In this document: positions 1 through 64,000 of the stretch, piece after piece
How the letters are laid out: each line of letters starts with the position of its first letter
How positions within the stretch are numbered: position 1 is the stretch's first letter
From: an uncultured Clostridia bacterium
Lineage (GTDB): Bacteria; Bacillota; Clostridia; Oscillospirales; Ruminococcaceae
Reading direction: 5' to 3'
Assembly (NCBI GenBank): GCA_947589215.1
Contig: CANQCL010000005.1
Location: 1 to 64,000 of the forward strand
DNA length: 64,000 bases
Notes under the pieces: generated by a model
Database searches by the model: none
Told to the model about the DNA's origin: nothing
Seen by the model: only the letters and a program-made list of their open reading frames with translations
Translations under genes and position numbers: made by a program

Positions 1-52
1 CAATTTTTGAGTTGCTGATATAACTCAAATGGCATTTCTCAGAAATGTCTTA

Positions 53-172
53 TGGTCGGTGACGATAGCGATGAGGTTCCACCTGTTCCCATGCCGAACA
101 CAGTAGTTAAGCTCATCTACGCCAAAGATACTTGGCTGGCAACGGTCCGGAAAAATAGGTAGTTGCCGACAT
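53..172 (+). rRNA. rrf: 5S ribosomal RNA
   Basis: The conserved 5S internal segment (cctgttcccatgccgaacac) is present. The first nine bases (from 55, gtcggtgac) pair with gttgccgac at 162-170 to close helix I, allowing two wobbles. The bases before it should be the 23S-5S spacer of an rRNA operon lying upstream of the window. The ends are uncertain by a few bases. It leads directly into a tRNA cluster, which is typical of Firmicutes rRNA operons. Confidence 0.93.
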
Positions 173-176
173 TTAT

Positions 177-252
177 GCACCATTAGCTCAGTTGGTAGAG
201 CAACTGACTCTTAATCAGTGGGTCCACGGTTCGAGTCCGTGATGGTGTACCA
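177..252 (+). tRNA. tRNA-Lys (anticodon CTT)
   Basis: A full cloverleaf with encoded CCA is visible. The acceptor stem gcaccat pairs with atggtgt, the anticodon arm is actga/tcagt with loop ctcttaa (anticodon CTT), and the T-arm carries ggttcgagtcc. It lies 4 nt after the 5S gene and 3 nt before tRNA-Glu, so it is co-transcribed with the rRNA operon. Confidence 0.95.
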
Positions 253-255
253 AAA

Positions 256-330
256 GGCCCGTTGGTCAAGTGGTTAAGACTCCGGCCTCTCACGCCGGCA
301 ACACGAGTTCGAATCTCGTACGGGTCACCA
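256..330 (+). tRNA. tRNA-Glu (anticodon CTC)
   Basis: A cloverleaf with encoded CCA. The acceptor stem ggcccgt pairs with acgggtc, and the anticodon stem ccggc/gccgg encloses loop ctctcac (anticodon CTC). It follows tRNA-Lys immediately in the same transcript. Confidence 0.95.
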
Positions 331-372
331 CCTTAACCCTTGATTGTCGGATAATTTAATATTTAACAATGT

Positions 373-410
373 CAAGCACGTCTGTTTTGGATTTTGCTTG
401 CTCTTTTTAT
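373..410 (+). terminator. Weak possible terminator between tRNA-Glu and tRNA-Met
   Basis: A short caagc/gcttg stem with a long loop is followed by ctctttttattt. The stem is only five pairs, so this is a weak call. It would end the rRNA-tRNA transcript before the second tRNA pair. Confidence 0.3.
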
Positions 411-421
411 TTCCAACATAT

Positions 422-498
422 GGGCCATTAGCTCAGTTGGTCAGAGCAACCGGCTCATAACCGGTTGGTCCGGGGTTCGAGTCCCTGATGGCCCACCA
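422..498 (+). tRNA. tRNA-Met (anticodon CAT)
   Basis: A cloverleaf with encoded CCA. The acceptor stem gggccat pairs with atggccc, and the stem accgg/ccggt encloses loop ctcataa (anticodon CAT). It lacks the C1-A72 mismatch and the GGG/CCC anticodon stem of initiators, so it is elongator Met. A lysidine-modified Ile2 tRNA is the alternative, which sequence reading cannot exclude. Confidence 0.9.
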
Positions 499-503
499 TA
501 TTT

Positions 504-579
504 AGGGGTATAGCTCAGTTGGTAGAGCAGCGGTCTCCAAAACCGCGTGCCGAGGGTTCAAATCCTTCTGCCCCTGCCA
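504..579 (+). tRNA. tRNA-Trp (anticodon CCA), integration target
   Basis: A cloverleaf with encoded CCA. The acceptor stem aggggta pairs with tgcccct, and the stem gcggt/accgc encloses loop ctccaaa (anticodon CCA). Its 3' 45 bases recur exactly at 14645-14689 and 31627-31671. The gene is therefore the attachment site of two tandem integrated elements and is rebuilt intact at the left junction. Confidence 0.96.
535..579 (+). other. Attachment core, left copy (attL of IME1)
   Basis: This is the 3' part of tRNA-Trp from the anticodon loop to CCA. It is identical over 45 bases to the copies at 14645 and 31627. Tyrosine recombinases of integrative elements commonly use the 3' half of a tRNA gene as attB, leaving direct repeats at each end, and that is the pattern here. 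The crossover point within the core cannot be read. Confidence 0.9.
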
Positions 580-746
580 ACTATAAAACGGCTTAAACAT
601 TGCGTTTAAGCCGTTTTTCTGTGCCTTTATGCTTATGGCACGCGGTTCGTTTAACCGATTTTGACGCTCATAAATAGCGTCAATTTTCGTATCTAGTCAC
701 AAGCATTTGTAATGATTCCGTCTGGTACATCATCAAAATAGCATCA
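579..746 (+). repeat. Left-end repeat of IME1 (168 bp, identical to 14789-14956)
   Basis: The 168 bases directly after the tRNA-Trp CCA are identical to 14789-14956 at the left end of IME2. They hold a hairpin terminator, a second dyad near 665-680 (gacgctc..tagcgtc) and, at the inner edge, tagcatca, a motif that recurs at the right ends. These look like integrase arm-binding sites of one element family. Confidence 0.85.
587..618 (+). terminator. Terminator after tRNA-Trp
   Basis: aacggcttaaac pairs with gtttaagccgtt across a five-base loop and is followed by a T-run. It belongs to the element end, since an identical copy is at 14797-14828, but would end the tRNA transcript. Confidence 0.85.
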
Positions 747-1137
747 GTTTATCGCAGTATTTCTCCTTTTTGAGGCTTTTCTTTGTTTACTGTGACGCAA
801 TTTTTGATTGCTAAGTTTAAGATTGTGCCCTTTTTGTTAGATTGTATAAATACTAACAGAAAGGGTACAATTTTATGCTAAAAACATAGGAAGATTTTGA
901 TAAAATTTAGATTTTATTCACTAATTTATTATTTATTTATAGCAAAATTATATAAAATAGAAAAGTCATTAAGTAAGATTAGAACTATAAATATAAAGGA
1001 CAAATTATACATAAAGGATTTATTAACGCAAGTTGCTGAATGACAGAATGTTTGAATAAAGTGTGATTAATTAAATGTATCAAAATAATAGATAATGCGC
1101 TTTTAATAAAATAAAAAAAGAATTAAGGTGAGAATTT
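747..1137. other. IME1 left-end non-coding region
   Basis: No gene is visible. At 781-807 it carries ctttgtttac followed by an A/T-rich caatttttga block. The same layout appears at 14491-14518, 14985-15011 and, degenerate, at 31355-31381, so these four copies frame both elements and are candidate recombinase or Xis sites. The rest is very AT-rich and presumably holds the promoter for the sigma-like gene at 1138, whose ribosome site (aaggtgag) is at 1125-1132. Confidence 0.5.
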
Positions 1138-1712
1138 TTGATAAATGATAAACTTCTAAGCGAAAAAATAGATTCCTCCATGTCCACCAAAAAAATAATG
1201 GATTGTTGTGAAAAATATCGAAATCAACTTATACAGTATTGTTCACAATATTTTGATTGTGAATATGAGTATGCAGAAGATTGTGTGCAGGATGCATATC
1301 TTGCTTTATTCGAAAGCTTGAAAAATGGTGTAGAAATAAAGAATTATAAATCATGGTTATATACGGTTGTTCTTAATTATAAAAATAAAGCAATTAAGGA
1401 TAAAATCAAGCGAAATGAATATGAGTTCGACAGTAATGAGAAAAAGGATAAAATAATTAATAATTCGTTATTATACAATCCTGATTATATAGATAATATG
1501 ATTACCGACAAAACGATTGAGGAAAGAGCATTACATATTATTTCACAACTCAATGATGAGGAGAGAAAATTATATATATCTTATTACTGGAAACATAAAA
1601 ATTAAAGGATATAGCAATTGAATTAAATGTTACGTATAATACAATACGAAAACGGCATGAAATACTTAAGAAAAAGTTATATAAAAAAATAAAATATTAT
1701 GAAAAAGATTAA
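1138..1712 (+). pseudogene. ECF-type RNA polymerase sigma factor, frameshifted before region 4
   Basis: The first 155 residues (TTG start, ribosome site aaggtgag) contain sigma region 2, with motifs such as AEDCVQDAYLALFESL and YKSWLYTVVLN. The frame stops at 1605 just before the DNA-binding helix-turn-helix. That helix-turn-helix (KLKDIAIELNVTYNTIRK) continues in the -1 frame from about 1602 to a stop at 1712. The break lies in a run of five A (1597-1601), where six would restore one 191-residue protein. It is either a real inactivating slip, a sequencing error or, less likely, frameshifting, since no canonical slippery heptamer is present. It sits upstream of a membrane protein that is probably its anti-sigma factor, as in the second sigma/anti-sigma pair at 11169. 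Confidence 0.8.
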
Positions 1713-1767
1713 AATATTTGTTCACATTTTTAGATAAATTAACACAATAATTATAGGAGGTTCCAAA

Positions 1768-2547
1768 GTGAAGAAGGTGTTAAGTAAAAAGAAATTGAAA
1801 AGAATGATTTCTACTGACTTTACAAAGTTATCCGTACAAGAAATAAAATCACTTATACAAAAGGAAACAGAAAAAGGAGTTGATAATTTAGATACAAATT
1901 ATATTGATTTATGCTTTAAGTTGTTGGAAATTAAAAATAATAAATTAGAAATTAAACAACCTAAGTTTACTAAATCTACTAAGATAGTATTAGTTGCAGC
2001 AGCAGTAATGGTTGTCTTTTTATCAGTATTTACTGTTTCAGCACAATTAAATTTTGATATACCTGAGAAGATAGCACAATTAATAGGTGATAATGCAGAA
2101 ATTGATCCGAATTATCATTTTGCTAATACGACTGCTGACGGTTACTCCTTATCAGATAAAGAACTAGTTAAAGAAATTTCAAACTATGGAATTTTTCCTG
2201 TTACCATACCAGAGGAGATGACAAAAGAGGATTGTAAAATAAAAAAGATTAATGATTTGACTACCGATAGTACCATATCGAAAGACTTAGAAATTGAGTT
2301 TGAATATCTGGGTAATCAAGGTAATATTACAATACAACAATTTGAAAAGAACTATGAATTAATAGGAAATGATACAGCAAGAGATGTTATTTCAGGCCAA
2401 ATGATTAGTGCTAACGGAATGGATATTTTAGTTTTTGAAAGAGAAGATAACTGTACAATTAGATATAAGGATAATTGTACAGAATACAATATTTATTTAG
2501 AATGTGATTTGAAAACATCAATTAATTTTGCTAAATCAATTAAATAG
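1768..2547 (+). CDS. Membrane-anchored anti-sigma-like protein
   Basis: A 259-residue protein with a GTG start 7 nt after a strong ggagg. The first 65 or so residues are cytoplasmic, Lys/Glu-rich and helical. One membrane segment (about 68-90, VVLVAAAVMVVFLSVFTVSA-like) and an extracytoplasmic domain of about 165 residues follow. Its position right after an ECF sigma gene, with a single membrane span and small N-terminal domain, suggests an anti-sigma factor of the DUF4367-like type. The family assignment is inferred from architecture and was not matched. No zinc-finger HxxxCxxC motif is visible. Confidence 0.6.
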   Translation: MKKVLSKKKLKRMISTDFTKLSVQEIKSLIQKETEKGVDNLDTNYIDLCFKLLEIKNNKLEIKQPKFTKSTKIVLVAAAVMVVFLSVFTVSAQLNFDIPEKIAQLIGDNAEIDPNYHFANTTADGYSLSDKELVKEISNYGIFPVTIPEEMTKEDCKIKKINDLTTDSTISKDLEIEFEYLGNQGNITIQQFEKNYELIGNDTARDVISGQMISANGMDILVFEREDNCTIRYKDNCTEYNIYLECDLKTSINFAKSIK

Positions 2548-2564
2548 AGGGAGAGATGAATTTA

Positions 2565-3053
2565 ATGAAAAAGCTTATATCACTATTATGCATGGTATTA
2601 ATTTCTGTTATTTGCCTAGCACCTTTTACGGCTTTTGCAAATGAAGTAAATACTGATGATACATACTTTAATTGGGAACGTTTTGAAGCACTTGAACACT
2701 CCTATTCATTAGGAGTAACTCCATATGCAACTGGACTTATTGTTGACACTAAATTAGGAATTGCAAAAGATAAGTCTACATTAGTTATTATTGGTTATAC
2801 CAAAGGTAATAATAAGGTAATTAAAAGTGGATTTACAAAGGTAATTGTTCAAAGAAAAAAATCTAATTCAAAATCTTGGTCTAATTATAAAAAATATACT
2901 GATTTATACTCTAATAGTTCACGATATAATTTAAATAAATCTATTCATGTAGAAAAGGGATATCAGTACAGAGTAACAGCAACACATTACGCAAAAAAAT
3001 CATTATTTTCTACTCAAAAAATAAATGCAACGACAGGATATTTAACATTCTAA
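2565..3053 (+). CDS. Small secreted protein (possibly DUF6147 family)
   Basis: A signal peptide (MKKLISLLCMVLISVICLA, cleavage near AFA-NE) is followed by about 130 residues with the pattern GFTKVIVQRKKS ... GYQYRVTATHYAKKS ... TQKINATTGY. It resembles a family of small exported Firmicutes proteins that I recall as DUF6147, tentatively. Function is unknown. ATG 2565 is preferred over 2556 because it is correctly spaced from gggagag. It lies just downstream of the anti-sigma-like gene and is probably a target or partner of that system. No membrane anchor or LPxTG motif is present, so it should be free outside the cell. Confidence 0.6.
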   Translation: MKKLISLLCMVLISVICLAPFTAFANEVNTDDTYFNWERFEALEHSYSLGVTPYATGLIVDTKLGIAKDKSTLVIIGYTKGNNKVIKSGFTKVIVQRKKSNSKSWSNYKKYTDLYSNSSRYNLNKSIHVEKGYQYRVTATHYAKKSLFSTQKINATTGYLTF

Positions 3054-3313
3054 TTGTCACTTTCAAAATAAATAATTTCAGTAATTGTATAACTTTAATT
3101 GTTTAATATTATTTATGACAAAGAGAATTATTTTGATCAAAACCAGTAATGATTTACTATATTAAAAAGAGGGTGATTCCGTTGGTTTAAGTAATTTTAT
3201 AAGTTATTTATAATCATAATCAAACAATTAGTAAATTTATATTATGGTTATAGATATAATTGATAATATTTAATTTAATTACAAAGTTATCTTTTAACAA
3301 AGGAGGTTATAGT
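3054..3313. other. Intergenic region upstream of the C39-like peptidase
   Basis: A 260-base AT-rich gap with no gene. It probably contains the promoter of the following gene. No clear hairpin or motif was recognised apart from the strong ribosome site aaaggaggt at 3299-3307. Confidence 0.5.
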
Positions 3314-4276
3314 ATGAATATACATAAAATATTAAATAAAACTATTGCAACAATTTTATTTGCCGTTTGTTTTGTAACTTCAGCAGTTTCTGCAAGTGCT
3401 AGTACAAATAAAATTTCGCCTAAAGGAGATTCTGATGTTGTTTCAGAAGATCTTACAATTGAGAAACAATTTGATGAACTATTAAAGAATAGTTCATCAT
3501 TACTAGAGCGTCAAATTATTTTAAAAAAGGCACATGAAATGAATATTAGTTCGGAGAGTTTTAATGAGAATGTACTTTCTAAAACAGATTTGGATATTCT
3601 TAATGGAATTGTAGATATACAAACTTCAAAAAATAACGACAAAAAAATAATAACTAATAAATCTACTAAATTAAGTAATGAGATAAGAATTCAACAGAAG
3701 GTGACAGTTGCTGGTGTTTCAATGCCTGATTATGCTTTATGGCCCAAAATATACAAACAAGCTACTAACACTTCCTGTAGTGCAGGTACAATATATACAG
3801 TAGCAAAATATATTGGAGCAAAGCCACCTAAACAAGCTAATATAATGAAATTTTGGAAAAGTAAATGGGGGGTTACTTATCCAGACTTACCATTGGTTAG
3901 AAATTATATGAACAGTTATCTTCCAGGAAAACCATCAGATTATGTACCATACGTTTACAAAAAATATGGTGGAAGTCAAAAAACATTTAATAAGGATTTA
4001 AAAAGTAATGTTTTACATTATCAACCCATGATTTTGAATATTAAGAATTCATCAGGAAAAACAAACTGGCCTTACACAACCAATGGACATTTTTGTATGT
4101 GCAATGGACTGTTGACGTGGGAAAGTAATAAATACTTTATTGGCGATCCTTTTTACTTTTCCTCTTACGTATCTGGTGCAAAAGCCAATAATGGAGAACT
4201 TAAAAGAACATGGACTCAATTAAACAATGTTATTACCAATAAATTTGGTTCAGGTTCTCAGCATTATCTTACTTAA
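3314..4276 (+). CDS. Secreted C39-like (papain-fold) cysteine peptidase
   Basis: A 320-residue protein with a signal peptide (hydrophobic about 10-30, SAVSASAS). After a charged stretch of about 110 residues comes a papain-like domain: Cys155 in NTSCSAGTIYTVAKYIG, His259 in NGHFCMCNGL and Asp278 in IGDPFYF. This matches the C-H-D order of the C39-like family, whose members cleave peptides outside the cell or during export. The N-terminal segment could be a pro-region. ATG 3314 is chosen over the upstream in-frame start at 3260 because of aaaggaggt and the signal peptide. It lies in the sigma-regulated secreted-protein block. There is no ABC transporter domain, so it is not a bacteriocin exporter. 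Confidence 0.72.
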   Translation: MNIHKILNKTIATILFAVCFVTSAVSASASTNKISPKGDSDVVSEDLTIEKQFDELLKNSSSLLERQIILKKAHEMNISSESFNENVLSKTDLDILNGIVDIQTSKNNDKKIITNKSTKLSNEIRIQQKVTVAGVSMPDYALWPKIYKQATNTSCSAGTIYTVAKYIGAKPPKQANIMKFWKSKWGVTYPDLPLVRNYMNSYLPGKPSDYVPYVYKKYGGSQKTFNKDLKSNVLHYQPMILNIKNSSGKTNWPYTTNGHFCMCNGLLTWESNKYFIGDPFYFSSYVSGAKANNGELKRTWTQLNNVITNKFGSGSQHYLT

Positions 4277-4301
4277 TAAATTATTTCTATTAAGTCTAAT
4301 C

Positions 4302-4329
4302 GAACTCGCTGTATGTATACAGCGAGTTC
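4302..4329 (+). terminator. Strong hairpin after the C39-like gene
   Basis: gaactcgctgta pairs with tacagcgagttc across a short loop. There is no clear T-run on either strand, so it may stabilise the mRNA end or act as a weak terminator. It lies between the peptidase stop and the lipoprotein ribosome site. Confidence 0.55.
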
Positions 4330-4351
4330 ATTGTGAAAGGTGTTGAATATT

Positions 4352-5638
4352 ATGAAAAGAATATTTTGTGTTCTTGTGATTTCAGTATTGTGCCTTTGTA
4401 GCTGTACAAATAAGACACAAGATAATAATTCATCATCATCTGAAATAGAACAAAAAAGTATTATAGGTAAAAGTTCCGACGACATAGTTTTACCCAATGC
4501 TCAATTATCAACTGTCAATTTAAAAACAAGTTTAGATTTTATCTCATTTACCGACTTTAGAATACTTGAAGCTTTAGGTGATAACTATTATGGATATAAA
4601 TCCACAAAATTAGGCGATGAAATTTCTGAGGAATATTGTTTGACTAATCAAAATACTAATGTTCAAACGCCGTTAAACTATCAATCAAATACCAAAGACT
4701 GGGTTGTTAGTTCAGATTCTAAAATAGTTATGCAAAACAGGTATCTTTACGAGTGGAAAAGCTACACTCAGCAAATAACAGACGAAACCATACATGATGT
4801 TAAGCTGATAAGAGTAGATGGAAAAACCGGAGATGTCAAAATTATTGACGAAATAAAGCAAAGCTCTCCGTTTGTATACATGTGTAAAATTAATGATAAG
4901 CAGTTTCTTTCTTATAGTATATCCAAAGCACCTTCCGACAAAACCGGTTATTCGGTAATATCTGCAGCTACAATATATGATATTGAAGGAAAGAAACAAA
5001 ATATTATCTGCGAGAAATATGAAAACGATGAAAGCTGGTCTGACAGTCAAGGAACATTAATAGAACAGTTTGCTGTAAATAACGGTGAAATCTATGGATA
5101 CGGACGCAGATTGATAAATAATCAATATAAACATTTTTTATATCACTATGGACTTGACGGACAGCTTATAGACAAAGAAGTGCTTAATGGATTTGAAAAC
5201 ATCATCGGCTCAGAACAGCCCATAGAGTTTTCGTATCTCGGGAATTATATCAGTTTTCGTACATATGAAAGTGTAAGCAATTATATATGTAAAAAGGACA
5301 AAAACGGAATTAAATTAATTATGAAAGGTATAAACGGACAAGTTCAATATGCTGTAGTCGGCAAATATATATTATTTATGGAGAATAATGTTGACGTTAA
5401 TACTGGTGAGATTAAAACTGGCGATTATCCTATATACATTATTGATTCTAATTCCGATGTCATTAAAGCAGCAAATTTCCAAGTTCCTATTTATAATCCG
5501 TATTTCAATGAAATGTTATCTTTATCTAACAACAAAATGCTTTTATCATATTGTGAAAATACATATGACCCATTAAAGGTACACCAATTTCTAATCGACT
5601 ATAATACAATTGATAAAGCATTTACTAATAACAAATAA
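4352..5638 (+). CDS. Lipoprotein, paralog of 13041-14330
   Basis: A 428-residue lipoprotein: MKRIFCVLVISVLCLCSC gives a lipobox (LCSC), followed by a Ser/Asn/Gln-rich linker. The remaining 380 or so residues have repeating beta-rich segments (GDNYYGYKST, DGKTGDVKIIDE, YHYGLDGQLIDKEVL), suggesting a beta-propeller sensor or binding domain, but no family was recognised. It is more than 90% identical to the protein at 13041-14330 in both amino acids and DNA. The two copies are direct repeats flanking the integrase-mobilisation core of IME1. ATG 4352 is chosen over GTG 4340 because it fits the signal peptide and the ggtg ribosome site. Confidence 0.7.
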   Translation: MKRIFCVLVISVLCLCSCTNKTQDNNSSSSEIEQKSIIGKSSDDIVLPNAQLSTVNLKTSLDFISFTDFRILEALGDNYYGYKSTKLGDEISEEYCLTNQNTNVQTPLNYQSNTKDWVVSSDSKIVMQNRYLYEWKSYTQQITDETIHDVKLIRVDGKTGDVKIIDEIKQSSPFVYMCKINDKQFLSYSISKAPSDKTGYSVISAATIYDIEGKKQNIICEKYENDESWSDSQGTLIEQFAVNNGEIYGYGRRLINNQYKHFLYHYGLDGQLIDKEVLNGFENIIGSEQPIEFSYLGNYISFRTYESVSNYICKKDKNGIKLIMKGINGQVQYAVVGKYILFMENNVDVNTGEIKTGDYPIYIIDSNSDVIKAANFQVPIYNPYFNEMLSLSNNKMLLSYCENTYDPLKVHQFLIDYNTIDKAFTNNK

Positions 5639-5694
5639 TATATACACTATGTATTTATATTTACTGGTAGAATACTGAAAAAAGAGGATTATAA

Positions 5695-6690
5695 ATGAAT
5701 ATAAGTAGATGTATTAAAATAAGTGTTTCACTTATACTGATTATGTTATTTGTTGGTAGGCTGCAAAAATAAAGAAAGCAAAGAAAAATATATAACCATA
5801 ACAAATACTTATTCAACTGATAAAGAAGAACTTGTTATGGATGTATTAACGTACAATTTTTCTAGTCAATCATTATTAAAGATAGCATCAATCCCATACA
5901 CATCACAATATCCTTTAGCAATGTATAATGCAGTAGAAAATAAAGTATATTATACAGCTTTATCAGAGGATAAAAAGGTGATGAATTATTTGTTATGAAT
6001 TGTCATAGCAAAGACGTTCAACAGTTAACAAATAAATTTTTTGCAATCAATAACATATATTCTTTAAATGACGGCATTTTTATTGCCGGGGTAAAGCGAA
6101 GTGATGATACAGCTGTTAAACCATATATTTATGATAAAGAAACAAAAACAGTAAAAGAAATTCCGATTATGAATGATTTTTACATTGCTTGCGCTCATTA
6201 TGATCCTGTAAAACAAGATTTATATGTTTCAGGATATTTAGAAAAGGAAGATAGAAAGGCTTTTGATGAGCAGGAAGATGGAGATATAAAAGGAATTACA
6301 AATTATATATATAAATTTGATGGCAATAAATTTAAACTTATTTATAGTAAAAAGAATTGTTATATAAAAAGCATAACATCTTGCGAAAATGATTTGCTCA
6401 TAAAATGGGGAACGACATATTTTGATGAAGATATGAATTTGTCAAAAATATGTGTAGAAGATGAAAAAGAAGAAGCTTTTGAGTTTGACAAGTCTGAGAT
6501 AAAAAACATTGTAGATGATGGTTTGGTATATGCTGATATGGGCAATGTTTTGTATATAAGACAAATTGAAAAGAAAAATGATTATGTGTATCAATTATGT
6601 AGTTATGAAAATGATAACAGGCAAATAAATGTTTTATATGAGGCTTCTGCAGAGTCAGCTATTAATAATGCACAAGTGCTCATAAAATAG
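5695..6690 (+). pseudogene. Lipoprotein gene with two compensating frameshifts
   Basis: The start at 5695 (after agagg) gives a signal peptide, but the lipobox LVGC lies in the +1 frame from about 5745. The coding frame then returns to the original one near 5990-5995. Read through both shifts it is a lipoprotein of about 330 residues with propeller-like segments (DGIFIAGVKRSDD, KPYIYDKETKTVKEIP, YSYENDN-like). The inner frame (5750-5998) and outer frame (5995-6690) both have clear coding character. The two changes cancel, so either the gene is dead or the reads carry indels at ttt (about 5742) and near ttgttatg (about 5990). It is related in style, but not closely in sequence, to the lipoprotein before it. 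Confidence 0.65.
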
Positions 6691-6714
6691 TTGGTAAACG
6701 TTATAATTTATACG

Positions 6715-7932
6715 TTATATCTCAAACCCATTCGTAATTCCATTCAACCTCGCCGTGTCCTTCTTTACATAGTACATTTCAGTAATCTGCGAAGTCGAGT
6801 GCCCGAGCAAATCAGCAACTTGTCTTGGCGTAAGAGATTTAATTGTTCCATCTGCTTGTTTCTGTCCATTAACAAGGTTTGTGGCAAATGTATGCCGTAG
6901 GCTGTGTAAGCCTTTTGTTTCAATGCTTGCCGCTTTGAGAATTCGATAATATCTCTTGCGAAAGTTAACAGGTCGTGTGTAATTGCCGTTTTCGTCGCAC
7001 ACAAGGGGTGTATTTTCGCCGAAGTATCTTTCTTGGTGTAAATCCTTTATCATCTCTATAGCCGTGTTATTCAGCGGAATATCCCGCTTACTGGATGCAC
7101 TTTTTAACTTGCCGACTTTTACTTCTCTACCTCTTTCGGCAGTTATGCCGTTACGCTTAGCGATCTCTTTAACACCACGCTGTAGATGCATCACTCGGTT
7201 ATCAAGGTCGATGTCGCTGTTGAGAAGTCCAAGCAATTCACCTGTGCGAAGCCCTGTGTTAAGCATAAGAATATATGCAGCCGCTTGTTGATAAATTCTT
7301 TTACCGTTACCCCAGCATCGGAAGCACTCTTTTTTGAATATTTCAATCTCCTTTGGAGTGAATACCGTTATGGTTTCGTTTGCGGGAAGATTTTCTTTTT
7401 CTTGAGCTGCATAAAAGTTTGACTTTTTAATCATAGGAGCACTTTGCATAGGATTCTTTACTATGATTTCTTGTTGTGTGAGATAACGAAAGTATTCACC
7501 GAGTACCACATATACTTTTTTGACGGTTGTGTAGGCATAGCCGTCGTTCATCTTTTGGTTAAGTAAATCTTTTATGTCAGCGGCAGAAATATCGCTAACA
7601 ATCTTGTCTCCCAATACAGGATAAATCTGATGTTTTGCCGTGCATTCATATCTGTCATAAGTGCTTCTTTCTACAGAGGGGAACTTAAACACTTCAAGCC
7701 ATTTTTGCATACTCTCACGAAGTGTTTTCTTTGTTTCCTGCGACTCAATTATTGATTCTTTAAAATCTGCAATATAGTCGGTTATTTTCTTATTGACCGC
7801 TTGCTTAGTTGTACCTGAAAAGCTCTTGCGTTTTCTGTCTCCACGTTCGTCCATATACCAGACTACACCACACCATCTACCGTCTGTTCTTTTAAATGTA
7901 TTACCGTTTGTCAATAATCTTTTTTGTGACAT
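6715..7932 (-). CDS. int: Tyrosine recombinase (integrase) of IME1
   Basis: A site-specific recombinase of the phage integrase/Xer class that inserts and excises the element at tRNA-Trp. Of its 405 residues, the first ~60 form an arm-binding domain (KRTDGRWCGVVWYMDE), then a core-binding SAM-like domain (WLEVFKFPSVERSTYDRYECT), then the catalytic domain: Arg in LNTGLRTGELLGLL, HxLRH in LHSLRHTFATNL, His in LLGHSTSQITEMYY and the nucleophile Tyr in MYY. The ATG at 7932 (MSQKRLL) is preferred because aaagaaagg lies about 10 nt upstream. Over 90% identical to the integrase at 15044. Here 6 kb of cargo separates it from the left end, whereas in IME2 the gap is 90 bases after the end repeats. Confidence 0.93.
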   Translation of the reverse strand: MSQKRLLTNGNTFKRTDGRWCGVVWYMDERGDRKRKSFSGTTKQAVNKKITDYIADFKESIIESQETKKTLRESMQKWLEVFKFPSVERSTYDRYECTAKHQIYPVLGDKIVSDISAADIKDLLNQKMNDGYAYTTVKKVYVVLGEYFRYLTQQEIIVKNPMQSAPMIKKSNFYAAQEKENLPANETITVFTPKEIEIFKKECFRCWGNGKRIYQQAAAYILMLNTGLRTGELLGLLNSDIDLDNRVMHLQRGVKEIAKRNGITAERGREVKVGKLKSASSKRDIPLNNTAIEMIKDLHQERYFGENTPLVCDENGNYTRPVNFRKRYYRILKAASIETKGLHSLRHTFATNLVNGQKQADGTIKSLTPRQVADLLGHSTSQITEMYYVKKDTARLNGITNGFEI

Positions 7933-8035
7933 ACAAATCATACCTTTCTTTAGAACAACACAATACCACAACTAATTGTAAAAGTCTAGCACAAATTAAT
8001 TTTTCTTTGATTGTTGAATCAAGTTTCTAAGTGGT

Positions 8036-9385
8036 TTACATTGACATATCTTGTTCATCATCTTCGCTATACTCAATAACAGAATAATCTGTTTTTAAAC
8101 CATGAGCCGCTTTCTTTTGTTCGATTTTGGATTTTAGTTTGCTGTCTATCTGTTTGTTAAGCTTAGAGAGCTTTTTCGTATAGCTTTGCGAAATCAATAG
8201 ACACAATGCTTTCGCTAGATTTCTGATGGCGGTGGTGATTGTTTGGTGTGTATAATTTTCATCGGCACTGGATTGGATTATTTCTACCGCCGCCTTGATA
8301 ATCATATTTTTTATACTTCGAAATTCTTTGTTATCTTCAAGTGGAATGTCCGGTTTTTTCTTATCATAGTACAAAGACAGCTTTTCTTTGTTGACTCTGT
8401 TCCATTCAGAATACAGTTTGGCGATATCATCATTCTTTGCAAGTTCAATAACGATTTTATTGACAGTATCCTTTACTTCCAGCGGTAAATAACCGTATTG
8501 CTTTCTACCTGTATAACTTTCAAGATGTGAAATCAGTATTTGAAATAGTTCCAAGACCTTAGGTGTAGGTTCATAGGAATTATCAATACCGGCAATCAAT
8601 TCGTATAGAGTATATTTTGCATCTTCTTTTAGCTTATTACGAAGTTCTGTTTCCATTCTGAACAGCTTGTACTGTTCGTTGCGGAAGATATCATTGCCGA
8701 AGGTACTACGTAATTCATCTATTCCTTTCTTGGTCAGCCAACCCTGTTTGGCATCTTTTGCATATATGAGTAGGTGCATATGCGGATGATGTGTGGTGTT
8801 ATGGAATGCTCCGTACCATTGCATATTATCTAAATTGATATTTTGAGCATCTGCTATCTCTGTGATATTTCTTCTGACTAGATCTTTCCACGCTTGTGCA
8901 TTGTTATATCCAAGTCGTTCTGCATCCTCTCGACGCAGACTGATAACGTGTGTCCATATAATCCCCTTGTGATGACCGATTTCATCCGCAACTGAGTCCA
9001 AATCAATTTTGTCATCGGTTTGTGAAAACAATCCGTGCGAACCCAGCTTTTCAACTCCGGGACGTTTTGCTATATATGAAACTAATTTATCCATATCACC
9101 AATGCGATCCGCATTACGTTCTATAAAAGCGTCAATAAATTCTGTGGCGTTGGCTTTTGAAGATTCCTTAAGGTAATCTTCGTACTCCAAATACTTTTCA
9201 GCATCGGAATCATATTTTAAAATATCTTTTATGAGACGTTGCTGACGAACAGTAGATGGTGAATAATTAGTTCCTGTCGGTAATTTTTCAACACCCTCTC
9301 GTGTACCCATGTACTTCACAAGATTTGTAGCGGTAAGCTTTGGTGTGTTTCTCATATATCTGCTTGTGACAATAATCTTCGGCAT
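8036..9385 (-). CDS. MobP3-type relaxase of IME1
   Basis: A 449-residue relaxase that should nick oriT and pilot the strand into the transfer channel. The N-terminal ~260 residues contain the metal-binding HUH motif HHPHMHLLIY (about residue 200) and the conserved SHGLFSQTDD and SLRREDAERLGY blocks shared with the ICE relaxase at 56463. The C-terminal half is helical. It ends in DYSVIEYSEDDEQDMSM, an acidic tail with terminal Met like that of many ICE proteins here. It lies 2 nt downstream of its accessory gene in an operon with oriT, HTH and Xis genes. Closely similar to the IME2 relaxase at 24737. No T4SS genes accompany it, so transfer needs a helper. Confidence 0.85.
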   Translation of the reverse strand: MPKIIVTSRYMRNTPKLTATNLVKYMGTREGVEKLPTGTNYSPSTVRQQRLIKDILKYDSDAEKYLEYEDYLKESSKANATEFIDAFIERNADRIGDMDKLVSYIAKRPGVEKLGSHGLFSQTDDKIDLDSVADEIGHHKGIIWTHVISLRREDAERLGYNNAQAWKDLVRRNITEIADAQNINLDNMQWYGAFHNTTHHPHMHLLIYAKDAKQGWLTKKGIDELRSTFGNDIFRNEQYKLFRMETELRNKLKEDAKYTLYELIAGIDNSYEPTPKVLELFQILISHLESYTGRKQYGYLPLEVKDTVNKIVIELAKNDDIAKLYSEWNRVNKEKLSLYYDKKKPDIPLEDNKEFRSIKNMIIKAAVEIIQSSADENYTHQTITTAIRNLAKALCLLISQSYTKKLSKLNKQIDSKLKSKIEQKKAAHGLKTDYSVIEYSEDDEQDMSM

Positions 9386-9387
9386 AG

Positions 9388-9792
9388 TTACTTACCTTTC
9401 TGCCAGTCATAAGCATCTTCAAATGTTATGAGACCATTCGTTTCCGCTACTGCTTTTGCACAAGAATCACGAAGTTCATCTAGTAAATTTGAATCAATAT
9501 CATACTCCGCAGCAATCAGATTACTGTTTATCGCCTGTTCTACAGCAAGCTTGAATAGCATTTCACAAATATTTTTTTCAACGCTACGTACTTCGTTTTT
9601 GATTGATCTTGCCAGAACTGGCGCAAGGTAATTGATATTCTTTTGCTGTTTTAGATAGCCAATATAGAAATCCACTGCTTTGCAGACAAAATCACTTTTA
9701 GATGCAGCATTTGCATCCGGTATCATTTTTTCTATTTCAGCGACCATAGTAGGACGCATCCAGTAGGCATATTTCTTTTTGTTTTCTGTCAT
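9388..9792 (-). CDS. Relaxosome accessory protein (MobC-like)
   Basis: A 134-residue basic protein with KKYAYWMRPTMVAEIEKMIP near the N-terminus, a ribbon-helix-helix-like pattern. The rest is helical and ends EDAYDWQKGK. It is homologous to 26095-26499 (IME2) and to 55351-55773 (ICE, ending FDDAVDWQKGY). In all three elements it directly precedes or accompanies the relaxase and follows oriT, so it probably binds oriT and helps load the relaxase. The ATG follows a good ribosome site (aaaggagc). The role is inferred from position and family resemblance. Confidence 0.75.
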   Translation of the reverse strand: MTENKKKYAYWMRPTMVAEIEKMIPDANAASKSDFVCKAVDFYIGYLKQQKNINYLAPVLARSIKNEVRSVEKNICEMLFKLAVEQAINSNLIAAEYDIDSNLLDELRDSCAKAVAETNGLITFEDAYDWQKGK

Positions 9793-9842
9793 TTTTGCTC
9801 CTTTCTGTCAGACCCCTAAAAAGGGATATTGTAATTCCTTTG

Positions 9843-9925
9843 AAAACCTCTAACGGTCGGCTCTGCCGTCCGATGTGATTTGTGCGGGTAGACCCCGCAC
9901 TTTAACCTGCTTACTTTTATGACCG
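9843..9925 (-). other. oriT: Candidate oriT of IME1
   Basis: This non-coding region upstream of the accessory and relaxase genes holds, on the minus strand, aagcagg, then a gtgcggg/cccgcac hairpin, then the 14-mer cacatcggacggca (9864-9877 complement) and a second dyad (cggacggcagagccgaccg). The same order occurs at 26561-26645 and, with a different hairpin stem, at 54115-54200 in the ICE beside the same relaxase and accessory families. That conservation across non-coding DNA marks it as the origin of transfer. The nick site is not assigned. Confidence 0.72.
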
Positions 9926-10050
9926 TTTTAAAACTGCTTTTTTGGGGTGTCTTAGGGAATGATCTTTAAGTTTATTTTGTATTCTTTTTTGTTGTATATC
10001 TTCTTCTAACTTTATCATTTGCTTCTCGTAATAATAATTTAAAGCCTCCT

Positions 10051-10359
10051 CTATTGGCAGAATAGTATAGAGTAGACTGCCGTTTTGTTTATGTCCATCT
10101 TTTTTAATAATAGTTGTGGTTGAGTTGAAATAAGCTGCTTATCATCAAGTGATTTTACATATTTTCTAACAGTGTTTTTGCTCATACCAATGGCATTTCC
10201 AATAGTTTTATAGCTTGGATAGCATTTAAAGGTTTTTCTGTTCTCACAATACATCAGGTAACAATAAACTGCAAGTTCTCCATATGTCAAACCCAAACAG
10301 AAAACTTCATTTGGAAGAGGGAAGTAATTTTTTATAGCATCTCTTTTAATATATTTCAA
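10051..10359 (-). CDS. Small helix-turn-helix protein (replication-initiator-like)
   Basis: A 102-residue protein with a TTG start 8 nt after ggagg, overlapping the end of the excisionase gene by 4 nt. LTYGELAVYCYLMYCENRKT and YPSYKTIGNAIGMSKNTVRKYVKSL form a winged helix-turn-helix of the HTH_36 type often seen in RepA-like or element-control proteins. The ICE has an analogous protein at 62425 with similar organisation (PSVPTISREIKLSEATVRRAIKDL). It probably controls the operon or element replication. IME2 has no counterpart. Confidence 0.65.
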   Translation of the reverse strand: MKYIKRDAIKNYFPLPNEVFCLGLTYGELAVYCYLMYCENRKTFKCYPSYKTIGNAIGMSKNTVRKYVKSLDDKQLISTQPQLLLKKMDINKTAVYSILFCQ

Positions 10360-10565
10360 TGGTTACCTCCTGAATTTTTATCAACCCATTCCTTAAACTT
10401 ATCTTTTGGAACGACCATACGATTACCAACTCTAAGGACAGAGAAATCTTTTTGATGCATCAGTTCATATACTGTTGTTAATGATATTCCAAGTAGTCCT
10501 GAGATGGTTTCTGCGTTTAAGAATAACGGAAGCTCGTCATAACTTTTGTAAATAGATTCTTTCAT
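10356..10565 (-). CDS. xis: Excisionase-family DNA-binding protein (Xis)
   Basis: A 69-residue MerR-like winged helix protein of the excisionase family: LNAETISGLLGISLTTVYELMHQKDF is the recognition region and VLRVGNRMVVPKDKFKEWVDKN is the wing and C-terminal strand typical of these proteins. Such proteins bend the attachment arms and favour excision. It is the first gene after a 350-nt leader that contains a large terminator-like hairpin, and it is translationally coupled to the following HTH gene. IME2 has lost it. Confidence 0.8.
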   Translation of the reverse strand: MKESIYKSYDELPLFLNAETISGLLGISLTTVYELMHQKDFSVLRVGNRMVVPKDKFKEWVDKNSGGNH

Positions 10566-10696
10566 ATTGATCTCCTTATTAAATTTTAGATTTTAATAGA
10601 TTCAATTTGTTATATATCAAACTTTCATATTTTTCACCAGCACCTTTTATCTGTTTATGTATGAAGAGACTTTCAAATAAACTTGCAAAATAAAAA

Positions 10697-10780
10697 GGCT
10701 CTTACACATAAGGCACAACAAATCACCCGAAAGATTTATGCAACTTTCGGTGTAATTGTTAGCCTTGATATGTAAGAGTC
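10697..10780 (-). promoter_or_regulatory. Long hairpin with T-run in the xis leader (candidate attenuator)
   Basis: The two arms (37 and 37 bases around atttatgcaa) are nearly complementary, from ggctcttacacat/atatgtaagagtc at the base to cccgaaag/ctttcggt at the tip. On the minus strand the hairpin is followed by tttttatttt, so it should terminate transcription coming from the promoter near 10950 before it reaches xis. Read-through would switch on xis, the HTH gene and mobilisation. The trigger is unknown. Confidence 0.6.
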
Positions 10781-10919
10781 TAAAATTCAAAATGAATATT
10801 CAACTTTTTATTAATGAAGAAGTTTAACTTCACAATTTAATATCTGCTGTTGGCAGTTATCAAATTTTTAAAGGCGTTTTATTAAATTGTCTTTACATCT
10901 GTTTTTCTAATGTAATTAT

Positions 10920-10949
10920 ATGATAACATTAGAATGCAAAATTTGTCAA
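10920..10949 (-). promoter_or_regulatory. Sigma-A-type promoter upstream of the xis operon
   Basis: On the minus strand a perfect -35 TTGACA (10944-10949) is separated by 18 nt from TATCAT (10920-10925). This places the start of transcription near 10912, about 345 nt before xis and upstream of the large hairpin. Confidence 0.6.
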
Positions 10950-11168
10950 GTCTTTTTTGAATAAAAATTACTTGGATTGGGAATAATTATACTTTTATAA
11001 GTATAAAAAAATAAAAGTTTGTCCTTGATTCTATATAAAAAAGAGAATTAAGAAAAATATTTTATTAAAAATGCACCCTATTCATACTCTGAAACGTGTA
11101 TAATATGAATAGAGTTTTCAGCGAAATATGAATTTAACGGATTGTTAAAGTAAAAAAGGAGTACAGAT

Positions 11169-11678
11169 ATGCAGAAAAAATATGCCGGAATGGATTATGA
11201 GAAAGTCGTGCGGCTTTTTTCTGATTACATCACAAGAATGTGCGTTGTGTGGACGCAGAATTCAGAGGCAGCAAAGGATTGTTTTCAAAATACGTTTCTG
11301 AAACTATATCAAACTTCAAAGGAGTTTTATGACACAGAGCATATTAAGGCTTGGTTGCTTACTGTTGCCCGAAATGAGTGTCGTGATTACCATAGGACAT
11401 TTTGGAACAAAAATGTGGATAAAGGATATTTCTTTCAAGAAGAATCAATAAATCTATTGACATACGATGAGGAAACATCAGATCTGGTGGAGAAGTTGCA
11501 TAGCTTGCCTATAAAATACCGTGAAGTACTGATGCTATATTATTATCAAGGATATGACGTAAAGGAAACGGCTGAAATTCTCCATATCAATGTCAATACT
11601 GTGAAGTCAAGATTACGTCGGGGCAGGGAAAAGCTTGCAAAAATCTTTCAGCATACAGATGAAACAAATGGAGGTTAA
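11169..11678 (+). CDS. ECF-type RNA polymerase sigma factor (intact)
   Basis: A 169-residue sigma-70 family protein with region 2 (AAKDCFQNTFLKLYQT, HIKAWLLTVARNECRDYHR) and region 4 (LPIKYREVLMLYYYQGYDVKETAEILHINVNTVKSRLRRGREKL). The ATG follows aaaaaggag. Its stop overlaps the ATG of the next gene, a single-pass membrane protein that is probably its anti-sigma factor. It is distinct in sequence from the frameshifted sigma at 1138. It likely responds to an envelope signal and drives the lipoprotein gene at 13041. Confidence 0.92.
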   Translation: MQKKYAGMDYEKVVRLFSDYITRMCVVWTQNSEAAKDCFQNTFLKLYQTSKEFYDTEHIKAWLLTVARNECRDYHRTFWNKNVDKGYFFQEESINLLTYDEETSDLVEKLHSLPIKYREVLMLYYYQGYDVKETAEILHINVNTVKSRLRRGREKLAKIFQHTDETNGG

Positions 11679-12991
11679 TGATGGATTATAAAAAATTAGA
11701 TAAGATAAAGACACCTGAGAAATGGCTAGATTTATTGGATACAGCAGTGAAATTTGAAAAAGATGGTCAAAATAGCAGCGAAATTCCCGTCGTAAAGAAA
11801 AAAAGACAAGGTATGCGGACGGCAGCAATATTGATTTGTATACTGGTGTGCGTAACAGGAATCACAGCGGCAGCTACGAGTTCCGATGTGTTCAAAGAAT
11901 TTCTATCAGGTATTTTCGGACAACATAAAGTGGCGGAGATTGACCGTGAGCAAAAGAAGGATTTCCAGTCTTCAAATCTGCAAACACCGGATATTTTGGC
12001 TGAATCTAATGATACCATTGATTTGAAAGATAATATGTTGGTTGTAGGAAAACAGGAGAGCTTTGTCAGTGAATATCATTATGACAAAGAGGATAATGAA
12101 GTTGTGGATCGTGTGTATGAGGTTGTGAAAGGCGGTCTTAGAAAACTGAAACCAGTACAATTTCAGGGGAATTATGATGGGAAGCAGTTTTCATTCGAGT
12201 ATGCGACAGTAGGAAGTGAGATATATGGATTCAATTATTCAGATGACATAGCTGAGATATTTCACTATTTGAACGGCGATACGGTGTATGCGGCTTTATA
12301 TCAGATGAATTCTGATAATGAGATAAAAAAAGAATGTATCGCAGCCTTGAACCTAAAGACAGGGGAGATTACAAAGCTTTCCGGGGACAAGATGATCTGC
12401 AATTTTGTTATGTCTCCGGGTGGAAAAGTGATCCTCTGCAATCATAGGTCAGACGGTTACTGGTCTGTATTTGACCTTGCGGAAAAAACCGAGAAACGGG
12501 TGGATAAGATAGATGGCTATGCGCACACAGATGAAATAGAATTTGTTGATGATTATCACATTCTAACACTAGGAGAACCCTATTTCAAAGATAACACAGA
12601 ATACTACACCACCCAGCTTATCAACCTGTACACAGGAGAGGTTGATAAAGAATATAAAGGATACGGTGAAATAAATATGCAGTGGTCTTACACGCTAAAA
12701 GACAAAACGTTGAATCTTGTCTGTATTACAAATAATAAGACCTTTTCTGTAGAAAATGTAGACGCTGATGTCCAGCCGGTGTCTTCGGCAGGCGACTATG
12801 TGTTGTTCGGGAACTGGGAAGAGGACGATACGCCGCTCTATTTAATAAATCTTCAAAATCAGACCTCTTTAAAATTAGATATTCCAAAAGCGATGAAGTC
12901 CAATTTGGAGATACATTTGGTCAAAAATAAAAAAATGATGTTATTGGCAAACGATGAGAAAGCTTATTTGGTGGATATCAGTTCCTTATAA
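11678..12991 (+). CDS. Anti-sigma-like membrane protein with extracellular propeller-type domain
   Basis: A 437-residue protein with ~45 cytoplasmic residues, one membrane segment (about 49-68, TAAILICILVCVTGITAAAT) and a large extracytoplasmic part with repeated propeller-like segments (NGDTVYAALYQM, LKTGEITKLSGDK, GGKVILCNHRSDGYWSVFDLAEK, YTGEVDKEYKG). The start overlaps the sigma stop by one base, the usual arrangement for a sigma/anti-sigma pair. It is inferred to hold the sigma factor at the membrane and to sense an external ligand through the propeller. No known anti-sigma zinc motif is seen. Confidence 0.65.
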   Translation: MMDYKKLDKIKTPEKWLDLLDTAVKFEKDGQNSSEIPVVKKKRQGMRTAAILICILVCVTGITAAATSSDVFKEFLSGIFGQHKVAEIDREQKKDFQSSNLQTPDILAESNDTIDLKDNMLVVGKQESFVSEYHYDKEDNEVVDRVYEVVKGGLRKLKPVQFQGNYDGKQFSFEYATVGSEIYGFNYSDDIAEIFHYLNGDTVYAALYQMNSDNEIKKECIAALNLKTGEITKLSGDKMICNFVMSPGGKVILCNHRSDGYWSVFDLAEKTEKRVDKIDGYAHTDEIEFVDDYHILTLGEPYFKDNTEYYTTQLINLYTGEVDKEYKGYGEINMQWSYTLKDKTLNLVCITNNKTFSVENVDADVQPVSSAGDYVLFGNWEEDDTPLYLINLQNQTSLKLDIPKAMKSNLEIHLVKNKKMMLLANDEKAYLVDISSL

Positions 12992-13040
12992 TACTTTTAA
13001 AGATATTTATAAAATAAGAAATTAAAAGGAAAAAGTCAAA

Positions 13041-14330
13041 ATGAAAAAGATATTTTGTATTCTTATAATTATAGTGTTTTCTCTTTGCAGCTGCACAAGC
13101 AAGACACAAAATAATAACAATAATAATCAATCTTCATCTGAAATAGAACAAAAAAGTATTATAGGTAAAAGTTCCGACGACATTGTTTTACCCAATGCTC
13201 AATTATCAACTGTCAATTTAAAAACAAGTTTAGATTTTATCTCATTTATCGACTTAAGAATACTTGAAGCTTTAGGTGATAACTATTATGGATATAAATC
13301 CACAAAATTAGGCGATGAAATTTCTGAGGAATATTGTTTGACTAATCAAACAACTAATGTTGAAACACCTTTAAAATATCAAGCAAATACCAAAGACTGG
13401 GTTGTTAGTTCAGATTCTAAAATTGTTATGCAAAACAGGTATCTTTACGAGTGGAAAAGTTATACTCAGCAAATATCAGACGAAACCATACATGATATAA
13501 AGCTGATAAGAGTAGATGGAAAAACAGGCGAAGTTAAGATTATTGACGAAATAAAGCAAAGCTCTCCGTTTGTATATATGTGTAAAATTAATGATAAACA
13601 GTTTCTTTCTTATAGCATATCTAAAGCGCCTTCCGACAAAATCGGTTATTCAGTAATATCAGCAGCTTCAATATACGATATTGAAGGAAAGAAACAAAAT
13701 ATTATCTGCGAAAAATACGAAAACGACGAAAGCTGGTCTGACAGTCATGGAACATTAATAGAACAGTTTGCTGTAAATAACGGCGAAATATATGGATATG
13801 GACGCAGATTGATAAATAATCAATATAAGCATTTTTTATATCACTATGGGCTTGACGGACAGCTTTTAGACAAAGAAGTGCTTAATGGATTTGAAAATAT
13901 CATCGGTTCAGAACAGCCTATTGAGTTTTCGTATCTCGGAAATTATATTAGATTTCGTACATATGAAAGTGTAAGCAATTATATATGTAAAAAGGACGAA
14001 AACGGAATTAAATTAATTATGAAAGGTATAAACGGACAAGTTCAATATGCTATAGTTGGTAAATATATATTATTTATAGAAAATAATGTTGACGTTAATA
14101 CTGGTGAGATTAAAACCGGCGATTATCCTATATACATTATTGATTCTGATTCCGATATTATTAAGGCAGCAAATTTCCTAGTTCCTATTTATAATCCGTA
14201 TTTTAATGAAATGTTATCTTTATCTAACAACAAATTGCTTTTATCATATTGTGAAAACACATACGACCCATTAAAGGTTCACCAATTTCTAATTGATTAT
14301 AATGAAATTGATAAAGCATTTGTGTTTTAG
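13041..14330 (+). CDS. Lipoprotein, paralog of 4352-5638
   Basis: A 429-residue lipoprotein: MKKIFCILIIIVFSLCSC (lipobox LCSC), an Asn/Ser/Gln linker, then the same beta-rich 380-residue domain as 4352-5638, differing at only a few percent of positions. The signal peptide and linker differ more, so the mature domains are the duplicated or gene-converted part. It follows the sigma/anti-sigma pair by 50 nt with ribosome site aaaagga, and is probably their target. Function is unknown. Confidence 0.7.
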   Translation: MKKIFCILIIIVFSLCSCTSKTQNNNNNNQSSSEIEQKSIIGKSSDDIVLPNAQLSTVNLKTSLDFISFIDLRILEALGDNYYGYKSTKLGDEISEEYCLTNQTTNVETPLKYQANTKDWVVSSDSKIVMQNRYLYEWKSYTQQISDETIHDIKLIRVDGKTGEVKIIDEIKQSSPFVYMCKINDKQFLSYSISKAPSDKIGYSVISAASIYDIEGKKQNIICEKYENDESWSDSHGTLIEQFAVNNGEIYGYGRRLINNQYKHFLYHYGLDGQLLDKEVLNGFENIIGSEQPIEFSYLGNYIRFRTYESVSNYICKKDENGIKLIMKGINGQVQYAIVGKYILFIENNVDVNTGEIKTGDYPIYIIDSDSDIIKAANFLVPIYNPYFNEMLSLSNNKLLLSYCENTYDPLKVHQFLIDYNEIDKAFVF

Positions 14331-14644
14331 TGTTAAAGGGTCTTTTAAAGAACTTCACGATATTGAATTGAAGTGAATAAAATGGAAATGTGATATGCCT
14401 AACCATAGTCGATAAACCATAAATCAAGATTTAAAAATGAACGTATACAAAGATTATTTAAAATATTTTAACATTGCGTTTTAAGCGTATTCTTTGTTTA
14501 CAGCATCGCAAATTTTGATCAATAAATATTTGAGAAGGGAATAGCATCAATAAAGCATCAATTTACATACAGTTTTGTATTAGGGTTTGCACAAAAGGCT
14601 AAAACTCGATGACTATTTTACAAGTTTACAAATTCTAACAGTCG
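14331..14644. other. IME1 right-end non-coding region
   Basis: No gene. It carries ctttgtttac with a following caaattttga block (14491-14518) and a 28-base segment at 14534-14561 with two copies of gcatca (tagcatca and aagcatca). The 28-mer is identical to 31517-31544 at the IME2 right end, and both end 82-83 bases before the attachment core. These are likely integrase and Xis binding sites of attR. Confidence 0.7.
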
Positions 14645-14689
14645 CTCCAAAACCGCGTGCCGAGGGTTCAAATCCTTCTGCCCCTGCCA
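14645..14689 (+). other. Attachment core, middle copy (IME1 right end / IME2 left end)
   Basis: A 45-base exact copy of the tRNA-Trp 3' end, not preceded by the 5' half of a tRNA. It ends IME1 and begins IME2. Confidence 0.88.
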
Positions 14690-14788
14690 CCGGCGAGCCG
14701 CCGGAGCCTGTTCGCGTTTCACATTTTGTGGAACGTGAATTTTTTTGTATCTCGCATTAGTGGTGCATCTTTTTTGCTAAGTATTTAC
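14690..14788. other. 99-base spacer between core and IME2 left-end repeat
   Basis: This segment is absent from the IME1 left end, where the repeat abuts the CCA. It starts with a GC-rich dyad (ccggcgagccgccgg) and contains a gtttcaca/tgtggaac hairpin followed by a T-run, a terminator. It may be host flanking DNA carried from an earlier site or a remnant of a lost element. Confidence 0.5.
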
Positions 14789-14956
14789 AACTATAAAACG
14801 GCTTAAACATTGCGTTTAAGCCGTTTTTCTGTGCCTTTATGCTTATGGCACGCGGTTCGTTTAACCGATTTTGACGCTCATAAATAGCGTCAATTTTCGT
14901 ATCTAGTCACAAGCATTTGTAATGATTCCGTCTGGTACATCATCAAAATAGCATCA
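14789..14956 (+). repeat. Left-end repeat of IME2 (identical to 579-746)
   Basis: A 168-base exact duplicate of the IME1 left end, including the aacggcttaaac hairpin terminator (14797-14828) and tagcatca at 14949-14956. Exact identity implies recent common origin or gene conversion. Confidence 0.85.
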
Positions 14957-15009
14957 ATTAATCGTGGTGTTTTTGTGCTTTTTTCTTTGTTTACTACGAT
15001 ACAAATTTT

Positions 15010-15037
15010 GACCGCCCGAGCAATTGCTTGGGCGGTC
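15010..15037. terminator. Hairpin at the 3' end of the IME2 integrase
   Basis: gaccgccc pairs with gggcggtc around an internal dyad, followed on the plus strand by gttttgt. It lies 7 bases from the integrase stop and separates it from the attachment arms. Confidence 0.65.
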
Positions 15038-15043
15038 GTTTTG

Positions 15044-16261
15044 TCATATCTCAAACCCATCCGTAATTCCACTCAATCTCGCCGTGTCCTTTTTCACATA
15101 ATACATCTCAGTTATCTGTGAAGTAGAGTGCCCGAGCAAATCAGCAACTTGTCTTGGTGTTAAAGATTTGATACTACCGTCAGGCTGTTTCTGTCCGTTA
15201 ACAAGGTTGGTCGCAAAAGTATGTCGCAGGCTGTGTAAGCCTTTCATTTCAATACCTGCAGCCTTGAGAATTCGATAATATCTCTTACGAAAGTTAACAG
15301 GACGTGTGTAATTGCCGTTTTCGTCGCATACAAGGGGTGTATTTTCGCCGAAATATCTTTCTTGGTGTAAATCCTTTATCATCTCTATAGCCGTGTTATT
15401 CAGCGGAATATCCCGCTTACTGGATGCACTTTTTAACTTGCCGACTTTTACTTCTCTACCTCTTTCGGCAGTTATGCCGTTACGCTTAGCGATCTCTTTA
15501 ACACCACGCTGTAGATGCATCACTCGGTTATCAAGGTCGATGTCACTGTTTAGAAGTCCAAGCAATTCACCTGTGCGAAGCCCTGTGTTCAGCATAAGAA
15601 TATATGCAGCAGCTTGTTGATAAATTCGTTTACCGTTACTCCAACATCTAAAACATTCTTTTTTGAATATTTCAATCTCTTCTGGAGCGAACACCGTTAT
15701 GGTTTCGTTTGCAGGGAGATTTTCCTTTTCTTGAGCTGCAAAGAAATTGCTTTTCTTTATCATTGGTACACTTTGCATAGGATTCTTTGCTAAGATTTCT
15801 TGCTGTGTGAGATAACGAAAGTATTCTCCAAGTACCACATATACTTTTTTGACAGTTGTGTATGCATAACCTTCGTTCATCTTTTGGTTAAGTAAATCCT
15901 TGATATCAGCCGAAGATATATCTCCAACAACCTTATCTCCCAATATAGGATATATCTGATTTTTTGCCGTGCATTCGTATCTGTCATAAGTACTTCTTTC
16001 TACAGAGGGGAACTTAAATACCTCAAGCCATTTTTGCATACTCTCACGAAGTGTTTTCTTTGTTTCCTGCGACTCAATTATTGACTCGTTAAAATATGCA
16101 ATGTAATCAGTGATTTTCTTATTGACCGCTTGCTTGGTTGTACCCGAAAAACTCTTTCTTTTTCTAACTCCATGCTCGTCCATATACCAGACAACACCAC
16201 ACCATCTGCCATCTGTTCTTTTGAATGCATTGCCGTTTGTTAATAATCTTTTTTGCGACAT
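15044..16261 (-). CDS. int: Tyrosine recombinase (integrase) of IME2, intact
   Basis: A 405-residue integrase very close to the one at 6715. Catalytic residues are visible: Arg in LNTGLRTGELLGLL, HSLRH, LLGHSTSQITEMYYV with the Tyr nucleophile. The ATG at 16261 follows aaagaaagg. It sits about 90 bases from the left-end repeat, which looks like the ancestral arrangement. A second integrase gene, cut in half, lies at 23371-23853, so IME2 is probably a composite. This copy may supply excision and integration for both elements. Confidence 0.92.
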   Translation of the reverse strand: MSQKRLLTNGNAFKRTDGRWCGVVWYMDEHGVRKRKSFSGTTKQAVNKKITDYIAYFNESIIESQETKKTLRESMQKWLEVFKFPSVERSTYDRYECTAKNQIYPILGDKVVGDISSADIKDLLNQKMNEGYAYTTVKKVYVVLGEYFRYLTQQEILAKNPMQSVPMIKKSNFFAAQEKENLPANETITVFAPEEIEIFKKECFRCWSNGKRIYQQAAAYILMLNTGLRTGELLGLLNSDIDLDNRVMHLQRGVKEIAKRNGITAERGREVKVGKLKSASSKRDIPLNNTAIEMIKDLHQERYFGENTPLVCDENGNYTRPVNFRKRYYRILKAAGIEMKGLHSLRHTFATNLVNGQKQPDGSIKSLTPRQVADLLGHSTSQITEMYYVKKDTARLSGITDGFEI

Positions 16262-16370
16262 ACAAATCACACCTTTCTTTAGCACAACACAATACCACAA
16301 CTCATTGTAAAAGTCTAGTGTAAATTATTTTTATTTGATTATAGCAGCTTATTGTTTAATACACTTAAAA

Positions 16371-16391
16371 AGAGTCGCATGGTGCGACTCT
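16371..16391 (-). terminator. Terminator after HipA-like remnant
   Basis: agagtcgca pairs with tgcgactct across tgg. On the minus strand it is followed by tttttaag, so it ends transcription of the remnant at 16406. Confidence 0.75.
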
Positions 16392-16405
16392 CATATTTTA
16401 AAATA

Positions 16406-16600
16406 TTACATTGTTACGCCGAAGTTTATTTTTTCAGTTTTCTGATTCATATTTAAATCATACGTAAGGGCTGTTTTCAACATATTTATGCGGCTTTTAA
16501 GCACCATATGTCTATCATGATTTGCTATAATATAATCTAATGTTAGCATTTCATCTAGACTTTTCTGCCAATAGGGTATATTCAAATATTTAATGAAACA
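16406..16600 (-). pseudogene. Remnant of a HipA-like kinase C-terminus
   Basis: About 65 residues are readable: [24 protein letters not shown] resembles the HipA catalytic loop (LDYIIANxDRH, with the Asp-Arg-His of these toxin kinases). The frame then continues to INFGVTM and a stop. The N-terminal part is missing and is replaced by transposase sequence at about 16604. The end, INFGVTM, resembles the Met-rich tails of other proteins in this window. Probably the debris of a HipA-type toxin gene broken by IS3 insertion. Confidence 0.45.
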
Positions 16601-16603
16601 AAT

Positions 16604-17105
16604 GGGCATAGTCTGTAAGGTACGAATGAAGAAATACCATTCATATAAAGTTGTGGTTGGAAAGATAGCACCTAATTTACTAGAAAGGAACTTCAAAGCA
16701 GAAAAACTGGATGAAAAGTGGGTTACTGATGTTACAGAATTCACCTTATTCGGTCAAAACTTTACCTTTCGCCAGTATTGGACTTGCACAGTGAAAACAT
16801 TGTTTCTTATACAATCTATGAGCGACCATGTCTTTTTATGGTAACAGATACGCTTAACATGGCTTTTAAAACAATACCAGATAACACAGATCTTATTCTA
16901 CATTCAGATTAGGGTTGGCAATACCAAAATAAGCAATACCAACGAATGTTGAAAGAAAAGGGTATTAGACAGAGTATGAGCCGAAAAGGAAATTGTCTTG
17001 ATAACGCTGTAATCGAAAATTTCTTTGGACTGCTTAAAAGGATTTTCGCCCTTTTACAAAAAAATCAAATTACAAGATGGTATAATACATTACAAAAGTC
17101 TTAAA
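16604..17105 (+). pseudogene. Decayed IS3-family (IS150 group) transposase OrfB
   Basis: Pieces of the rve integrase core are readable in different frames: [23 protein letters not shown] (first Asp of DDE), LILHSD with a stop codon in place of the next residue, and the block [23 protein letters not shown] (Glu of DDE). At least two frameshifts and one in-frame stop are present, and both ends are missing. It is an old insertion that damaged the HipA-like gene and lies just before the vanG cluster. Confidence 0.8.
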
Positions 17106-17178
17106 ATGAAGACCAAAACATTGCGTTTGCAGTTATAATGTGCTATAATACATCCATCATTTCAGCGAAGGGACGCAA
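17106..17178 (+). promoter_or_regulatory. Probable promoter region of vanU-vanR-vanS
   Basis: A short AT-rich gap between the transposase debris and vanU. ttgcgt ... tataat-like elements (ttgcagttataatgtgctataat near 17127-17150) could form a promoter. The VanR binding site could not be identified. Confidence 0.35.
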
Positions 17179-17399
17179 ATGAAAGTTAGCTATAATAAGT
17201 TGTGGAAACTGCTTATAGACAAAGGAATGAAAAAGGTCAATTACGAGAGGTAGTGGGCACAAGTAAAAGCACCTTTACAAAACTCGGAAAAAACGAAAAT
17301 GTCACGCTTCCTGTTTTACTGGATATATGTGAATATCTGAAATGTGATTTCGGAGATATAATGGAAGCTGTGCCGGAAAACAAGGAGCAAGAAAAATGA
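17179..17399 (+). pseudogene. vanU: VanU-like Cro/CI regulator, frameshifted
   Basis: Read with one restored base, this is a 73-residue XRE-type helix-turn-helix protein: MKVSYNKLWKLLIDKGMKK then GQLREVVGTSKSTFTKL and VTLPVLLDICEYLKCDFGDI. That matches VanU, the small regulator found first in vanG clusters. The N-terminal and C-terminal parts are one frame apart at an A5 run near 17229-17234, where A6 would fuse them. Its TGA overlaps the ATG of vanR, so translation of the two is coupled. If the shift is real, control of the cluster is altered. If it is a base-calling error, the gene is intact. Confidence 0.75.
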
Positions 17400-18097
17400 G
17401 CGAAAATATTTTGGTCGTAGACGATGAAAAGGAAATCGCTGATCTGATTGAAGTCTACTTAAAAAATGACGGATACTCGGTATATAAATTTTACAATGGT
17501 GTAGAAGCCTTGAAGTGTATTGAGGAAACCGATTTAGATTTAGCTATATTAGACGTTATGCTGCCCGATGTGAACGGGTTTCATATTTGTCAGAAGATCA
17601 GAGAAAAGTTCTATTATCCCGTCATTATGCTTACTGCAAAGGTTGAGGACGGTGATAAGATCATGGGGCTTACCATCGGTGCCGATGATTATATCACAAA
17701 GCCGTTTAATCCGCTTGAGGTCGTCGCCAGAGTAAAAACACAATTACGGCGGTATATGAGATATAATAACCCTGCTCAAAAGCAAGAAGAAATTGTACAT
17801 GAATATGATATCAGGGGTCTTGTGATCAATAAAGACAATCACAAATGCCTTTTGTTCGGAAAAGAATTACAGCTAACGCCGATTGAATTTTCAATACTTT
17901 GGTATTTGTGCGAACATCAGGGTGTTGTTGTCCCATCGGAAGAATTGTTTGAAGCTGTTTGGGGAGAAAAATACCTAAACAATAATAATACGGTTATGGC
18001 ACACATCGGCAGACTGCGAGAAAAGATGAACGAACCGGCCAAAAAGCCGAAATTTATTAAAACAGTATGGGGAGTTGGATATACCATTGAAAAATAG
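17396..18097 (+). CDS. vanR: VanR response regulator (VanG type)
   Basis: A 233-residue OmpR/PhoB-family regulator. The receiver domain has acidic pocket DD at 9-10, phospho-acceptor Asp53 in LAILDVMLPD, the conserved Thr in IMLTAKVED and Lys in DDYITKPFNP. The C-terminal winged helix (about 135-231) has the TPIEFSILWYLCEHQG and VMAHIGRLREKM blocks. Phosphorylated by VanS, it should activate the vanG-XY-T operon. It overlaps vanU by 4 nt and vanS by 23 nt. Confidence 0.95.
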   Translation: MSENILVVDDEKEIADLIEVYLKNDGYSVYKFYNGVEALKCIEETDLDLAILDVMLPDVNGFHICQKIREKFYYPVIMLTAKVEDGDKIMGLTIGADDYITKPFNPLEVVARVKTQLRRYMRYNNPAQKQEEIVHEYDIRGLVINKDNHKCLLFGKELQLTPIEFSILWYLCEHQGVVVPSEELFEAVWGEKYLNNNNTVMAHIGRLREKMNEPAKKPKFIKTVWGVGYTIEK

Positions 18098-19181
18098 AGA
18101 AAATCGCAGAGTATCGCAGCTATCTAAGTCTATCATTAACCGATATATCCGTTTCTATTTGATTTTAATGTTTATTCTGATAGGCGGTTTTTTCCTTGCA
18201 AGGTTTATTTTCACACGGCATATCTGGCAACACGACGATCCTTTATATCGTATGTTGAGTACACTGGAAATACTCTACCTGATTATCATCGTCCTTGCCC
18301 TCCTTATTGGTCCGTTTGTTTTAGCCACCGTTTTAACCAGAAGAGCCATGCGGTATCTAAACATTATCGTTGATGCCGCAAAAAATCTTTCCCATCCGGA
18401 CGATAATTTAATTGAACTGCCGGAAGAATTGAGCGACATACAAAACGAGTTGAATTTGGCAAGAGAACAAGCGTTACGGAATATCCACAACGCCAATGAC
18501 GCTGTTCAGCGAAAGAATGATTTGATCATGTATCTCGCGCACGATTTGAAAACTCCGCTTGCCTCTGTGATCGGATACTTAAATCTGCTGCATGATGAAG
18601 GACAAATATCAGAAGAACTGCGGGAAAAATATCTGTCTATTACATTGGACAAGGCGGACCGCTTGGAGGATTTAATCAACGAATTCTTTGAGATCGCAAG
18701 GTTTAATCTTTCTACCATTACGCTCCAATACAGCAGAATAAATCTGACACGATTGCTTGAGCAGCTGATATATGAATTCAAGCCGATGATGAAGGAAAAA
18801 AATCTTAACTGCAATCTAAGTATTGTCGAGGATGTCATGCTGCGGTGCGATGCTGACAAAATTCAGCGGGTATTTGACAATCTATTGCGTAATGCCGTTA
18901 TTTACAGCTTTGAAAACACGGTTATAGATATTGTTGTTACCGCGCAAGCCGATAATATGAAAATCAAATTTATCAATCAAGGCGATACCATTCCAGAAGA
19001 AAAGTTAGAGCGGCTCTTTGAACAGTTCTACAGACTTGATGCGGCTCGGAGTACGAAAAGCGGTGGAGCAGGATTGGGACTGGCGATTGCGAAACAGATC
19101 GTTGAACTGCACGGAGGCGTAATATCTGCAAAAAGCGAACGGGACACGATAGAATTTGAAGTGATTCTTCCCATGTCGTAG
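18075..19181 (+). CDS. vanS: VanS sensor histidine kinase (VanG type)
   Basis: A 368-residue two-pass membrane kinase: membrane segments at about 29-50 and 69-93 with a very short external loop, a linker, dimerisation/phosphotransfer helix with His156 in YLAHDLKTPLASVIGYLNLL, N-box DNLLRNAVIYS, G1 and F boxes (EEKLERLFEQFYRLD) and G2 GGAGLGLAIAKQIVELHGG. The tiny external loop fits sensing of cell-wall stress or glycopeptide at the membrane. TTG 18075 is given; TTG 18087 (MKNRENRR) has a slightly better spacing from ggggag and is equally possible. It overlaps vanR. Confidence 0.93.
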   Translation: MDIPLKNRENRRVSQLSKSIINRYIRFYLILMFILIGGFFLARFIFTRHIWQHDDPLYRMLSTLEILYLIIIVLALLIGPFVLATVLTRRAMRYLNIIVDAAKNLSHPDDNLIELPEELSDIQNELNLAREQALRNIHNANDAVQRKNDLIMYLAHDLKTPLASVIGYLNLLHDEGQISEELREKYLSITLDKADRLEDLINEFFEIARFNLSTITLQYSRINLTRLLEQLIYEFKPMMKEKNLNCNLSIVEDVMLRCDADKIQRVFDNLLRNAVIYSFENTVIDIVVTAQADNMKIKFINQGDTIPEEKLERLFEQFYRLDAARSTKSGGAGLGLAIAKQIVELHGGVISAKSERDTIEFEVILPMS

Positions 19182-19244
19182 GAAAATCGTAAGAATTTCC
19201 GCAGTGAATCTATAGGAAACCTTGTGTATAAACAAATAAACAAC

Positions 19245-19290
19245 ACTCTTGTTTTTGGTACACTTATTGTGCCAAAGCAAGAGTTTTTTG
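19245..19290 (+). terminator. Terminator between vanS and vanG
   Basis: actcttg and ggtacac pair with gtgcc and caagagt around ttatt, followed by a run of six T. This separates the regulatory unit from the resistance unit, so vanG should have its own inducible promoter between about 19290 and 19400. Confidence 0.85.
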
Positions 19291-19422
19291 TTTTGTGCAG
19301 ATAATTTCTCTCAAAGGAGTAAAGGACATTCTATAAAACTGAAACGGAGCTATACTGCAACAGATGATAAATTGCTTATGAATTACATGAAAATATCTAT
19401 GTAGAAGAAAGAGGTGCGTAGA

Positions 19423-20469
19423 ATGAAAAAGAAAAAAATTGCCGTTATTTTTGGCGGTAAGTCCACAGAGTATGAGGTATCCCTGCAATCGGCGTTCTCT
19501 GTTTTGGAAAATGTTGATCCGGCTAAGTACGACATTGTTCCCATAGGTATCACACGAGACGGAAACTGGTATCATTACAAAGGCCGGTACGAGAACATAG
19601 CAGACAATACATGGACTCGGGATTGGAATCATCTTTATCCCGTGACTGTATCGGTAAGCCGTTCCCAAAAGGGACTTTTAGAGCTTTCCGAGAGCCGATA
19701 CACCTTTGTTCCTGTAGATTTGGTGTTTCCAATCCTGCACGGTAAGAACGGCGAGGACGGCACCTTGCAGGGGTTGTTTGAATTGGCGGGCATACCGCTG
19801 ATCGGGTGCGGCACGCTTTCATCCGCGCTCTGTATGGATAAAGACAGGGCGCACAAGCTCGTGAGCCTTGCTGGAATATCCGTACCCAAATCAATCACTT
19901 TCAATCGCTCCCATATGGACGCTGCATTATCAACTGCGGATCTGACTTATCCGCAGTTTGTAAAACCCGTCCGTGCAGGATCATCTTTTGGAATAACCAA
20001 AGTTTCGGCGCAGCAAGAATTGAACAAAGCCATAGAACTGGCATTTGAACACGATACAGAAGTCATCGTGGAAGAAGCTATCGACGGCTTTGAAGTAGGG
20101 TGTGCCGTACTGGGGACTGATACGCTGACCGTCGGGCGTGTGGACGAAATAGAACTGTCAAACAGATTCTTTGATTATACCGAGAAATATACACTGAAAA
20201 CCTCAAAAATCCATATGCCAGCAAGAATCAGTCCGGAAACAGAAAAGCGTATTCAAAATGCCGCCGTAACCATATATAAGGCACTAGGCTGCTCCGGTTT
20301 TTCGAGGGTGGATATGTTTCTTACGCCATCCGGCGAAATTGTTTTCAACGAGGTCAATACTATCCCCGGCTTTACTTCCCATAGCCGCTATCCCAATATG
20401 ATGAAAGGAATCGGTCTGTCGTTTGCGGATATGCTGGACAAGCTGATTGGGTGTTACATAGAACAATGA
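19423..20469 (+). CDS. vanG: D-alanine--D-serine ligase VanG
   Basis: A 348-residue ATP-grasp ligase that makes D-Ala-D-Ser, so that peptidoglycan precursors bind vancomycin poorly. It shows the ligase signature HGKNGEDGTLQGLFELAGIP, the ATP-binding KPVRAGSSFGITKV, EEAIDGFEVGCAVLG and the Mg-binding C-terminal block FNEVNTIPGFTSHSRYP. The omega-loop region reads DYTEKYTLKTSKIHMPA, like the D-Ser group (VanC/E/G) and unlike VanA/VanB. ATG 19423 is preferred over GTG 19414 because of gaaagaggtg upstream. The stop overlaps vanXY by 4 nt. Confidence 0.93.
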   Translation: MKKKKIAVIFGGKSTEYEVSLQSAFSVLENVDPAKYDIVPIGITRDGNWYHYKGRYENIADNTWTRDWNHLYPVTVSVSRSQKGLLELSESRYTFVPVDLVFPILHGKNGEDGTLQGLFELAGIPLIGCGTLSSALCMDKDRAHKLVSLAGISVPKSITFNRSHMDAALSTADLTYPQFVKPVRAGSSFGITKVSAQQELNKAIELAFEHDTEVIVEEAIDGFEVGCAVLGTDTLTVGRVDEIELSNRFFDYTEKYTLKTSKIHMPARISPETEKRIQNAAVTIYKALGCSGFSRVDMFLTPSGEIVFNEVNTIPGFTSHSRYPNMMKGIGLSFADMLDKLIGCYIEQ

Positions 20470-21221
20470 AATCTATTATTCTCAAGAAAGAAAAGATATA
20501 TTCGGGAAATTTGTCGCTTATAAATGCTCACTATCCTCTGCATAACACTTCGCCAAACAGTCTGACGCCGGCGGATCCACGATTTCCTGATATTCTGATA
20601 CAGCGTGACGCCGCCAATGCGTTGCAGCTTATCTTGGATAAAATATCGGCTAAGAATTCTATCGTTCCCGTAAGCGGATACCGTTCCTCAGCAGAACAGA
20701 GATCAATATTTTACGATTCGCTGAAAGACAACGGTGAGAAATTTACGAGAAAGTATGTGGCTTTACCGGATCACAGCGAACATCAAACAGGGCTTGCCAT
20801 TGATTTGGGACTGAATCAGGCGGACATTGATTTTATTCGTCCCGATTTTCCCTATCATGGTATTTGTGATGAATTCCGAAAGACAGCTCCCTATTACGGG
20901 TTTATTGAGAGATACGCAAAGAGCAAGGAGAAAATTACGGGCATATCCCATGAGCCGTGGCACTTTCGGTATGTCGGATATCCTCATTCGAAAATCATAG
21001 AGGAAAACGGACTTTCGCTTGAAGAATATATAACATTTATCAAATCCTTTGGAGAACAAAACCGGTACATTTATCACGGAAAAGACAGCACCGCAACCGA
21101 AGTATATTATGTTCCTGCCGCAGATGCAGAAACAGAGATTGCCTTGCCTGACGAGTCAATATATCAAGTTTCCGGCAACAACATAGACGGCTTTATCGTT
21201 ACAGTTTGGAGAAAACCATGA
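20466..21221 (+). CDS. vanXY: VanXY D,D-dipeptidase/D,D-carboxypeptidase
   Basis: A 251-residue M15-family zinc peptidase. It removes D-Ala-D-Ala dipeptide and the terminal D-Ala of normal precursors, so that only D-Ser-ended precursors remain. Zinc ligands are visible: His106 and Asp113 in SEHQTGLAIDLG, and His166 in EPWHFRYVG, with Glu163 as catalytic base. There is no signal peptide, so it is cytoplasmic, as expected for VanXY. ATG overlaps the vanG stop (ATGA), and its own stop overlaps vanT. The 3' part has an extra ~50 residues after the catalytic domain. Confidence 0.92.
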   Translation: MKSIILKKEKIYSGNLSLINAHYPLHNTSPNSLTPADPRFPDILIQRDAANALQLILDKISAKNSIVPVSGYRSSAEQRSIFYDSLKDNGEKFTRKYVALPDHSEHQTGLAIDLGLNQADIDFIRPDFPYHGICDEFRKTAPYYGFIERYAKSKEKITGISHEPWHFRYVGYPHSKIIEENGLSLEEYITFIKSFGEQNRYIYHGKDSTATEVYYVPAADAETEIALPDESIYQVSGNNIDGFIVTVWRKP

Positions 21222-23362
21222 ACAAGAATAAGAGTTACGCAGGCATCGACTATTTTCGGATGATTGCCGCTTTATTGGTTATTACGATTCATACCTCGCC
21301 TTTGCTGTCCTTCAGTGAAACGGGCAATTTTATCCTGACGCGGGTGGTCGCCCGAATTGCGGTACCGTTCTTCTTTACGACCTCCGGATTCTTTTTGATT
21401 TCGAGATACACCCGCAACACCGAAAAATTAAAGGCCTTCGTGAAAAGCACGCTGCAAATTTACGGAATTGCTATTCTCATTTACATCCCGATCAATATAT
21501 ACAATGGCTATTTTTCGGGGAATAATCTTCTGCCGAATATTCTAAAAGACATTATTTTTGACGGTACGCTGTATCACCTGTGGTATCTTCCTGCCGCTGC
21601 CTTGGGTGGGTCAATTGCTTGGTATCTGGTCAAGAAAGTAGACTATACGAGGACAATCATTATTGTCTTCGGATTGTACCTTATCGGTTTATTTGGTGAC
21701 AGCTATTTCGGAATTGCCGAAACGATTCCCGGCATATATAGCTTTTACGATCTCATTTTTCAGGTGACAGACTATACGAGGAACGGCATTTTTTATGCAC
21801 CGATTTTCTTCGTGCTAGGCGGATATATTGCAGAACATCCAAAAAAGCTATCGTCTGTTCAAAGCGTTGGAGGATTTGCTGTCAGCCTTGGACTCATGCT
21901 CGGAGAAGCGTTGACATTGCATTATTACGATTTGCAGCGTCACGACAGTATGTATCTGTTTTTACTGCCCTGTATGTTTTTCCTGTTTCACGCGCTTTTA
22001 CATTGTCAAGGGAAACGTTCTCGATTACTCAGAACATCCGCTCTGGTCATTTACATCATGCATCCGATGGTGATTGTCGGGGTAAGGCTGATTGCCAAAA
22101 TCCTTCATATGCAAAATCTGCTTGTGAATAACAGTTTGATACACTTTTTTGTTGTCAGTTTGGCGTCGGCAGTTATTGGGATCACAGCCGCAGAAATATG
22201 GAATAGGTATGATCTTGGGAAAAGGAGGCACGTTCCCGATACAGATCGGGCATGGATTGAAATTGATTTGAACAACTTGGAGCATAATGCAAGAGAATTG
22301 CAAAAGGCGATGCCTCCGAAATGCAGCCTTATGGCGGTTGTGAAGGCCGAGGCATACGGTCATAACGCATTTACGGTTTCCGCTCATCTTAATAAAATCG
22401 GAGTAAAATCATTTGCCGTTGCTACAATTGACGAGGGAATCGCCTTGCGTAAGTACGGGATACGGGGAGAAATTCTGATTCTAGGCTATACCGATGTTCA
22501 TCGGGTAAGAGATTTGAAAAAATACGGCTTAATGCAAACTGTAGTCAGTTTTGAATATGCCCAAGCGCTTAATCAGCAAAATATTCCCGTAAAAATTCAT
22601 ATCAAGATTGACACGGGTATGCACAGGCTGGGAATTCCCTACGATAATTTCTCAGAAGTAAAAAAAGTCTTTGCAATGAGAAATCTCAATGTGTGCGGAA
22701 TCTATACCCATTTGTGCTGTTCGGATAATCTGCTGCCTGATGATATCGCGTTTACCGAAGAACAAGTCAATCGATTTTACCGGTTGATCGAGCTTATGAA
22801 ACACAATAATATTCCTGTTCCGAAGCTGCATATGCAGAGCAGCTATGGTCTGTTGAATTATCCTAATCTCCAATGCGATTATGCAAGAATCGGTATCGCT
22901 TTATATGGTGTCCTCGCTACGCCGGATTACAATACTGCTCTAAAACTCGATCTGCGACCGGTGCTTTCTTTGAAAACAAGGGTAGTTCATATACAAAATA
23001 TTTGCAAAGGCGAAAGTATCGGCTACGGCAGAGCATTTACAGCGGAAAGAGACAGCAGGATTGCTATCCTGCCGATTGGATATGCCGATGGTTTTCCAAG
23101 AAATCTTTCCTGCGGTAAAGGCTATGCACAGATAGGAAATCAACTTGCTCCAATCGTTGGCCGTATCTGTATGGATCAGCTTGCAGTTGACATTACGGGA
23201 ATTGAAAGCATTGCTATTGGCGATACCGCAATCATGATTGGATCCGACGCTGCGGAGGAATTATCCGCTCCTATTGTTGCAGATAACTCTGATAGTATCA
23301 GCAATGAGCTGCTGTGCAGAATGGGAGCAAGATTGCCGGTAATTGAACGGCTTGTGCCGTAA
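21218..23362 (+). CDS. vanT: VanT membrane serine racemase
   Basis: A 714-residue fusion. The N-terminal ~335 residues form about ten membrane segments of the acyltransferase-3 type (YFRMIAALLVITIHTSP, ARIAVPFFFTTSGFF), thought to take up L-Ser. The C-terminal ~370 residues are an alanine-racemase fold making D-Ser: PLP Lys376 in LMAVVKAEAYGHN and the IGYGRAF and GRICMDQLAVDI blocks. The product feeds VanG. The start ATG overlaps the vanXY stop. Eight bases after its stop begins a truncated integrase on the other strand, so this is the right edge of the inserted resistance segment. vanY and vanW are absent. Confidence 0.93.
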   Translation: MNKNKSYAGIDYFRMIAALLVITIHTSPLLSFSETGNFILTRVVARIAVPFFFTTSGFFLISRYTRNTEKLKAFVKSTLQIYGIAILIYIPINIYNGYFSGNNLLPNILKDIIFDGTLYHLWYLPAAALGGSIAWYLVKKVDYTRTIIIVFGLYLIGLFGDSYFGIAETIPGIYSFYDLIFQVTDYTRNGIFYAPIFFVLGGYIAEHPKKLSSVQSVGGFAVSLGLMLGEALTLHYYDLQRHDSMYLFLLPCMFFLFHALLHCQGKRSRLLRTSALVIYIMHPMVIVGVRLIAKILHMQNLLVNNSLIHFFVVSLASAVIGITAAEIWNRYDLGKRRHVPDTDRAWIEIDLNNLEHNARELQKAMPPKCSLMAVVKAEAYGHNAFTVSAHLNKIGVKSFAVATIDEGIALRKYGIRGEILILGYTDVHRVRDLKKYGLMQTVVSFEYAQALNQQNIPVKIHIKIDTGMHRLGIPYDNFSEVKKVFAMRNLNVCGIYTHLCCSDNLLPDDIAFTEEQVNRFYRLIELMKHNNIPVPKLHMQSSYGLLNYPNLQCDYARIGIALYGVLATPDYNTALKLDLRPVLSLKTRVVHIQNICKGESIGYGRAFTAERDSRIAILPIGYADGFPRNLSCGKGYAQIGNQLAPIVGRICMDQLAVDITGIESIAIGDTAIMIGSDAAEELSAPIVADNSDSISNELLCRMGARLPVIERLVP

Positions 23363-23370
23363 AAGTATGA

Positions 23371-23853
23371 CGGATTCTTTACTATGATTTCTTGCTGTGT
23401 GAGATATCGAAAGTATTCACCAAGCACCACATATACTTTTTTAACAGTCGTGTATGCATAACCTTCGCTCATCTTTTGATTAAGTAAATCTTTTATATCA
23501 GTGGCAGAAATATCGCTAACAACCTTATCTCCCAATATAGGATATATCTGATGTTTTGATGTGCATTCGTATCTGTCATAAGTACTTCTTTCTACGGAAG
23601 GAAACTTAAATACCTCAAGCCATTTGTGCATACTCTCACGAAGTGTTTTCTTTGTTTCCTGTGACTCAATTATTGACTCGTTGAAATCAGTAATGTAATC
23701 TGTGATTTTCTTATTAACTGCTTGCTTTGTAGTACCCGAAAAACTCTTGCGTTTTCTAACTCCATGCTCGTCCATATACCAGACTACACCACACCATCTG
23801 CCATCTGTTCTTTTGAATACATTACCGTTTGTTAATAATCTTTTTTGTGCCAT
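23371..23853 (-). pseudogene. Truncated integrase (N-terminal 160 residues) beside vanT
   Basis: From MAQKRLLTNGNVFKRTDGRW to YFRYLTQQEIIVKN this matches the two full integrases of the window. The homology stops abruptly at 23371, 8 bases after the vanT stop, and the whole catalytic domain is missing. In IME1 the same integrase lies directly before the relaxase; here it lies before MNT-HEPN and the relaxase. So the vanG segment appears to have replaced the 3' part of this element's own integrase, or recombination between two elements joined here. Confidence 0.85.
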
Positions 23854-23974
23854 ACAAATCATACCTTTCTTTAGCACAACACAATACCACAACTCATTTT
23901 GAATATCCAGAGTGAAAAGAATGTTTATCATAAAGTTAACAATTCTTTATAATTTTGTGTCCTTATAAAAGACG

Positions 23975-24003
23975 TTGAAAAAATGAGGATATTGTGTTAT
24001 ACT
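23975..24003 (+). promoter_or_regulatory. Promoter of the MNT-HEPN pair
   Basis: ttgaaa (23975-23980), a 17-base spacer and tatact (23998-24003), about 30 bases before the GTG of the MNT gene. A strong gggagg ribosome site follows. Confidence 0.65.
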
Positions 24004-24035
24004 GTATTTAATATAAATATGAGGGAGGAAACGCT

Positions 24036-24341
24036 GTGACGGATAGAATTTATTCTATTGATGAAATAAAAAGTATTGTTGCACCGATTGCTAAGCAGTA
24101 CGGTGTTGATAGAGTATATCTTTTTGGATCCTATGCACGTGGTGAGGCTACTGCAGCAAGTGATCTTGATTTTAGAGTCGATAGAGGAGCTCTGCGCGGG
24201 CTGTTTGCTCTAGGCGGATTATATGCCGATCTAGAAGAAGTATTTGACAAAGAATTAGATTTGCTCACTACCGGCAGTCTTGATCAAAAGTTTTTAAACC
24301 GTATCTCAAAGGAGGAAATTTTAATTTATGACAATCAGTGA
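24036..24341 (+). CDS. MNT-domain nucleotidyltransferase antitoxin (MntA-like)
   Basis: A 101-residue minimal nucleotidyltransferase with the signature LFGSYARGEATAASDLDFRV (GSX10DxD) and a third acidic strand in KELDLLT. In MNT-HEPN systems this protein silences its partner toxin by adding nucleotides to it. The GTG start follows gggaggaa. The stop overlaps the HEPN start by 14 nt, so the pair is coupled. It sits between the broken integrase and the relaxase of IME2; IME1 has no copy. Confidence 0.85.
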   Translation: MTDRIYSIDEIKSIVAPIAKQYGVDRVYLFGSYARGEATAASDLDFRVDRGALRGLFALGGLYADLEEVFDKELDLLTTGSLDQKFLNRISKEEILIYDNQ

Positions 24342-24705
24342 ACGGGATATTAGCATTATTGAAAAAATGCAACAATATTGTTTTGAAATAGAAGAAGCAC
24401 ACGAAAGCTTTGATAGATCTTTTGATAATTTTCGAAGCATCTCATATTATAAAAACGCCGTCTGCCTTTGTATTATGCAGATTGGAGAGCTTTCGGTACA
24501 TCTGTCTGATACATTTAAAAGCGAACATGACAATATTCCTTGGAAACAGATTCGTGGTATGCGCAATGTCGTAGCACACGAATACGGCAATATTGAAGAC
24601 GAGATTGTATGGGAGACAGCAACCGAGAATATTTTAGAAATTGAACAATTTTGCCAAGATATTTTAGACCAGGATCAAGGTCAAGGTATGAATATGACTT
24701 TTTAA
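24328..24705 (+). CDS. HEPN toxin RNase (HepT-like, DUF86)
   Basis: A 125-residue all-helical HEPN ribonuclease. The catalytic Rx4-6H is visible in RGMRNVVAHEYG (Arg and His flanking NVVA), preceded by helices with YYKNAVCLCIMQIGELSVHLSD. It is the toxin partner of the upstream nucleotidyltransferase and is probably an addiction or anti-phage module stabilising IME2. It ends CQDILDQDQGQGMNMTF, an acidic/Gln tail with Met near the end, comparable to the tails of the ICE proteins. Confidence 0.85.
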   Translation: MTISERDISIIEKMQQYCFEIEEAHESFDRSFDNFRSISYYKNAVCLCIMQIGELSVHLSDTFKSEHDNIPWKQIRGMRNVVAHEYGNIEDEIVWETATENILEIEQFCQDILDQDQGQGMNMTF

Positions 24706-24712
24706 TTCTTTT

Positions 24713-24738
24713 AGCAGACCGATTATGGTCTGCTTTTT
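24713..24738 (+). terminator. Terminator after the HEPN gene
   Basis: agcagacc pairs with ggtctgct across about 6 bases and is followed by ttttac. It also reaches the 3' end of the converging relaxase gene. Confidence 0.8.
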
Positions 24739-26092
24739 ACATATGCATTTTAACTCCTTGTTCATCATCTTTGCTATACTCAATAACAGAATAATCTGTT
24801 TTTAAACCATGAGCTGATTTCTTCTGCTCAATTTTTGATTTAAGTTTACTGTCTATCTGTTTGTTAAGTTGTGAGAGCTTTTTCGTATAGCTTTGCGAAA
24901 TCAACAGACACAATGCTTTCGCTAGACTTCTGACGGAGGTGGTGATTGTTTGCCGTGTATAATTTTCAGCGGCATTAGCTTGGATTATTTCTACTGCCGC
25001 CTTGATAATCACATTTTTGATACTTCGAAATTCTTTGTTATCTTCAAGCGGGATATCTGGCTTTTTCTTATCATAGTACAAAGACAGCTTTTCTTGGTTG
25101 ACCCTGTTCCATTCGGAATACAACTTGGAGATATCATCATTTTTTGAAAGTTCAATAACGATTTTATTGATAGTATCTTTTACTTTCGGCGGTAAATAAC
25201 CGTATTGTTTTTTGCCTGTATAACTTTCAAGATGTGAAATTAGTTTTCGGAATAGTTCCAAGACCTGAGGTGTAGGTTCATAGGAATTATCAATACTAGC
25301 AATCAATTCATAGAGAGTATATTTTGTTTTCTCTTTCAGCTTGTTTCTAAGTTCTGTTTCCATTTTGAACAGCTTGTACTGTTCGTTGCGAAATATATCA
25401 TTGCCGAAGGTGCTGCGTAGTTCATCTATTCCTTTCTTGGTAAGCCATCCCTGTTTGGCATCCTTCGAATATATTAGTAGATGCATATGTGGATGATGTG
25501 TGATGTTATGGAATGCTCCGTACCATTGCAGATTATCTAAATTGATATTCTGAGCATCTGCTATCTCTGTAATATTTCTTTTGACTAAATCTTTCCACGC
25601 TTGTGCATTGTTATATCCTAGTCGTTCCGCATCTTCACGTCTCAAGCTGATAACATGTGTCCATATAATTCCCTTGTGATGACCAACTTCATTTGCAACC
25701 GAATCCAAATCAATTTTATCATCGGTTTGTGAAAACAATCCATGCGAACCCAGCTTTTCAACTCCGGGACGTTTTGCTATATATGAAACTAATTTATCCA
25801 TATCACCAATACGGTCAGCATTTCGTTCGATAAAAGCGTTGATAAATTCTGTAGCATTGGATTTTGAAGTTTCTTTCATATAATCTTCATACTCCAAATA
25901 CTTTTGTGCATCGGAATCAAATTTTATAATATCTTTTATGAGTCGTTGTTGGCGAACAGTAGAAGTCGAATGATCAACACCTGTCGGTAATTTTTCAACA
26001 CCCTCTCGTGTACCCATATACTTCACAAGATTTTTAGCGGTACGCTTTGGTGTGTTTCTCATATATCTGCTTGTGACAATAATCTTCGGCAT
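24737..26092 (-). CDS. MobP3-type relaxase of IME2
   Basis: A 451-residue relaxase about 90% identical to the IME1 one, with the HUH motif ITHHPHMHLLIYSKD, SHGLFSQTDD and SLRREDAERLGYNN. It should nick oriT at 26561-26645 and lead IME2, and with it the vanG cluster, through a helper T4SS. It ends DYSVIEYSKDDEQGVKMHM. The last residues differ from IME1 (DEQDMSM) yet keep the acidic-then-Met pattern. It lies 2 nt after the accessory gene. Confidence 0.85.
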   Translation of the reverse strand: MPKIIVTSRYMRNTPKRTAKNLVKYMGTREGVEKLPTGVDHSTSTVRQQRLIKDIIKFDSDAQKYLEYEDYMKETSKSNATEFINAFIERNADRIGDMDKLVSYIAKRPGVEKLGSHGLFSQTDDKIDLDSVANEVGHHKGIIWTHVISLRREDAERLGYNNAQAWKDLVKRNITEIADAQNINLDNLQWYGAFHNITHHPHMHLLIYSKDAKQGWLTKKGIDELRSTFGNDIFRNEQYKLFKMETELRNKLKEKTKYTLYELIASIDNSYEPTPQVLELFRKLISHLESYTGKKQYGYLPPKVKDTINKIVIELSKNDDISKLYSEWNRVNQEKLSLYYDKKKPDIPLEDNKEFRSIKNVIIKAAVEIIQANAAENYTRQTITTSVRSLAKALCLLISQSYTKKLSQLNKQIDSKLKSKIEQKKSAHGLKTDYSVIEYSKDDEQGVKMHM

Positions 26093-26094
26093 AG

Positions 26095-26499
26095 TTACTC
26101 ACCCTTCTGCCAGTCATAGGCGTCTTCAAATGTTATGAGACCATTCGTTTCTGCTACTGCTCTTGCACAAGAATCACGAAGTTCATACAGCAAATTTGAA
26201 TCAATATCATACTCTGCAGAAATCAGATTACTGTTTATTGCTTGCTCTACAGCAACCTTGAAAAGCATTTCACAAATATTTTTTTCAACGTTACGGACTT
26301 CAATTTTGATTGATCTTGCCAGAACTGGCGCAAGGTAATTGATATTCTTTTGCTGTCTAAGGTAGCCAATATAGAAATCAACTGCTTTGCAGACAAAATC
26401 ACTTTTAGATTTAGCATTAGCTTCAGGCATCATTTCTTTGATTTCAGCAACCATAGAAGGCCGCATCCAATAGGCGTATTTCTTTTTGTTTTCGCTCAT
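26095..26499 (-). CDS. Relaxosome accessory protein of IME2 (MobC-like)
   Basis: 134 residues, about 90% identical to 9388-9792: KKYAYWMRPSMVAEIKEMMP, then helices, ending EDAYDWQKGE. It directly follows oriT and precedes the relaxase, as in IME1. It is inferred to bind oriT. No Xis or HTH gene precedes it, unlike IME1. Confidence 0.75.
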   Translation of the reverse strand: MSENKKKYAYWMRPSMVAEIKEMMPEANAKSKSDFVCKAVDFYIGYLRQQKNINYLAPVLARSIKIEVRNVEKNICEMLFKVAVEQAINSNLISAEYDIDSNLLYELRDSCARAVAETNGLITFEDAYDWQKGE

Positions 26500-26560
26500 G
26501 TTTGACTCCTTTCTGTCAGACCCCTAAAAAGGGGATTTTGTAATTCTTTTGAAAACCTCT

Positions 26561-26645
26561 AACGGTCGGCTCTGCCGTCCGATGTGATTTGTGCGGGTAG
26601 ACCCCGCACTTTAACCTGCTTACTTTTATGACCGTTTTCAAACTG
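26561..26645 (-). other. oriT: Candidate oriT of IME2
   Basis: Nearly identical to the IME1 region at 9843-9925: aagcagg, a gtgcggg/cccgcac hairpin, cacatcggacggca and the second dyad on the minus strand. It lies just upstream of the accessory and relaxase genes. The flanking sequence past 26700 diverges from IME1. Confidence 0.72.
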
Positions 26646-26919
26646 CTTTTTTGGGGCGTTTTTGGTCATAATTTTCAAGTTTATTTTGTATTCTTTTTTG
26701 TTGTATATCTTATTTTAACTGAGAATAAGCAAAAGCGTATTTTCTAGAATTGAAGATGTCTTCGGACGAGAAGAACACGACTGAGCATAGTGAGTTTATA
26801 CTCAGCTTTTGTACGAGTTTGTGTTTCAACGAGAGCGAATAAAAGAAGCCGGAAACTTTGCTATAATGGTAAAGTTCCCGGTTTCTTTTTGAAATTTATA
26901 TATTAATGAAAAAGATGTA
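26646..26919. other. Non-coding stretch between oriT and the SMEK gene
   Basis: No gene is visible. It replaces the HTH and Xis genes of IME1. A terminator-like hairpin with T-run lies at its right end (26842-26890: gaagccgg..cttt paired with aaag..ccggtttc). Confidence 0.6.
26842..26890 (+). terminator. Hairpin terminator downstream of the SMEK gene region
   Basis: An imperfect 15-bp stem (aagaagccggaaacttt with aaagttcccggtttctt) and tttttg on the plus strand. On the minus strand, from which the SMEK gene comes, the stem is followed by a shorter, mixed run, so it works best for plus-strand transcripts. Confidence 0.55.
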
Positions 26920-29900
26920 TTAAAAGACTTCATTCTCTGCCATTTTTCTCTCATGTTCAGATTCATTAAAGAATCTCCTGCTTATGATGCTAAATATCTT
27001 TGAGGTTTTAGGATAACGAATTGAAAACTTTCTGCTTGTTTCTCCATATTTTTGTCCCAGTTTATATTCGTCCTTTCCACCAGTAACATTGTGCATTCCT
27101 CGCCCATATATAACAGCTGAAGCAAAAGAATTAATTAGTTCCTCGTTGCCAATCTCTTCGATTTTTTCTCTGATTGTTTCGTGCGGAAAAGCACCGTCAG
27201 AACCCGTGGGTGAACAAGCAAACAATTTACCAAGTTTCCTGTAAAAGAGAGATATCTGACCTTGATATTCTAATCGAAACTTAAATTCTCTTATCCACTT
27301 ATTCAAAACATCTCTATTGATAGAACCGTTTTCTTCACCTGGGCAGAATTTAATATCCCTTTCTAATGAGAAAAAGTATCTTTGCTTCTCCAAATCTATT
27401 TTTTCATCATAGCTACCATCATCTTTTTTATAAACCAATGATAGTATTTCTGCAAATAGATTAGCGTTACGTTTAAACAAATACTGACAACACTTCATAT
27501 TATCCCATCCAATAATACTGGACAATCTCATTTCGAGTTCAAATAATATAGGATAACCCTCAAAGTCATTTCCGATTCTTTGGTAAACAGTAGAGAACAA
27601 TTGTTCAATCAAATATTTCTCATTATTCCCGATTTGAGATTTTTCAGCGATCAATTTTTGCGTGGATTCTGAAATTATAGTAAGGATTTCCTCAGTGTTT
27701 AACATTTCTTTTTGATAGTGCATAATAAAGTAAAGTTTATGCCAGTTATTATACTTTAAGAGGTTTTCAATAACCTCGATAAGTAAATCTTTGCTTTCAA
27801 TTTTGAATTGTGTAAATTTACTCCAATAGTTCTTTGTAGCTTCATCTGACAATTCGTTAATGAGTAGTATTAATTTTTCATTAAACGGTAGGGTAGATAT
27901 AAAAGCTACATAGAATTCATCAGAAAAATGGTCCTTTCGTAAATATTCTATCGCCTCATATACTTCTGACAAGTCAGAATCTGAACAGCTATAAACGTAA
28001 TCAACTGCTATTTGAGTGCAATTAGTGGAACGAATAATTATGTCAAGTATACCTTGATCATATTTTGAATCACAATAGTATTTTGCAATAGTAGATCCTA
28101 TATTACAATAAGATTTTATCTTTCTTAACCCTAAAAAATGACCTAAGTCTATACCTGCTTCTTTAAATCTCATTATTTCAGAAGCAACGACTGCTTTTAT
28201 CGCATTTTCGTTTTTTTGATAGTAATCTTCTTGAGAGTCATATGCAACAGGATTTAAAATAGGCACATCTCTAGATTCTGTCAAATACAAGAAATCATAT
28301 GCCTGATCATCAAAAGCAATTTCTAAGCATATTTCTTCAATTCTTGAGATTCTTTCAGGTGATGCTGCCCATTCTGAATTTGCAAAGCGTCTATGATGAT
28401 ATATGGTTTTTCTTAATGTAGTTTTTATTTGTTCTTTATAAGGATCACTTAATTCAGTAATAAAAGTTGTCAGCTCGTTTTGAATAGCTATGAATAATTC
28501 ATCGGTACACTTAGGCAACAAATCTAACAGTTTAACAATTTTTTTAAGATCATTCTCTACACTGGAAATAAGAATTTGAGTATATGAAACATATAAACGG
28601 AACAAATCGCCATTTGTATATGGAACAATTTTATCAGTCTCTCTGTATGTGAAACTTGAATTACAGAAAATAGCAGTATTCTTACCAATCTCATTATAAA
28701 GAATATCCCAAAAGAACGAGTACTTCTCTACGCCTATTTTTGCAAGCTTGATTTTATCTTCAATCTCCAATGCAGATACATTATACCAAGTGCAAAAAAC
28801 TTTAGATATATCATCTCGTGGATTATTGCCTGTCGAACATTTGTCGATTTTATTTCCAAGTTCAAATAGTATTCTTACTACTCTGATGGCATAATCCTTA
28901 CATGGCAACAGTTGCTCTAAGCACCATAAGATGTTAGTGTAATAGTGCCGTCCCATTAAAATATCTGACTTTTCTGCAGTAAATAAATCAAGTAACCCTG
29001 TATGATTATTAATATTATTTTCAAGACAATCAATTACCGCGTCAGGAGCTGCTTCACATAGAGATTCAATAAACTGAGATATATAAGCCCAGTCCTTAAT
29101 AGACTGAATCATTTTTAGTATATCTCTTACAAAATAAGAGATATTGCTTTGATAATCAGCGTATAACGCAAGAAGAATCAATGTGCGTGTCATTCCTGAT
29201 TTAATTGAGTGGCTATACTTGGGCTTTTTGAATGAGGATAAAAAATAATGCTTGTCAAATGGTTCATCAAATATGGGATCACGTTCAGAAACGACTGCTT
29301 TTGTAACATCAAGAAATGCTTTGATTATTGGCAAATTAACTACATTTCCATGAGAATTTATAGCTAACAAAGGATCGGCTAATTCATATATTACATTGTA
29401 GGACATATCACGCTTACGTACAATAAATGCGTCCTCAACACCAATGTATTGAGTTAAGTATGAAATGAATTGATCGTAGCTATTGCCATAAAGATTTTCA
29501 ATTATGGTTTTGTCCCCATCAGATTCAGTCCATTTTCCTAATAATAATGCCACATTAATAGCCTTATCATTATCTTTTTCCCAGCCTGGGTGGCTAATTT
29601 TGCCAGTAAATAATTCGATTTTTATATAGTAGTATAATCCGTGCGTCTTCTGTAACAATTTGTATGGATCTTCATATCCACTTTCTCGCAGTTTATTTGA
29701 AAGGAAACTGATTGTGCGTTGCGGTATCCTGAGGGTATTTGGGCTATTATCCTCATTTTGTATAAATAGTGTCGTATTATCTTCAATCACTGGAATCTCA
29801 TCAGATTGAAAATCAGCTATCAAAATACAGTTTGAAAGGTACTTACCCGCTTTATCCCAATTGTCTTTTGATTTGATGACATATACCATCTTGTTGGGGC

Positions 29901-30598
29901 AAATTTTATGAAGCAGATTAAGTATACAATACTTTCCTTCTTCAACAGATAAAGAGGATATATGTATGACATCTGATGTATCTAGCTTTTCCTGAAAATC
30001 CAAAATGAACCTCTCACTATCTATTTCAAAATAAGATTCATTCAGTATATTATTCGTGTTTTTGCTGATATAAATAAAACTTTGCTCGATGGTTGAAACT
30101 TTTGTTTCGTCAAGTAAAGTATCAAGCTGATACTCAAGATATCCCATGATATTCACTATTTTTTCTATGCTTAAAGCTGAAATAGCTTTTATCAATGATC
30201 TTGGAAAAGGTAAATTTCCCATCTATATCATTAGTAAAATCGGCTCTATAAGAATGAGAACGAACAATCACTACAAAAATCAAACGCTGATACTTTTCAT
30301 AAAGTTTGTTCTTACGATACTTTTTGAGCGTAGTACGGATTTTTTCAGCCGAAGAATTTGAAGTAATTCGAACAGCTATTTTCCTATTAACGTCATATAA
30401 ATCAATAGCCGCAGCATTCTTTTTTTCAGTATTTAGATTTTTAAGATTGCAATTAAACACTTGGTTGAGGAGTGGTATAAAAAAGTATTCGCTTGAAATA
30501 TTAACGTCGTAATAGTTAAGAGTGTTTCTTGATTCCACTAAATCACACAACTTATATAGTAGATCACTGCACGCCTTGATTAATTCTTCCTGTTTCAT
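26920..30598 (-). pseudogene. Large SMEK-domain protein (probable defence protein), one frameshift
   Basis: The gene starts at 30598 (MKQEELIKACSDLLYKLCDL) with a SMEK domain: LNYYDVNISSEYFFIPLLN, AIDLYDVNRKIAVRITSNSSAEKI. This domain is known at the start of large putative defence proteins. At about 30190 the frame shifts by one base in aaaa; removing one A gives the continuous KIIDKAISALSIEKIVNIMGYL. The remaining ~1090 residues run to 26920. They include a possible degenerate nucleotide-binding region (VIHISSLSVEEGKYCILNLL, no intact Walker Lys motif) and a long all-helical part. The intact protein would be about 1225 residues. Strongly AT-rich and unlike its neighbours, it is probably transferred cargo. 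Function is inferred only. Confidence 0.6.
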
Positions 30599-30679
30599 AC
30601 TACTCCTCCTTATGGTTGCTTATTTTGTAACTACAAATTTCTTTGCAATCATCATAAATGTCGAGTTAAGATGTATTTG

Positions 30680-30960
30680 ATTTGCAGGGATAAACAGATA
30701 TTTTCACGCCTTATAGCTATTAGATTTGTTCCAATGTGTTACAGTTTAACAATAGAGGATACCACGTTTCTTCTTAGCGATTACATCAGGATCATTCAAA
30801 TTCTTTTCAGCCTTGACCTCAACAAGATAATTGTGTCCTCTGTCTCGACCACATAGTCAGGCTCATAATTCTTGCCGTGATTATAATGTCTCGTTTTTTT
30901 CTCTGGTATATAGATTAGGATCTTCCGCATGTGTAAATTCATTTACATAATTTATACCAC
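30680..30960 (-). pseudogene. Remnant of a type III restriction enzyme Res subunit (C-terminal nuclease)
   Basis: On the minus strand, in shifting frames, one can read NYEPDYVVETEDTI, then LVEVKAEKNLNDPDVIAKKKRGILYC and VTHWNKSNSYKA..KYLFIPANQI. This is the PD-(D/E)xK nuclease end of type III restriction Res proteins (PD...EVKAE). Several frameshifts and stops are present and the helicase part is gone. It is dead debris downstream (in gene order, upstream) of the SMEK gene, indicating that this was once a larger defence region. Confidence 0.6.
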
Positions 30961-31354
30961 AAGGAGAGAATTGTTTTTTCTTTTTCACACTGATTTAAGT
31001 CTACTTGTTTCCATATGAGAATATTCTCAGTCGGAACAACTGTTTCAATTCAATCAGCTATTGACTTAAGTTAAGCTAAATTCAGGGAACATAAGCCATT
31101 ACAAGCGTGAGAACTTTTTATAGATAGACAATTTCCATTAGGCTCAATAACTTGTGCTGAAACTCCAATGATTGGTTTTATGTAAGATATAAATAGGCAT
31201 AAAAAAATTGAATTTTTTACTATCAACACAAACCATAAATAAGTGCAATTTTATTCTAATATTTTACATTATTATATCACATTTTTAGCATTGGTTCAAC
31301 CCTTTTTTATAAAAAATTGTAATTAAGCATTTTTGACTATATTATAAATCTTAT
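30961..31354. other. Non-coding, decayed region before the IME2 right end
   Basis: About 390 AT-rich bases. No intact gene or clear RNA was recognised. It may contain more of the restriction-enzyme remnant, too degraded to read. Confidence 0.5.
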
Positions 31355-31544
31355 TCTTTGTCTATAGCATATCAAATTTTGAGCGGTAAAAATATTTTAC
31401 ATACATCTTTAAGTATGGTACTATACAACCCAAAAAGGCTGATGCTCTAGCTAGAACACTAGCCTTGAAAATTTTTTAATCATCAAAATAGCAGTAGGTT
31501 ATATTATGAAGTAAAAGAAGGGAATAGCATCAATAAAGCATCAA
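31355..31544 (+). repeat. IME2 right-end recombinase-site region
   Basis: It contains a degenerate ctttgtctatag..caaattttga block (31355-31381), atcatcaaaatagcagta at about 31480, and a 28-base segment (31517-31544) identical to 14534-14561 with tagcatca and aagcatca. Spacing to the attachment core (82 bases) matches the IME1 right end. These are likely integrase and Xis sites. Confidence 0.7.
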
Positions 31545-31626
31545 AAGTAAATATTTTTATTATACTGTCCTCTAAAACTCCGCAATAAAGTCAATATACA
31601 AAACGCCTTACAACTTTCAACAGCCG

Positions 31627-31671
31627 CTCCAAAACCGCGTGCCGAGGGTTCAAATCCTTCTGCCCCTGCCA
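31627..31671 (+). other. Attachment core, right copy (attR of IME2)
   Basis: The third exact 45-base copy of the tRNA-Trp 3' end. It ends IME2; the following terminator at 31703 probably belongs to the original chromosome downstream of tRNA-Trp. Confidence 0.88.
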
Positions 31672-31702
31672 TAAAAGGCGAACAAAAAAGATGCAAAGCC
31701 GG

Positions 31703-31728
31703 AAGCCCCGATTTTTCGGGGCTTTCTT
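31703..31728 (+). terminator. Terminator after the right attachment core
   Basis: aagccccg pairs with cggggctt across about 6 bases and is followed by tcttgcg. This is probably the original terminator of the tRNA-Trp transcript, separated from it by 31 kb of inserted DNA. Confidence 0.75.
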
Positions 31729-31836
31729 GCGTTAAAAAATCAATAAAAATGAATAGTTTTTTATAGATACATTTTGCTGAATTTGCGGAACTGTAAGGAC
31801 TCGAACTATCACTAACCAAATATTAAAAAAATCAGG

Positions 31837-31915
31837 CACATAGAAATAAAAAATCTATGTGTCTTTTTTTATACATAAAGCCAATCGTTTTGAAAATAAG
31901 CGGTTGGCTTTTTTT
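31837..31915 (+). terminator. Two hairpin terminators before the ICE genes
   Basis: gcacatagatt-type arms (cacataga/tctatgtg) followed by cttttttta, and agccaatcg/cggttggct followed by a T-run (31879-31915). Together they insulate the ICE operon starting at 31962 from upstream transcription. The ICE left end lies somewhere between 31672 and 31960, but its attachment repeat was not found. Confidence 0.75.
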
Positions 31916-31961
31916 ATTTAACATACATTTATAAAATCAAAAATTGAAAGGATGATAAGCA

Positions 31962-33122
31962 ATGATTAAAGTAAAAGTTAAGTATTTAAACAACAGCATA
32001 GAAATTGAATTTCCCATTGATGAAAGTAATTTGCTTTCACAGCTTCAAACATTATTTAAGAATGAAATTGACAAGCAATTAATAGCTTCAAAAAGGATAA
32101 AATTTTTAATAGATGAAGTTATTGAACCAAAGGATTTGTCTGCAATAGAATATAGTGTTGTCAATTTAGATGAGCTTAACTATCTTGCGAAAAGAATGGA
32201 CAGCTTTGTGGATAAAGAGTTTAAACAATTTTATGCGGCAGCAAATTATTTTGGAATGAATAAAATGAAGGAGTTAATTAACCTAACTTTTAATCTACAG
32301 CATTATACATTGATTCAAGACTTCAGCAGTAAGGAGAATATCGGTAAAACTCATTTAATGAACAAGCTCGGAGGTATGAGCGAAGAAGAAATGGAAAAAA
32401 CCGATTTTGCTTCAGTTGGCAGAGAATTAATTAATTCAGGAACAGGAAAAATAACCGAATATGGGTTATTGTTTGAAAATACAGATGTTCCGCTTGAAGA
32501 TGTATATGACGGACAAGTCTTCCCTTTGTATGTATATAAAGACTGCGTTGCAATCGTTGGTATCAAGTTTAAAGAAAAAACGGAATATGCATATCTGCCA
32601 TGTGATAATATAGAATTTGATAATGCAGTAAAAAGACTGGGAGCATATACATTGGATCAATGTGAGATTGGTTTGGCGGAAATAAATATTACAGATAAAA
32701 GATGCTGCGATTGTTTTAAAGAGGTTTTTATGAATGAAGATATATATTCAGTTAACCTACTAGCGGCTGCATTAGATGGTGTAAATAATTATGATAAGTT
32801 GTCCGCTGCGTTTCAATTAGCCGATGTAAATGACAGTAAATCTCTTTCCACTATAGCACAAGAGCTTGATTCTTTCATTTATCTACCCGAAGTAAGTGAT
32901 CATGATGATTTAGCAAGACACTGGATAGAGGTCAATAAATACGAATTGGAATACGATTTAGAAGATTATTTCTTATTTGACCAATACGGAGAAGAAGTTG
33001 AAAGTGAAACGCAAGGTATGTTCATATCAGGCGGAGGCTATATCTACATTGAAAATAATCAAACACTGCAAGATATTCTGGATACAAACGAGGGAGAATC
33101 TATTGTGAGGGGAGTGATGTAA
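31962..33122 (+). CDS. ardA: ArdA-like antirestriction protein
   Basis: A 386-residue protein with the ArdA pattern of Clostridial Tn1549-like elements: ELNYLAKRMDSF, INLTFNLQHYTLIQDFSSKENIGKTHLMN, LINSGTGKITEYGLLFENT, LEDVYDGQVFPLYVYKD. ArdA mimics B-form DNA and blocks type I restriction enzymes when the element enters a new host. It is the first gene of the ICE after a strong terminator pair, the usual leading-region position. The end is DTNEGESIVRGVM, a mild version of the acidic-Met tail. ATG follows aaaggatg. Confidence 0.82.
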   Translation: MIKVKVKYLNNSIEIEFPIDESNLLSQLQTLFKNEIDKQLIASKRIKFLIDEVIEPKDLSAIEYSVVNLDELNYLAKRMDSFVDKEFKQFYAAANYFGMNKMKELINLTFNLQHYTLIQDFSSKENIGKTHLMNKLGGMSEEEMEKTDFASVGRELINSGTGKITEYGLLFENTDVPLEDVYDGQVFPLYVYKDCVAIVGIKFKEKTEYAYLPCDNIEFDNAVKRLGAYTLDQCEIGLAEINITDKRCCDCFKEVFMNEDIYSVNLLAAALDGVNNYDKLSAAFQLADVNDSKSLSTIAQELDSFIYLPEVSDHDDLARHWIEVNKYELEYDLEDYFLFDQYGEEVESETQGMFISGGGYIYIENNQTLQDILDTNEGESIVRGVM

Positions 33123-33176
33123 TATGATAGTAGTCAATAAAATATGAAAAAATAATTTAAGAAGGAGAAATATTCA

Positions 33177-33812
33177 ATGAACGAATGGGATCGCCTGCAT
33201 AGACAGGCAGAAAGGTATAAAGCAGAGTATCCGCCCGGAACACGCATTATGCTTCTAAGTATGGGCAGAGATATTAATCGAGTTGAGGATAACACAAGAG
33301 GAACAGTCAAGGCAGTTGATGATGTAGGAACACTGCATTGTGCTTTTGACAATGGCAGATCACTTGGTGTTATTCCCGGCGAGGACTCATTCAGAAAACT
33401 AACAGATCAGGAAATTGCCGAAGATAACGGAGAAAGCATCAATATGAAAAAAGCATTATTATGCATTGATAAAGATGTAACCTTTGTAGGATATATTAAA
33501 GGCGAGCGTTGGAATGGCTATGAATGTCCTCTCTTTACAAAAGATGAGGCAGAGCGTATCTGTCAGGAGTTTTCTGACGGTAAAACAATTGATCTATCAT
33601 ACGATGAAGAACGTGATCGCTATATTGCAGAATATATTGAAGAAGGAATAACCGATGAGTTTGAAGGTAAAGATTTTGAAATCAATGGCGAAATCAAACA
33701 CCTTTATCCAATCGGTTCAGGTGAATGGACTTGGAGTAAAGTTGATGATCCTGTAGAAGAAGATCAATCTGAAAGTGAGGACGAGGACAACGCTCTCGTC
33801 TTGGGAATGTGA
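33177..33812 (+). CDS. DUF4314-type protein with acidic Met tail
   Basis: 211 residues. The N-terminal ~75 match DUF4314 (YPPGTRIMLLSM, NTRGTVKAVDDVGTLHCAFDNGRSLGVIPGED), a small beta domain common in conjugative elements. The next 110 residues hold an acidic alpha/beta segment (KALLCIDKDVTFVGYIKGERW). The last 25 are almost all acidic or Ser and end DNALVLGM. Function is unknown. The ATG has aaggag. It is encoded in the ICE leading block. Confidence 0.75.
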   Translation: MNEWDRLHRQAERYKAEYPPGTRIMLLSMGRDINRVEDNTRGTVKAVDDVGTLHCAFDNGRSLGVIPGEDSFRKLTDQEIAEDNGESINMKKALLCIDKDVTFVGYIKGERWNGYECPLFTKDEAERICQEFSDGKTIDLSYDEERDRYIAEYIEEGITDEFEGKDFEINGEIKHLYPIGSGEWTWSKVDDPVEEDQSESEDEDNALVLGM

Positions 33813-33819
33813 GGTAATT

Positions 33820-34173
33820 ATGAATTCTATAATGGTAAAAGCACAATTTAATCAGGAAGCGTATATCAACCCTGCTGATGTTATTGCTGGAATTAAAGAT
33901 ATTTTGGGATTTAGTACCACATATGACAGTTTTTTAACTGTAAATGACGGTCAATTAGTGAAAGGCGAAGATATCAGCTATCACGGTTCTCCTATGTATG
34001 AATACGAAACAATTTCCAATAACCCAAAATTGATTGAATTGTTTAACAGTATTCAATGTATAGAGGACTATTTAAATCATTATAATGAACCGCAATGGAA
34101 CAAAATCATTGAACAGGATTTTGAACAAGATTTTGATGAGGACGAGGACAACGCTCCCGTTATGGGAATGTGA
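33820..34173 (+). CDS. Unknown ICE protein with acidic Met tail
   Basis: A 117-residue protein (MNSIMVKAQFNQEAYINPADVIAG) with no family I recognise. It ends in a run of Asp/Glu and then DNAPVMGM, almost the same last residues as the preceding protein (DNALVLGM), though the rest is unrelated. ATG 33820 is chosen because gaggta precedes it. It lies 7 nt after the DUF4314 gene, in the same operon. Confidence 0.65.
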   Translation: MNSIMVKAQFNQEAYINPADVIAGIKDILGFSTTYDSFLTVNDGQLVKGEDISYHGSPMYEYETISNNPKLIELFNSIQCIEDYLNHYNEPQWNKIIEQDFEQDFDEDEDNAPVMGM

Positions 34174-34217
34174 GGTGAGCAAGAAAAAATAAATAACTAG
34201 AAACGGTCGGATGTCAT

Positions 34218-35597
34218 ATGGCAATCCGATTTTTTGATATGTTCTCAGGGATAGGCGGTTTCAGGTACGGACTTGAAAAAGCAGGAGGCTTTAAATGTGT
34301 AGGATATTGTGAGATAGATAAGTATGCAAAAATGGCATATGAAGCTATGTATGATACGGAAGGAGAGATGTATTATGAAGACGCAGCCAAAATCAACCCG
34401 TATGAGTTACCCGATTTCGACCTTATTTGCGGAGGATTCCCTTGCCAGGCATTTTCAATTGCTGGAAAAAGGGGAGGTTTTAATGACGCAAGAGGAACTC
34501 TTTTCTTTGAAATTGCCCGAATCGCTGCCGTTAAAAAACCTAAATATCTGTTACTTGAGAATGTTCCCGGACTCTTGTCGCATGACAAAGGCAGGACGTT
34601 TGCGACGATCCTCAGTACGCTGGATGAGTTGGGGTACGATGTCGCATGGCAAGTGCTTAACAGCGCAGATTTTAATGTCGCCCAGTCAAGAAAAAGAGTG
34701 TATATTATCGGATTTCTTAGAGAAAGATGTGCCGGAAAAGTATTGTCTTTCACAGAGTCAAATCCAAAAACTATTGTCAGGCGCATACCCGGAAGTGAAG
34801 GGAACAGAGTCTACTCAGTCGAAGGGTTAGGTATAACTTTAACAGGATCGGCAGGAGGTTTCGGCGGTAAAACAGGAATGTATGAGATCATGGGTTTACC
34901 TATTAAGGTGAAAACAAAAAGCGGATATCAAATAGCATTGCCCGGTGACAGTATTGATCTTGCATATCCTAACCTAAATTCAAGGCGAGGTCGGGTAGGA
35001 AGCGAAATAGCCCATACTGTAACGCCAAGCTGTACACAAGGGTATTACGCATTATTTATAGATATGAATCCGAATCCCGAAATAACCGAAATGGCAAGGT
35101 GTATAACCGCAAGGCAAAACAACGGAATAGGCAATTACAAGGGAGAAAAGTCAGGAGTAATTGTGGTTTCAGAACCTATAGCAGTCATCAATCCTGAAAA
35201 GGAAAAGGTAAGACAGCAAGGCAGGCGTTTTAAACTTCCGAACGAGCCTATGTTTACAATCACAGTCTGTGATAAACACGGAGTAATCTATTGCGGTTAT
35301 ATCAGAAAGCTGCTGCCGATAGAATGCTGGAGGCTTCAGGGTCAGACAGATGAGAACTTCTTTAAAGCGTTTTTCCTTGATAAAGAGTTAGGTATCAGAT
35401 TCAACCGCATATATCAAAAACACAAGAATAACCGAGTTAGGTTAATGGAGTGGGCTTTTGAACATCAGAAGCTCTCCGACTGTCAGTTATATAAGCAGGC
35501 AGGAAATTCAGTTACTACTAACGTCATAACAGAAATTGCTGAAAATATCAAATTGATTGAAAATGAAGGAAGTGATAATAGTGCCAAATCATGTTGA
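34218..35597 (+). CDS. DNA (cytosine-5) methyltransferase, orphan
   Basis: 459 residues with the C5-methylase motifs in order: FFDMFSGIGGFRYGLEKAG (SAM site), GGFPCQAFSIAGKRGGF with catalytic Cys in PCQ, LLENVPGLL (ENV), QSRKRVYIIG, and the C-terminal QAGNSVTTNVI. No restriction enzyme lies nearby, so it probably protects the incoming element or modifies the host. Unlike its neighbours it has no acidic Met tail. Its 3' end overlaps the next gene's GTG start by 17 nt. Confidence 0.93.
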   Translation: MAIRFFDMFSGIGGFRYGLEKAGGFKCVGYCEIDKYAKMAYEAMYDTEGEMYYEDAAKINPYELPDFDLICGGFPCQAFSIAGKRGGFNDARGTLFFEIARIAAVKKPKYLLLENVPGLLSHDKGRTFATILSTLDELGYDVAWQVLNSADFNVAQSRKRVYIIGFLRERCAGKVLSFTESNPKTIVRRIPGSEGNRVYSVEGLGITLTGSAGGFGGKTGMYEIMGLPIKVKTKSGYQIALPGDSIDLAYPNLNSRRGRVGSEIAHTVTPSCTQGYYALFIDMNPNPEITEMARCITARQNNGIGNYKGEKSGVIVVSEPIAVINPEKEKVRQQGRRFKLPNEPMFTITVCDKHGVIYCGYIRKLLPIECWRLQGQTDENFFKAFFLDKELGIRFNRIYQKHKNNRVRLMEWAFEHQKLSDCQLYKQAGNSVTTNVITEIAENIKLIENEGSDNSAKSC

Positions 35598-36657
35598 AAA
35601 TTTAATCAGAATAAGCGGTGACGAGCAAAAAATCCGTGAAATACTTGAAACAATTAAAAATGATGAATACGGTATAGGTACGGTAGATTTTAATAAAATT
35701 ATTCCAATGCCGAAATCTCTGGATATTGAATGCGGAAGTAGAACAGATAAAGGGTTAAAAGCATATACGGATTTTGCTTCATCTTATGCTAAAGGTGAAA
35801 ACATACCCATAAGAAGTGAACAAGCATACCTTAAAAAAAGAAAAGATATCAGTTCAGAAGAATGGGAGTTAGGAAAAACTGCCTATCAAAATATTAAGAA
35901 GTACGGTTATTCAACTTGGTATGATTGGAGAGTTAATAACTGGGGAACAAAATGGAACGCTTACGGATATGAAGAAGATCATCAATACGAAAATGATAAT
36001 ATTCTTAGGTTTCAAACTGCGTGGTCAGCACCTGAGCCTATACTAGAAAAGCTCAGTAAAATGTATCCTGATATAACTTTTTATCATGCATGGGCTGATG
36101 AGGATCTAGGTTACAACTGCGGTCTTAGAGAATATCTAGGCGGCAAAAAATCAGGAGAATATATAACTGATGATCAAAAAGAAGCGTTAAAGTTTGCTAC
36201 ACTTGTTTGGAATCTCGAATCTGAAGAAATAGACGAATTATTTAGTAAAGATAAAATATTGTCTATTGAAGAACAAAACAAAGAGATAAAGACACAATCA
36301 CTTACAGATGAAAAGCTGGAAGTGGTAGAGATTCTAGGGCAAACAGCCCTGTTTACAAACGGCAGGGTTACAGATGAAGAACTGCCTGACGGTTTATATA
36401 AATACGACCTTCGGGAAGGAGAAAATATCAGCTTTGCAACTATAGAGAAATCGGTAACAGTTAATCATTCGGGAACTATACTTGTTAAATCTCCGCTGGA
36501 TTTTTACGGTCAGAGATATTTAGTTTTAGATGATGATACTTCTCCAAATTTTCTCGGCTATAGCCTAACGCCTGAAGAATTTATGGAAACAGACTTTACA
36601 CAATCAGAAGAACAGGATGAAGAAGATACACAAACAATCGGAGGTATGATTTTATGA
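35581..36657 (+). CDS. YubB-like (DUF1281) plus LPD25-like protein
   Basis: 358 residues. The N-terminus is a ferredoxin-like YubB/DUF1281 domain (MPNHVENLIRISGD, NWGTKWNAYGYE, LRFQTAWSAPEPILEKL, FYHAWADEDLGYNCG), common on conjugative plasmids. The C-terminal ~110 residues (LPDGLYKYDLREGENISFATIE, NHSGTILVKSP) resemble the large-polyvalent-protein-associated domain LPD25. It ends EEDTQTIGGMIL after an acidic run. GTG 35581 fits the MPNHV start of the family and gaaggaag upstream. Function is unknown. Confidence 0.75.
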   Translation: MPNHVENLIRISGDEQKIREILETIKNDEYGIGTVDFNKIIPMPKSLDIECGSRTDKGLKAYTDFASSYAKGENIPIRSEQAYLKKRKDISSEEWELGKTAYQNIKKYGYSTWYDWRVNNWGTKWNAYGYEEDHQYENDNILRFQTAWSAPEPILEKLSKMYPDITFYHAWADEDLGYNCGLREYLGGKKSGEYITDDQKEALKFATLVWNLESEEIDELFSKDKILSIEEQNKEIKTQSLTDEKLEVVEILGQTALFTNGRVTDEELPDGLYKYDLREGENISFATIEKSVTVNHSGTILVKSPLDFYGQRYLVLDDDTSPNFLGYSLTPEEFMETDFTQSEEQDEEDTQTIGGMIL

Positions 36658-37229
36658 GTGTAAAAATGATAACAACAGACGAACTTCGTCATATGAAAGG
36701 TGACGAGGGGCTGATTCTGCAAGGGTGCGGCGGCAACCTTGATGAATGGGTGGAGGGCATCAATGATATGTTTACTGACGAAGGCATATTAAAGGAAGGC
36801 AGTAAATTTGAAAATTGCTTAGCATTTGAAAATAACGGCGTTACCTGTCTTCTATTTCCGTTTAAGAATGTCAAAATTGAAACTGGCAAGTTAGCTATCT
36901 GGAGATTGAAAACCCATGAAACCTTCGGCGGTAAGTGGCTGTCTGATTATGTTCCAAATGTGCTAGGTGGGTTTGTTGAATATCAGGAACAGAAAAAGCC
37001 TGATTGTCCGCTGATAGGCCAGGACGGCAATATATATAATCTCATGGGGATTGCCTCACGAACGCTTAGAGAAAACGGAATGGGAGATCAGGCAACGGAA
37101 ATGTGTAATCGTATTCATAAATCAGGCAGCTATAACGAGGCACTGTGTATTTTGGATGAATATGTGAACATAACTTCCGTTGACGATACGGAAGATGAAG
37201 AATATGACGAAGGGATGGTGATGTTATGA
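36654..37229 (+). CDS. LPD28-like polyvalent-protein domain protein
   Basis: 191 residues: DEGLILQGCGGNLDEWVEGIN, ILKEGSKFENCLAF, LAIWRLKTHETFGGKWLSDYVPN. This block is shared with proteins I recall as LPD28 in Tn1549-like elements, where it appears alone or in large multi-domain proteins carried by mobile DNA. It ends DEEYDEGMVML, again acidic with Met near the end. The ATG overlaps the preceding stop by 4 nt. Confidence 0.7.
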   Translation: MSVKMITTDELRHMKGDEGLILQGCGGNLDEWVEGINDMFTDEGILKEGSKFENCLAFENNGVTCLLFPFKNVKIETGKLAIWRLKTHETFGGKWLSDYVPNVLGGFVEYQEQKKPDCPLIGQDGNIYNLMGIASRTLRENGMGDQATEMCNRIHKSGSYNEALCILDEYVNITSVDDTEDEEYDEGMVML

Positions 37230-37263
37230 TTGTAGGATAAATATAAAATAAAAAAATAAAACT

Positions 37264-37294
37264 GATATCAATCGCTCTGAAAACGATTGATATC
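37264..37294 (+). promoter_or_regulatory. 11-bp inverted repeat before the Dam-like gene
   Basis: gatatcaatcg and cgattgatatc are exact complements 9 bases apart. There is no T-run, so it may be an operator or mRNA hairpin affecting translation of the gene starting near 37326. Confidence 0.5.
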
Positions 37295-37325
37295 TAGGGC
37301 GATTGGTATTCACCAAAAGGAGGTG

Positions 37326-38309
37326 GTGATTATCAAAACCCCTGTAAGCTGGGTAGGAAATAAAACTCCTATCCTTCATATACTGTATGCTCTGTTTCCG
37401 ATAAACTATGAAAGGTATATAGAACCGTTCGGCGGCTCCGGCGCTGTTCTTTTAGGCAAGGCAAAGCCTGATAAATTTGAAGTATACAACGACTATAACC
37501 GAAATCTTGTAAATCTATTTCGCTGTATGAGAGACCGTCCGCTTGCCTTTATTAAAGAACTGGGATTCCTCACTCTGAATTCAAGAGATGACTTTTTTGC
37601 AATAAAAAAGTTCTTTAAGAAAGAGGAATTTGAGGATAACTTTTTAAATGAGGAGTTAGAACTCACCAATATCATACTTCCCGATATTCAGGCAAAAGAA
37701 ATAAGGGAGTTATATAAGGCTTCAAAACAAGACTACGACTTAAGACGTGCAGTAATGTTTTTAAAACTGCTAAGATATAGCTATTCAAGTGGCGGAAAAA
37801 GCTATGCGTGTCAGCCGTTCTCAGTTTGGAGCCTTTTTGAGTTGGTACAGAATTTAAGCAAAAGGCTTGCAAACGCCATTATTGAAAATCAGGATTTCGA
37901 GGTGCTGATAAAGCATTATGACAGAGATGATGCATTTATCTATTCAGACCCTCCGTATTACACAAGCGAGTATATGTATGAATGCGGTTTCACATGGGAA
38001 GATCATGTCCGACTGCGTGATACACTTGCTGATGCAAAAGGAAAATGGCTTGTGTCATATAATGACTGTGATGAAATCAGAGAACTGTATAAAGGATATG
38101 AGTTTTTCGATTTCAAGAGAATTCATTCAATGGTACAGAAGTATGAGGCAGGAAAGGAGTTTCCCGAACTGTTGATAGGAAACTACGATTTGTTTGAAAG
38201 AGAACGGTCAAAGCCAAGACAACTGACCCTGATGGATCTTCAAGACGGTTATCATCAGGATATTGAAAAAATGCTAAAGGAGAAAATACAGTATGGTAAA
38301 CACTATTAA
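37326..38309 (+). CDS. dam: DNA adenine methylase (Dam family), orphan
   Basis: About 327 residues: TPVSWVGNKTPILHILYALFP and YIEPFGGSGAVLLGK (SAM-binding FxGxG) and the catalytic DAFIYSDPPYYTSEY (DPPY). It methylates adenine, most likely in a short palindrome. It is an orphan, placed with ArdA and the C5-methylase in the establishment block. The start is uncertain: aaggagg lies at 37317-37323, so GTG 37326 or the following ATT/ATC codons are the best candidates. No acidic tail. Confidence 0.85.
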   Translation: MIIKTPVSWVGNKTPILHILYALFPINYERYIEPFGGSGAVLLGKAKPDKFEVYNDYNRNLVNLFRCMRDRPLAFIKELGFLTLNSRDDFFAIKKFFKKEEFEDNFLNEELELTNIILPDIQAKEIRELYKASKQDYDLRRAVMFLKLLRYSYSSGGKSYACQPFSVWSLFELVQNLSKRLANAIIENQDFEVLIKHYDRDDAFIYSDPPYYTSEYMYECGFTWEDHVRLRDTLADAKGKWLVSYNDCDEIRELYKGYEFFDFKRIHSMVQKYEAGKEFPELLIGNYDLFERERSKPRQLTLMDLQDGYHQDIEKMLKEKIQYGKHY

Positions 38310-38505
38310 AGAAACAGAATATGTACTTCTACCTGTTCCGACAGAGATAATGACAGAAGCAAATTTAAAGGAAAGCAACAATCTGCAATTTAGCGTAAAC
38401 AACGGAAAAATTGAAATAGAAGCCGTCAGAGATATAGAAGGACTGATTTGTAACGGTGATTGCAGAAACTGTCCATGCAGTGATGATTGCGATGAATGTG
38501 AATAA
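38293..38505 (+). CDS. Small Cys-rich protein paired with AbrB
   Basis: 70 residues. The first part (EYVLLPVPTEIMTEANLKE, LQFSVNNGKIEIEAV) resembles a swapped-hairpin or AbrB-like fold. The C-terminus is a Cys cluster (CNGDCRNCPCSDDCDEC) that could bind a metal ion. The ATG follows aaaggaga and overlaps the methylase end. Such a protein before an AbrB gene is a repeated arrangement in related elements, to my knowledge. Confidence 0.6.
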   Translation: MVNTIKETEYVLLPVPTEIMTEANLKESNNLQFSVNNGKIEIEAVRDIEGLICNGDCRNCPCSDDCDECE

Positions 38506-38536
38506 AAAAGCAAAACTCAGAAAGGAGTGAGTTAAT

Positions 38537-38818
38537 ATGCAAATGTTTAGAATTTTAGGTAAGCGAGGGAGAGTAACGATCCCCTTAGAGATACGTCAGG
38601 CTGTAGGTTTTAAAACCAATGATGTTATCAGCTTTACAGCGGATGATAACAATACCGTAACCTTAAAAAGAGAAAAAATATGTGATAACTGCAAAGGAAC
38701 TCAGTCTGCCAAAGATGATGAGTTCCTTAATTTTTTGGATAAACTCTCTGAAGAACAGCAGAGGGAAGCACTTATCCATTTGTCAGTAAAATGGGCAGAG
38801 AGGAAAGGAGATAAATAG
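38537..38818 (+). CDS. AbrB/MazE-family transcriptional regulator
   Basis: 93 residues. The N-terminal swapped-hairpin DNA-binding domain reads RILGKRGRVTIPLEIRQAVGFKTNDVISF, the classic AbrB pattern. The C-terminal half has CDNCKG and a helical segment (LDKLSEEQQREALIHLSVKWAERK). It is likely an ICE-encoded regulator of the leading block. Ribosome site aaaggagtg. Confidence 0.85.
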   Translation: MQMFRILGKRGRVTIPLEIRQAVGFKTNDVISFTADDNNTVTLKREKICDNCKGTQSAKDDEFLNFLDKLSEEQQREALIHLSVKWAERKGDK

Positions 38819-39499
38819 TTGCAGATAAAGATTTTTCAGATAAATCCCGAAAGGGATAAAAACAAAGTGATGTTCGCATCACTTGATGATACAGAAACCC
38901 GTCAGGAATCCTCTAAACTTGATCCTTCGATCTATGACCGTGTCTTTACAGGTGATGTGGATTGTGAGGATCTAGAGGAAGTATATAAATTATTTAATAC
39001 AGACGGACACAGGTTGAACAGAGGACATTCGCTTTCAGTATCAGACATTATTGAGGTTGAGTCAGAAAAAGGCTCTGAATTCTATTTCTGCGACAGTATA
39101 GGCTTTAAGCCAGTTAGCTTTAAGCCTGAAAAAGCACAGGCTTCGGATGATCTAATTAGAGTGCTGGTAGTTGAACCGAATCGTGTTCCGTATGAGTCTG
39201 AAATCGTTAATACGCTTGAAGGACAGCAAAAGGCTGTTGAAGGCTTAATAGAGTATTTGTATAACGATGACGATACGATAATTGTTCTTAATGAGGAAAG
39301 CAAGCTGAATGGAATGGAAGGAAACCGCAGGATAGAAGGAGATGTTCTTGCAGGACCTTTCTTTATAGCCGGAGATGACGGAGAGAAGCTGTGTTCACTA
39401 ACAGATGAGCAGTTAGAAAAATATGCGGATGTATTCGCAGAGCCGGAGGATATATCTCCAGATGAAATAGAGTCTCATACTGGGTATATATTAATGTAA
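38819..39499 (+). CDS. YodL plus DUF3846 protein with Met tail
   Basis: 226 residues with TTG start after aaaggag. The N-terminal half is YodL-like (IYDRVFTGDVDCEDLEEVYKL, HRLNRGHSLSVSDIIEV, EFYFCDSIGFKPVSF). The C-terminal half matches DUF3846 (IRVLVVEPNRVPYESEIVN, LEGQQKAVEGLIEYL, LNEESKLNGMEGNRR). Both domains recur in Tn1549-like elements with unknown roles. It ends SPDEIESHTGYILM. It begins immediately after the AbrB stop. Confidence 0.75.
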   Translation: MQIKIFQINPERDKNKVMFASLDDTETRQESSKLDPSIYDRVFTGDVDCEDLEEVYKLFNTDGHRLNRGHSLSVSDIIEVESEKGSEFYFCDSIGFKPVSFKPEKAQASDDLIRVLVVEPNRVPYESEIVNTLEGQQKAVEGLIEYLYNDDDTIIVLNEESKLNGMEGNRRIEGDVLAGPFFIAGDDGEKLCSLTDEQLEKYADVFAEPEDISPDEIESHTGYILM

Positions 39500-39552
39500 C
39501 CTATTATTTGTAATTTTTAAAAAAATATTGTATAATAAAGGAGAAAAAGAAA

Positions 39553-39963
39553 ATGGCAGTTAAGAAATCAAAAACAAATACAGCGAAGAAAGCTGAACAA
39601 AAAGTTAGACAAGTACCAATAATCAGTGCAAGAATTGACAAGCTGTATAATTATGAGGACAGCAATTTAAAAGCAGTTGCAAGCGTAAATATCGGCGGTG
39701 CATTTGCAGTACACGGAATAAGGATAATTGAATCACAAAAGGGTATGTTTGTGGCTATGCCGTAAACACGCTATACAGATTCAAACGGAGAAACTAAGTA
39801 TAGGGATATTACTCATCCTGTAACATCTGCTGCAAGAAAAGAACTGATCGACAAGGTAACAGAAGCATATGATAAGGCTCTTGAAGAACAGCAGAATGAA
39901 ACGGAATCAGAGGATGAAACAGAAGATGAGTCCGAATCTCAGGAATTAGTGCCTCAAATGTAA
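39553..39963 (+). pseudogene. SpoVG-like protein with one in-frame stop
   Basis: Residues 1-70 (VRQVPIISARIDKLYNYEDSNLKAVASVNIGGAFAVHGIRII) match the SpoVG RNA/DNA-binding fold. A TAA at 39763-39765 then interrupts, and the same frame continues with TDSNGETKYRDITHPVTSAARKELI and the tail ESESQELVPQM to a stop at 39961. Without the stop it is a normal ~136-residue ICE SpoVG protein. CAA to TAA is a likely mutation. The acidic tail fits the shared signal described in the findings. Confidence 0.8.
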
Positions 39964-40030
39964 CTTTTTTGTGTTGCAGCTAGACATTTTGAAATTAGTC
40001 GGTATACTGTGTGGTAAAGGAGTGATTTAG

Positions 40031-40774
40031 ATGAAAAGAAATATACTTCTAATCATTATTTCAGGCTTAATAATAATGAGCCTTTCAGGCTGCGAGAAAA
40101 ATACTGCAAAAAATACGGAAAAGGCTGAAACGCAAAGTACATCCGTTACAAGCAGTATGACAACAGAAACAGCCGAGTCGAGTTCAATAACAATTTCTAC
40201 AAAGCAAACAGAAAGTACAAAAAGCACGGTACAGTCAGAAAAGAAAACAACAGTTACAAAGGAAAGCACTTCTGTAACTTCAACTCAAACCGAAACTCGT
40301 ACAAGTCAAAGCTCATTAAAGAAAGCAGTTAAGCCTACAGCAGTCAAGAAAACCACACCGAAAACCACAACGACAGTTCAAAAAACAAAGAAGAAAACCA
40401 CTACTACAATTAAAAAAGTAAAAAAGAGGACCACAACTACAGTTAAGAAAACAAAGAGAAAAGTTACAACCACAAAGCGAAAAACAACAACCACAAAGAA
40501 GAAAGTGAAAACAACTACGGCAGCGATAAATATCTCATACTATGTACAATTCGCTAAAGATTACGGACTAAGCATAGGCTTGTCCTATGACTCAACAGCT
40601 ACAGCGTGTTGGGATAATCCGATAATAGTCAGCAGTACAAATGGCGCTGCGGTTGAAAGAGATGTAAAAGACTTGTTAAAAAGATACAAGAATGTAGAAA
40701 AATTCACATACTTCTGCGTATGGTCACAAAAGCGATCTGATGGAAAATATGATCTATATGTCGGATACGCTTAA
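40031..40774 (+). CDS. ICE lipoprotein with Thr/Lys linker
   Basis: 247 residues: lipobox LSGC near residue 20, then ~140 residues of Ser/Thr/Lys/Glu low complexity (TTTTVKKTKRK-like repeats), and a C-terminal ~90-residue globular part (YYVQFAKDYGLSIGLSYDSTATACWDNPIIV). The long linker would reach through the cell wall. Adjacent to the surface adhesin gene, it probably acts in contact or wall passage during conjugation. No family was recognised. Confidence 0.6.
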   Translation: MKRNILLIIISGLIIMSLSGCEKNTAKNTEKAETQSTSVTSSMTTETAESSSITISTKQTESTKSTVQSEKKTTVTKESTSVTSTQTETRTSQSSLKKAVKPTAVKKTTPKTTTTVQKTKKKTTTTIKKVKKRTTTTVKKTKRKVTTTKRKTTTTKKKVKTTTAAINISYYVQFAKDYGLSIGLSYDSTATACWDNPIIVSSTNGAAVERDVKDLLKRYKNVEKFTYFCVWSQKRSDGKYDLYVGYA

Positions 40775-40800
40775 ATCAAACTAAATAGTAATAAATATCA

Positions 40801-40829
40801 GGCGCATCAAAATGATGCGTCTTTTTTTA
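40801..40829 (+). terminator. Terminator before the surface adhesin
   Basis: ggcgcatca pairs with tgatgcgtc across two A and is followed by seven T. The adhesin ribosome site begins about 8 bases further on. Confidence 0.85.
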
Positions 40830-40848
40830 TTGCAGAAAGGACAATATT

Positions 40849-43800
40849 ATGAAGAAAATATTTAAAAAATTAACGGCAGTATTACTCGCCGTATCAACAG
40901 GTATTTCCGCAATATCAGGGTTCTCAATGAATGTAACAGCCGCAACTAAACAGGATATATATATCATTGATCTGCCTCGTGGAAATGATTCCAATCAAAG
41001 CGGTTGGGGACATCCTGCACTAAACTTTATGAACGGCTGGTCAGTATTACAAACGAATTTCAGCGAAGCTATTGCAGTTGATAGCTTTGAAGGCAAGAGC
41101 TGTTACTGTATTGAACCCGGAGTTCCGCTTTTTTCAGGCAATGTTCTGTCAAAAGAAGCTGAAAGCTTTTGGGATAGCTATCCGTCTAAGTATAACAAGA
41201 GTATAACTCCCGATGAAATCAAGTTATTTATAGGCAGAATAATGCAGTACGGTTGGACAGGAAATAACAGTTACAACTGGGTATCACAGAATTCAGCAAA
41301 ATCAGATGAGTGTGCAGAATATCTTGCAACTCAGTTACTTGTATGGGAAACAGTTGTAGGAGAGCGTGATGAGAATTTTAATAAAATAAGTGCTGCTGAT
41401 TATGGTAAGAAGAATATCAAGGCAATGATACAAAGCAATCATCCTCTGTATACAAAAATTTTTAACTATTATGATGATATTGTAAAAAAGGTCAAGAATC
41501 ATACTAAAATACCGAGCTTCACAAATAAAAGTGCGTCACAAGCAGATACTGTTGAACTTAAATGGAACGGTTCTAAGTACACAGTTACCCTGACAGACAG
41601 TAATAAGGTGCTGTCAGACTACAGCTTCAGCGGAAACGGTCTTAAGTTTTCTAAGGACGGCAATAAGCTGACGATTACAGCAGATGAAGCTCCAAGCGGT
41701 ACTGTAAAGGTTACAGCAGATAAAAAAGAGTCAAAGCGTAAGTCGATTATCACATGGACCGATGAAATTTACGATCCTGATTCTGAGGATATTCAGGATG
41801 TAGTTACCTATGGTGAAAGCGTAAACGATCCTGTTAAGGCGTTTTTGAATGTAAAGGTAAGCTATGGCTCTATAAAAATTCAGAAGTCATCTGAGGACAG
41901 CAAGGTTTCAGGAATCTCCTTCACAATTTCGGGAAACGGAGTAAACAAGACGGTGCAGACAAACAGCAGCGGTGTTGTTCAAGTAGACAATCTTCCTCCC
42001 GGAACATATACAATTACAGAGCAATTGTATGATAAATATGTGCCGCAGGAAGCTCATAAGGTTACCGTTGTTGGCGGTCAGGTGTCAACAGTATCGTTTA
42101 ATAATAAGCTGAAGCGAGGAAAGCTGACTGTAACTAAAAATTCAGAGGACGGTCTTAATCAAGGGGTTAAATTTCATTTGTACGGTACATCTTTATCAGG
42201 AATAAAGGTAGATGAGTATGCAGTTACAAATGCAAACGGAATAGCAACTTTTAATGATATTCTGATAGGCACAGGCTTTACCCTTGAAGAAGTTGATACA
42301 GCAATACGCTATGTTATTCCAAAAAGCCAAACATCAGCCGTTGAGTGGAATAAGGTAACGAATAAGACAGTAGTAAATATTCTGAAAAAGTTCTGTGTTA
42401 CAGTAACTAAATCAGATGCAGAAACAAAATCTCCTCAGGGTGACGCATCTCTAGCAGGGGCAAAGTACGGAATATATAAAGGGGATAAGCTGATAGATAC
42501 CTATACCACAGACGCAAACGGTCAGTTCACAACAAAGTATTATGTTTGCGGTGATGACTGGTCAATAAAAGAAATCTCACCAAGTGAGGGATATCTGCTT
42601 GACGAAAAGTCTTACCATGTAGGTGCAGAGGCAAAGCTGTATACAGTTGAGTATAACAAGACGAAAAATGATGTAACAGAACAGGTCATTAAGGGCAATA
42701 TTTCAATTATCAAGCATACGGATGACGGCAAAACTCAGATAGAAACACCTGAAAAAGGTGCAGAATTTGAAGTGTATCTGAAATCTTCCGGCAGCTATGA
42801 GAAGGCAAAGGACACAGAAAAAGATCATCTCATTTGCGATGAAAACGGCTATGCTCAGACAAAGGATATGCCATATGGCATATATACAGTTCATCAGGTA
42901 AGCGGATGGGAAGGCAGAGAGAAAATTAAAGATTTTGACGTATATATAGCAAAAGACGGTCAGACCTACAGATACCTCATAAATAACGCTAACTTTGAGT
43001 CGTATATAAAGATAGTAAAGACAGACTCTGAAACAGGAAAAACTATTCCGTATGCAGGGGCAGGATTTAAACTCTACAAACCTGACGGAAGTCTTATCAC
43101 TCAGACCTTTACCTATCCAACGCCCACAACTATAGATACCTTCTATACAAACAGCGAGGGTTATCTTGTAACTCCTGAAAAGCTGGAATACGGCAGCGGA
43201 TATTATCTTATCGAGGTTCAGGCTCCTTACGGATATGTGTTAAACAGCGATCCTGTGTATTTTGATGTAACTGAAGAAAACTCTCATGATGAAAACGGCT
43301 TGACTATTGTAGTTGCAAAAAAGCCTAATAAGCCTCAAAAGGGAGTAATAAAAATATCAAAGAACGGAGAAGTATTCTCATCAGTTACTGAAACAGACGG
43401 TATATATCAGCCGATATATGAAGTCAAAGGTCTTGAGGGTGCAGTATATGAAATAACTGCCGCTGAAGATATTGTAACTCTTGACGGAACGGTTCGTGCT
43501 AAAAAAGGCAATGTCGTTGATACCGTTACTACAGACAAAGAGGGTAAGACAGTCAGCAAAGAACTTTATCTCGGGAAATATGAGGTAAAGGAAATTACTG
43601 CTCCTTATGGTATGGTATTAAATGATAAAACAAATAAGGTAGAGCTCACCTATGCAGGGCAGGAGGTTGAGATAACAGAAACAGAAACAAGCTTTTACAA
43701 TGAAAGACAGCGTGTTCAAATTGATCTGAACAAGGTTATGGAACAGGACGATAAGTTCAATATAGGCAAAAACGGAGAGATAACAGCAGTATCATTCGGC

Positions 43801-45231
43801 ATTTACGCAAGCGAGGATATAACTGCCGCAGACGGAACTGTTATTCCAAAGGACGGTTTGATAGAAATAGTATCCTGCAATAAAGACGGTCAGGCTGTAT
43901 TTGAAACGGATTTTCCTGTAGACTCAAAACTGTATGTAAAGGAATACAGTACAGATGAGCAATATGTGATCTCAGATGAGATATATCCCGTAGAGTTTAA
44001 GTATGAAGGACAGGATGTAGAAACTGTATATATCTTAGTCAGCGGTGATGATCCTATTGAGAACAAAATTATTAGAGGAAATATTAAGGGTCTAAAAGTC
44101 GATCGTGAAACAAATCAAGTAATTAAGGGTGCTATATTCGGTTTATTCAAATCAGATGAAACTGATTATACAGAAGAATCTGCTCTGCTTACTGCTGAAA
44201 CAGATGTAAGCGGTGTATTCATATTCGAGAATATACCATACGGAAACTGGATAGTAAGAGAATTAAAGCCTGCTGAGGGTTATCTGTCTAACAATGAAAA
44301 TTATGTAGTAAGCGTAGTATCTAACGAACAGGTTATTGAGTTTACAGTAGTAAACGACAGAATCCCTGAACTGGGTACAACAGCAACGGTAGACGGTGAA
44401 AAGGAGATCAATGCTACAGAGGTATTCACTCTTGATGATGTTGTTTCATATAAGCATCTCATACCCGGTAAAGAATACACAGTAAAAGGCATACTGATGG
44501 ACAAGTCAACAAACAAGCCCCTTATTGTAAACGGCGAAACAGTTGTTTCAAGTGTTACGTTTATTCCACAGACACCGTCAGGAGAAATAACAGTCAAGTT
44601 TACTTTTGATTCAAAGTATATCAAGCAAAATACTAAAATAGTTGTATTTGAATCAATATACAGAAATAACACAGAATTGGCAGTACACGCTGATATTAAC
44701 GACAAGGGTCAGACGGTCAAGGTAAAGACTCCTAAGATCGGAACTAAGGCAACAGCTAACGGCAAAAAGGAAATAACGGCAAAAGGTACTGTTAAAATCA
44801 AGGATATAGTATCGTACAAAAATCTGACGCCGGGTAAGAAGTACACAATAAAAGGCGTTTTGATGAATAAGAAAACTAATAAGCCGCTTATTGTTGACGG
44901 AAAACAAATTCATACTAAAGCTGTTTTTGAGCCTAAAAAAGAAAACGGAAAAACAACAGTTACCTTTGAATTCGATGCAAAGTACCTTAAAACGGATACA
45001 GAAATAGTTGTCTTTGAAAGTCTGTACCGAAAGGGTGTAGAAATAGCAGTACACGAAAACATCAAGGATAAAGGACAGACTGTAAAGATCAACCTTCCTG
45101 CTCCTGATATTCCGCAGACAGGGGATAGTTCATTAACAGGATTTTTGATAGGTCTTGGCGCAATAGCGTTAGGCGGTTTGGCGTCTATAGGTATAATTCA
45201 TTTTAAAAGACGTAAAGATGATGACAAATGA
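40849..45231 (+). CDS. Large surface adhesin: thioester domain, CnaB and VaFE repeats, sortase anchor
   Basis: A 1460-residue cell-wall protein. A signal peptide is followed by a Cys-Gln thioester domain: Cys85/87 in SCYCIEPG and Gln162 in LATQLLVWETV, a fold that can bind host or cell surfaces covalently. Then come about eight CnaB-like domains (repeats of GAxFxLYK..., PYGxYxVxE) and two or three VaFE domains (ATVDGEKEINATEVFTLDDVVSYKHL, ATANGKKEITAKGTVKIKDIVSYKNL). The IPQTGD sorting motif, membrane segment and KRRKDDDK tail complete it. The ICE-encoded sortase at 48309 may attach it. Likely mating-contact or adhesion factor. Confidence 0.9.
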   Translation: MKKIFKKLTAVLLAVSTGISAISGFSMNVTAATKQDIYIIDLPRGNDSNQSGWGHPALNFMNGWSVLQTNFSEAIAVDSFEGKSCYCIEPGVPLFSGNVLSKEAESFWDSYPSKYNKSITPDEIKLFIGRIMQYGWTGNNSYNWVSQNSAKSDECAEYLATQLLVWETVVGERDENFNKISAADYGKKNIKAMIQSNHPLYTKIFNYYDDIVKKVKNHTKIPSFTNKSASQADTVELKWNGSKYTVTLTDSNKVLSDYSFSGNGLKFSKDGNKLTITADEAPSGTVKVTADKKESKRKSIITWTDEIYDPDSEDIQDVVTYGESVNDPVKAFLNVKVSYGSIKIQKSSEDSKVSGISFTISGNGVNKTVQTNSSGVVQVDNLPPGTYTITEQLYDKYVPQEAHKVTVVGGQVSTVSFNNKLKRGKLTVTKNSEDGLNQGVKFHLYGTSLSGIKVDEYAVTNANGIATFNDILIGTGFTLEEVDTAIRYVIPKSQTSAVEWNKVTNKTVVNILKKFCVTVTKSDAETKSPQGDASLAGAKYGIYKGDKLIDTYTTDANGQFTTKYYVCGDDWSIKEISPSEGYLLDEKSYHVGAEAKLYTVEYNKTKNDVTEQVIKGNISIIKHTDDGKTQIETPEKGAEFEVYLKSSGSYEKAKDTEKDHLICDENGYAQTKDMPYGIYTVHQVSGWEGREKIKDFDVYIAKDGQTYRYLINNANFESYIKIVKTDSETGKTIPYAGAGFKLYKPDGSLITQTFTYPTPTTIDTFYTNSEGYLVTPEKLEYGSGYYLIEVQAPYGYVLNSDPVYFDVTEENSHDENGLTIVVAKKPNKPQKGVIKISKNGEVFSSVTETDGIYQPIYEVKGLEGAVYEITAAEDIVTLDGTVRAKKGNVVDTVTTDKEGKTVSKELYLGKYEVKEITAPYGMVLNDKTNKVELTYAGQEVEITETETSFYNERQRVQIDLNKVMEQDDKFNIGKNGEITAVSFGIYASEDITAADGTVIPKDGLIEIVSCNKDGQAVFETDFPVDSKLYVKEYSTDEQYVISDEIYPVEFKYEGQDVETVYILVSGDDPIENKIIRGNIKGLKVDRETNQVIKGAIFGLFKSDETDYTEESALLTAETDVSGVFIFENIPYGNWIVRELKPAEGYLSNNENYVVSVVSNEQVIEFTVVNDRIPELGTTATVDGEKEINATEVFTLDDVVSYKHLIPGKEYTVKGILMDKSTNKPLIVNGETVVSSVTFIPQTPSGEITVKFTFDSKYIKQNTKIVVFESIYRNNTELAVHADINDKGQTVKVKTPKIGTKATANGKKEITAKGTVKIKDIVSYKNLTPGKKYTIKGVLMNKKTNKPLIVDGKQIHTKAVFEPKKENGKTTVTFEFDAKYLKTDTEIVVFESLYRKGVEIAVHENIKDKGQTVKINLPAPDIPQTGDSSLTGFLIGLGAIALGGLASIGIIHFKRRKDDDK

Positions 45232-45569
45232 TGAAGAAGGTATATATCTGTTCGCCTTTAGGCGGAAACATTGAATTAAATATCGATAAAGTAAAAAGAT
45301 ATACAAAATATGCGCTTGAATGCGGTACTGCTCCTGTAGTACCGCATTTTTATGCTATGTGTATAGATGACAGCATTCCCAAAAATCGTGAGATAGGCAT
45401 ATGCGCAGGGTTAAGCCTGTTATGGTTCTGCGATGAGATGTGGGTATTCGGAGATGAGATTACTGAGGGAATGCAGAGGGAGATCAATTTTTGCAAAAAC
45501 CTTAATATCCGAGTGGTATATATATCGGATGAAACAGTGAATAAAAAGATCGGAGGAAAAAGCATATGA
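45228..45569 (+). CDS. DUF4406 / nucleoside-deoxyribosyltransferase-like protein
   Basis: 113 residues: VYICSPLGGNIELNIDKVKRYTKYAL, VVPHFYAMCIDDSIPKNREIGICAGLSLLWFCDEMWVFGDEITEGMQREI. This is the pattern of the small DUF4406 family related to nucleoside 2-deoxyribosyltransferases. The start overlaps the adhesin stop. It is found in Tn1549-like elements and its role in transfer is unknown. Confidence 0.75.
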   Translation: MMKKVYICSPLGGNIELNIDKVKRYTKYALECGTAPVVPHFYAMCIDDSIPKNREIGICAGLSLLWFCDEMWVFGDEITEGMQREINFCKNLNIRVVYISDETVNKKIGGKSI

Positions 45570-45898
45570 AAAGAAAACCTATAAAAATACTTCTGTGCGT
45601 TGCCGTACTGACAGTTTTAGCTGCGCTTTGTGCTATACCGTCTTTTGCGGCGGGCAATGTATCATCAGCAATAGAAAGCACATGGAAATCAGCACAGTCA
45701 CAGGTTAAAAGCGTTGTAAACAATGTTGTGTTTCCTGTGATTGATATGGTACTGGCAATACTGTTCTTTGTTAAACTCGGAACAGTGTATTTTGACTATC
45801 GCCGTCACGGACAATTTGAATTTACGGCTCCTGCAATTTTATTTGCCTGTCTGGTATTTACTCTAACAGCACCGCTGTATATTTGGTCTGTTCTATAA
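45566..45898 (+). CDS. VirB2-like small membrane protein
   Basis: 110 residues: a signal-like N-terminus, about 25 soluble residues (SAIESTWKSAQSQVKSVVNNV) and two membrane segments (FPVIDMVLAILFFVKLG and FTAPAILFACLVFTLTAPLYI). The topology and position before the VirB6-like gene fit the VirB2/TrbC-like (DUF3852) subunit of Gram-positive T4SS. It overlaps the preceding gene by 4 nt. Role by analogy. Confidence 0.65.
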   Translation: MKRKPIKILLCVAVLTVLAALCAIPSFAAGNVSSAIESTWKSAQSQVKSVVNNVVFPVIDMVLAILFFVKLGTVYFDYRRHGQFEFTAPAILFACLVFTLTAPLYIWSVL

Positions 45899-45931
45899 CT
45901 TGAAAAAAGCTGTTTTAACAGACTTTTGGGG

Positions 45932-46408
45932 GTGATAACAATATTTGATTGGTTAGGAGATATAATCGGTGGGATAGGTGACGCTATCGGCGGTACGTTT
46001 GACTATCTCGGCGGACAAATATCAAATATGATATGGGACGCTATGCTTCAATGGTTTTACAATGCGATTTACGATGCTGTTGCTAACTTCATTCTGCTTA
46101 TACAAATATCAGTAGGGGCGCTGTATATGTTCAGTGTACCACGAGGATACACAGACGGTTTTAATCAATGGCTAAAGCAGATCATTGCACTTTGCCTTAC
46201 TGCCTTTATGCAGACAACTCTGCTGTTTCTTGGATTGCTTACCTTTAATGACAGTATGCTGCTGGGGCTTGGTATTATGCTTGCTGCAAACGAAGTGCCG
46301 AGAATAGCACAGCAGTTCGGATTAGATTCAAGTGTAAGAGTAAATATGATGAGCGTTGTTCATGCAACTTCTACTGCGGTCAACCTTACAAAGAAATTAG
46401 TTAGTTAG
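45932..46408 (+). CDS. VirB6/TrbL-like membrane channel protein
   Basis: About 158 residues, with an amphipathic Gly-rich start (GDIIGGIGDAIGGTFDYLGGQI) and at least two or three membrane segments (VANFILLIQISVGALYMFSV, IIALCLTAFMQTTLLFLGLL, MLLGLGIMLAAN). It matches the VirB6/TrbL-like family of Tn1549 elements. GTG 45932 is given; TTG 45926 is possible and no good ribosome site is present. Likely inner part of the transfer channel. Confidence 0.7.
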   Translation: MITIFDWLGDIIGGIGDAIGGTFDYLGGQISNMIWDAMLQWFYNAIYDAVANFILLIQISVGALYMFSVPRGYTDGFNQWLKQIIALCLTAFMQTTLLFLGLLTFNDSMLLGLGIMLAANEVPRIAQQFGLDSSVRVNMMSVVHATSTAVNLTKKLVS

Positions 46409-46491
46409 GAAAGCTAATAATACTTGATAAATTCAGTAAGATGTGATATAATTTGTTTAAAATAGTAAGTAGTATATGGAGGTGAGCGTTT

Positions 46492-46833
46492 ATGTATGTT
46501 TTTCCAAAAAAATGTGAGGGCGATGATACTTTGAAATTTATTTTTCCGTCAAAGCAGAAAGCTGTACAAAAAGCAATTGATATTGCAAGAGATGACGAAA
46601 GAATAAATAGGTTGATTATCTTTGGAAGTGCTGTAACACTTGATTGCGGTATGACTAGCGATGTAGATATAGCCATAGACGCTCCGAACCTTGATTTTGA
46701 TACGTTTGCAAATCTAGCACGTCCTTTTTATAGAGATATACCATCAGAGGTCGATATAATTCATTATAATGAGATACACAGTGAGTTGTTTAAACAACAG
46801 GTAAATAAAGGAGTGTGTGTATATGTTAAGTAG
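46492..46833 (+). CDS. MNT-domain nucleotidyltransferase (ICE)
   Basis: 113 residues: LIIFGSAVTLDCGMTSDVDIAID is the GSx10DxD signature, with a third acidic position in SEVDIIHYNEI. It is the antitoxin-like partner of the following HEPN protein. It is not closely related to the IME2 pair at 24036. Strong ribosome site ggaggtgag. The end overlaps the HEPN start. No acidic tail. Confidence 0.85.
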   Translation: MYVFPKKCEGDDTLKFIFPSKQKAVQKAIDIARDDERINRLIIFGSAVTLDCGMTSDVDIAIDAPNLDFDTFANLARPFYRDIPSEVDIIHYNEIHSELFKQQVNKGVCVYVK

Positions 46834-47257
46834 TAAAGATTGTTTAATACTTGCCAATAGAGATTACAAGACTTGTATTCTCGTCGAGCAGAAGTTTCCT
46901 GATGAATATGCTGTAACTGCAGCGACCTATCACATACAACAGGCAATAGAAAAAACTTTAAAAGGTTTAATTCTTATAAACGGGGGACAGCCTGAGTTCA
47001 CACATAATATTAATAAACTAATACAGCATTGCAATAATTTAGGGATAGAGATCACTGATGAATTAGATGATATATCAGAGACGCTTACCATTTGGGAAAC
47101 AAGCAGTAGATATGATCCGTTTATCAATTTTTCTCAAAAAAAATATGACAAGGCTAAGAATGTATTTAAAGAATTGTACAATCAGCTATATGAAGAAATA
47201 GACGCCATAGTGCAGTATGAGGATAATGATAACCCCAATTTTGGTATGACACTTTAA
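46823..47257 (+). CDS. HEPN-domain protein with acidic Met tail (ICE)
   Basis: About 144 residues: YAVTAATYHIQQAIEKTLKGLILINGG and HNINKLIQHC match the HEPN fold paired with MNT proteins. The usual RxxxxH motif is not clear, so nuclease activity is uncertain. It ends VQYEDNDNPNFGMTL. The antitoxin partner lacks such a tail, so if tails mark exported proteins only the putative toxin half would travel. Inserted between VirB6-like and VirB3-like genes. ATG 46823 fits aaaggag. Confidence 0.78.
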   Translation: MLSSKDCLILANRDYKTCILVEQKFPDEYAVTAATYHIQQAIEKTLKGLILINGGQPEFTHNINKLIQHCNNLGIEITDELDDISETLTIWETSSRYDPFINFSQKKYDKAKNVFKELYNQLYEEIDAIVQYEDNDNPNFGMTL

Positions 47258-47280
47258 AAAACAGAATAAGAATACACAAA

Positions 47281-47308
47281 AGGGCTTGCAAAACTGCAAG
47301 TCCTTTTT
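47281..47308 (+). terminator. Terminator after the HEPN gene (ICE)
   Basis: An agggcttgc/gcaagtcc stem with a short loop and a T-run. It isolates the MNT-HEPN pair from the transfer genes that follow. Confidence 0.8.
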
Positions 47309-47330
47309 GTATATATGAAGGGGGAATTAT

Positions 47331-47594
47331 ATGACAACCTATCTATATCCGCAGAATCTTAAAGCTACAGCAAATTTATGGCTGTGGGGATTAAAGGATT
47401 TTGCGATTTTATGTATTGCCGCACTTTTGTCATTACTGATATTAGTGCAGCTTAGATTTTTTATCCCGGCGGTCGTAACTCTGTGTTACGGATTTTTAAC
47501 GATACGTCTGGACGATACAACCGTTCTTGACTTTATAAAATACGCAGTGCGATACTTTATTTCCACACAACAGCATTTTGAATGGAGGATTTAG
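47331..47594 (+). CDS. VirB3/PrgI-like small membrane protein
   Basis: 87 residues with two close membrane segments (ILCIAALLSLLILVQLRFFIPAVVTLCYGFL) and a short C-terminus. This is the VirB3/PrgI topology seen directly before VirB4 in Gram-positive T4SS. The next gene starts right after its stop. Role inferred from order and topology. Confidence 0.7.
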   Translation: MTTYLYPQNLKATANLWLWGLKDFAILCIAALLSLLILVQLRFFIPAVVTLCYGFLTIRLDDTTVLDFIKYAVRYFISTQQHFEWRI

Positions 47595-48182
47595 ATGAAA
47601 TTAACTAAAGAAAAACAGCATAAAAGAAAAAAGGGGAACTCTGTACAGAACCTTATCGGTATTAAAACCTTTACAAATTACGGTCTTGCAGTTAACAAGT
47701 ATGAACTCTTGTTTTTCCTTGTATCACCGACAAATATATCGGTTCTGTCAAGTGCTAATATTGAAATCAAGATTCGTCACATTATGATGGTATTGTCATC
47801 TATCCCGAATATTGAGATAACCTGTACGGATTCTTGTGAATGCTTTGATGACAACAAGAACTATCTGCAAAGCAGGCTAAGTGAGGAACATAATCCAAAG
47901 GTGAAAAAGATTTTGCAAAATGACATTGATATGCTTGATAATGTGCAGACGGAAATGGCTACAGCAAGACAGTTTTTGTTTATTGCACGATGTAAGAATA
48001 TGAAGCCGGAACAGGTGTTTCAGACTGCCAACCGTACAGAAAAGGTAATATCAGAGCAAGGTTTTGAAGTACAGAGAATGAAGAAAAACGATATAAAGCG
48101 TTTTCTCGCTATATACTTTGAGGCATCAATGAACGGAGAGCAGATGCCTGATTCAGACGGCGAGCAATTCTTTGAGGTATAA
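47595..48182 (+). CDS. VirB4-associated conjugation protein
   Basis: 195 residues: KYELLFFLVSPTNISVLSSANIEIKIRHIMMVL resembles the N-terminal region of VirB4-type ATPases, with no Walker motifs. A protein like this precedes VirB4 in Tn1549-like elements. It probably interacts with VirB4 or VirB3. Contiguous with the preceding gene. It has no acidic Met tail (ends GEQFFEV). Confidence 0.6.
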   Translation: MKLTKEKQHKRKKGNSVQNLIGIKTFTNYGLAVNKYELLFFLVSPTNISVLSSANIEIKIRHIMMVLSSIPNIEITCTDSCECFDDNKNYLQSRLSEEHNPKVKKILQNDIDMLDNVQTEMATARQFLFIARCKNMKPEQVFQTANRTEKVISEQGFEVQRMKKNDIKRFLAIYFEASMNGEQMPDSDGEQFFEV

Positions 48183-48280
48183 GTTTGAAAGATAAATCTT
48201 TCAAACTGCGAGTTTTGTGCTTTTCGGACAATGTCCGAAATTTTGTTTACACAAAAACGCCCAAAACATCGAAAGGAGGA

Positions 48281-48328
48281 ATGCTCCTTGCGGAGCATAC
48301 TATAAAAAATGAAGAAAAAGAAGAATAA
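48281..48328 (+). other. Short leader ORF and hairpin before the sortase
   Basis: The perfect gaaaggagga ribosome site at 48271-48280 faces ATG 48281, which opens a 15-codon frame (MLLAEHTIKNEEKEE) ending at 48328, past the sortase ATG at 48309 in a different frame. atgctcc pairs with ggagcat, placing a hairpin between the ribosome site and the sortase start. This looks like a translational-coupling or attenuation leader, or else an assembly indel. Confidence 0.45.
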
Positions 48329-49091
48329 CTCAAAAACATATATTCTTCTGCTGTCGGCGGTTGCACTTTTGTGTGCGCTATTATCGGTAAAGCATATAGT
48401 TAGTGAGAAAAGGGAACAAAAAAAGTTTAATGATCTTTCAAAGATAATTACCTTAGATGATATTCATTCAATTGAAACCGCTGAAAGTCAGACCAATAGC
48501 AGTAAAACGGTAGAATCAGATACAAAACAGAAAAGGAAACGAAATTTATCTGAATTAATCAATAAGAACAATGACTGCATAGGCTGGATAAGCATACCTG
48601 ATACTGCCGTTGATTATCCCGTAATGCATACGCCAAACAATCCTAAAGAGTATCTATATAAGAATTTCTATGGCTATTACAGTCAATGGGGAGTGCCGTT
48701 CCTTGACTCACGATGTGATTTGGAATGCGACAACCTTATTGTCTACGGTCATAATATGCATGACGGTACTATGTTCTCAAGTCTTTGCTATTATGCAAAT
48801 TATTCGTATTGCTTAGCACATCCTGTTATTGAGTTTGAAACGGAGAACGGATGTGAAAAGTATAATATATTTGCAGTAATTCCTACAACTACAAATGATG
48901 AAATATATAAATTTGTTTCTGTTTATACAGAGCAAGATTATGATAAGGTCATAAAAACCATAAAGAAAAAGTCAAAATTTGATTTTGGGATAACTCCCGA
49001 ATATGGCGATCGTTTATTAACGCTGTCCACTTGCTATGGCAGTAATAATAACGGTCGCATTTTAATTATAGCTAGAATGGAGGCTGATTAG
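48309..49091 (+). CDS. Class B-type sortase
   Basis: 260 residues with an N-terminal membrane anchor and the sortase fold: IGWISIPDTAVDYPVMH, catalytic His148 in IVYGHNMHDGTMF, Cys242 in LTLSTCYGS and Arg250 in GRILIIAR. It joins sorted surface proteins to the wall, most likely the adhesin at 40849, whose motif is IPQTGD. The start follows a short leader ORF, so expression may be coupled. It lies directly before VirB4. Confidence 0.9.
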   Translation: MKKKKNNSKTYILLLSAVALLCALLSVKHIVSEKREQKKFNDLSKIITLDDIHSIETAESQTNSSKTVESDTKQKRKRNLSELINKNNDCIGWISIPDTAVDYPVMHTPNNPKEYLYKNFYGYYSQWGVPFLDSRCDLECDNLIVYGHNMHDGTMFSSLCYYANYSYCLAHPVIEFETENGCEKYNIFAVIPTTTNDEIYKFVSVYTEQDYDKVIKTIKKKSKFDFGITPEYGDRLLTLSTCYGSNNNGRILIIARMEAD

Positions 49092-49092
49092 A

Positions 49093-50907
49093 TTGTCAGT
49101 TTTTAAACGAAAACCAAAGGTGCAGACGCCTGAAGAAATAGAAGAAATACAAACCAAAGACTTCTTTGATATGATCCTGCCCGGCACAATCAAATTTTTA
49201 TCAGATCATTATATAATCGGTGACAGCTATCGCTGTGTATGGGTAATAAGGGAGTATCCGCCTTCAACTGAGGCACAAGCTATACTTTCTCAGCTTGCTG
49301 ACAGAAACGGTGTAACACTCCGTATTTATCACAGGCTGGTGGAGTCTATTGAGCAGAGAAAGATACTTCAAAATGCTGCAAGGAAAAACAAGCTGATGTC
49401 AACGGGTAACAATGTAAATGAAACCATAGAGGCAGAAGGAAATTTGCAGGATGTAGTTGAGCTCCTCGCAAATCTTAGAAAGAATAAAGAACCGCTGCTG
49501 CATTGCTCTGTATTTATTGAACTGAAGGCAAAGAATATGGACGCACTAAAAGAATTGCAAAGCGAGATAGCTATGGAACTGACACGTTCCAAGATGTCGG
49601 TAGACAGGCTTACACTTAGACAGAAAGAAGGATTTTTATCTGTTCTGCCAGTGGGCGCAAATCAGTTTGGTGCTCAGTATGAAAGAGTGCTGCCTGCAAG
49701 CTCGGTTGCAAATCTGTATCCGTTTAACTTCTCAGGCAAGACCGATCCTCAGGGGCTATATATAGGTCGAGATAAGTTCGGAACAAATATCCTAGTAGAC
49801 TTTGACAGGAGAAGTGAGGACAAAACCACAAGCAACATTTTAATTCTTGGAAACAGCGGTCAGGGAAAAAGCTATCTTTTAAAACTGATACTGACAAATA
49901 TCCGTGAATCGGGTAAAACAGTGATCTGTCTTGACCCTGAAGCCGAATATGAGGAAATAACTGAAGCTCTCGGCGGTTGTTATATTGATTTTATGTCAGG
50001 GGAATACACAATCAACCCGTTAGAACCGAAAGCGTGGACAGACGGTGTTGATGATATTGATGAAAATATTCCTGAGGCTTTCAAGAAGGTAACAAGGTTA
50101 TCTCAGCATATAGCTTTTCTTAAAGATTTTTTCAGAGCGTACAAGGATTTCAGCGATGCACAGGTGGATACTATAGAGATTCTGTTAATGAAGCTTTATG
50201 CAAGGTTCGGTATCACAGACAGCACTGACTACAGCACCAAAAAGCCGTCTGACTTCCCTATAATGGGGGATTTCTATAAGCTGTGCGAAGAAGAATATAT
50301 GACTTATGATAAAACGCAAAAGCACCTATACACTGAGGAAATGCTTCAAGAGGTATGTTTAGGAATACACTCTATGTGTGTAGGCACAGAAAGCAAATAC
50401 TTCAACGGACACACAAATATCAAAGATGATAAGTTCCTTTGCTTTGGAGTTAAGGGACTGATGGATACAAACAAGAGGCTTAAGGACGCTATGCTATTCA
50501 ATATTCTTTCGTATATGTCAAACGAGTTGCTTGGCAAGGGAAATACTGCTGCATCAATAGATGAGCTATATTTATTCCTTACCAATATGACGGCAATTGA
50601 ATATATCAGAAACGCAATGAAGCGTGTGCGTAAAAAGGACTCCTCTATAATTCTGGCAAGTCAGAATATTGAGGATTTTCTCATTCCATCAATAAGGGAG
50701 TTTACAAAGCCGTTGTTTTCAATACCTACACATCAATTCTTATTTAACGCAGGACAGATAAATCCTAAAGATTTTATGGACGCTTTACAGGTAGAACCGA
50801 GCGAGTTTGAACTCATAAAATATCCTGAAAGGGGAACTTGTCTATATCGATGCGGTAATGAGCGTTATTTTTTCTCGGCCTCTGAATCTACAATTAAATT
50901 TTGTTGA
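49093..50907 (+). CDS. virB4: VirB4-family conjugation ATPase (TraE-like)
   Basis: 604 residues. The N-terminal ~240 residues are the VirB4 assembly domain; the ATPase has Walker A LILGNSGQGKSYLLK (about 252-262), Walker B region ASIDELYLFL and the RxxG/arginine-finger area. It powers pilus or channel assembly. TTG 49093 is 9 nt after ggagg. The 3' end overlaps a converging zinc-ribbon gene by 43 nt. Confidence 0.92.
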   Translation: MSVFKRKPKVQTPEEIEEIQTKDFFDMILPGTIKFLSDHYIIGDSYRCVWVIREYPPSTEAQAILSQLADRNGVTLRIYHRLVESIEQRKILQNAARKNKLMSTGNNVNETIEAEGNLQDVVELLANLRKNKEPLLHCSVFIELKAKNMDALKELQSEIAMELTRSKMSVDRLTLRQKEGFLSVLPVGANQFGAQYERVLPASSVANLYPFNFSGKTDPQGLYIGRDKFGTNILVDFDRRSEDKTTSNILILGNSGQGKSYLLKLILTNIRESGKTVICLDPEAEYEEITEALGGCYIDFMSGEYTINPLEPKAWTDGVDDIDENIPEAFKKVTRLSQHIAFLKDFFRAYKDFSDAQVDTIEILLMKLYARFGITDSTDYSTKKPSDFPIMGDFYKLCEEEYMTYDKTQKHLYTEEMLQEVCLGIHSMCVGTESKYFNGHTNIKDDKFLCFGVKGLMDTNKRLKDAMLFNILSYMSNELLGKGNTAASIDELYLFLTNMTAIEYIRNAMKRVRKKDSSIILASQNIEDFLIPSIREFTKPLFSIPTHQFLFNAGQINPKDFMDALQVEPSEFELIKYPERGTCLYRCGNERYFFSASESTIKFC

Positions 50908-51332
50908 GTATTGGCAGTACCCGCTACATTTATTTTTCTTTTTTTAAATCTTCCGATAAAGAAAGGTATGGCTAACAACACACAGTAGATAGCAACAATA
51001 GTTATTACATTATCGGTATGCACTCTAGTAAACCAAGATCTTGTTGCGGTGCTGTAGCATACGTCCTTAATTGGGACTTCATACCATTTAATACTTTCGA
51101 GACAAATATCACTATTAAGCGTAACAAGTGCATAATGAGATAAATACGGCGGATTAACCAGAGTTGGTATAAATCCATAAACGAATGTCAATAAAACAAG
51201 CACTATGTATATAACAACTATGATTTTTCTTTTTCTACTCCATCGCATTTTATCATCAAGTTTTTTGCCGCAATTTGGGCAAAACTTGCTGCCATTCTCT
51301 AATTCTCGTCCGCAGTGTTTGCAAAAAGCCAT
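50865..51332 (-). CDS. Zinc-ribbon membrane protein
   Basis: 155 residues: an N-terminal zinc ribbon (FCKHCGRELENGSKFCPNCGKKL, four Cys), then two membrane segments (IIVVIYIVLVLLTFVYGFI and ITIVAIYCVLLAIPFFIG) and a cytoplasmic tail. Encoded opposite to the transfer operon and overlapping the end of virB4. Function is unknown; such zinc-ribbon membrane proteins are common in Clostridia. Confidence 0.7.
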   Translation of the reverse strand: MAFCKHCGRELENGSKFCPNCGKKLDDKMRWSRKRKIIVVIYIVLVLLTFVYGFIPTLVNPPYLSHYALVTLNSDICLESIKWYEVPIKDVCYSTATRSWFTRVHTDNVITIVAIYCVLLAIPFFIGRFKKRKINVAGTANTQQNLIVDSEAEKK

Positions 51333-51364
51333 AAATAAGCCTCCCTGTCATAAAAATTTTAATC

Positions 51365-51658
51365 TTAAAAACCGTTGGAAAAACCGTTGAAAATAATATA
51401 TGCAAATATCAGAGCTGCTGCAAGTCCTCCTATAATTTTTAAAATGATTATACCAAGACTGTCTCCTGCTTTGCTTTGTTGATTTTCCTGTTCCAGTTGA
51501 TCGATTTGTCGATGTAACGCACGGATTTGTTCTTCCGTTTGTTGGCTCTTATCAATGTCCTGCTTTTGTTCATTTTCGCAAACGACTTATTTGCCGCAAG
51601 AGGAACAAAACACGGAATTTTCCGACAACTGACTGCCGCAATATTTGCAAAATGCCAT
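51365..51658 (-). pseudogene. Second zinc-ribbon membrane protein with one in-frame stop
   Basis: Starts MAFCKYCGSQLSENSVFCSSCGK, then TAA at 51587-51589, and the same frame continues VVCENEQKQDIDKSQQTEEQI, a coiled stretch and one membrane segment (IIILKIIGGLAAALIFAYIIF). Without the stop it is a 97-residue relative of the preceding gene. The ribosome site aggagg is intact. A Gln or Lys codon mutated to TAA would explain it. Confidence 0.65.
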
Positions 51659-51811
51659 AAATATCCTCCTTACAAGTGAGCGCCACACGCTAATTATGTT
51701 GACAAAATTATATCATATTTTCAGCCATAAGTCAAACTAATAGTAATAGCCTAGTTGTAGCATGGCGAAATATTTCTATAATTGTAATAGTATTTGACGA
51801 GGTTTTTTAAT

Positions 51812-52351
51812 ATGGATTATGCAATCATAGAAAATAGAATAAAGCGTGTTCGCAGAGCCGCTGGTTTAACACAGGAAAAATTTTCTGAAAAGATATAGGT
51901 TTCCTCCAATTACCTAAGTAAAATTGAGGGTGGACACGAAAAGCCCAATCTTGAAATGCTGAATAATATTAAGCAAGAAGAAAGTATAAAAGACAGATTT
52001 GATTCTAAAATTAAAGACTGCTACAGCGAATATGAAAAGCAATGGATGCAGTTGGGTATAAAAGAATTACTTGACAAGGCAGAAGAAATAGCAACAGTTC
52101 AGCACATGGCATCTGAGCTTCCTGCTTATGCGTCAGATAAAGAAAAGGAATATCTGTTGAAGTTTAAAAATCCATTAGAAGTGGTCAGTGACTTTTGGAT
52201 AGAGAACGGATATGAAACATTAGTCATAGATGATCTTCAACTTGTACTTAATCGAATTGTCTATGACAAAGACGCAGAAGCTGATTATGAAATGGAAGAT
52301 GAAGCTGAGTCAGAATCTGAAACAGAAACTTATACTGCTATGCAGATCTGA
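51812..52351 (+). pseudogene. XRE regulator with acidic Met tail, one in-frame stop
   Basis: MDYAIIENRIKRVRRAAGLTQEKFSEKI, then TAG at 51896-51898, then VSSNYLSKIEGGHEKPNLEML and a helical domain, all in one frame to 52351. This is a Cro/CI helix-turn-helix split by one stop codon in the recognition region; a Gln codon (CAG) there would be normal. The C-terminus is ESESETETYTAMQI, an acidic run with Met near the end. If translation restarts downstream, a protein without the DNA-binding part could still be made. Confidence 0.7.
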
Positions 52352-52457
52352 ATAAAATTAGCTTTATTCAGATATTGAAATTTGGTTGATTTTTTCTGTA
52401 TATGATGATATAATGTGCATGAAAAATGCGATAAAAAAAGTTAAAGAAGGTGCATAA

Positions 52458-53171
52458 ATGAAGCCAAAATTCTCAATGACAATAAAAGAAAATATATTTA
52501 TTGCTAAACGAAATCTAGTTGATTATATATACAACAGTGCAAAGCTCGAAGGCTGTAATGTTACTTTTCCTGAAACTAAGACAATCATTGACGGCGTTAA
52601 TGTTGGTGATGTATCACTAAGTGATGTACAAACAATTTTGAATATGAGGGATGCATGGAAGTTCGTTCTTTCCAATATAGAAAAGCCGTTTGACTTGGAT
52701 TTTATCTGCCGTGTCAATGATTTTGTATCGAGAAGTGAGAGTCTGCAATGGGGTGTTCTTAGAACAGGAAAAGTAGGAATTTCGGGAACAGATTACACAC
52801 CTGACATTCCGATAAAAGAGGATGTTATAAATAAGCTGTCAGAACTTTCAAAGGATAAAAGTGCAACTGAGTATGCAATAGATTTTTTCCTCTGGGCGTG
52901 TCGCTCACAACTATTTTGGGATGGAAACAAACGAACAAGCACAATATGTGCAAATAAAATTCTTATATCAGCAGGCGAGGGTATTCTGACTGTCAGAGAT
53001 GAAGATATTCTTGAGTTCAACAAGCTGCTTCTTGAATACTACAACACAAATGACGCATCATCTATAAAGTTTTGGCTGTATAAAAATTGTATTGACGGTA
53101 TTGATTTACGACAAGTGGAAGATGAAGCGGAGAGTGAAAATGAAGATAATAATCCCCAATTGACAATGTAA
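52458..53171 (+). CDS. Fic-fold protein with altered active site and acidic Met tail
   Basis: 237 residues. The Fic core is recognisable: LFWDGNKRTSTICANKIL corresponds to HxFx(D/E)GN(G/K)R, but the catalytic His is Gln151. An inhibitory-helix-like SAKLEG motif lies near residue 30. Fic proteins usually attach AMP to proteins, and His loss normally abolishes this, so it may do another reaction, bind only, or belong to a variant subfamily. It ends ESENEDNNPQLTM, the shared tail. Ribosome site aagaagg. A candidate recipient-directed effector. Confidence 0.75.
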   Translation: MKPKFSMTIKENIFIAKRNLVDYIYNSAKLEGCNVTFPETKTIIDGVNVGDVSLSDVQTILNMRDAWKFVLSNIEKPFDLDFICRVNDFVSRSESLQWGVLRTGKVGISGTDYTPDIPIKEDVINKLSELSKDKSATEYAIDFFLWACRSQLFWDGNKRTSTICANKILISAGEGILTVRDEDILEFNKLLLEYYNTNDASSIKFWLYKNCIDGIDLRQVEDEAESENEDNNPQLTM

Positions 53172-53187
53172 AAACAAAAAGTATATT

Positions 53188-53220
53188 AACCACACTGTTA
53201 AAACAGCAGTGTGGTTTTTT
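53188..53220 (+). terminator. Terminator after the Fic-fold gene
   Basis: aaccacactg pairs with cagtgtggtt across nine bases, followed by a T-run. Confidence 0.9.
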
Positions 53221-53240
53221 AATTTCAGGAGGATATTTAT

Positions 53241-53489
53241 ATGAAAAAAGTAACAATTAATATTTCTTATGATGAGGAAAAACTATCTGCACTAAAGCTA
53301 TATCTTGATAAAAAAGATGTGAATGTCGAGGACGAATTAAAAAACTATATAGATAAATTATATATAAAATCTGTTCCGATAGGTGTGCGTGAATATATTG
53401 AAATACGTTCAGGAAAGGCAACAGATGAATCAAAGATAAAAAAGCAAAACACATCAAAAATAAATTCGGAGGTGGCTAACAGTGGCTAA
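53241..53489 (+). CDS. DUF6103-like small ICE protein
   Basis: 82 residues: NISYDEEKLSALKLYLDKKDVNVEDELKNYIDKLY is the core of a small family (DUF6103 as I recall) that recurs before oriT genes in Tn1549-like elements. It might be a ribbon-helix-helix or relaxosome-associated protein. Strong aggagg ribosome site. It overlaps the next gene by 8 nt. Confidence 0.6.
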   Translation: MKKVTINISYDEEKLSALKLYLDKKDVNVEDELKNYIDKLYIKSVPIGVREYIEIRSGKATDESKIKKQNTSKINSEVANSG

Positions 53490-53967
53490 TACTAAACGCT
53501 TTTCTGTTTATCATTTTCATAATGCCGATGATGATTTTTTCTTTACAACAGAACTGCGTGACACTTTTTATAGCGCAGCATATAGTTACAGAAAATTAAT
53601 TCAGGATGGCAATGATAATTTAACTCTAGACAGTATTGCTTCTATTTACTACAGTGACTATAATCCTATTGATGAATTGAATTATTCTGTTCTTTGTGAT
53701 GCTATGCCGAATGACTTTCGTATATCTATGCTGATTGAGTTTGATTTTGAAAACGGAACAGTAGATATATGTGATAGCAGTGATAATACTTGGCGAGTTT
53801 ATAATCTCGATGATGTTATAGAGGCAGTCAGTCGGGCAGAAAGAAAACCAGGTCTTCATTTGGAAACAAGGCGTGAAATATTTGAAGAAGCACTGACAGG
53901 GAAAGAAATCTATTATGATGAGAATGAAATAGTTGACGAGGACAGTAGTCCCACAATGCAGATGTAA
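53482..53967 (+). CDS. Unknown ICE protein with acidic Met tail
   Basis: 161 residues, GTG start overlapping the preceding stop. MANTKRFSVYHFHNADDDFFFTTELRDTFYS and later segments match no family I know. It ends ENEIVDEDSSPTMQM. It is the last gene before oriT, so it belongs to the first DNA to enter or to the last, depending on the nick strand. Confidence 0.6.
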   Translation: MANTKRFSVYHFHNADDDFFFTTELRDTFYSAAYSYRKLIQDGNDNLTLDSIASIYYSDYNPIDELNYSVLCDAMPNDFRISMLIEFDFENGTVDICDSSDNTWRVYNLDDVIEAVSRAERKPGLHLETRREIFEEALTGKEIYYDENEIVDEDSSPTMQM

Positions 53968-54329
53968 CCGATGTAAGCCGCTGTGTCGCATTGTGTGGCG
54001 AGATTGACCTCGAATCGGGAAAACACTCGACAGAGAAATGAAAGCCAAAATACGGGCAGTTTTGGGGCATAATTTTAATTGTGAAAACGGCTGAGATACT
54101 CGATTATTACTGGGTCGAAAATCAAGCAGGAGAAAAGCGAGGGGTTGCGAATGCTTTCCCTCGCTGTTTCACATCGGACGGCAACGCCGTCCGCTTGGGA
54201 GTTTGCGGAGTTTTCACAAAAAGAAAAACAGTGGGTTGGTTACAGTGCTTGTGGGTTAGATTATGGGTTGATTTATGCAGAAAGCCCAATTGTACAAGGA
54301 AACTTTGTGGGTTATGTATGGTGTCTTTA
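53968..54329. other. Non-coding region holding the ICE oriT
   Basis: About 360 bases without a gene. The oriT candidate is at 54115-54200. It also contains cgaatcgggaaaacactcgac near 54012 and two further short dyads. Confidence 0.6.
54115..54200 (+). other. oriT: Candidate oriT of the ICE
   Basis: On the plus strand: aagcagg, then an agcgaggg/ccctcgct hairpin, ttt, then cacatcggacggca (54170-54183) in the perfect dyad cggacggcaacgccgtccg. The 14-mer and its order relative to aagcagg and the hairpin are the same in IME1 (9843-9925) and IME2 (26561-26645), each next to relatives of the same relaxase and accessory protein. Only the hairpin stem differs. Confidence 0.72.
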
Positions 54330-55199
54330 TTATAAATCAATTTTTCTATATAACAAGTTATAAGTACCTATTTCCATATATATTTGATATAGCTCAATTT
54401 TCTTTTTTTTGCAAATAGAAATAAGTTGTTCCTTTAACTTGTTTTCCGCTTTGCATCCTAGATAAATTTTTTTTGGCCTTATAAAAGTTATAAGATATCC
54501 TGTCTTACTTGCATGACTCTCATTAATCGAAAAAAGACGCCACTCTTTTTCGTATTCCCACTCATTCGATTTCGTAAAAGCAAAATCTAATAAAAATTTT
54601 CTTAACTCAATATTAGACTTTCTTATTCTTAAATAATCAAAATTGTAATTTTTACTATAGAATATTGGGAGAATATGTTGACCTTGTGATATATTTTTTA
54701 ATATCTCGAAAAAATCGTATTCTAAGCAAAAACCTTTATGTGAATTTGCATAATGACTCCACATTCTCAAAGAACTCAGATTACTTATTTCCGAAAAACA
54801 TGAAACAAAAACATTATTACAAAAATTTTTAGCGTTTTCCATAAAATTAAACTTATGTAACTTTACAAGTTTATTAAATAGGGATTTAACATCTGTGCGA
54901 TTTAGAAATTCCTCAGCCGCTTTCTCTTCAAAAAGCAGATGTGTTGTTTTTGAATATTGTTCGAATTTTATTTTTTCGTAGTTGATATTAATTGCACAAT
55001 CAAAAGGATCATTAAAGCAAATAGGCGAGGACATCCAAAGCATATCTTTTTCTAACGCATCTAAATAATTGTTTTTTTCACTAGAATAAGAACCATTACA
55101 AAACTTAATTAAACTTTTTGGCCATTCATAGACCTCATTGATTTTTATAACATTAGATATAAAGTCTTGATGAAATTTATATCTCATTTTATTATCCAT
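54330..55199 (-). CDS. DUF2971 protein
   Basis: 289 residues: MLWMSSPICFNDPFDCAI, FVSCFSEISNLSSLRMWSHYANSHKGFCLEYDF, NEWEYEKEWRLF are the conserved blocks of DUF2971, a family often found in defence islands and with unknown biochemical role. ATG 55199 follows aaaaggaaa. It is much more AT-rich than the ICE genes and lies between oriT and the accessory gene, in the opposite direction, so it looks like an inserted cargo gene. Confidence 0.82.
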   Translation of the reverse strand: MDNKMRYKFHQDFISNVIKINEVYEWPKSLIKFCNGSYSSEKNNYLDALEKDMLWMSSPICFNDPFDCAININYEKIKFEQYSKTTHLLFEEKAAEEFLNRTDVKSLFNKLVKLHKFNFMENAKNFCNNVFVSCFSEISNLSSLRMWSHYANSHKGFCLEYDFFEILKNISQGQHILPIFYSKNYNFDYLRIRKSNIELRKFLLDFAFTKSNEWEYEKEWRLFSINESHASKTGYLITFIRPKKIYLGCKAENKLKEQLISICKKKKIELYQIYMEIGTYNLLYRKIDL

Positions 55200-55350
55200 T
55201 TTATTAATTTCCTTTTTATACTTTGTTTTCCTATATTTTATCACAAACTAGCAATAAATTAAACTGTTTTGAAATAAAACATTTTATATATTTAATTATA
55301 ACTAAAGAATAAAAATGAAGGCATATAAAAAGAAAGGAGTGAAACTATAT

Positions 55351-55773
55351 ATGGATGAAATTCAAAACAGAAAAGAACCAAAGGGAAGGTTTGCATTATG
55401 GATAAAAGATTCAACACTTAATTTAGTTAAAAAGTTATACGAGAGTGATAATTGTTCATCACAAAGTGAATTTATTGAAAAGGCAATTCTATTTTACGCA
55501 GGATATCTCTCCGCTGAGGATAACAAATCATATCTTCCGAATGTGGTTACCTCAACTTTGAAAGCAATCGTAGCGGAGAGTGATAATCGGCACAATCGTA
55601 TGATATTCAAGCTTGCAGTTGAAATGGCAGTAATGATGAATGTAATTGCATCTATTCAGGACATTGATAAGCTATCACTTGATAGACTGCGTGGAGAATG
55701 TGTAAAAGAAGTCAAGCGTCTCAATGGTTCTTTTTCTTTTGATGACGCAGTTGATTGGCAGAAGGGATATTAA
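55351..55773 (+). CDS. Relaxosome accessory protein of the ICE
   Basis: 140 residues: RFALWIKDSTLNLVKKLYESDNCSSQSEFIEKAILFYAGYLS, ending FSFDDAVDWQKGY. It is homologous to the IME proteins at 9388 and 26095 (KYAYWMRP...FYIGYLK...EDAYDWQKG) but much diverged. Likely oriT binding. ATG 55351 fits aaaggagtg and is preferred over the upstream in-frame ATG at 55315. Confidence 0.75.
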   Translation: MDEIQNRKEPKGRFALWIKDSTLNLVKKLYESDNCSSQSEFIEKAILFYAGYLSAEDNKSYLPNVVTSTLKAIVAESDNRHNRMIFKLAVEMAVMMNVIASIQDIDKLSLDRLRGECVKEVKRLNGSFSFDDAVDWQKGY

Positions 55774-55775
55774 AA

Positions 55776-55813
55776 AACAGCAATCCGTTTTAATTTAGAT
55801 TGCTGTTTTTCTC
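55776..55813. terminator. Bidirectional terminator
   Basis: aaaaacagcaatc pairs with gattgctgttttt across twelve bases. It serves the accessory gene on one strand and the RelE-type toxin gene on the other. Confidence 0.85.
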
Positions 55814-56133
55814 TATATTAAATTTTGCCACTCACGGCGGTTATATAATATTCTGAAAACGTGTACGGTTTTATTCTCCTCATCAATGCAATAAAAAGCT
55901 GTATAGTTTTCAACAGGTATCTTGCGTATACCCATTGAAGCATATGGTTCTTCATTGATTACTTCAAATCTGTAAGGCAATTGATTAAGAGATAAAACCT
56001 GTTTTCTAATAGATTGAAAAATACGTTTTGCAATTTGCGGTTCTTTAAGTGAATTTGATATGTATGAAAGTATACTGATCAAATCCTTTTCTGCCGTGCT
56101 GTCAATGATGACTTTATATTCCTCCAAAACCAA
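55813..56133 (-). CDS. RelE/ParE-family toxin
   Basis: 106 residues: YKVIIDSTAEKDLISILSYI, PYRFEVINEEPYASMGIRKIPVENYTAFYCID and VHVFRILYNRREW are the ParE/RelE fold. Depending on subfamily it cleaves ribosome-bound mRNA or inhibits gyrase. It overlaps the antitoxin gene by 20 nt. The start is TTG; a second TTG six bases on is possible. It stabilises the ICE. Confidence 0.88.
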   Translation of the reverse strand: MVLEEYKVIIDSTAEKDLISILSYISNSLKEPQIAKRIFQSIRKQVLSLNQLPYRFEVINEEPYASMGIRKIPVENYTAFYCIDEENKTVHVFRILYNRREWQNLI

Positions 56134-56386
56134 ACGTCCTCTCTATATCAGAAAATACATCCTCTGCTAAACGTCCTGAATTTGTTTTTGCGTCTTCTAA
56201 TCCCTCGTTCATAAGACGGTGAAATTCATGCTTGCCGCATAATCTTTCATACTCTGCATTTGACATAACAACTAGATCCCCTGTTCCGTTTTTCGTTATG
56301 AAAACAGGTTCATTATTTTTATTGCAGAAATCAGAAATCTCATTGTATCTGTTTCTTAAATCAGAACTCGGTCTGATAGTTGCCAT
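56114..56386 (-). CDS. Phd/YefM-family antitoxin
   Basis: 90 residues: TIRPSSDLRNRYNEISDFCNKNNEPVFITKNGTGDLVVMSNAEYERL is the Phd/YefM DNA-binding fold; the C-terminus would wrap the toxin. ATG 56386 follows ggaggtg, so the upstream in-frame ATG at 56425 is not used. It is the first gene of the pair and probably represses its own promoter. Confidence 0.9.
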   Translation of the reverse strand: MATIRPSSDLRNRYNEISDFCNKNNEPVFITKNGTGDLVVMSNAEYERLCGKHEFHRLMNEGLEDAKTNSGRLAEDVFSDIERTFGFGGI

Positions 56387-56462
56387 AACGACACCTCCAA
56401 CATTATTATACTCATATTTTATCAAAATATAGATATAAAGTCAATAGAAAAGGAGAAATCAA

Positions 56463-58223
56463 ATGTCAAAGCTAGTAACAAAATTCAAATATATGAAACC
56501 AAACCGTGATAGTATCGGAAACTATGCAAAATACATTGCTACCCGTGAAGGTGTAGAAAAAATAGATGAGTCATATAAGCTGATGCCATCATCAAAAAGG
56601 CAACAGATAGTTATTGATGAAATACTTAAAGATTTTCCTGACAGCAAAGATATGCTTGAATATGAGGACTATATAAAAAATCAGACAGTTGGTACTGCCT
56701 CAGAATTTATCACTTGTGCATTAGAGGACAATGCTTTTGAGAGTATGAATACAAAAACCTATGCAGACTATATCGCTACCAGACCGAGAGCTCAGCGATT
56801 CGGTTCTCATGGATTGTTTACTGATGACGGTGTTCAAGTCAAGTTAAATAAGGTCTCACAAGAATTAAATTTGCATCAGGGAAATGTGTGGACCGTAATC
56901 ATTTCATTGCGGAGAGAGGACGCAGAACGGTTAGGTTTTAATAAAGGGGAACGATGGCGTGATATGCTTAGAACACAAACCGAATCATTATCAACAAATC
57001 TTAAAATCCCAATGGAACACTTAAAATGGTTTGCAGCATTCCATAACGAAAGCTATCATCCTCACGTGCATCTTATTGCATACTCTACTGTGCCAAGTGA
57101 AGGTTTTCTTTCAAAGAAAGGGATATTTAATCTTAGGTCTTCATTTGCAAGGGATATCTTTGCACAAGATTTACTTTGCGTTTATGAAAAGCAGACCAAG
57201 CATCGTGATGATCTGAAAGCTGAAAGCCGTGAAAAGATAAAAGAAATAGTTTCAAAAATAAACACAAGAACATATGACAATCCAAAACTGGAAGAACTGC
57301 TTGTAAGTCTTGCAAATCGCCTTTCTAAAACAAGGGGTAAGAAAGTATACGGCTATCTGAAAGCTGATGTCAAAGCAATTGTAGATTCCATAGTAGACGA
57401 ATTGTCAGCAGATGAACGCATATCTGCTCTATATGATTTATGGTACGAACAGCGAGAGGAAGTCATTAAAACCTACACTCAAGAAATACCTAAAAGAGTT
57501 CCGCTGTCACAAAATAAGGAGTTTAAATCTATAAGGAACGCTGTGATTCAGGAAGCTATGAACTTGATAGATAATAAGCAAGACGATGAACCTGAAATAT
57601 TTATTCCTAAGAAAAACTATAAATCAAAACCTGTAAATATTACTTTAAAATCAGGTCTTGGGTATATTAAAAAGCGGTTAAATTCTAGTAACAAGTATTA
57701 TCAATATAGTTATGCAAAAATGCTGCTAAAAAAAGAGAGCAAAAAATATAACCCATATAAGGCTTTAAAGTGGTTAGAAGCGTCTGCAAGTCAGGGTTAT
57801 TCTCCGGCAAAATACAAATTGGGAAAGTTGTTTTTAAAAGGAGATGAAGTTCCTAAAGATGTGGTCAATGCTCTGATATGGTTAAAAGAAGCGGCAGACG
57901 ATAAAAATCAAAATGCAGAATATATGCTGGGCAAGCTGTATCTCTACGGCAGAGATGTAGAGAAGGATTATGATAAGGCTATAACCTATTTGAGTTCAGC
58001 AGCAGAACACGGAAATCAGTATGCCGAACAGTTTCTTAACAGTATCAAAAGTAACCGTAATTGGTATGCAACAATTGGGGCTATACGTCTTTTGCATCAT
58101 ATATGCAGGATAATACAAAATCGTCTGGAAGATGAAAACAGCTTGAGATCAGGAATAATAGATCGTAAGCTAAAAAGAAAAATAAACGAAAAAAAGCAGG
58201 CTCATGGTCTGCGGCAAGGATAA
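56463..58223 (+). CDS. MobP3-type relaxase of the ICE with Sel1-like repeats
   Basis: 586 residues. The relaxase half matches the IME relaxases: ATREGVEKI, GSHGLFTDDGV, SLRREDAERLGFNKG and HUH motif SYHPHVHLIAY (about 197-206). Residues ~412-525 hold about three Sel1-like repeats (NPYKALKWLEASASQGYSPAKYKLGKLF, VVNALIWLKEAADDKNQNAEYMLGKLYL, DYDKAITYLSSAAEHGNQYAEQFL), absent from the IME relaxases. It ends KKQAHGLRQG and lacks the acidic tail of the IME proteins (KKAAHGL...DEQDMSM). Ribosome site aaaagga. Confidence 0.88.
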   Translation: MSKLVTKFKYMKPNRDSIGNYAKYIATREGVEKIDESYKLMPSSKRQQIVIDEILKDFPDSKDMLEYEDYIKNQTVGTASEFITCALEDNAFESMNTKTYADYIATRPRAQRFGSHGLFTDDGVQVKLNKVSQELNLHQGNVWTVIISLRREDAERLGFNKGERWRDMLRTQTESLSTNLKIPMEHLKWFAAFHNESYHPHVHLIAYSTVPSEGFLSKKGIFNLRSSFARDIFAQDLLCVYEKQTKHRDDLKAESREKIKEIVSKINTRTYDNPKLEELLVSLANRLSKTRGKKVYGYLKADVKAIVDSIVDELSADERISALYDLWYEQREEVIKTYTQEIPKRVPLSQNKEFKSIRNAVIQEAMNLIDNKQDDEPEIFIPKKNYKSKPVNITLKSGLGYIKKRLNSSNKYYQYSYAKMLLKKESKKYNPYKALKWLEASASQGYSPAKYKLGKLFLKGDEVPKDVVNALIWLKEAADDKNQNAEYMLGKLYLYGRDVEKDYDKAITYLSSAAEHGNQYAEQFLNSIKSNRNWYATIGAIRLLHHICRIIQNRLEDENSLRSGIIDRKLKRKINEKKQAHGLRQG

Positions 58224-58241
58224 ATTTTGCTTGTGATCTGA

Positions 58242-58940
58242 TTAACAACATCTTTGTTGTCTTTTTTGCATCCTGAGCCAATTGATAAATCCGTATGTAT
58301 CATTCGCTAAAAATGTTAAAAAGCAAATGATGACCGATATATAAGAAATATCTGATAGTGCGGCTAGAATCCATAATACAATCAGAACTATGTCATTGGA
58401 CGCATAAGCAATGGCAAAAAAAGCGCTTCGTCTAAATGTCAAATAAACTGCAAGAAAACTTGTTGTTATAGAAAGCGTGCTTAGTAATAGATTTGCTGTA
58501 TGGAAAAACTTCAGAATAAAATAGAACACAAAAGTTATAACGGCGGTGAGAAGAAGCATAAAAATTACTTCTCTCATCTTTATTGAATTAACTTTAACCT
58601 CAGACCTTTTTCCGTTATACGGATTACGCAGCCATGAAACCAATGCGAATACTGACATAGGTGCAGTCATTCCAAGATAAGTTATCATTTCGCCGTAATA
58701 AGAAAAAGAATAAGATATGATCCCATAAAAAATGCTGAAAACAACCATAAGCACTTGTCCTATAGGATTTCCTTTTGCGTTAAATATTAAAGAAGTTGCC
58801 CCAATAACAGAGGCTGCAAGAGTCATATAGTTTTCTCTGTCAAAGACTGCAAATGAAATGAAAATAAGCAATACAGAGGAAGTCCATAAAACTTTCTCGC
58901 TTTTCGAAAAATATGAAAGTGCTGATTTTAAATTTGCCAT
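58242..58940 (-). CDS. pnuC: PnuC-family nicotinamide riboside transporter
   Basis: 232 residues with seven predicted membrane segments. FNAKGNPIGQVLMVVFSIFYG, NDIVLIVLWILAA and NDTYGFINWLRMQ are PnuC hallmarks. It would import nicotinamide riboside (or a related vitamin) for NAD synthesis. ATG 58940 follows ggaggt. A 100-base structured leader precedes it. A vitamin transporter is unusual cargo in an ICE and lies between the relaxase and primase genes, on the other strand. Confidence 0.85.
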   Translation of the reverse strand: MANLKSALSYFSKSEKVLWTSSVLLIFISFAVFDRENYMTLAASVIGATSLIFNAKGNPIGQVLMVVFSIFYGIISYSFSYYGEMITYLGMTAPMSVFALVSWLRNPYNGKRSEVKVNSIKMREVIFMLLLTAVITFVFYFILKFFHTANLLLSTLSITTSFLAVYLTFRRSAFFAIAYASNDIVLIVLWILAALSDISYISVIICFLTFLANDTYGFINWLRMQKRQQRCC

Positions 58941-59045
58941 CGTAACCTCCGTCAAAAAAATAAGCACCCGTCTACACATCTTCTAAGACCTAACGATGTG
59001 TAACGAATGCATCTGCATCCACTACCCGGTGGCAGTTTTTCTAAT
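58941..59045 (-). promoter_or_regulatory. Structured leader of pnuC (candidate riboswitch)
   Basis: On the minus strand the leader holds ctgccaccgggtagtgg, gatgcagatgcattcgtt, an acacatc/gatgtgt stem with a 14-base loop (gttaggtcttagaa) and then gacgggtgc shortly before the ribosome site. The ttcgtt/acacatc arrangement and the pnuC context suggest a regulatory RNA; the NAD+-II (pnuC-associated) riboswitch class is one candidate, but I could not confirm its consensus from memory. No TPP or preQ1-I consensus is seen. Confidence 0.4.
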
Positions 59046-59124
59046 TATAGCAAATGATTTATACAAAGTCAATCTAAACAGTAAATCACCTTTAAGAATT
59101 AACAAAATGATGAAAGGAGAATTT

Positions 59125-60540
59125 ATGTCAAACTATATTCATTTTACACCTGAACAAAAGGAACAGGCGCACAGTACTGATCTGGTTTCTTTTCTGAGAA
59201 GTCGAGGTGAAACATTAAAACGCTCAGGCTCTGAGTATGAGTGGAAAACAAATGAAGGCAAGGTAACTGTGAGGGGAAACCTATGGTTTCATCAATATGA
59301 AAGGGAAGGCGGTGACGCTATAGATTTTGCAAAAAGATTCTATAACCTAAATTACCCGGAAGCTGTTCAGCTTTTACTTTCAGATCAGGGAATACCCATC
59401 GTAACAAAAGAGGAAACTTTCAAAGGAAAGAAACCGTTTAAACTGCCAAAAGCCAACAGCGATATGAGAAGGGTATATGCATATCTTCTTAAGAGCCGTT
59501 TTATTGACAGGGAAGTTATAAATTACTTTGCACACGCAAAGATGTTATATGAAGATGCAGAATTTCATAATGCAGTATTTGTAGGATATGATGAAAACGG
59601 AACGCCACGTCATGCACATAAGCGCGGAACTTTTTCAGAGAGTGAATTTAAAGGCAATGTAGATAGCAGTAATCCAAAATATAGCTTTCACTATATAGGA
59701 AAAGGAAATAAATTTTATGTATTCGAAGCTCCTATAGATATGCTTTCATATATTTCTCTCCATAAAGAGAACTGGCAGGAAAACAGCTATGCAGCATTAT
59801 GTTCAGTTGCACCGCAGGCGGCGATCCATATTTTAAAAAACAATCCTCAAATAAATACTGTTGTTGCCTGTTTAGATCATGATAAAGCAGGAATTGAGGG
59901 AAGATATCGCATTGCAGAAGCTGTAAGGCAAATAGGTAATTACAAAATCAAGAGTGAAATTCCAAAGTATAAGGACTGGAATGAGAGCCTTAGAGAGCAA
60001 AACGGTTTAATGCCAATTCCTGCCTCAGAGCATATAGGTCTTATTCAAATTAAAGGGCTATGCAATACACTTGTGTTAGAGAGCAGTAATGAAATATGTC
60101 CTAAATATCCTTTAGATGAATTAAAAAAGAAATTTGAATGTCTTAAAAGATGCAGTCAATCTCAAGTAAATAGCATAACCGAGCGATCCTTTGATATGTC
60201 GAGGGTCGCTTTTTTATTTGCCAAAAAACAGTTTGCATCAATAGAACGAAGCTATACAGACGAGCAATATGAAAAGATGATGTTCAGCTTATATCAGCCT
60301 CACCATGATAACAGCGGATACAGATCACGAATTACTGAAATAGGATACCGATTGCAGGAATTACAAAAGGCGTATCAGCAAAATAAAATACTGCCCGAAT
60401 CAGAGCAGTTAAATGTTATACAAAACACGTTGGCTCTTTCAATGGATTGTTTAAGACTATTTATGTATATAGAGCAAAATCAAAATTTACAGAATGAGAA
60501 TGGAAGTGAAATAAAGTGTCAGGAATTACAACTCTTATAA
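59125..60540 (+). CDS. DUF3991/TOPRIM primase-like protein
   Basis: 471 residues: an N-terminal CHC2-like region without zinc Cys (DLVSFLRSRGETLKRSGSEYEWK, NLWFHQYEREGGDAIDFAKRFY), DUF3991-type middle (SRFIDREVINYFAHAKMLYED) and TOPRIM (YVFEAPIDMLSYISLH, TVVACLDHDKAGIEGRYR). It probably primes second-strand synthesis of the transferred ssDNA. ATG 59125 follows gaaaggaga. Its end overlaps virD4. Confidence 0.85.
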   Translation: MSNYIHFTPEQKEQAHSTDLVSFLRSRGETLKRSGSEYEWKTNEGKVTVRGNLWFHQYEREGGDAIDFAKRFYNLNYPEAVQLLLSDQGIPIVTKEETFKGKKPFKLPKANSDMRRVYAYLLKSRFIDREVINYFAHAKMLYEDAEFHNAVFVGYDENGTPRHAHKRGTFSESEFKGNVDSSNPKYSFHYIGKGNKFYVFEAPIDMLSYISLHKENWQENSYAALCSVAPQAAIHILKNNPQINTVVACLDHDKAGIEGRYRIAEAVRQIGNYKIKSEIPKYKDWNESLREQNGLMPIPASEHIGLIQIKGLCNTLVLESSNEICPKYPLDELKKKFECLKRCSQSQVNSITERSFDMSRVAFLFAKKQFASIERSYTDEQYEKMMFSLYQPHHDNSGYRSRITEIGYRLQELQKAYQQNKILPESEQLNVIQNTLALSMDCLRLFMYIEQNQNLQNENGSEIKCQELQLL

Positions 60541-62438
60541 TTGCAGGGGCTGTTATGTTCTGTGCATTAGGCGGAGTGACTTTACTTGCCCATATATACA
60601 GCCTAAATAACATAAAGGCTAAAACAGTCGGTGACGGTCAGCACGGAACTGCAAGATGGGCAAGCAAAGCGGAAATCAGAAGAACATATAGACATATTCC
60701 GTTTACACCTGAAAAGTGGAGAGCGCAGGCTAAGAAAAACAAAACTCCGACTGATATTGACGGTAAACCTCTTCCTCAAGGCATTGTAGTAGGCTGTAAG
60801 GGAAGAAATAATGAAACAACTGCAATGATAGATACAGGAGATGTCCATGCATTAATGATCGGTGCAGCTGGAGTAGGTAAAACAGCATATTGGCTGTATC
60901 CGTGTATTGAATATGCCTGTGCATCGGGTATGTCATTTCTATCTACGGATACAAAGGGAGATGTAATGCGAAATTACGGAACAATTGCAAGTAAATATTA
61001 CGGATACAATGTATCGGTTATCGATCTTCGTAATCCAACACGTTCTAATGGCAACAATCTTCTTCATCTCGTAAACAAGTATATGGATCTATACAAAGAA
61101 CACCCTGATGAGATTGTATATAAAGCAAAAGCAGAGAAGTATGCAAAAATCATATCAAAAACTATCATACTTTCAGGAATGGACGCAGCCTCGTTCGGTC
61201 AAAACGCATATTTCTATGACGCTGCTGAAGGATTGCTGACTGCAACGATTTTACTTGTAGCAGAATTTTGTGAGCCAAAGAAACGTCATATTGTATCTGT
61301 GTTTAAGATTATACAGGAACTTCTAGCACCGTCACAAAAGAAAGGGAAGAATCAGTTTCAACAGCTTATGGAACTGCTTCCAAACGATCATAAAGCAAAG
61401 TGGTTTGCAGGCGCAGCCCTTAATACAGCGGAACAGAGTATGCAAAGCGTTATGAGTACGGCACTTTCTAGATTAAACTCTTTTCTTGATTCAGAGCTTG
61501 AACAGCTTTTATGCTTTGATACTGAAATAGACGCAGAAAAGTTCTGTTGTGAGAAAAGTGCAGTTTTTCTCATTATGCCGGAGGAAAATCCAAACACATT
61601 TTTTATGATCTCTTTAATTATTCAGCAGTTATACAGAGAAATCCTTGCAGTAGCTGATGAGATGGGCGGTAAGCTCAAGAACCGCTGTATATTCTTCTGC
61701 GATGAGTATGGAACATTGCCAAAGATAGAGTCTGCAGAAATGATGTTTTCAGCGTCAAGGTCACGCCGATTACAGATAGTACCTGTTATACAATCGTTCT
61801 CTCAGCTTGAAAAAAATTACGGCAAGGAAGGTTCAGAAATTATCATAGACAATACTCAGCTAACTATATTCGGAGGCTTTGCACCTAACAGCAGTTCTGC
61901 AGAGGTTTTGTCAAAGGCACTTGGAAGTAAAACAGTTATGTCAGGCTCAGTAAACAGAGGTAAAAATGATCCTTCACAATCTCTGCAAATGATTGAACGG
62001 CCGCTAATGACTCCTGATGAACTGAAAAGTATGCCTAAAGGTCAGTTTGTAGTTATGAAAACAGGATTTTATCCTATGAAAGTAAAACTCAAACTGTTTT
62101 TTAAATGGGGAATTAAATTCGAAGAAGAATATACTGTAAAAGAAAACGGAAACCGTAAGGTTGCATACGCAGATAAAAATGAGATCATAGACGGTATAGT
62201 CAAGAAATATCATCCTGATTGGTTGATAAACGATGATGTTCCGCCAAATGCTATGCCGGCAGGAAATCACAATCAGGTAATGCAAAAAGAACCGCCAAAG
62301 CGTAGTACAAGGATCAGACCGAAAGGTAAGAAAACACCTTTAATAACAGCACGTCATGAACACAGAGCAGCACCGCCGCCAATTCAGAATAAAACAAAAT
62401 TAAATGAAAAGGGGATTAATGCTAATGGGCAGACTTGA
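60516..62438 (+). CDS. virD4: VirD4/TraG-family coupling protein
   Basis: 640 residues, with an N-terminal membrane segment (ITTLIIAGAVMFCALGGVTLLA), Walker A MIGAAGVGKTAYW (about 115-123), Walker B RCIFFCDEYGTLPK (about 389-400) and a Pro/Arg-rich C-terminus. It links the relaxosome to the T4SS channel and reads export signals. GTG start, overlapping the primase stop by 25 nt. It is the natural receptor for the tails proposed in the findings. Confidence 0.92.
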   Translation: MSGITTLIIAGAVMFCALGGVTLLAHIYSLNNIKAKTVGDGQHGTARWASKAEIRRTYRHIPFTPEKWRAQAKKNKTPTDIDGKPLPQGIVVGCKGRNNETTAMIDTGDVHALMIGAAGVGKTAYWLYPCIEYACASGMSFLSTDTKGDVMRNYGTIASKYYGYNVSVIDLRNPTRSNGNNLLHLVNKYMDLYKEHPDEIVYKAKAEKYAKIISKTIILSGMDAASFGQNAYFYDAAEGLLTATILLVAEFCEPKKRHIVSVFKIIQELLAPSQKKGKNQFQQLMELLPNDHKAKWFAGAALNTAEQSMQSVMSTALSRLNSFLDSELEQLLCFDTEIDAEKFCCEKSAVFLIMPEENPNTFFMISLIIQQLYREILAVADEMGGKLKNRCIFFCDEYGTLPKIESAEMMFSASRSRRLQIVPVIQSFSQLEKNYGKEGSEIIIDNTQLTIFGGFAPNSSSAEVLSKALGSKTVMSGSVNRGKNDPSQSLQMIERPLMTPDELKSMPKGQFVVMKTGFYPMKVKLKLFFKWGIKFEEEYTVKENGNRKVAYADKNEIIDGIVKKYHPDWLINDDVPPNAMPAGNHNQVMQKEPPKRSTRIRPKGKKTPLITARHEHRAAPPPIQNKTKLNEKGINANGQT

Positions 62439-62727
62439 TTTTTTATACAAAATGGATCTCCCTCATCGTGCAGTATCTGTTTATGTATATCTCTATGACA
62501 GGGCAAATAAGGATGGTGAATGCTGGCCGTCTGTTCCGACGATCTCTCGTGAGATAAAGCTGTCAGAGGCTACAGTCAGACGTGCAATAAAGGATCTACG
62601 TAATGCCGGATTGCTTGAAACAGAACAGAGATACAGAACAAAAGGAGGTAAAAGCAGTCTTCTTTTTAAATTAAAATTAAGCAAAAAAATTAACCACCTA
62701 CACAAAGGGGCTTTTATGCCCTTTTGA
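62425..62727 (+). CDS. Small helix-turn-helix protein (ICE)
   Basis: 100 residues: MGRLDFLYKMDLPHRAVSVYVYLYDRANKDGECWPSVPTI is a winged HTH of the replication/element-control type, followed by SREIKLSEATVRRAIKDLRNAGLL as recognition helix. It resembles 10051-10359 in organisation. ATG 62425 is preferred over the upstream in-frame ATG codons because of aaaaggggatt. It overlaps the end of virD4. Confidence 0.65.
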   Translation: MGRLDFLYKMDLPHRAVSVYVYLYDRANKDGECWPSVPTISREIKLSEATVRRAIKDLRNAGLLETEQRYRTKGGKSSLLFKLKLSKKINHLHKGAFMPF

Positions 62728-63033
62728 TGACAGGTGGTACTGTTCATTATGACAAGAGAAAGTTAACTTCCCAATTTATTAAAATATTACTTCAGAAAAA
62801 AACAAAATTCGAGTATTTTCTAAATGGTAATATCATATAATATTATTGGAAATTTATTCTAGCGTTTCGCAAAGTATACAACTTTACGAAAGCCTAAATA
62901 CTTCTTTTTAGTAATATTTTCTACATCTATTATTAGTATAATACGTTTATTTTCGTTTGTCAACACTTAATTTTCAAAAAAATATAATTATTTTAATCGT
63001 AAAATTATGGTCAAAAAAGGAGGTTGTTTTTTT
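62728..63033. other. Control region upstream of the ICE integrase
   Basis: About 300 AT-rich bases with no gene. It holds an inverted repeat at 62865-62891 (tttcg-c-aaagt / acttt-a-cgaaa around ataca), a candidate operator, and an AT-rich promoter area (tagtataat near 62934-62942). Confidence 0.5.
62865..62891. repeat. Inverted repeat before the integrase
   Basis: tttcg.aaagt pairs with acttt.cgaaa with one-base interruptions and a central ataca. Likely a regulator or recombinase site. Confidence 0.5.
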
Positions 63034-64000
63034 ATGAAAAGAGCAAAAAATATCTACAAAAGAAAGGACGGACGTTACGAAGGGCGTATACCATATTGCA
63101 GAGATGATAACGGTAAACTTAAATATCATTCCGTGTATGCCAATAGCTATAAAGAAATATTGCAGAAAATGAATTTGTCGTTTAGTGATATTAGTTATAA
63201 AACGCTTAAGGATTTAACTCTTGAGTGGCTTTGTTCTATGAAATTTAAAATAAAAGAATCAAGCTACTGCCGCTATGAAACCATCGTGCTAAAACATATA
63301 ATTCCGTATTTTGAAAATACAATTTACAAAGATATAGATACGGTTACAGTAAATAATTATATTGAATATTTATTTGAATACGGTAAATCAAATGAAATAG
63401 GAGGATTGTCAGTTAAAACTGTACGGGATATTATAACAATTCTTAGAGCAGTTGCGAGATATGCTGAATCAAAATATGACTTTTCCAATCGCCTAATAAA
63501 TATCAATATACCTAAACTGGATAAAAAAATAACGCAGGTTTTAAATTTCACCGAACGTTCTAAATTGCAAAAATATTTACTTAATAATCTTAACTATAGT
63601 AATCTGGGTATTCTCATATCAATGTACAGCGGACTCCGTATAGGTGAATTATGTGCATTGACTTGGGGTGATATTGATCTAACTAACGGTTTTATTTACG
63701 TTTCTAAAACTGTTCAGCGCATAAATAACAATTCTGAAAAAGGCAATAAAACAAAAATTTATATAGGAGAACCTAAAAGCTCATCATCAATTCGTGAAAT
63801 ACCTCTGCCTGAATTTATATTAGAAATACTGAGAAATTATAAGCGTGATAATAATTGCTATATCTTATCAGGAACACAAAGTCTTATCGAACCTAGAACA
63901 CTGCAATATAGGTTTAAAAACATTCTGAATTCTTGCGGTATCAGAGATGTTAATTTTCATATACTTCGCCATACCTATGCTACATTATGCATTGAGAAAG
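63034..64000 (+). CDS. int: Tyrosine recombinase (integrase) of the ICE, runs off the window
   Basis: About 322 residues are visible, from MKRAKNIYKRKDGRYEGRI (AP2-like arm-binding start) through the core-binding domain to the catalytic domain: Arg in LISMYSGLRIGELCALTWGDI and HxLRH in NFHILRHTYATLC. The final His/Trp and Tyr lie beyond 64000. Ribosome site aaaggagg. It differs strongly from the IME integrases, so the ICE probably uses a different target. It marks the right end of the ICE. Confidence 0.93.
   Translation, partial: MKRAKNIYKRKDGRYEGRIPYCRDDNGKLKYHSVYANSYKEILQKMNLSFSDISYKTLKDLTLEWLCSMKFKIKESSYCRYETIVLKHIIPYFENTIYKDIDTVTVNNYIEYLFEYGKSNEIGGLSVKTVRDIITILRAVARYAESKYDFSNRLININIPKLDKKITQVLNFTERSKLQKYLLNNLNYSNLGILISMYSGLRIGELCALTWGDIDLTNGFIYVSKTVQRINNNSEKGNKTKIYIGEPKSSSSIREIPLPEFILEILRNYKRDNNCYILSGTQSLIEPRTLQYRFKNILNSCGIRDVNFHILRHTYATLCIEK

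What the first reader, a model, noticed from the sequence alone, without database searches (positions are those of the whole stretch)
31962..53967. A shared acidic C-terminal tail ending in Met on many unrelated ICE and IME proteins: a candidate type IV secretion signal
Proteins with unrelated folds end alike. DUF4314: DNALVLGM. 33820: DNAPVMGM. YubB/LPD25: TQTIGGMIL. LPD28: DEGMVML. YodL/DUF3846: SHTGYILM. SpoVG: QELVPQM. HEPN: NPNFGMTL. XRE: TYTAMQI. Fic: NPQLTM. 53482: SPTMQM. ArdA, weaker: IVRGVM. In the IMEs, relaxases: EQDMSM and GVKMHM; HEPN: GMNMTF; the HipA remnant: NFGVTM. In most cases a D/E/S-rich run of 8-20 residues precedes. The two DNA methylases, MNT, AbrB, VirB3, VirB4 and VirD4 lack it. 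Known parallel: T4SS substrates in other systems carry C-terminal, often acidic (E-block) signals read by VirD4. Carriers are antirestriction, establishment, toxin and relaxase proteins, the set useful inside a recipient. Inference: proteins are sent with the DNA, and IME relaxases carry the tag to be accepted by the ICE channel. To my knowledge this motif is undescribed.
Basis: partly seen in the sequence, partly recalled or inferred. Interest (0 to 1): 0.92.

Follow-up and report, generated by a model that had tools for sequence, protein, structure and literature searches.

The report
Shared C-terminal tags on conjugation-element proteins
Many unrelated proteins of a gut-bacterial conjugative element end in the same short acidic, methionine-rich tail, which looks like a shipping label for the DNA-transfer channel, though nobody has yet shown that it is read.

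Summary
The tails are real and far above chance. Rule R (M in the last six residues, a hydrophobic pair at the end, an acidic run before) fits 10 of 22 ORFs in the ICE but 1 of 311 ORFs from 20 other stretches of the genome. In 80 related loci it marks DUF4314 30/35, ArdA 12/16, p36654 43/67 and LPD28 26/41, and 0 of 181 methylase, AbrB, adhesin, sortase and T4SS-type proteins. Copies elsewhere lack it: DUF4314 in 13 phage records, amidoligase in phages, best-scoring SpoVG genes. MobL relaxases without a nearby T4SS carry it more often (8/11) than those beside one (4/20). A second ICE class bears a different, basic ..ER tail, also on p36654 homologues; with classes set by the coupling protein, [EQ]R ends are 30/206 versus 1/206 and acidic tails 0/206 versus 35/206. 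Best reading: an element-class-specific sorting tag for the conjugation channel. Not shown: translocation, and what reads the tag; coupling-protein charge fits two clades but not a third. Against: the window's own ICE relaxase has no tail, and the SpoVG tail lies behind an in-frame stop.

The parts
33045..33122 (+). tail of the ArdA protein (gene 31962-33122), ..NEGESIVRGVM
   Evidence: Pfam ArdA E 2.5e-9
33735..33812 (+). tail of the DUF4314 protein (gene 33177-33812), ..SESEDEDNALVLGM
34096..34173 (+). tail of the small protein 33820-34173 (longest ORF from 33775), ..DEDEDNAPVMGM
   Evidence: DNA end 88% like that of DUF4314
36580..36657 (+). tail of the DUF1281_C/LPD28 protein (longest ORF 35557-36657), ..EEDTQTIGGMIL; its GGAGG may also serve the overlapping next gene
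37152..37229 (+). tail of p36654 (gene 36654-37229), ..DEEYDEGMVML
39422..39499 (+). tail of the YodL/DUF3846 protein (gene 38819-39499), ..EIESHTGYILM
39886..39963 (+). SpoVG-type tail ..ESESQELVPQM, behind an in-frame TAA at 39763-39765 (remnant)
47180..47257 (+). tail of the HEPN protein (longest ORF 46817-47257), ..DNDNPNFGMTL
52274..52351 (+). tail of protein 51956-52351, ..SETETYTAMQI
53094..53171 (+). tail of the Fic-like protein (gene 52458-53171), ..ENEDNNPQLTM
53890..53967 (+). tail of protein 53482-53967, ..VDEDSSPTMQM
8036..8113 (-). tail of the MobL relaxase of the first IME (gene 8036-9385), ..SEDDEQDMSM
24737..24814 (-). tail of the MobL relaxase of the second IME (gene 24737-26092), ..SKDDEQGVKMHM
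24628..24705 (+). tail of the HepT-like protein in the second IME (gene 24328-24705), ..QGQGMNMTF
56463..58223 (+). MobL relaxase of the ICE, without the tail (ends ..EKKQAHGLRQG)
60516..62438 (+). VirD4-type coupling protein, presumed reader of the tail
   Evidence: reading of the tail is inferred
49093..50907 (+). VirB4-like ATPase of the channel, no tail

Best explanation
The tail is a C-terminal sorting tag, read in the donor cell by the conjugation apparatus of this ICE class, most likely by or next to the VirD4 coupling protein. Proteins carrying it (antirestriction, toxin-like and unknown proteins, and relaxases of mobilizable elements) are thereby loaded into the type IV secretion channel together with the DNA and act in the recipient. 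IMEs that lack a channel put the same tag on their relaxase. Shown by sequence: the shared tail, its restriction to certain genes, its absence from machinery-type proteins and from the copies read outside such elements, and a different tail in another ICE class. Inferred: reading by the coupling apparatus, translocation, benefit in the recipient.
For: Enrichment 10/22 versus 1/311. Across 80 loci the tail marks accessory families and 0/181 methylase, AbrB, adhesin, sortase and T4SS-type proteins. A profile made only from the ten window tails separates 179 accessory-family proteins from those 181 with AUC 0.92, and from the 311 control ORFs with AUC 0.917. When 2202 ORFs are clustered without their last 30 residues, 12 of 59 clusters of at least 5 hold tailed members, 47 clusters (596 proteins) hold none, and 34 clusters of any size hold at least one. 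The tail is added to enzymes that lack it elsewhere: ten of 30 amidoligase loci from genomes carry an acidic extension plus AFSMQM, AFTMSM, TVTMNM and the like, six of them on contigs where T4SS genes were found, while phage copies end ..SAWRHAA or ..FRNGRAA; likewise DUF4314 and SpoVG. Relaxases are obligate channel substrates, and MobL relaxases without a nearby T4SS carry it 8/11 versus 4/20. Tail class follows element class: p36654 homologues end [EQ]R in 9/9 cases in TopB-type loci and have the acidic tail in 26/32 in the other class, 17/26 (with one [EQ]R) in unclassed loci. With classes set by coupling protein and every held locus used, [EQ]R 30/206 versus 1/206 and acidic tail 0/206 versus 35/206 (a narrower choice of loci gave 30/195 versus 0/187 and 0/195 versus 31/187). 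Of 263 tails 58 have no next start within 40 bases, so the tail is not just a ribosome site.
Against: No transfer or binding data exist. The window's ICE relaxase and in all 16 of 20 MobL relaxases next to T4SS genes lack the tail by the rule. Three of 11 MobL genes without nearby T4SS genes also fail (L234 by rule only; L254 lies near a contig end; L259). Family rates are not 100% (YodL 9/20, LPD28 26/41, p36654 43/67). The charge of a VirD4 segment between the Walker motifs fits two clades (+3.7 versus -8.1), but a third clade has +3 to +4 beside mostly basic ends, and a fourth (-6 to +1) has no tails by rule R. Some genomes with a tagged IME have no close relative of this VirD4 (G008, G062). 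One phage DUF4314 copy ends ..DER by chance or otherwise (L140), and [EQ]R ends occur in 3/311 control ORFs. Sending HEPN and Fic toxin-like proteins is odd.
Confidence: 0.7

Rival explanations
1. The tail docks its carriers on a shared hub other than the channel, for example a replication, relaxosome or single-strand-binding factor, in donor or recipient, in the manner of the acidic SSB tip.
For: Architecture (acidic run, then hydrophobic last residues) is like the SSB tip (recalled); ArdA among the carriers acts on DNA-related targets (for the family).
Against: Among tails picked by rule R the last residue is M 47%, L 15%, and F is not among the six commonest. HEPN, Fic, amidoligase and GGACT carriers have no evident reason for one DNA hub. 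It does not predict preference for relaxases of elements without T4SS genes.
Confidence: 0.13
2. The tail is a degradation or stability signal that limits accessory proteins in the donor.
For: Short C-terminal tags ending in hydrophobic residues can be degrons (recalled).
Against: It follows element class rather than protein family and is found on MobL relaxases without T4SS genes more than on those beside them; the ends do not resemble LAA-type tags (tag recalled).
Confidence: 0.05
3. The ends look alike because they hold ribosome-binding sites of the next gene.
For: GGAGG lies in the last bases of 68 of 187 tails with a start within 20 bases, versus 3 of 58 with none within 40; 28 of 30 MGGM tails are of the near kind.
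Against: 58 tails, in 18 clusters, have no near start and still end in M (33 of 58 at -1); in several R-type cases the GGAGG lies after the stop codon. It may explain the GG of the MGGM form only.
Confidence: 0.04
4. The tails are inherited or exchanged gene ends without a function of their own.
For: DUF4314 and 33820 ends are 88% alike at DNA level.
Against: The window tails share on average 39% of bases, and the tail recurs on clusters made without it.
Confidence: 0.04

Closest known systems
Legionella Dot/Icm acidic Glu-rich (E-block) C-terminal signals bound by DotM (PMC5802825, abstract and passages seen)
   Same: C-terminal, acidic, on different effectors; one substrate peptide listed there, CegC3, ends ..EEKEEENEESSRFTM, an acidic run followed by F-T-M.
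   Different: Type IVB system of a Gram-negative delivering to eukaryotes; here conjugative elements of Clostridia, with a tighter terminal M/L motif, on relaxases too; no DotM was looked for.
Conjugative co-transfer of plasmid proteins by pED208 (PMC8406263, abstract and passages seen)
   Same: Proteins useful in the recipient travel through the conjugation channel.
   Different: In the passages seen no shared C-terminal tag is given; transfer needed the relaxosome-TraD contact.
Polyvalent proteins of phages and conjugative elements (PMC5512222, passages seen)
   Same: Same protein world (Tn1549-like elements named there); delivery through the conjugation apparatus was proposed.
   Different: No shared C-terminal tag in the passages returned by two term searches of that paper.
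Basic C-terminal signals of Agrobacterium VirE2/VirF (recalled, no call)
   Same: C-terminal, charge-based T4SS signal, like the second (basic, ..ER) class seen here.
   Different: Different system; the class in this window is acidic.

Membership tests
C-terminal type IV secretion signals (general kind) | short signal at the C-terminus of otherwise unrelated proteins | tested here: met
C-terminal type IV secretion signals (general kind) | present on an established channel substrate (relaxase) | tested here: inconclusive
   MobL 8/11 without and 4/20 with nearby T4SS genes; the window ICE relaxase lacks it
C-terminal type IV secretion signals (general kind) | absent from the machinery and from homologues that are not transferred | tested here: met
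   0/89 T4SS, sortase and adhesin proteins; phage and presumed chromosomal homologues read
C-terminal type IV secretion signals (general kind) | needed and sufficient for translocation | not testable with these tools
   needs a transfer assay
C-terminal type IV secretion signals (general kind) | bound by the coupling protein or its partners | tested here: inconclusive
   only a charge comparison of one VirD4 segment; two clades fit, a third does not
Legionella E-block signals | acidic Glu-rich C-terminal stretch | tested here: met
   composition (rule R itself asks for acidic residues)
Legionella E-block signals | read by DotM in a type IVB coupling complex | not tested
   no DotM search was made; the channel here is VirB4/VirD4-like
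SSB-type acidic tip | terminal D-D-D-x-P-F with final F (recalled) | tested here: not met
   final residue M 47%, L 15%; F not in the top six

The most novel reading that the evidence does not exclude
Conjugative elements of Clostridia use at least two mutually exclusive C-terminal address codes, an acidic one ending in M-x-M and a basic one ending in ..ER. Each is shared by many unrelated accessory proteins (in the basic class up to 2811 aa long) and by relaxases. Elements recruit phage or chromosomal enzymes into the delivered set by adding the code of their own channel, and mobilizable elements carry the code on their relaxase to ride on it.
Probability: 0.55. Interest if true: 0.92.

Novelty: new variant of a known kind. 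Interest (0 to 1): 0.85.

Why it matters
If the tail is a transfer signal, the set of proteins sent during conjugation by a widespread group of gut ICEs could be read from genome sequence by their last 25 residues, including many families of unknown function. It would give conjugation of Gram-positive bacteria a simple, testable substrate code, explain how mobilizable elements are accepted by foreign channels, and point to a recipient-side role for YodL, DUF4314, LPD28, SpoVG-like and amidoligase proteins.

Tried and rejected
Ribosome-binding-site artefact: tested and rejected for most tails; kept for the GG of the MGGM form. Common-descent artefact: clusters were made without the last 30 residues. 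Chance or genome composition: rejected by 311 control ORFs and by a window-only profile. Plasmid collection: the 15 of 50 matching records listed matched only over the cytosine methylase; ArdA had one hit; six YubB-like homologues, fetched from 50 plasmid records, have no tail. Viral contigs gave a single VirD4 locus. Ten paper searches listed no paper whose title or abstract start describes this tail; two searches capped their lists at the top rows, and subscription papers and preprints are not held. No structure was predicted.

Limits of the counts. ORFs were called by a simple longest-ORF script, not a gene finder. In one search 39 phage records matched DUF4314 and 13 were fetched; L132/L133 and L143/L144 are near duplicates; tails there were judged by eye. 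In one search 235 relatives were found and the best 80 kept. Unassigned ORFs in those loci were tailed in 73 of 994. MobL: of 33 fetched loci five (L236, L253, L264, L265, L266) gave no scored MobL ORF and are not in the 8/11 and 4/20; L233 and L237 are near duplicates. SpoVG: the 30 best-scoring loci were fetched, 26 could be read, and their chromosomal place is presumed; only one member of the ICE SpoVG cluster was put to Pfam. Amidoligase: 30 loci were fetched, of which 8 gave no ORF and 2 an antisense one; of the phage copies seven are annotated as amidoligase and five were added because their C-terminal sequence is alike. In one search I used 15 chosen M-type loci and 17 R-type loci and lost one and two for want of a VirD4 ORF; one search repeats it on every held locus over 4.2 kb with such a VirD4 (18 and 16 loci, clade three left out).
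Full report
What was checked. The window holds MobL relaxases at 8036, 24737 and 56463, a VirB4-like ATPase at 49093, a sortase at 48309 and a VirD4 coupling protein at 60516. With rule R, 10 of 22 ORFs of at least 100 aa between 31,900 and 54,000 carry the tail, against 1 of 311 ORFs in 20 other stretches of the same genome (p 1.7e-12). Two of the 15 listed tails fall: SpoVG's lies behind an in-frame stop, and the HipA-like remnant has no acidic run.

How wide it is. One p36654-based scan of bacterial genomes found 235 relatives and kept 80 loci, by their record titles largely Oscillospiraceae, Ruminococcus, Lachnospiraceae and uncultured Clostridia. In them the tail is on DUF4314 30/35, ArdA 12/16, p36654 43/67, LPD28 26/41 and YodL 9/20, on 73 of 994 unassigned ORFs, and on none of 33 Dcm, 44 Dam, 15 AbrB, 26 adhesins, 12 sortases and 51 T4SS-type proteins (TrsC 16, VirB6 14, PrgI 10, VirB4 7, VirD4 4). 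The few MobL, toprim and p53482 homologues in that set were also negative (0/2, 0/1, 0/2). A profile trained only on the ten window tails gave AUC 0.92 for 179 accessory-family proteins against the 181, 0.917 against the control ORFs, and 0.88 for their ends against their own internal stretches. These families are homologues of the training proteins, so this shows persistence of the tail rather than independent discovery. Clustering 2202 ORFs without their last 30 residues gave 59 clusters of at least five members: 12 hold tailed members, 47 with 596 proteins hold none.

Consensus. Weighting clusters equally, position -1 is M in 47% (18 times background) and L in 15%, position -3 is M in 36%, and D or E are enriched from about -14 to -7. 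Rule R asks for M and acidic residues, so part of this is by construction.

Copies outside these elements. DUF4314 in 13 phage records, of 39 that matched, has no such tail. Amidoligase_2 has an acidic extension ending AFSMQM, AFTMSM, FLSM, AFELSM, TVTMNM or similar in ten of 30 genome loci; for six of them (L304, L306, L307, L308, L316, L328) T4SS genes were found on the same contig. Seven annotated phage amidoligases and five phage proteins with a like end have no tail. Best-scoring SpoVG genes, presumed chromosomal, matched rule R in 1 of 26, a false hit by eye, whereas 21 of 26 proteins of the SpoVG cluster in the ICE-type loci end in M by my count of the listing, 7 of them passing the strict rule. 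Pfam also finds RepB-regulator-like, GGACT and HipA_C proteins among the carriers.

Relaxases. Among MobL relaxases that could be scored here, 8 of 11 without T4SS genes within 14 kb carry an acidic tail, against 4 of 20 with them (p 0.007; contexts; five further loci gave no scored ORF). L233 and L237 are near duplicates, and relatedness was not corrected for. Many ICE-type relaxases end near ..EKKQAHGLKQG, where the IME-type ones continue into the tail. This fits the view that relaxases relying on a foreign channel need the tag, while a relaxase with its own matched channel can do without.

A second tail class. In TopB-type, Tn1549-like ICEs, unrelated proteins end in basic stretches with ..ER (KQQER, PERER, KREQER). 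The names TopB and Tn1549-like are recalled; PMC5512222 names Tn1549-like elements. The same family p36654 has ..[EQ]R in 9/9 homologues of such loci and the acidic tail in 26/32 of the first class, classes being set by other genes; in 33 unclassed loci it is 1/26 and 17/26. With classes set by coupling protein and every held locus used, [EQ]R ends are 30/206 versus 1/206 and acidic tails 0/206 versus 35/206; a narrower choice of loci gave 30/195 versus 0/187 and 0/195 versus 31/187 (tests). Basic ..ER ends are also on proteins of 1296 and 2811 aa, by size presumably polyvalent proteins. Amidoligase shows it too (NQER in L313 and L317).

The ribosome-site trap. Many genes are tightly packed. 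GGAGG lies in 68 of 187 tails with a start within 20 bases, and 28 of 30 MGGM tails are of that kind, so the GG of MGGM may double as the next gene's ribosome site. But 58 tails in 18 clusters have no start within 40 bases and keep the motif. In the window only the LPD28 and DUF4314 tails have a next start that close, judging from ORF coordinates.

Mechanism. Best supported is a sorting tag for the conjugation channel. Reviews say that the all-alpha domain and, where present, the C-terminal tail of VirD4 recruit substrates (PMC12624023, passages; PMC7434980, passages), and acidic C-terminal signals are read by DotM in Legionella (PMC5802825, abstract and passages). A segment of VirD4 that lies between the Walker motifs, where the all-alpha domain sits in TrwB (window protein residues 254-300; placing inferred), is positive in 17/17 of the first class and negative in 25/25 of the second. 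This is only two clades. A third clade (L178, L212, L217) has a positive segment with largely basic ends, and a fourth has no rule-R tail.

Known or new. C-terminal T4SS signals are a known kind. Protein co-transfer in conjugation is shown for pED208 (PMC8406263, abstract and passages), and delivery of polyvalent proteins by the conjugation apparatus was proposed (PMC5512222, passages). I found no description of this tail, or of two element-specific tails, in the listings of ten searches of the open library (named under Tried and rejected); subscription papers and preprints are not covered.

State of this copy. The window's ICE may be decayed: the SpoVG stop, a VirB6-like protein half the usual length and a VirB4 with a different end. 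A relative with intact genes is the better test object.

Noticed in passing
39763-39765: In-frame TAA inside the SpoVG gene of the ICE; the frame continues to the tail at 39963.
   Followed up: partly
45926-46408 and 49093-50907: VirB6-like protein is 160 aa versus about 310 in relatives, and VirB4 lacks the usual C-terminal stretch: the ICE copy may be defective.
   Followed up: partly
L132-L144, L230, L246: Phages (many of them Heliusvirales records) have DUF4314 near amidoligase and gamma-glutamyl cyclotransferase genes; ICE loci hold the same families, there with tails.
   Followed up: partly
L338-L351, ends of the VirD4 proteins: Many coupling proteins of the second class end in an acidic stretch like YELLSDEDFE, which could be a docking site for the basic tails.
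   Followed up: no
L115, L116: Two PF03432 relaxases end in acidic M-type tails (ENDGPTMKM, EEIDMDIS), so the tail is not confined to MobL relaxases.
   Followed up: no
46492-47257: The HEPN toxin-like protein carries the tail while its MNT-like neighbour (46492-46833) does not.
   Followed up: no
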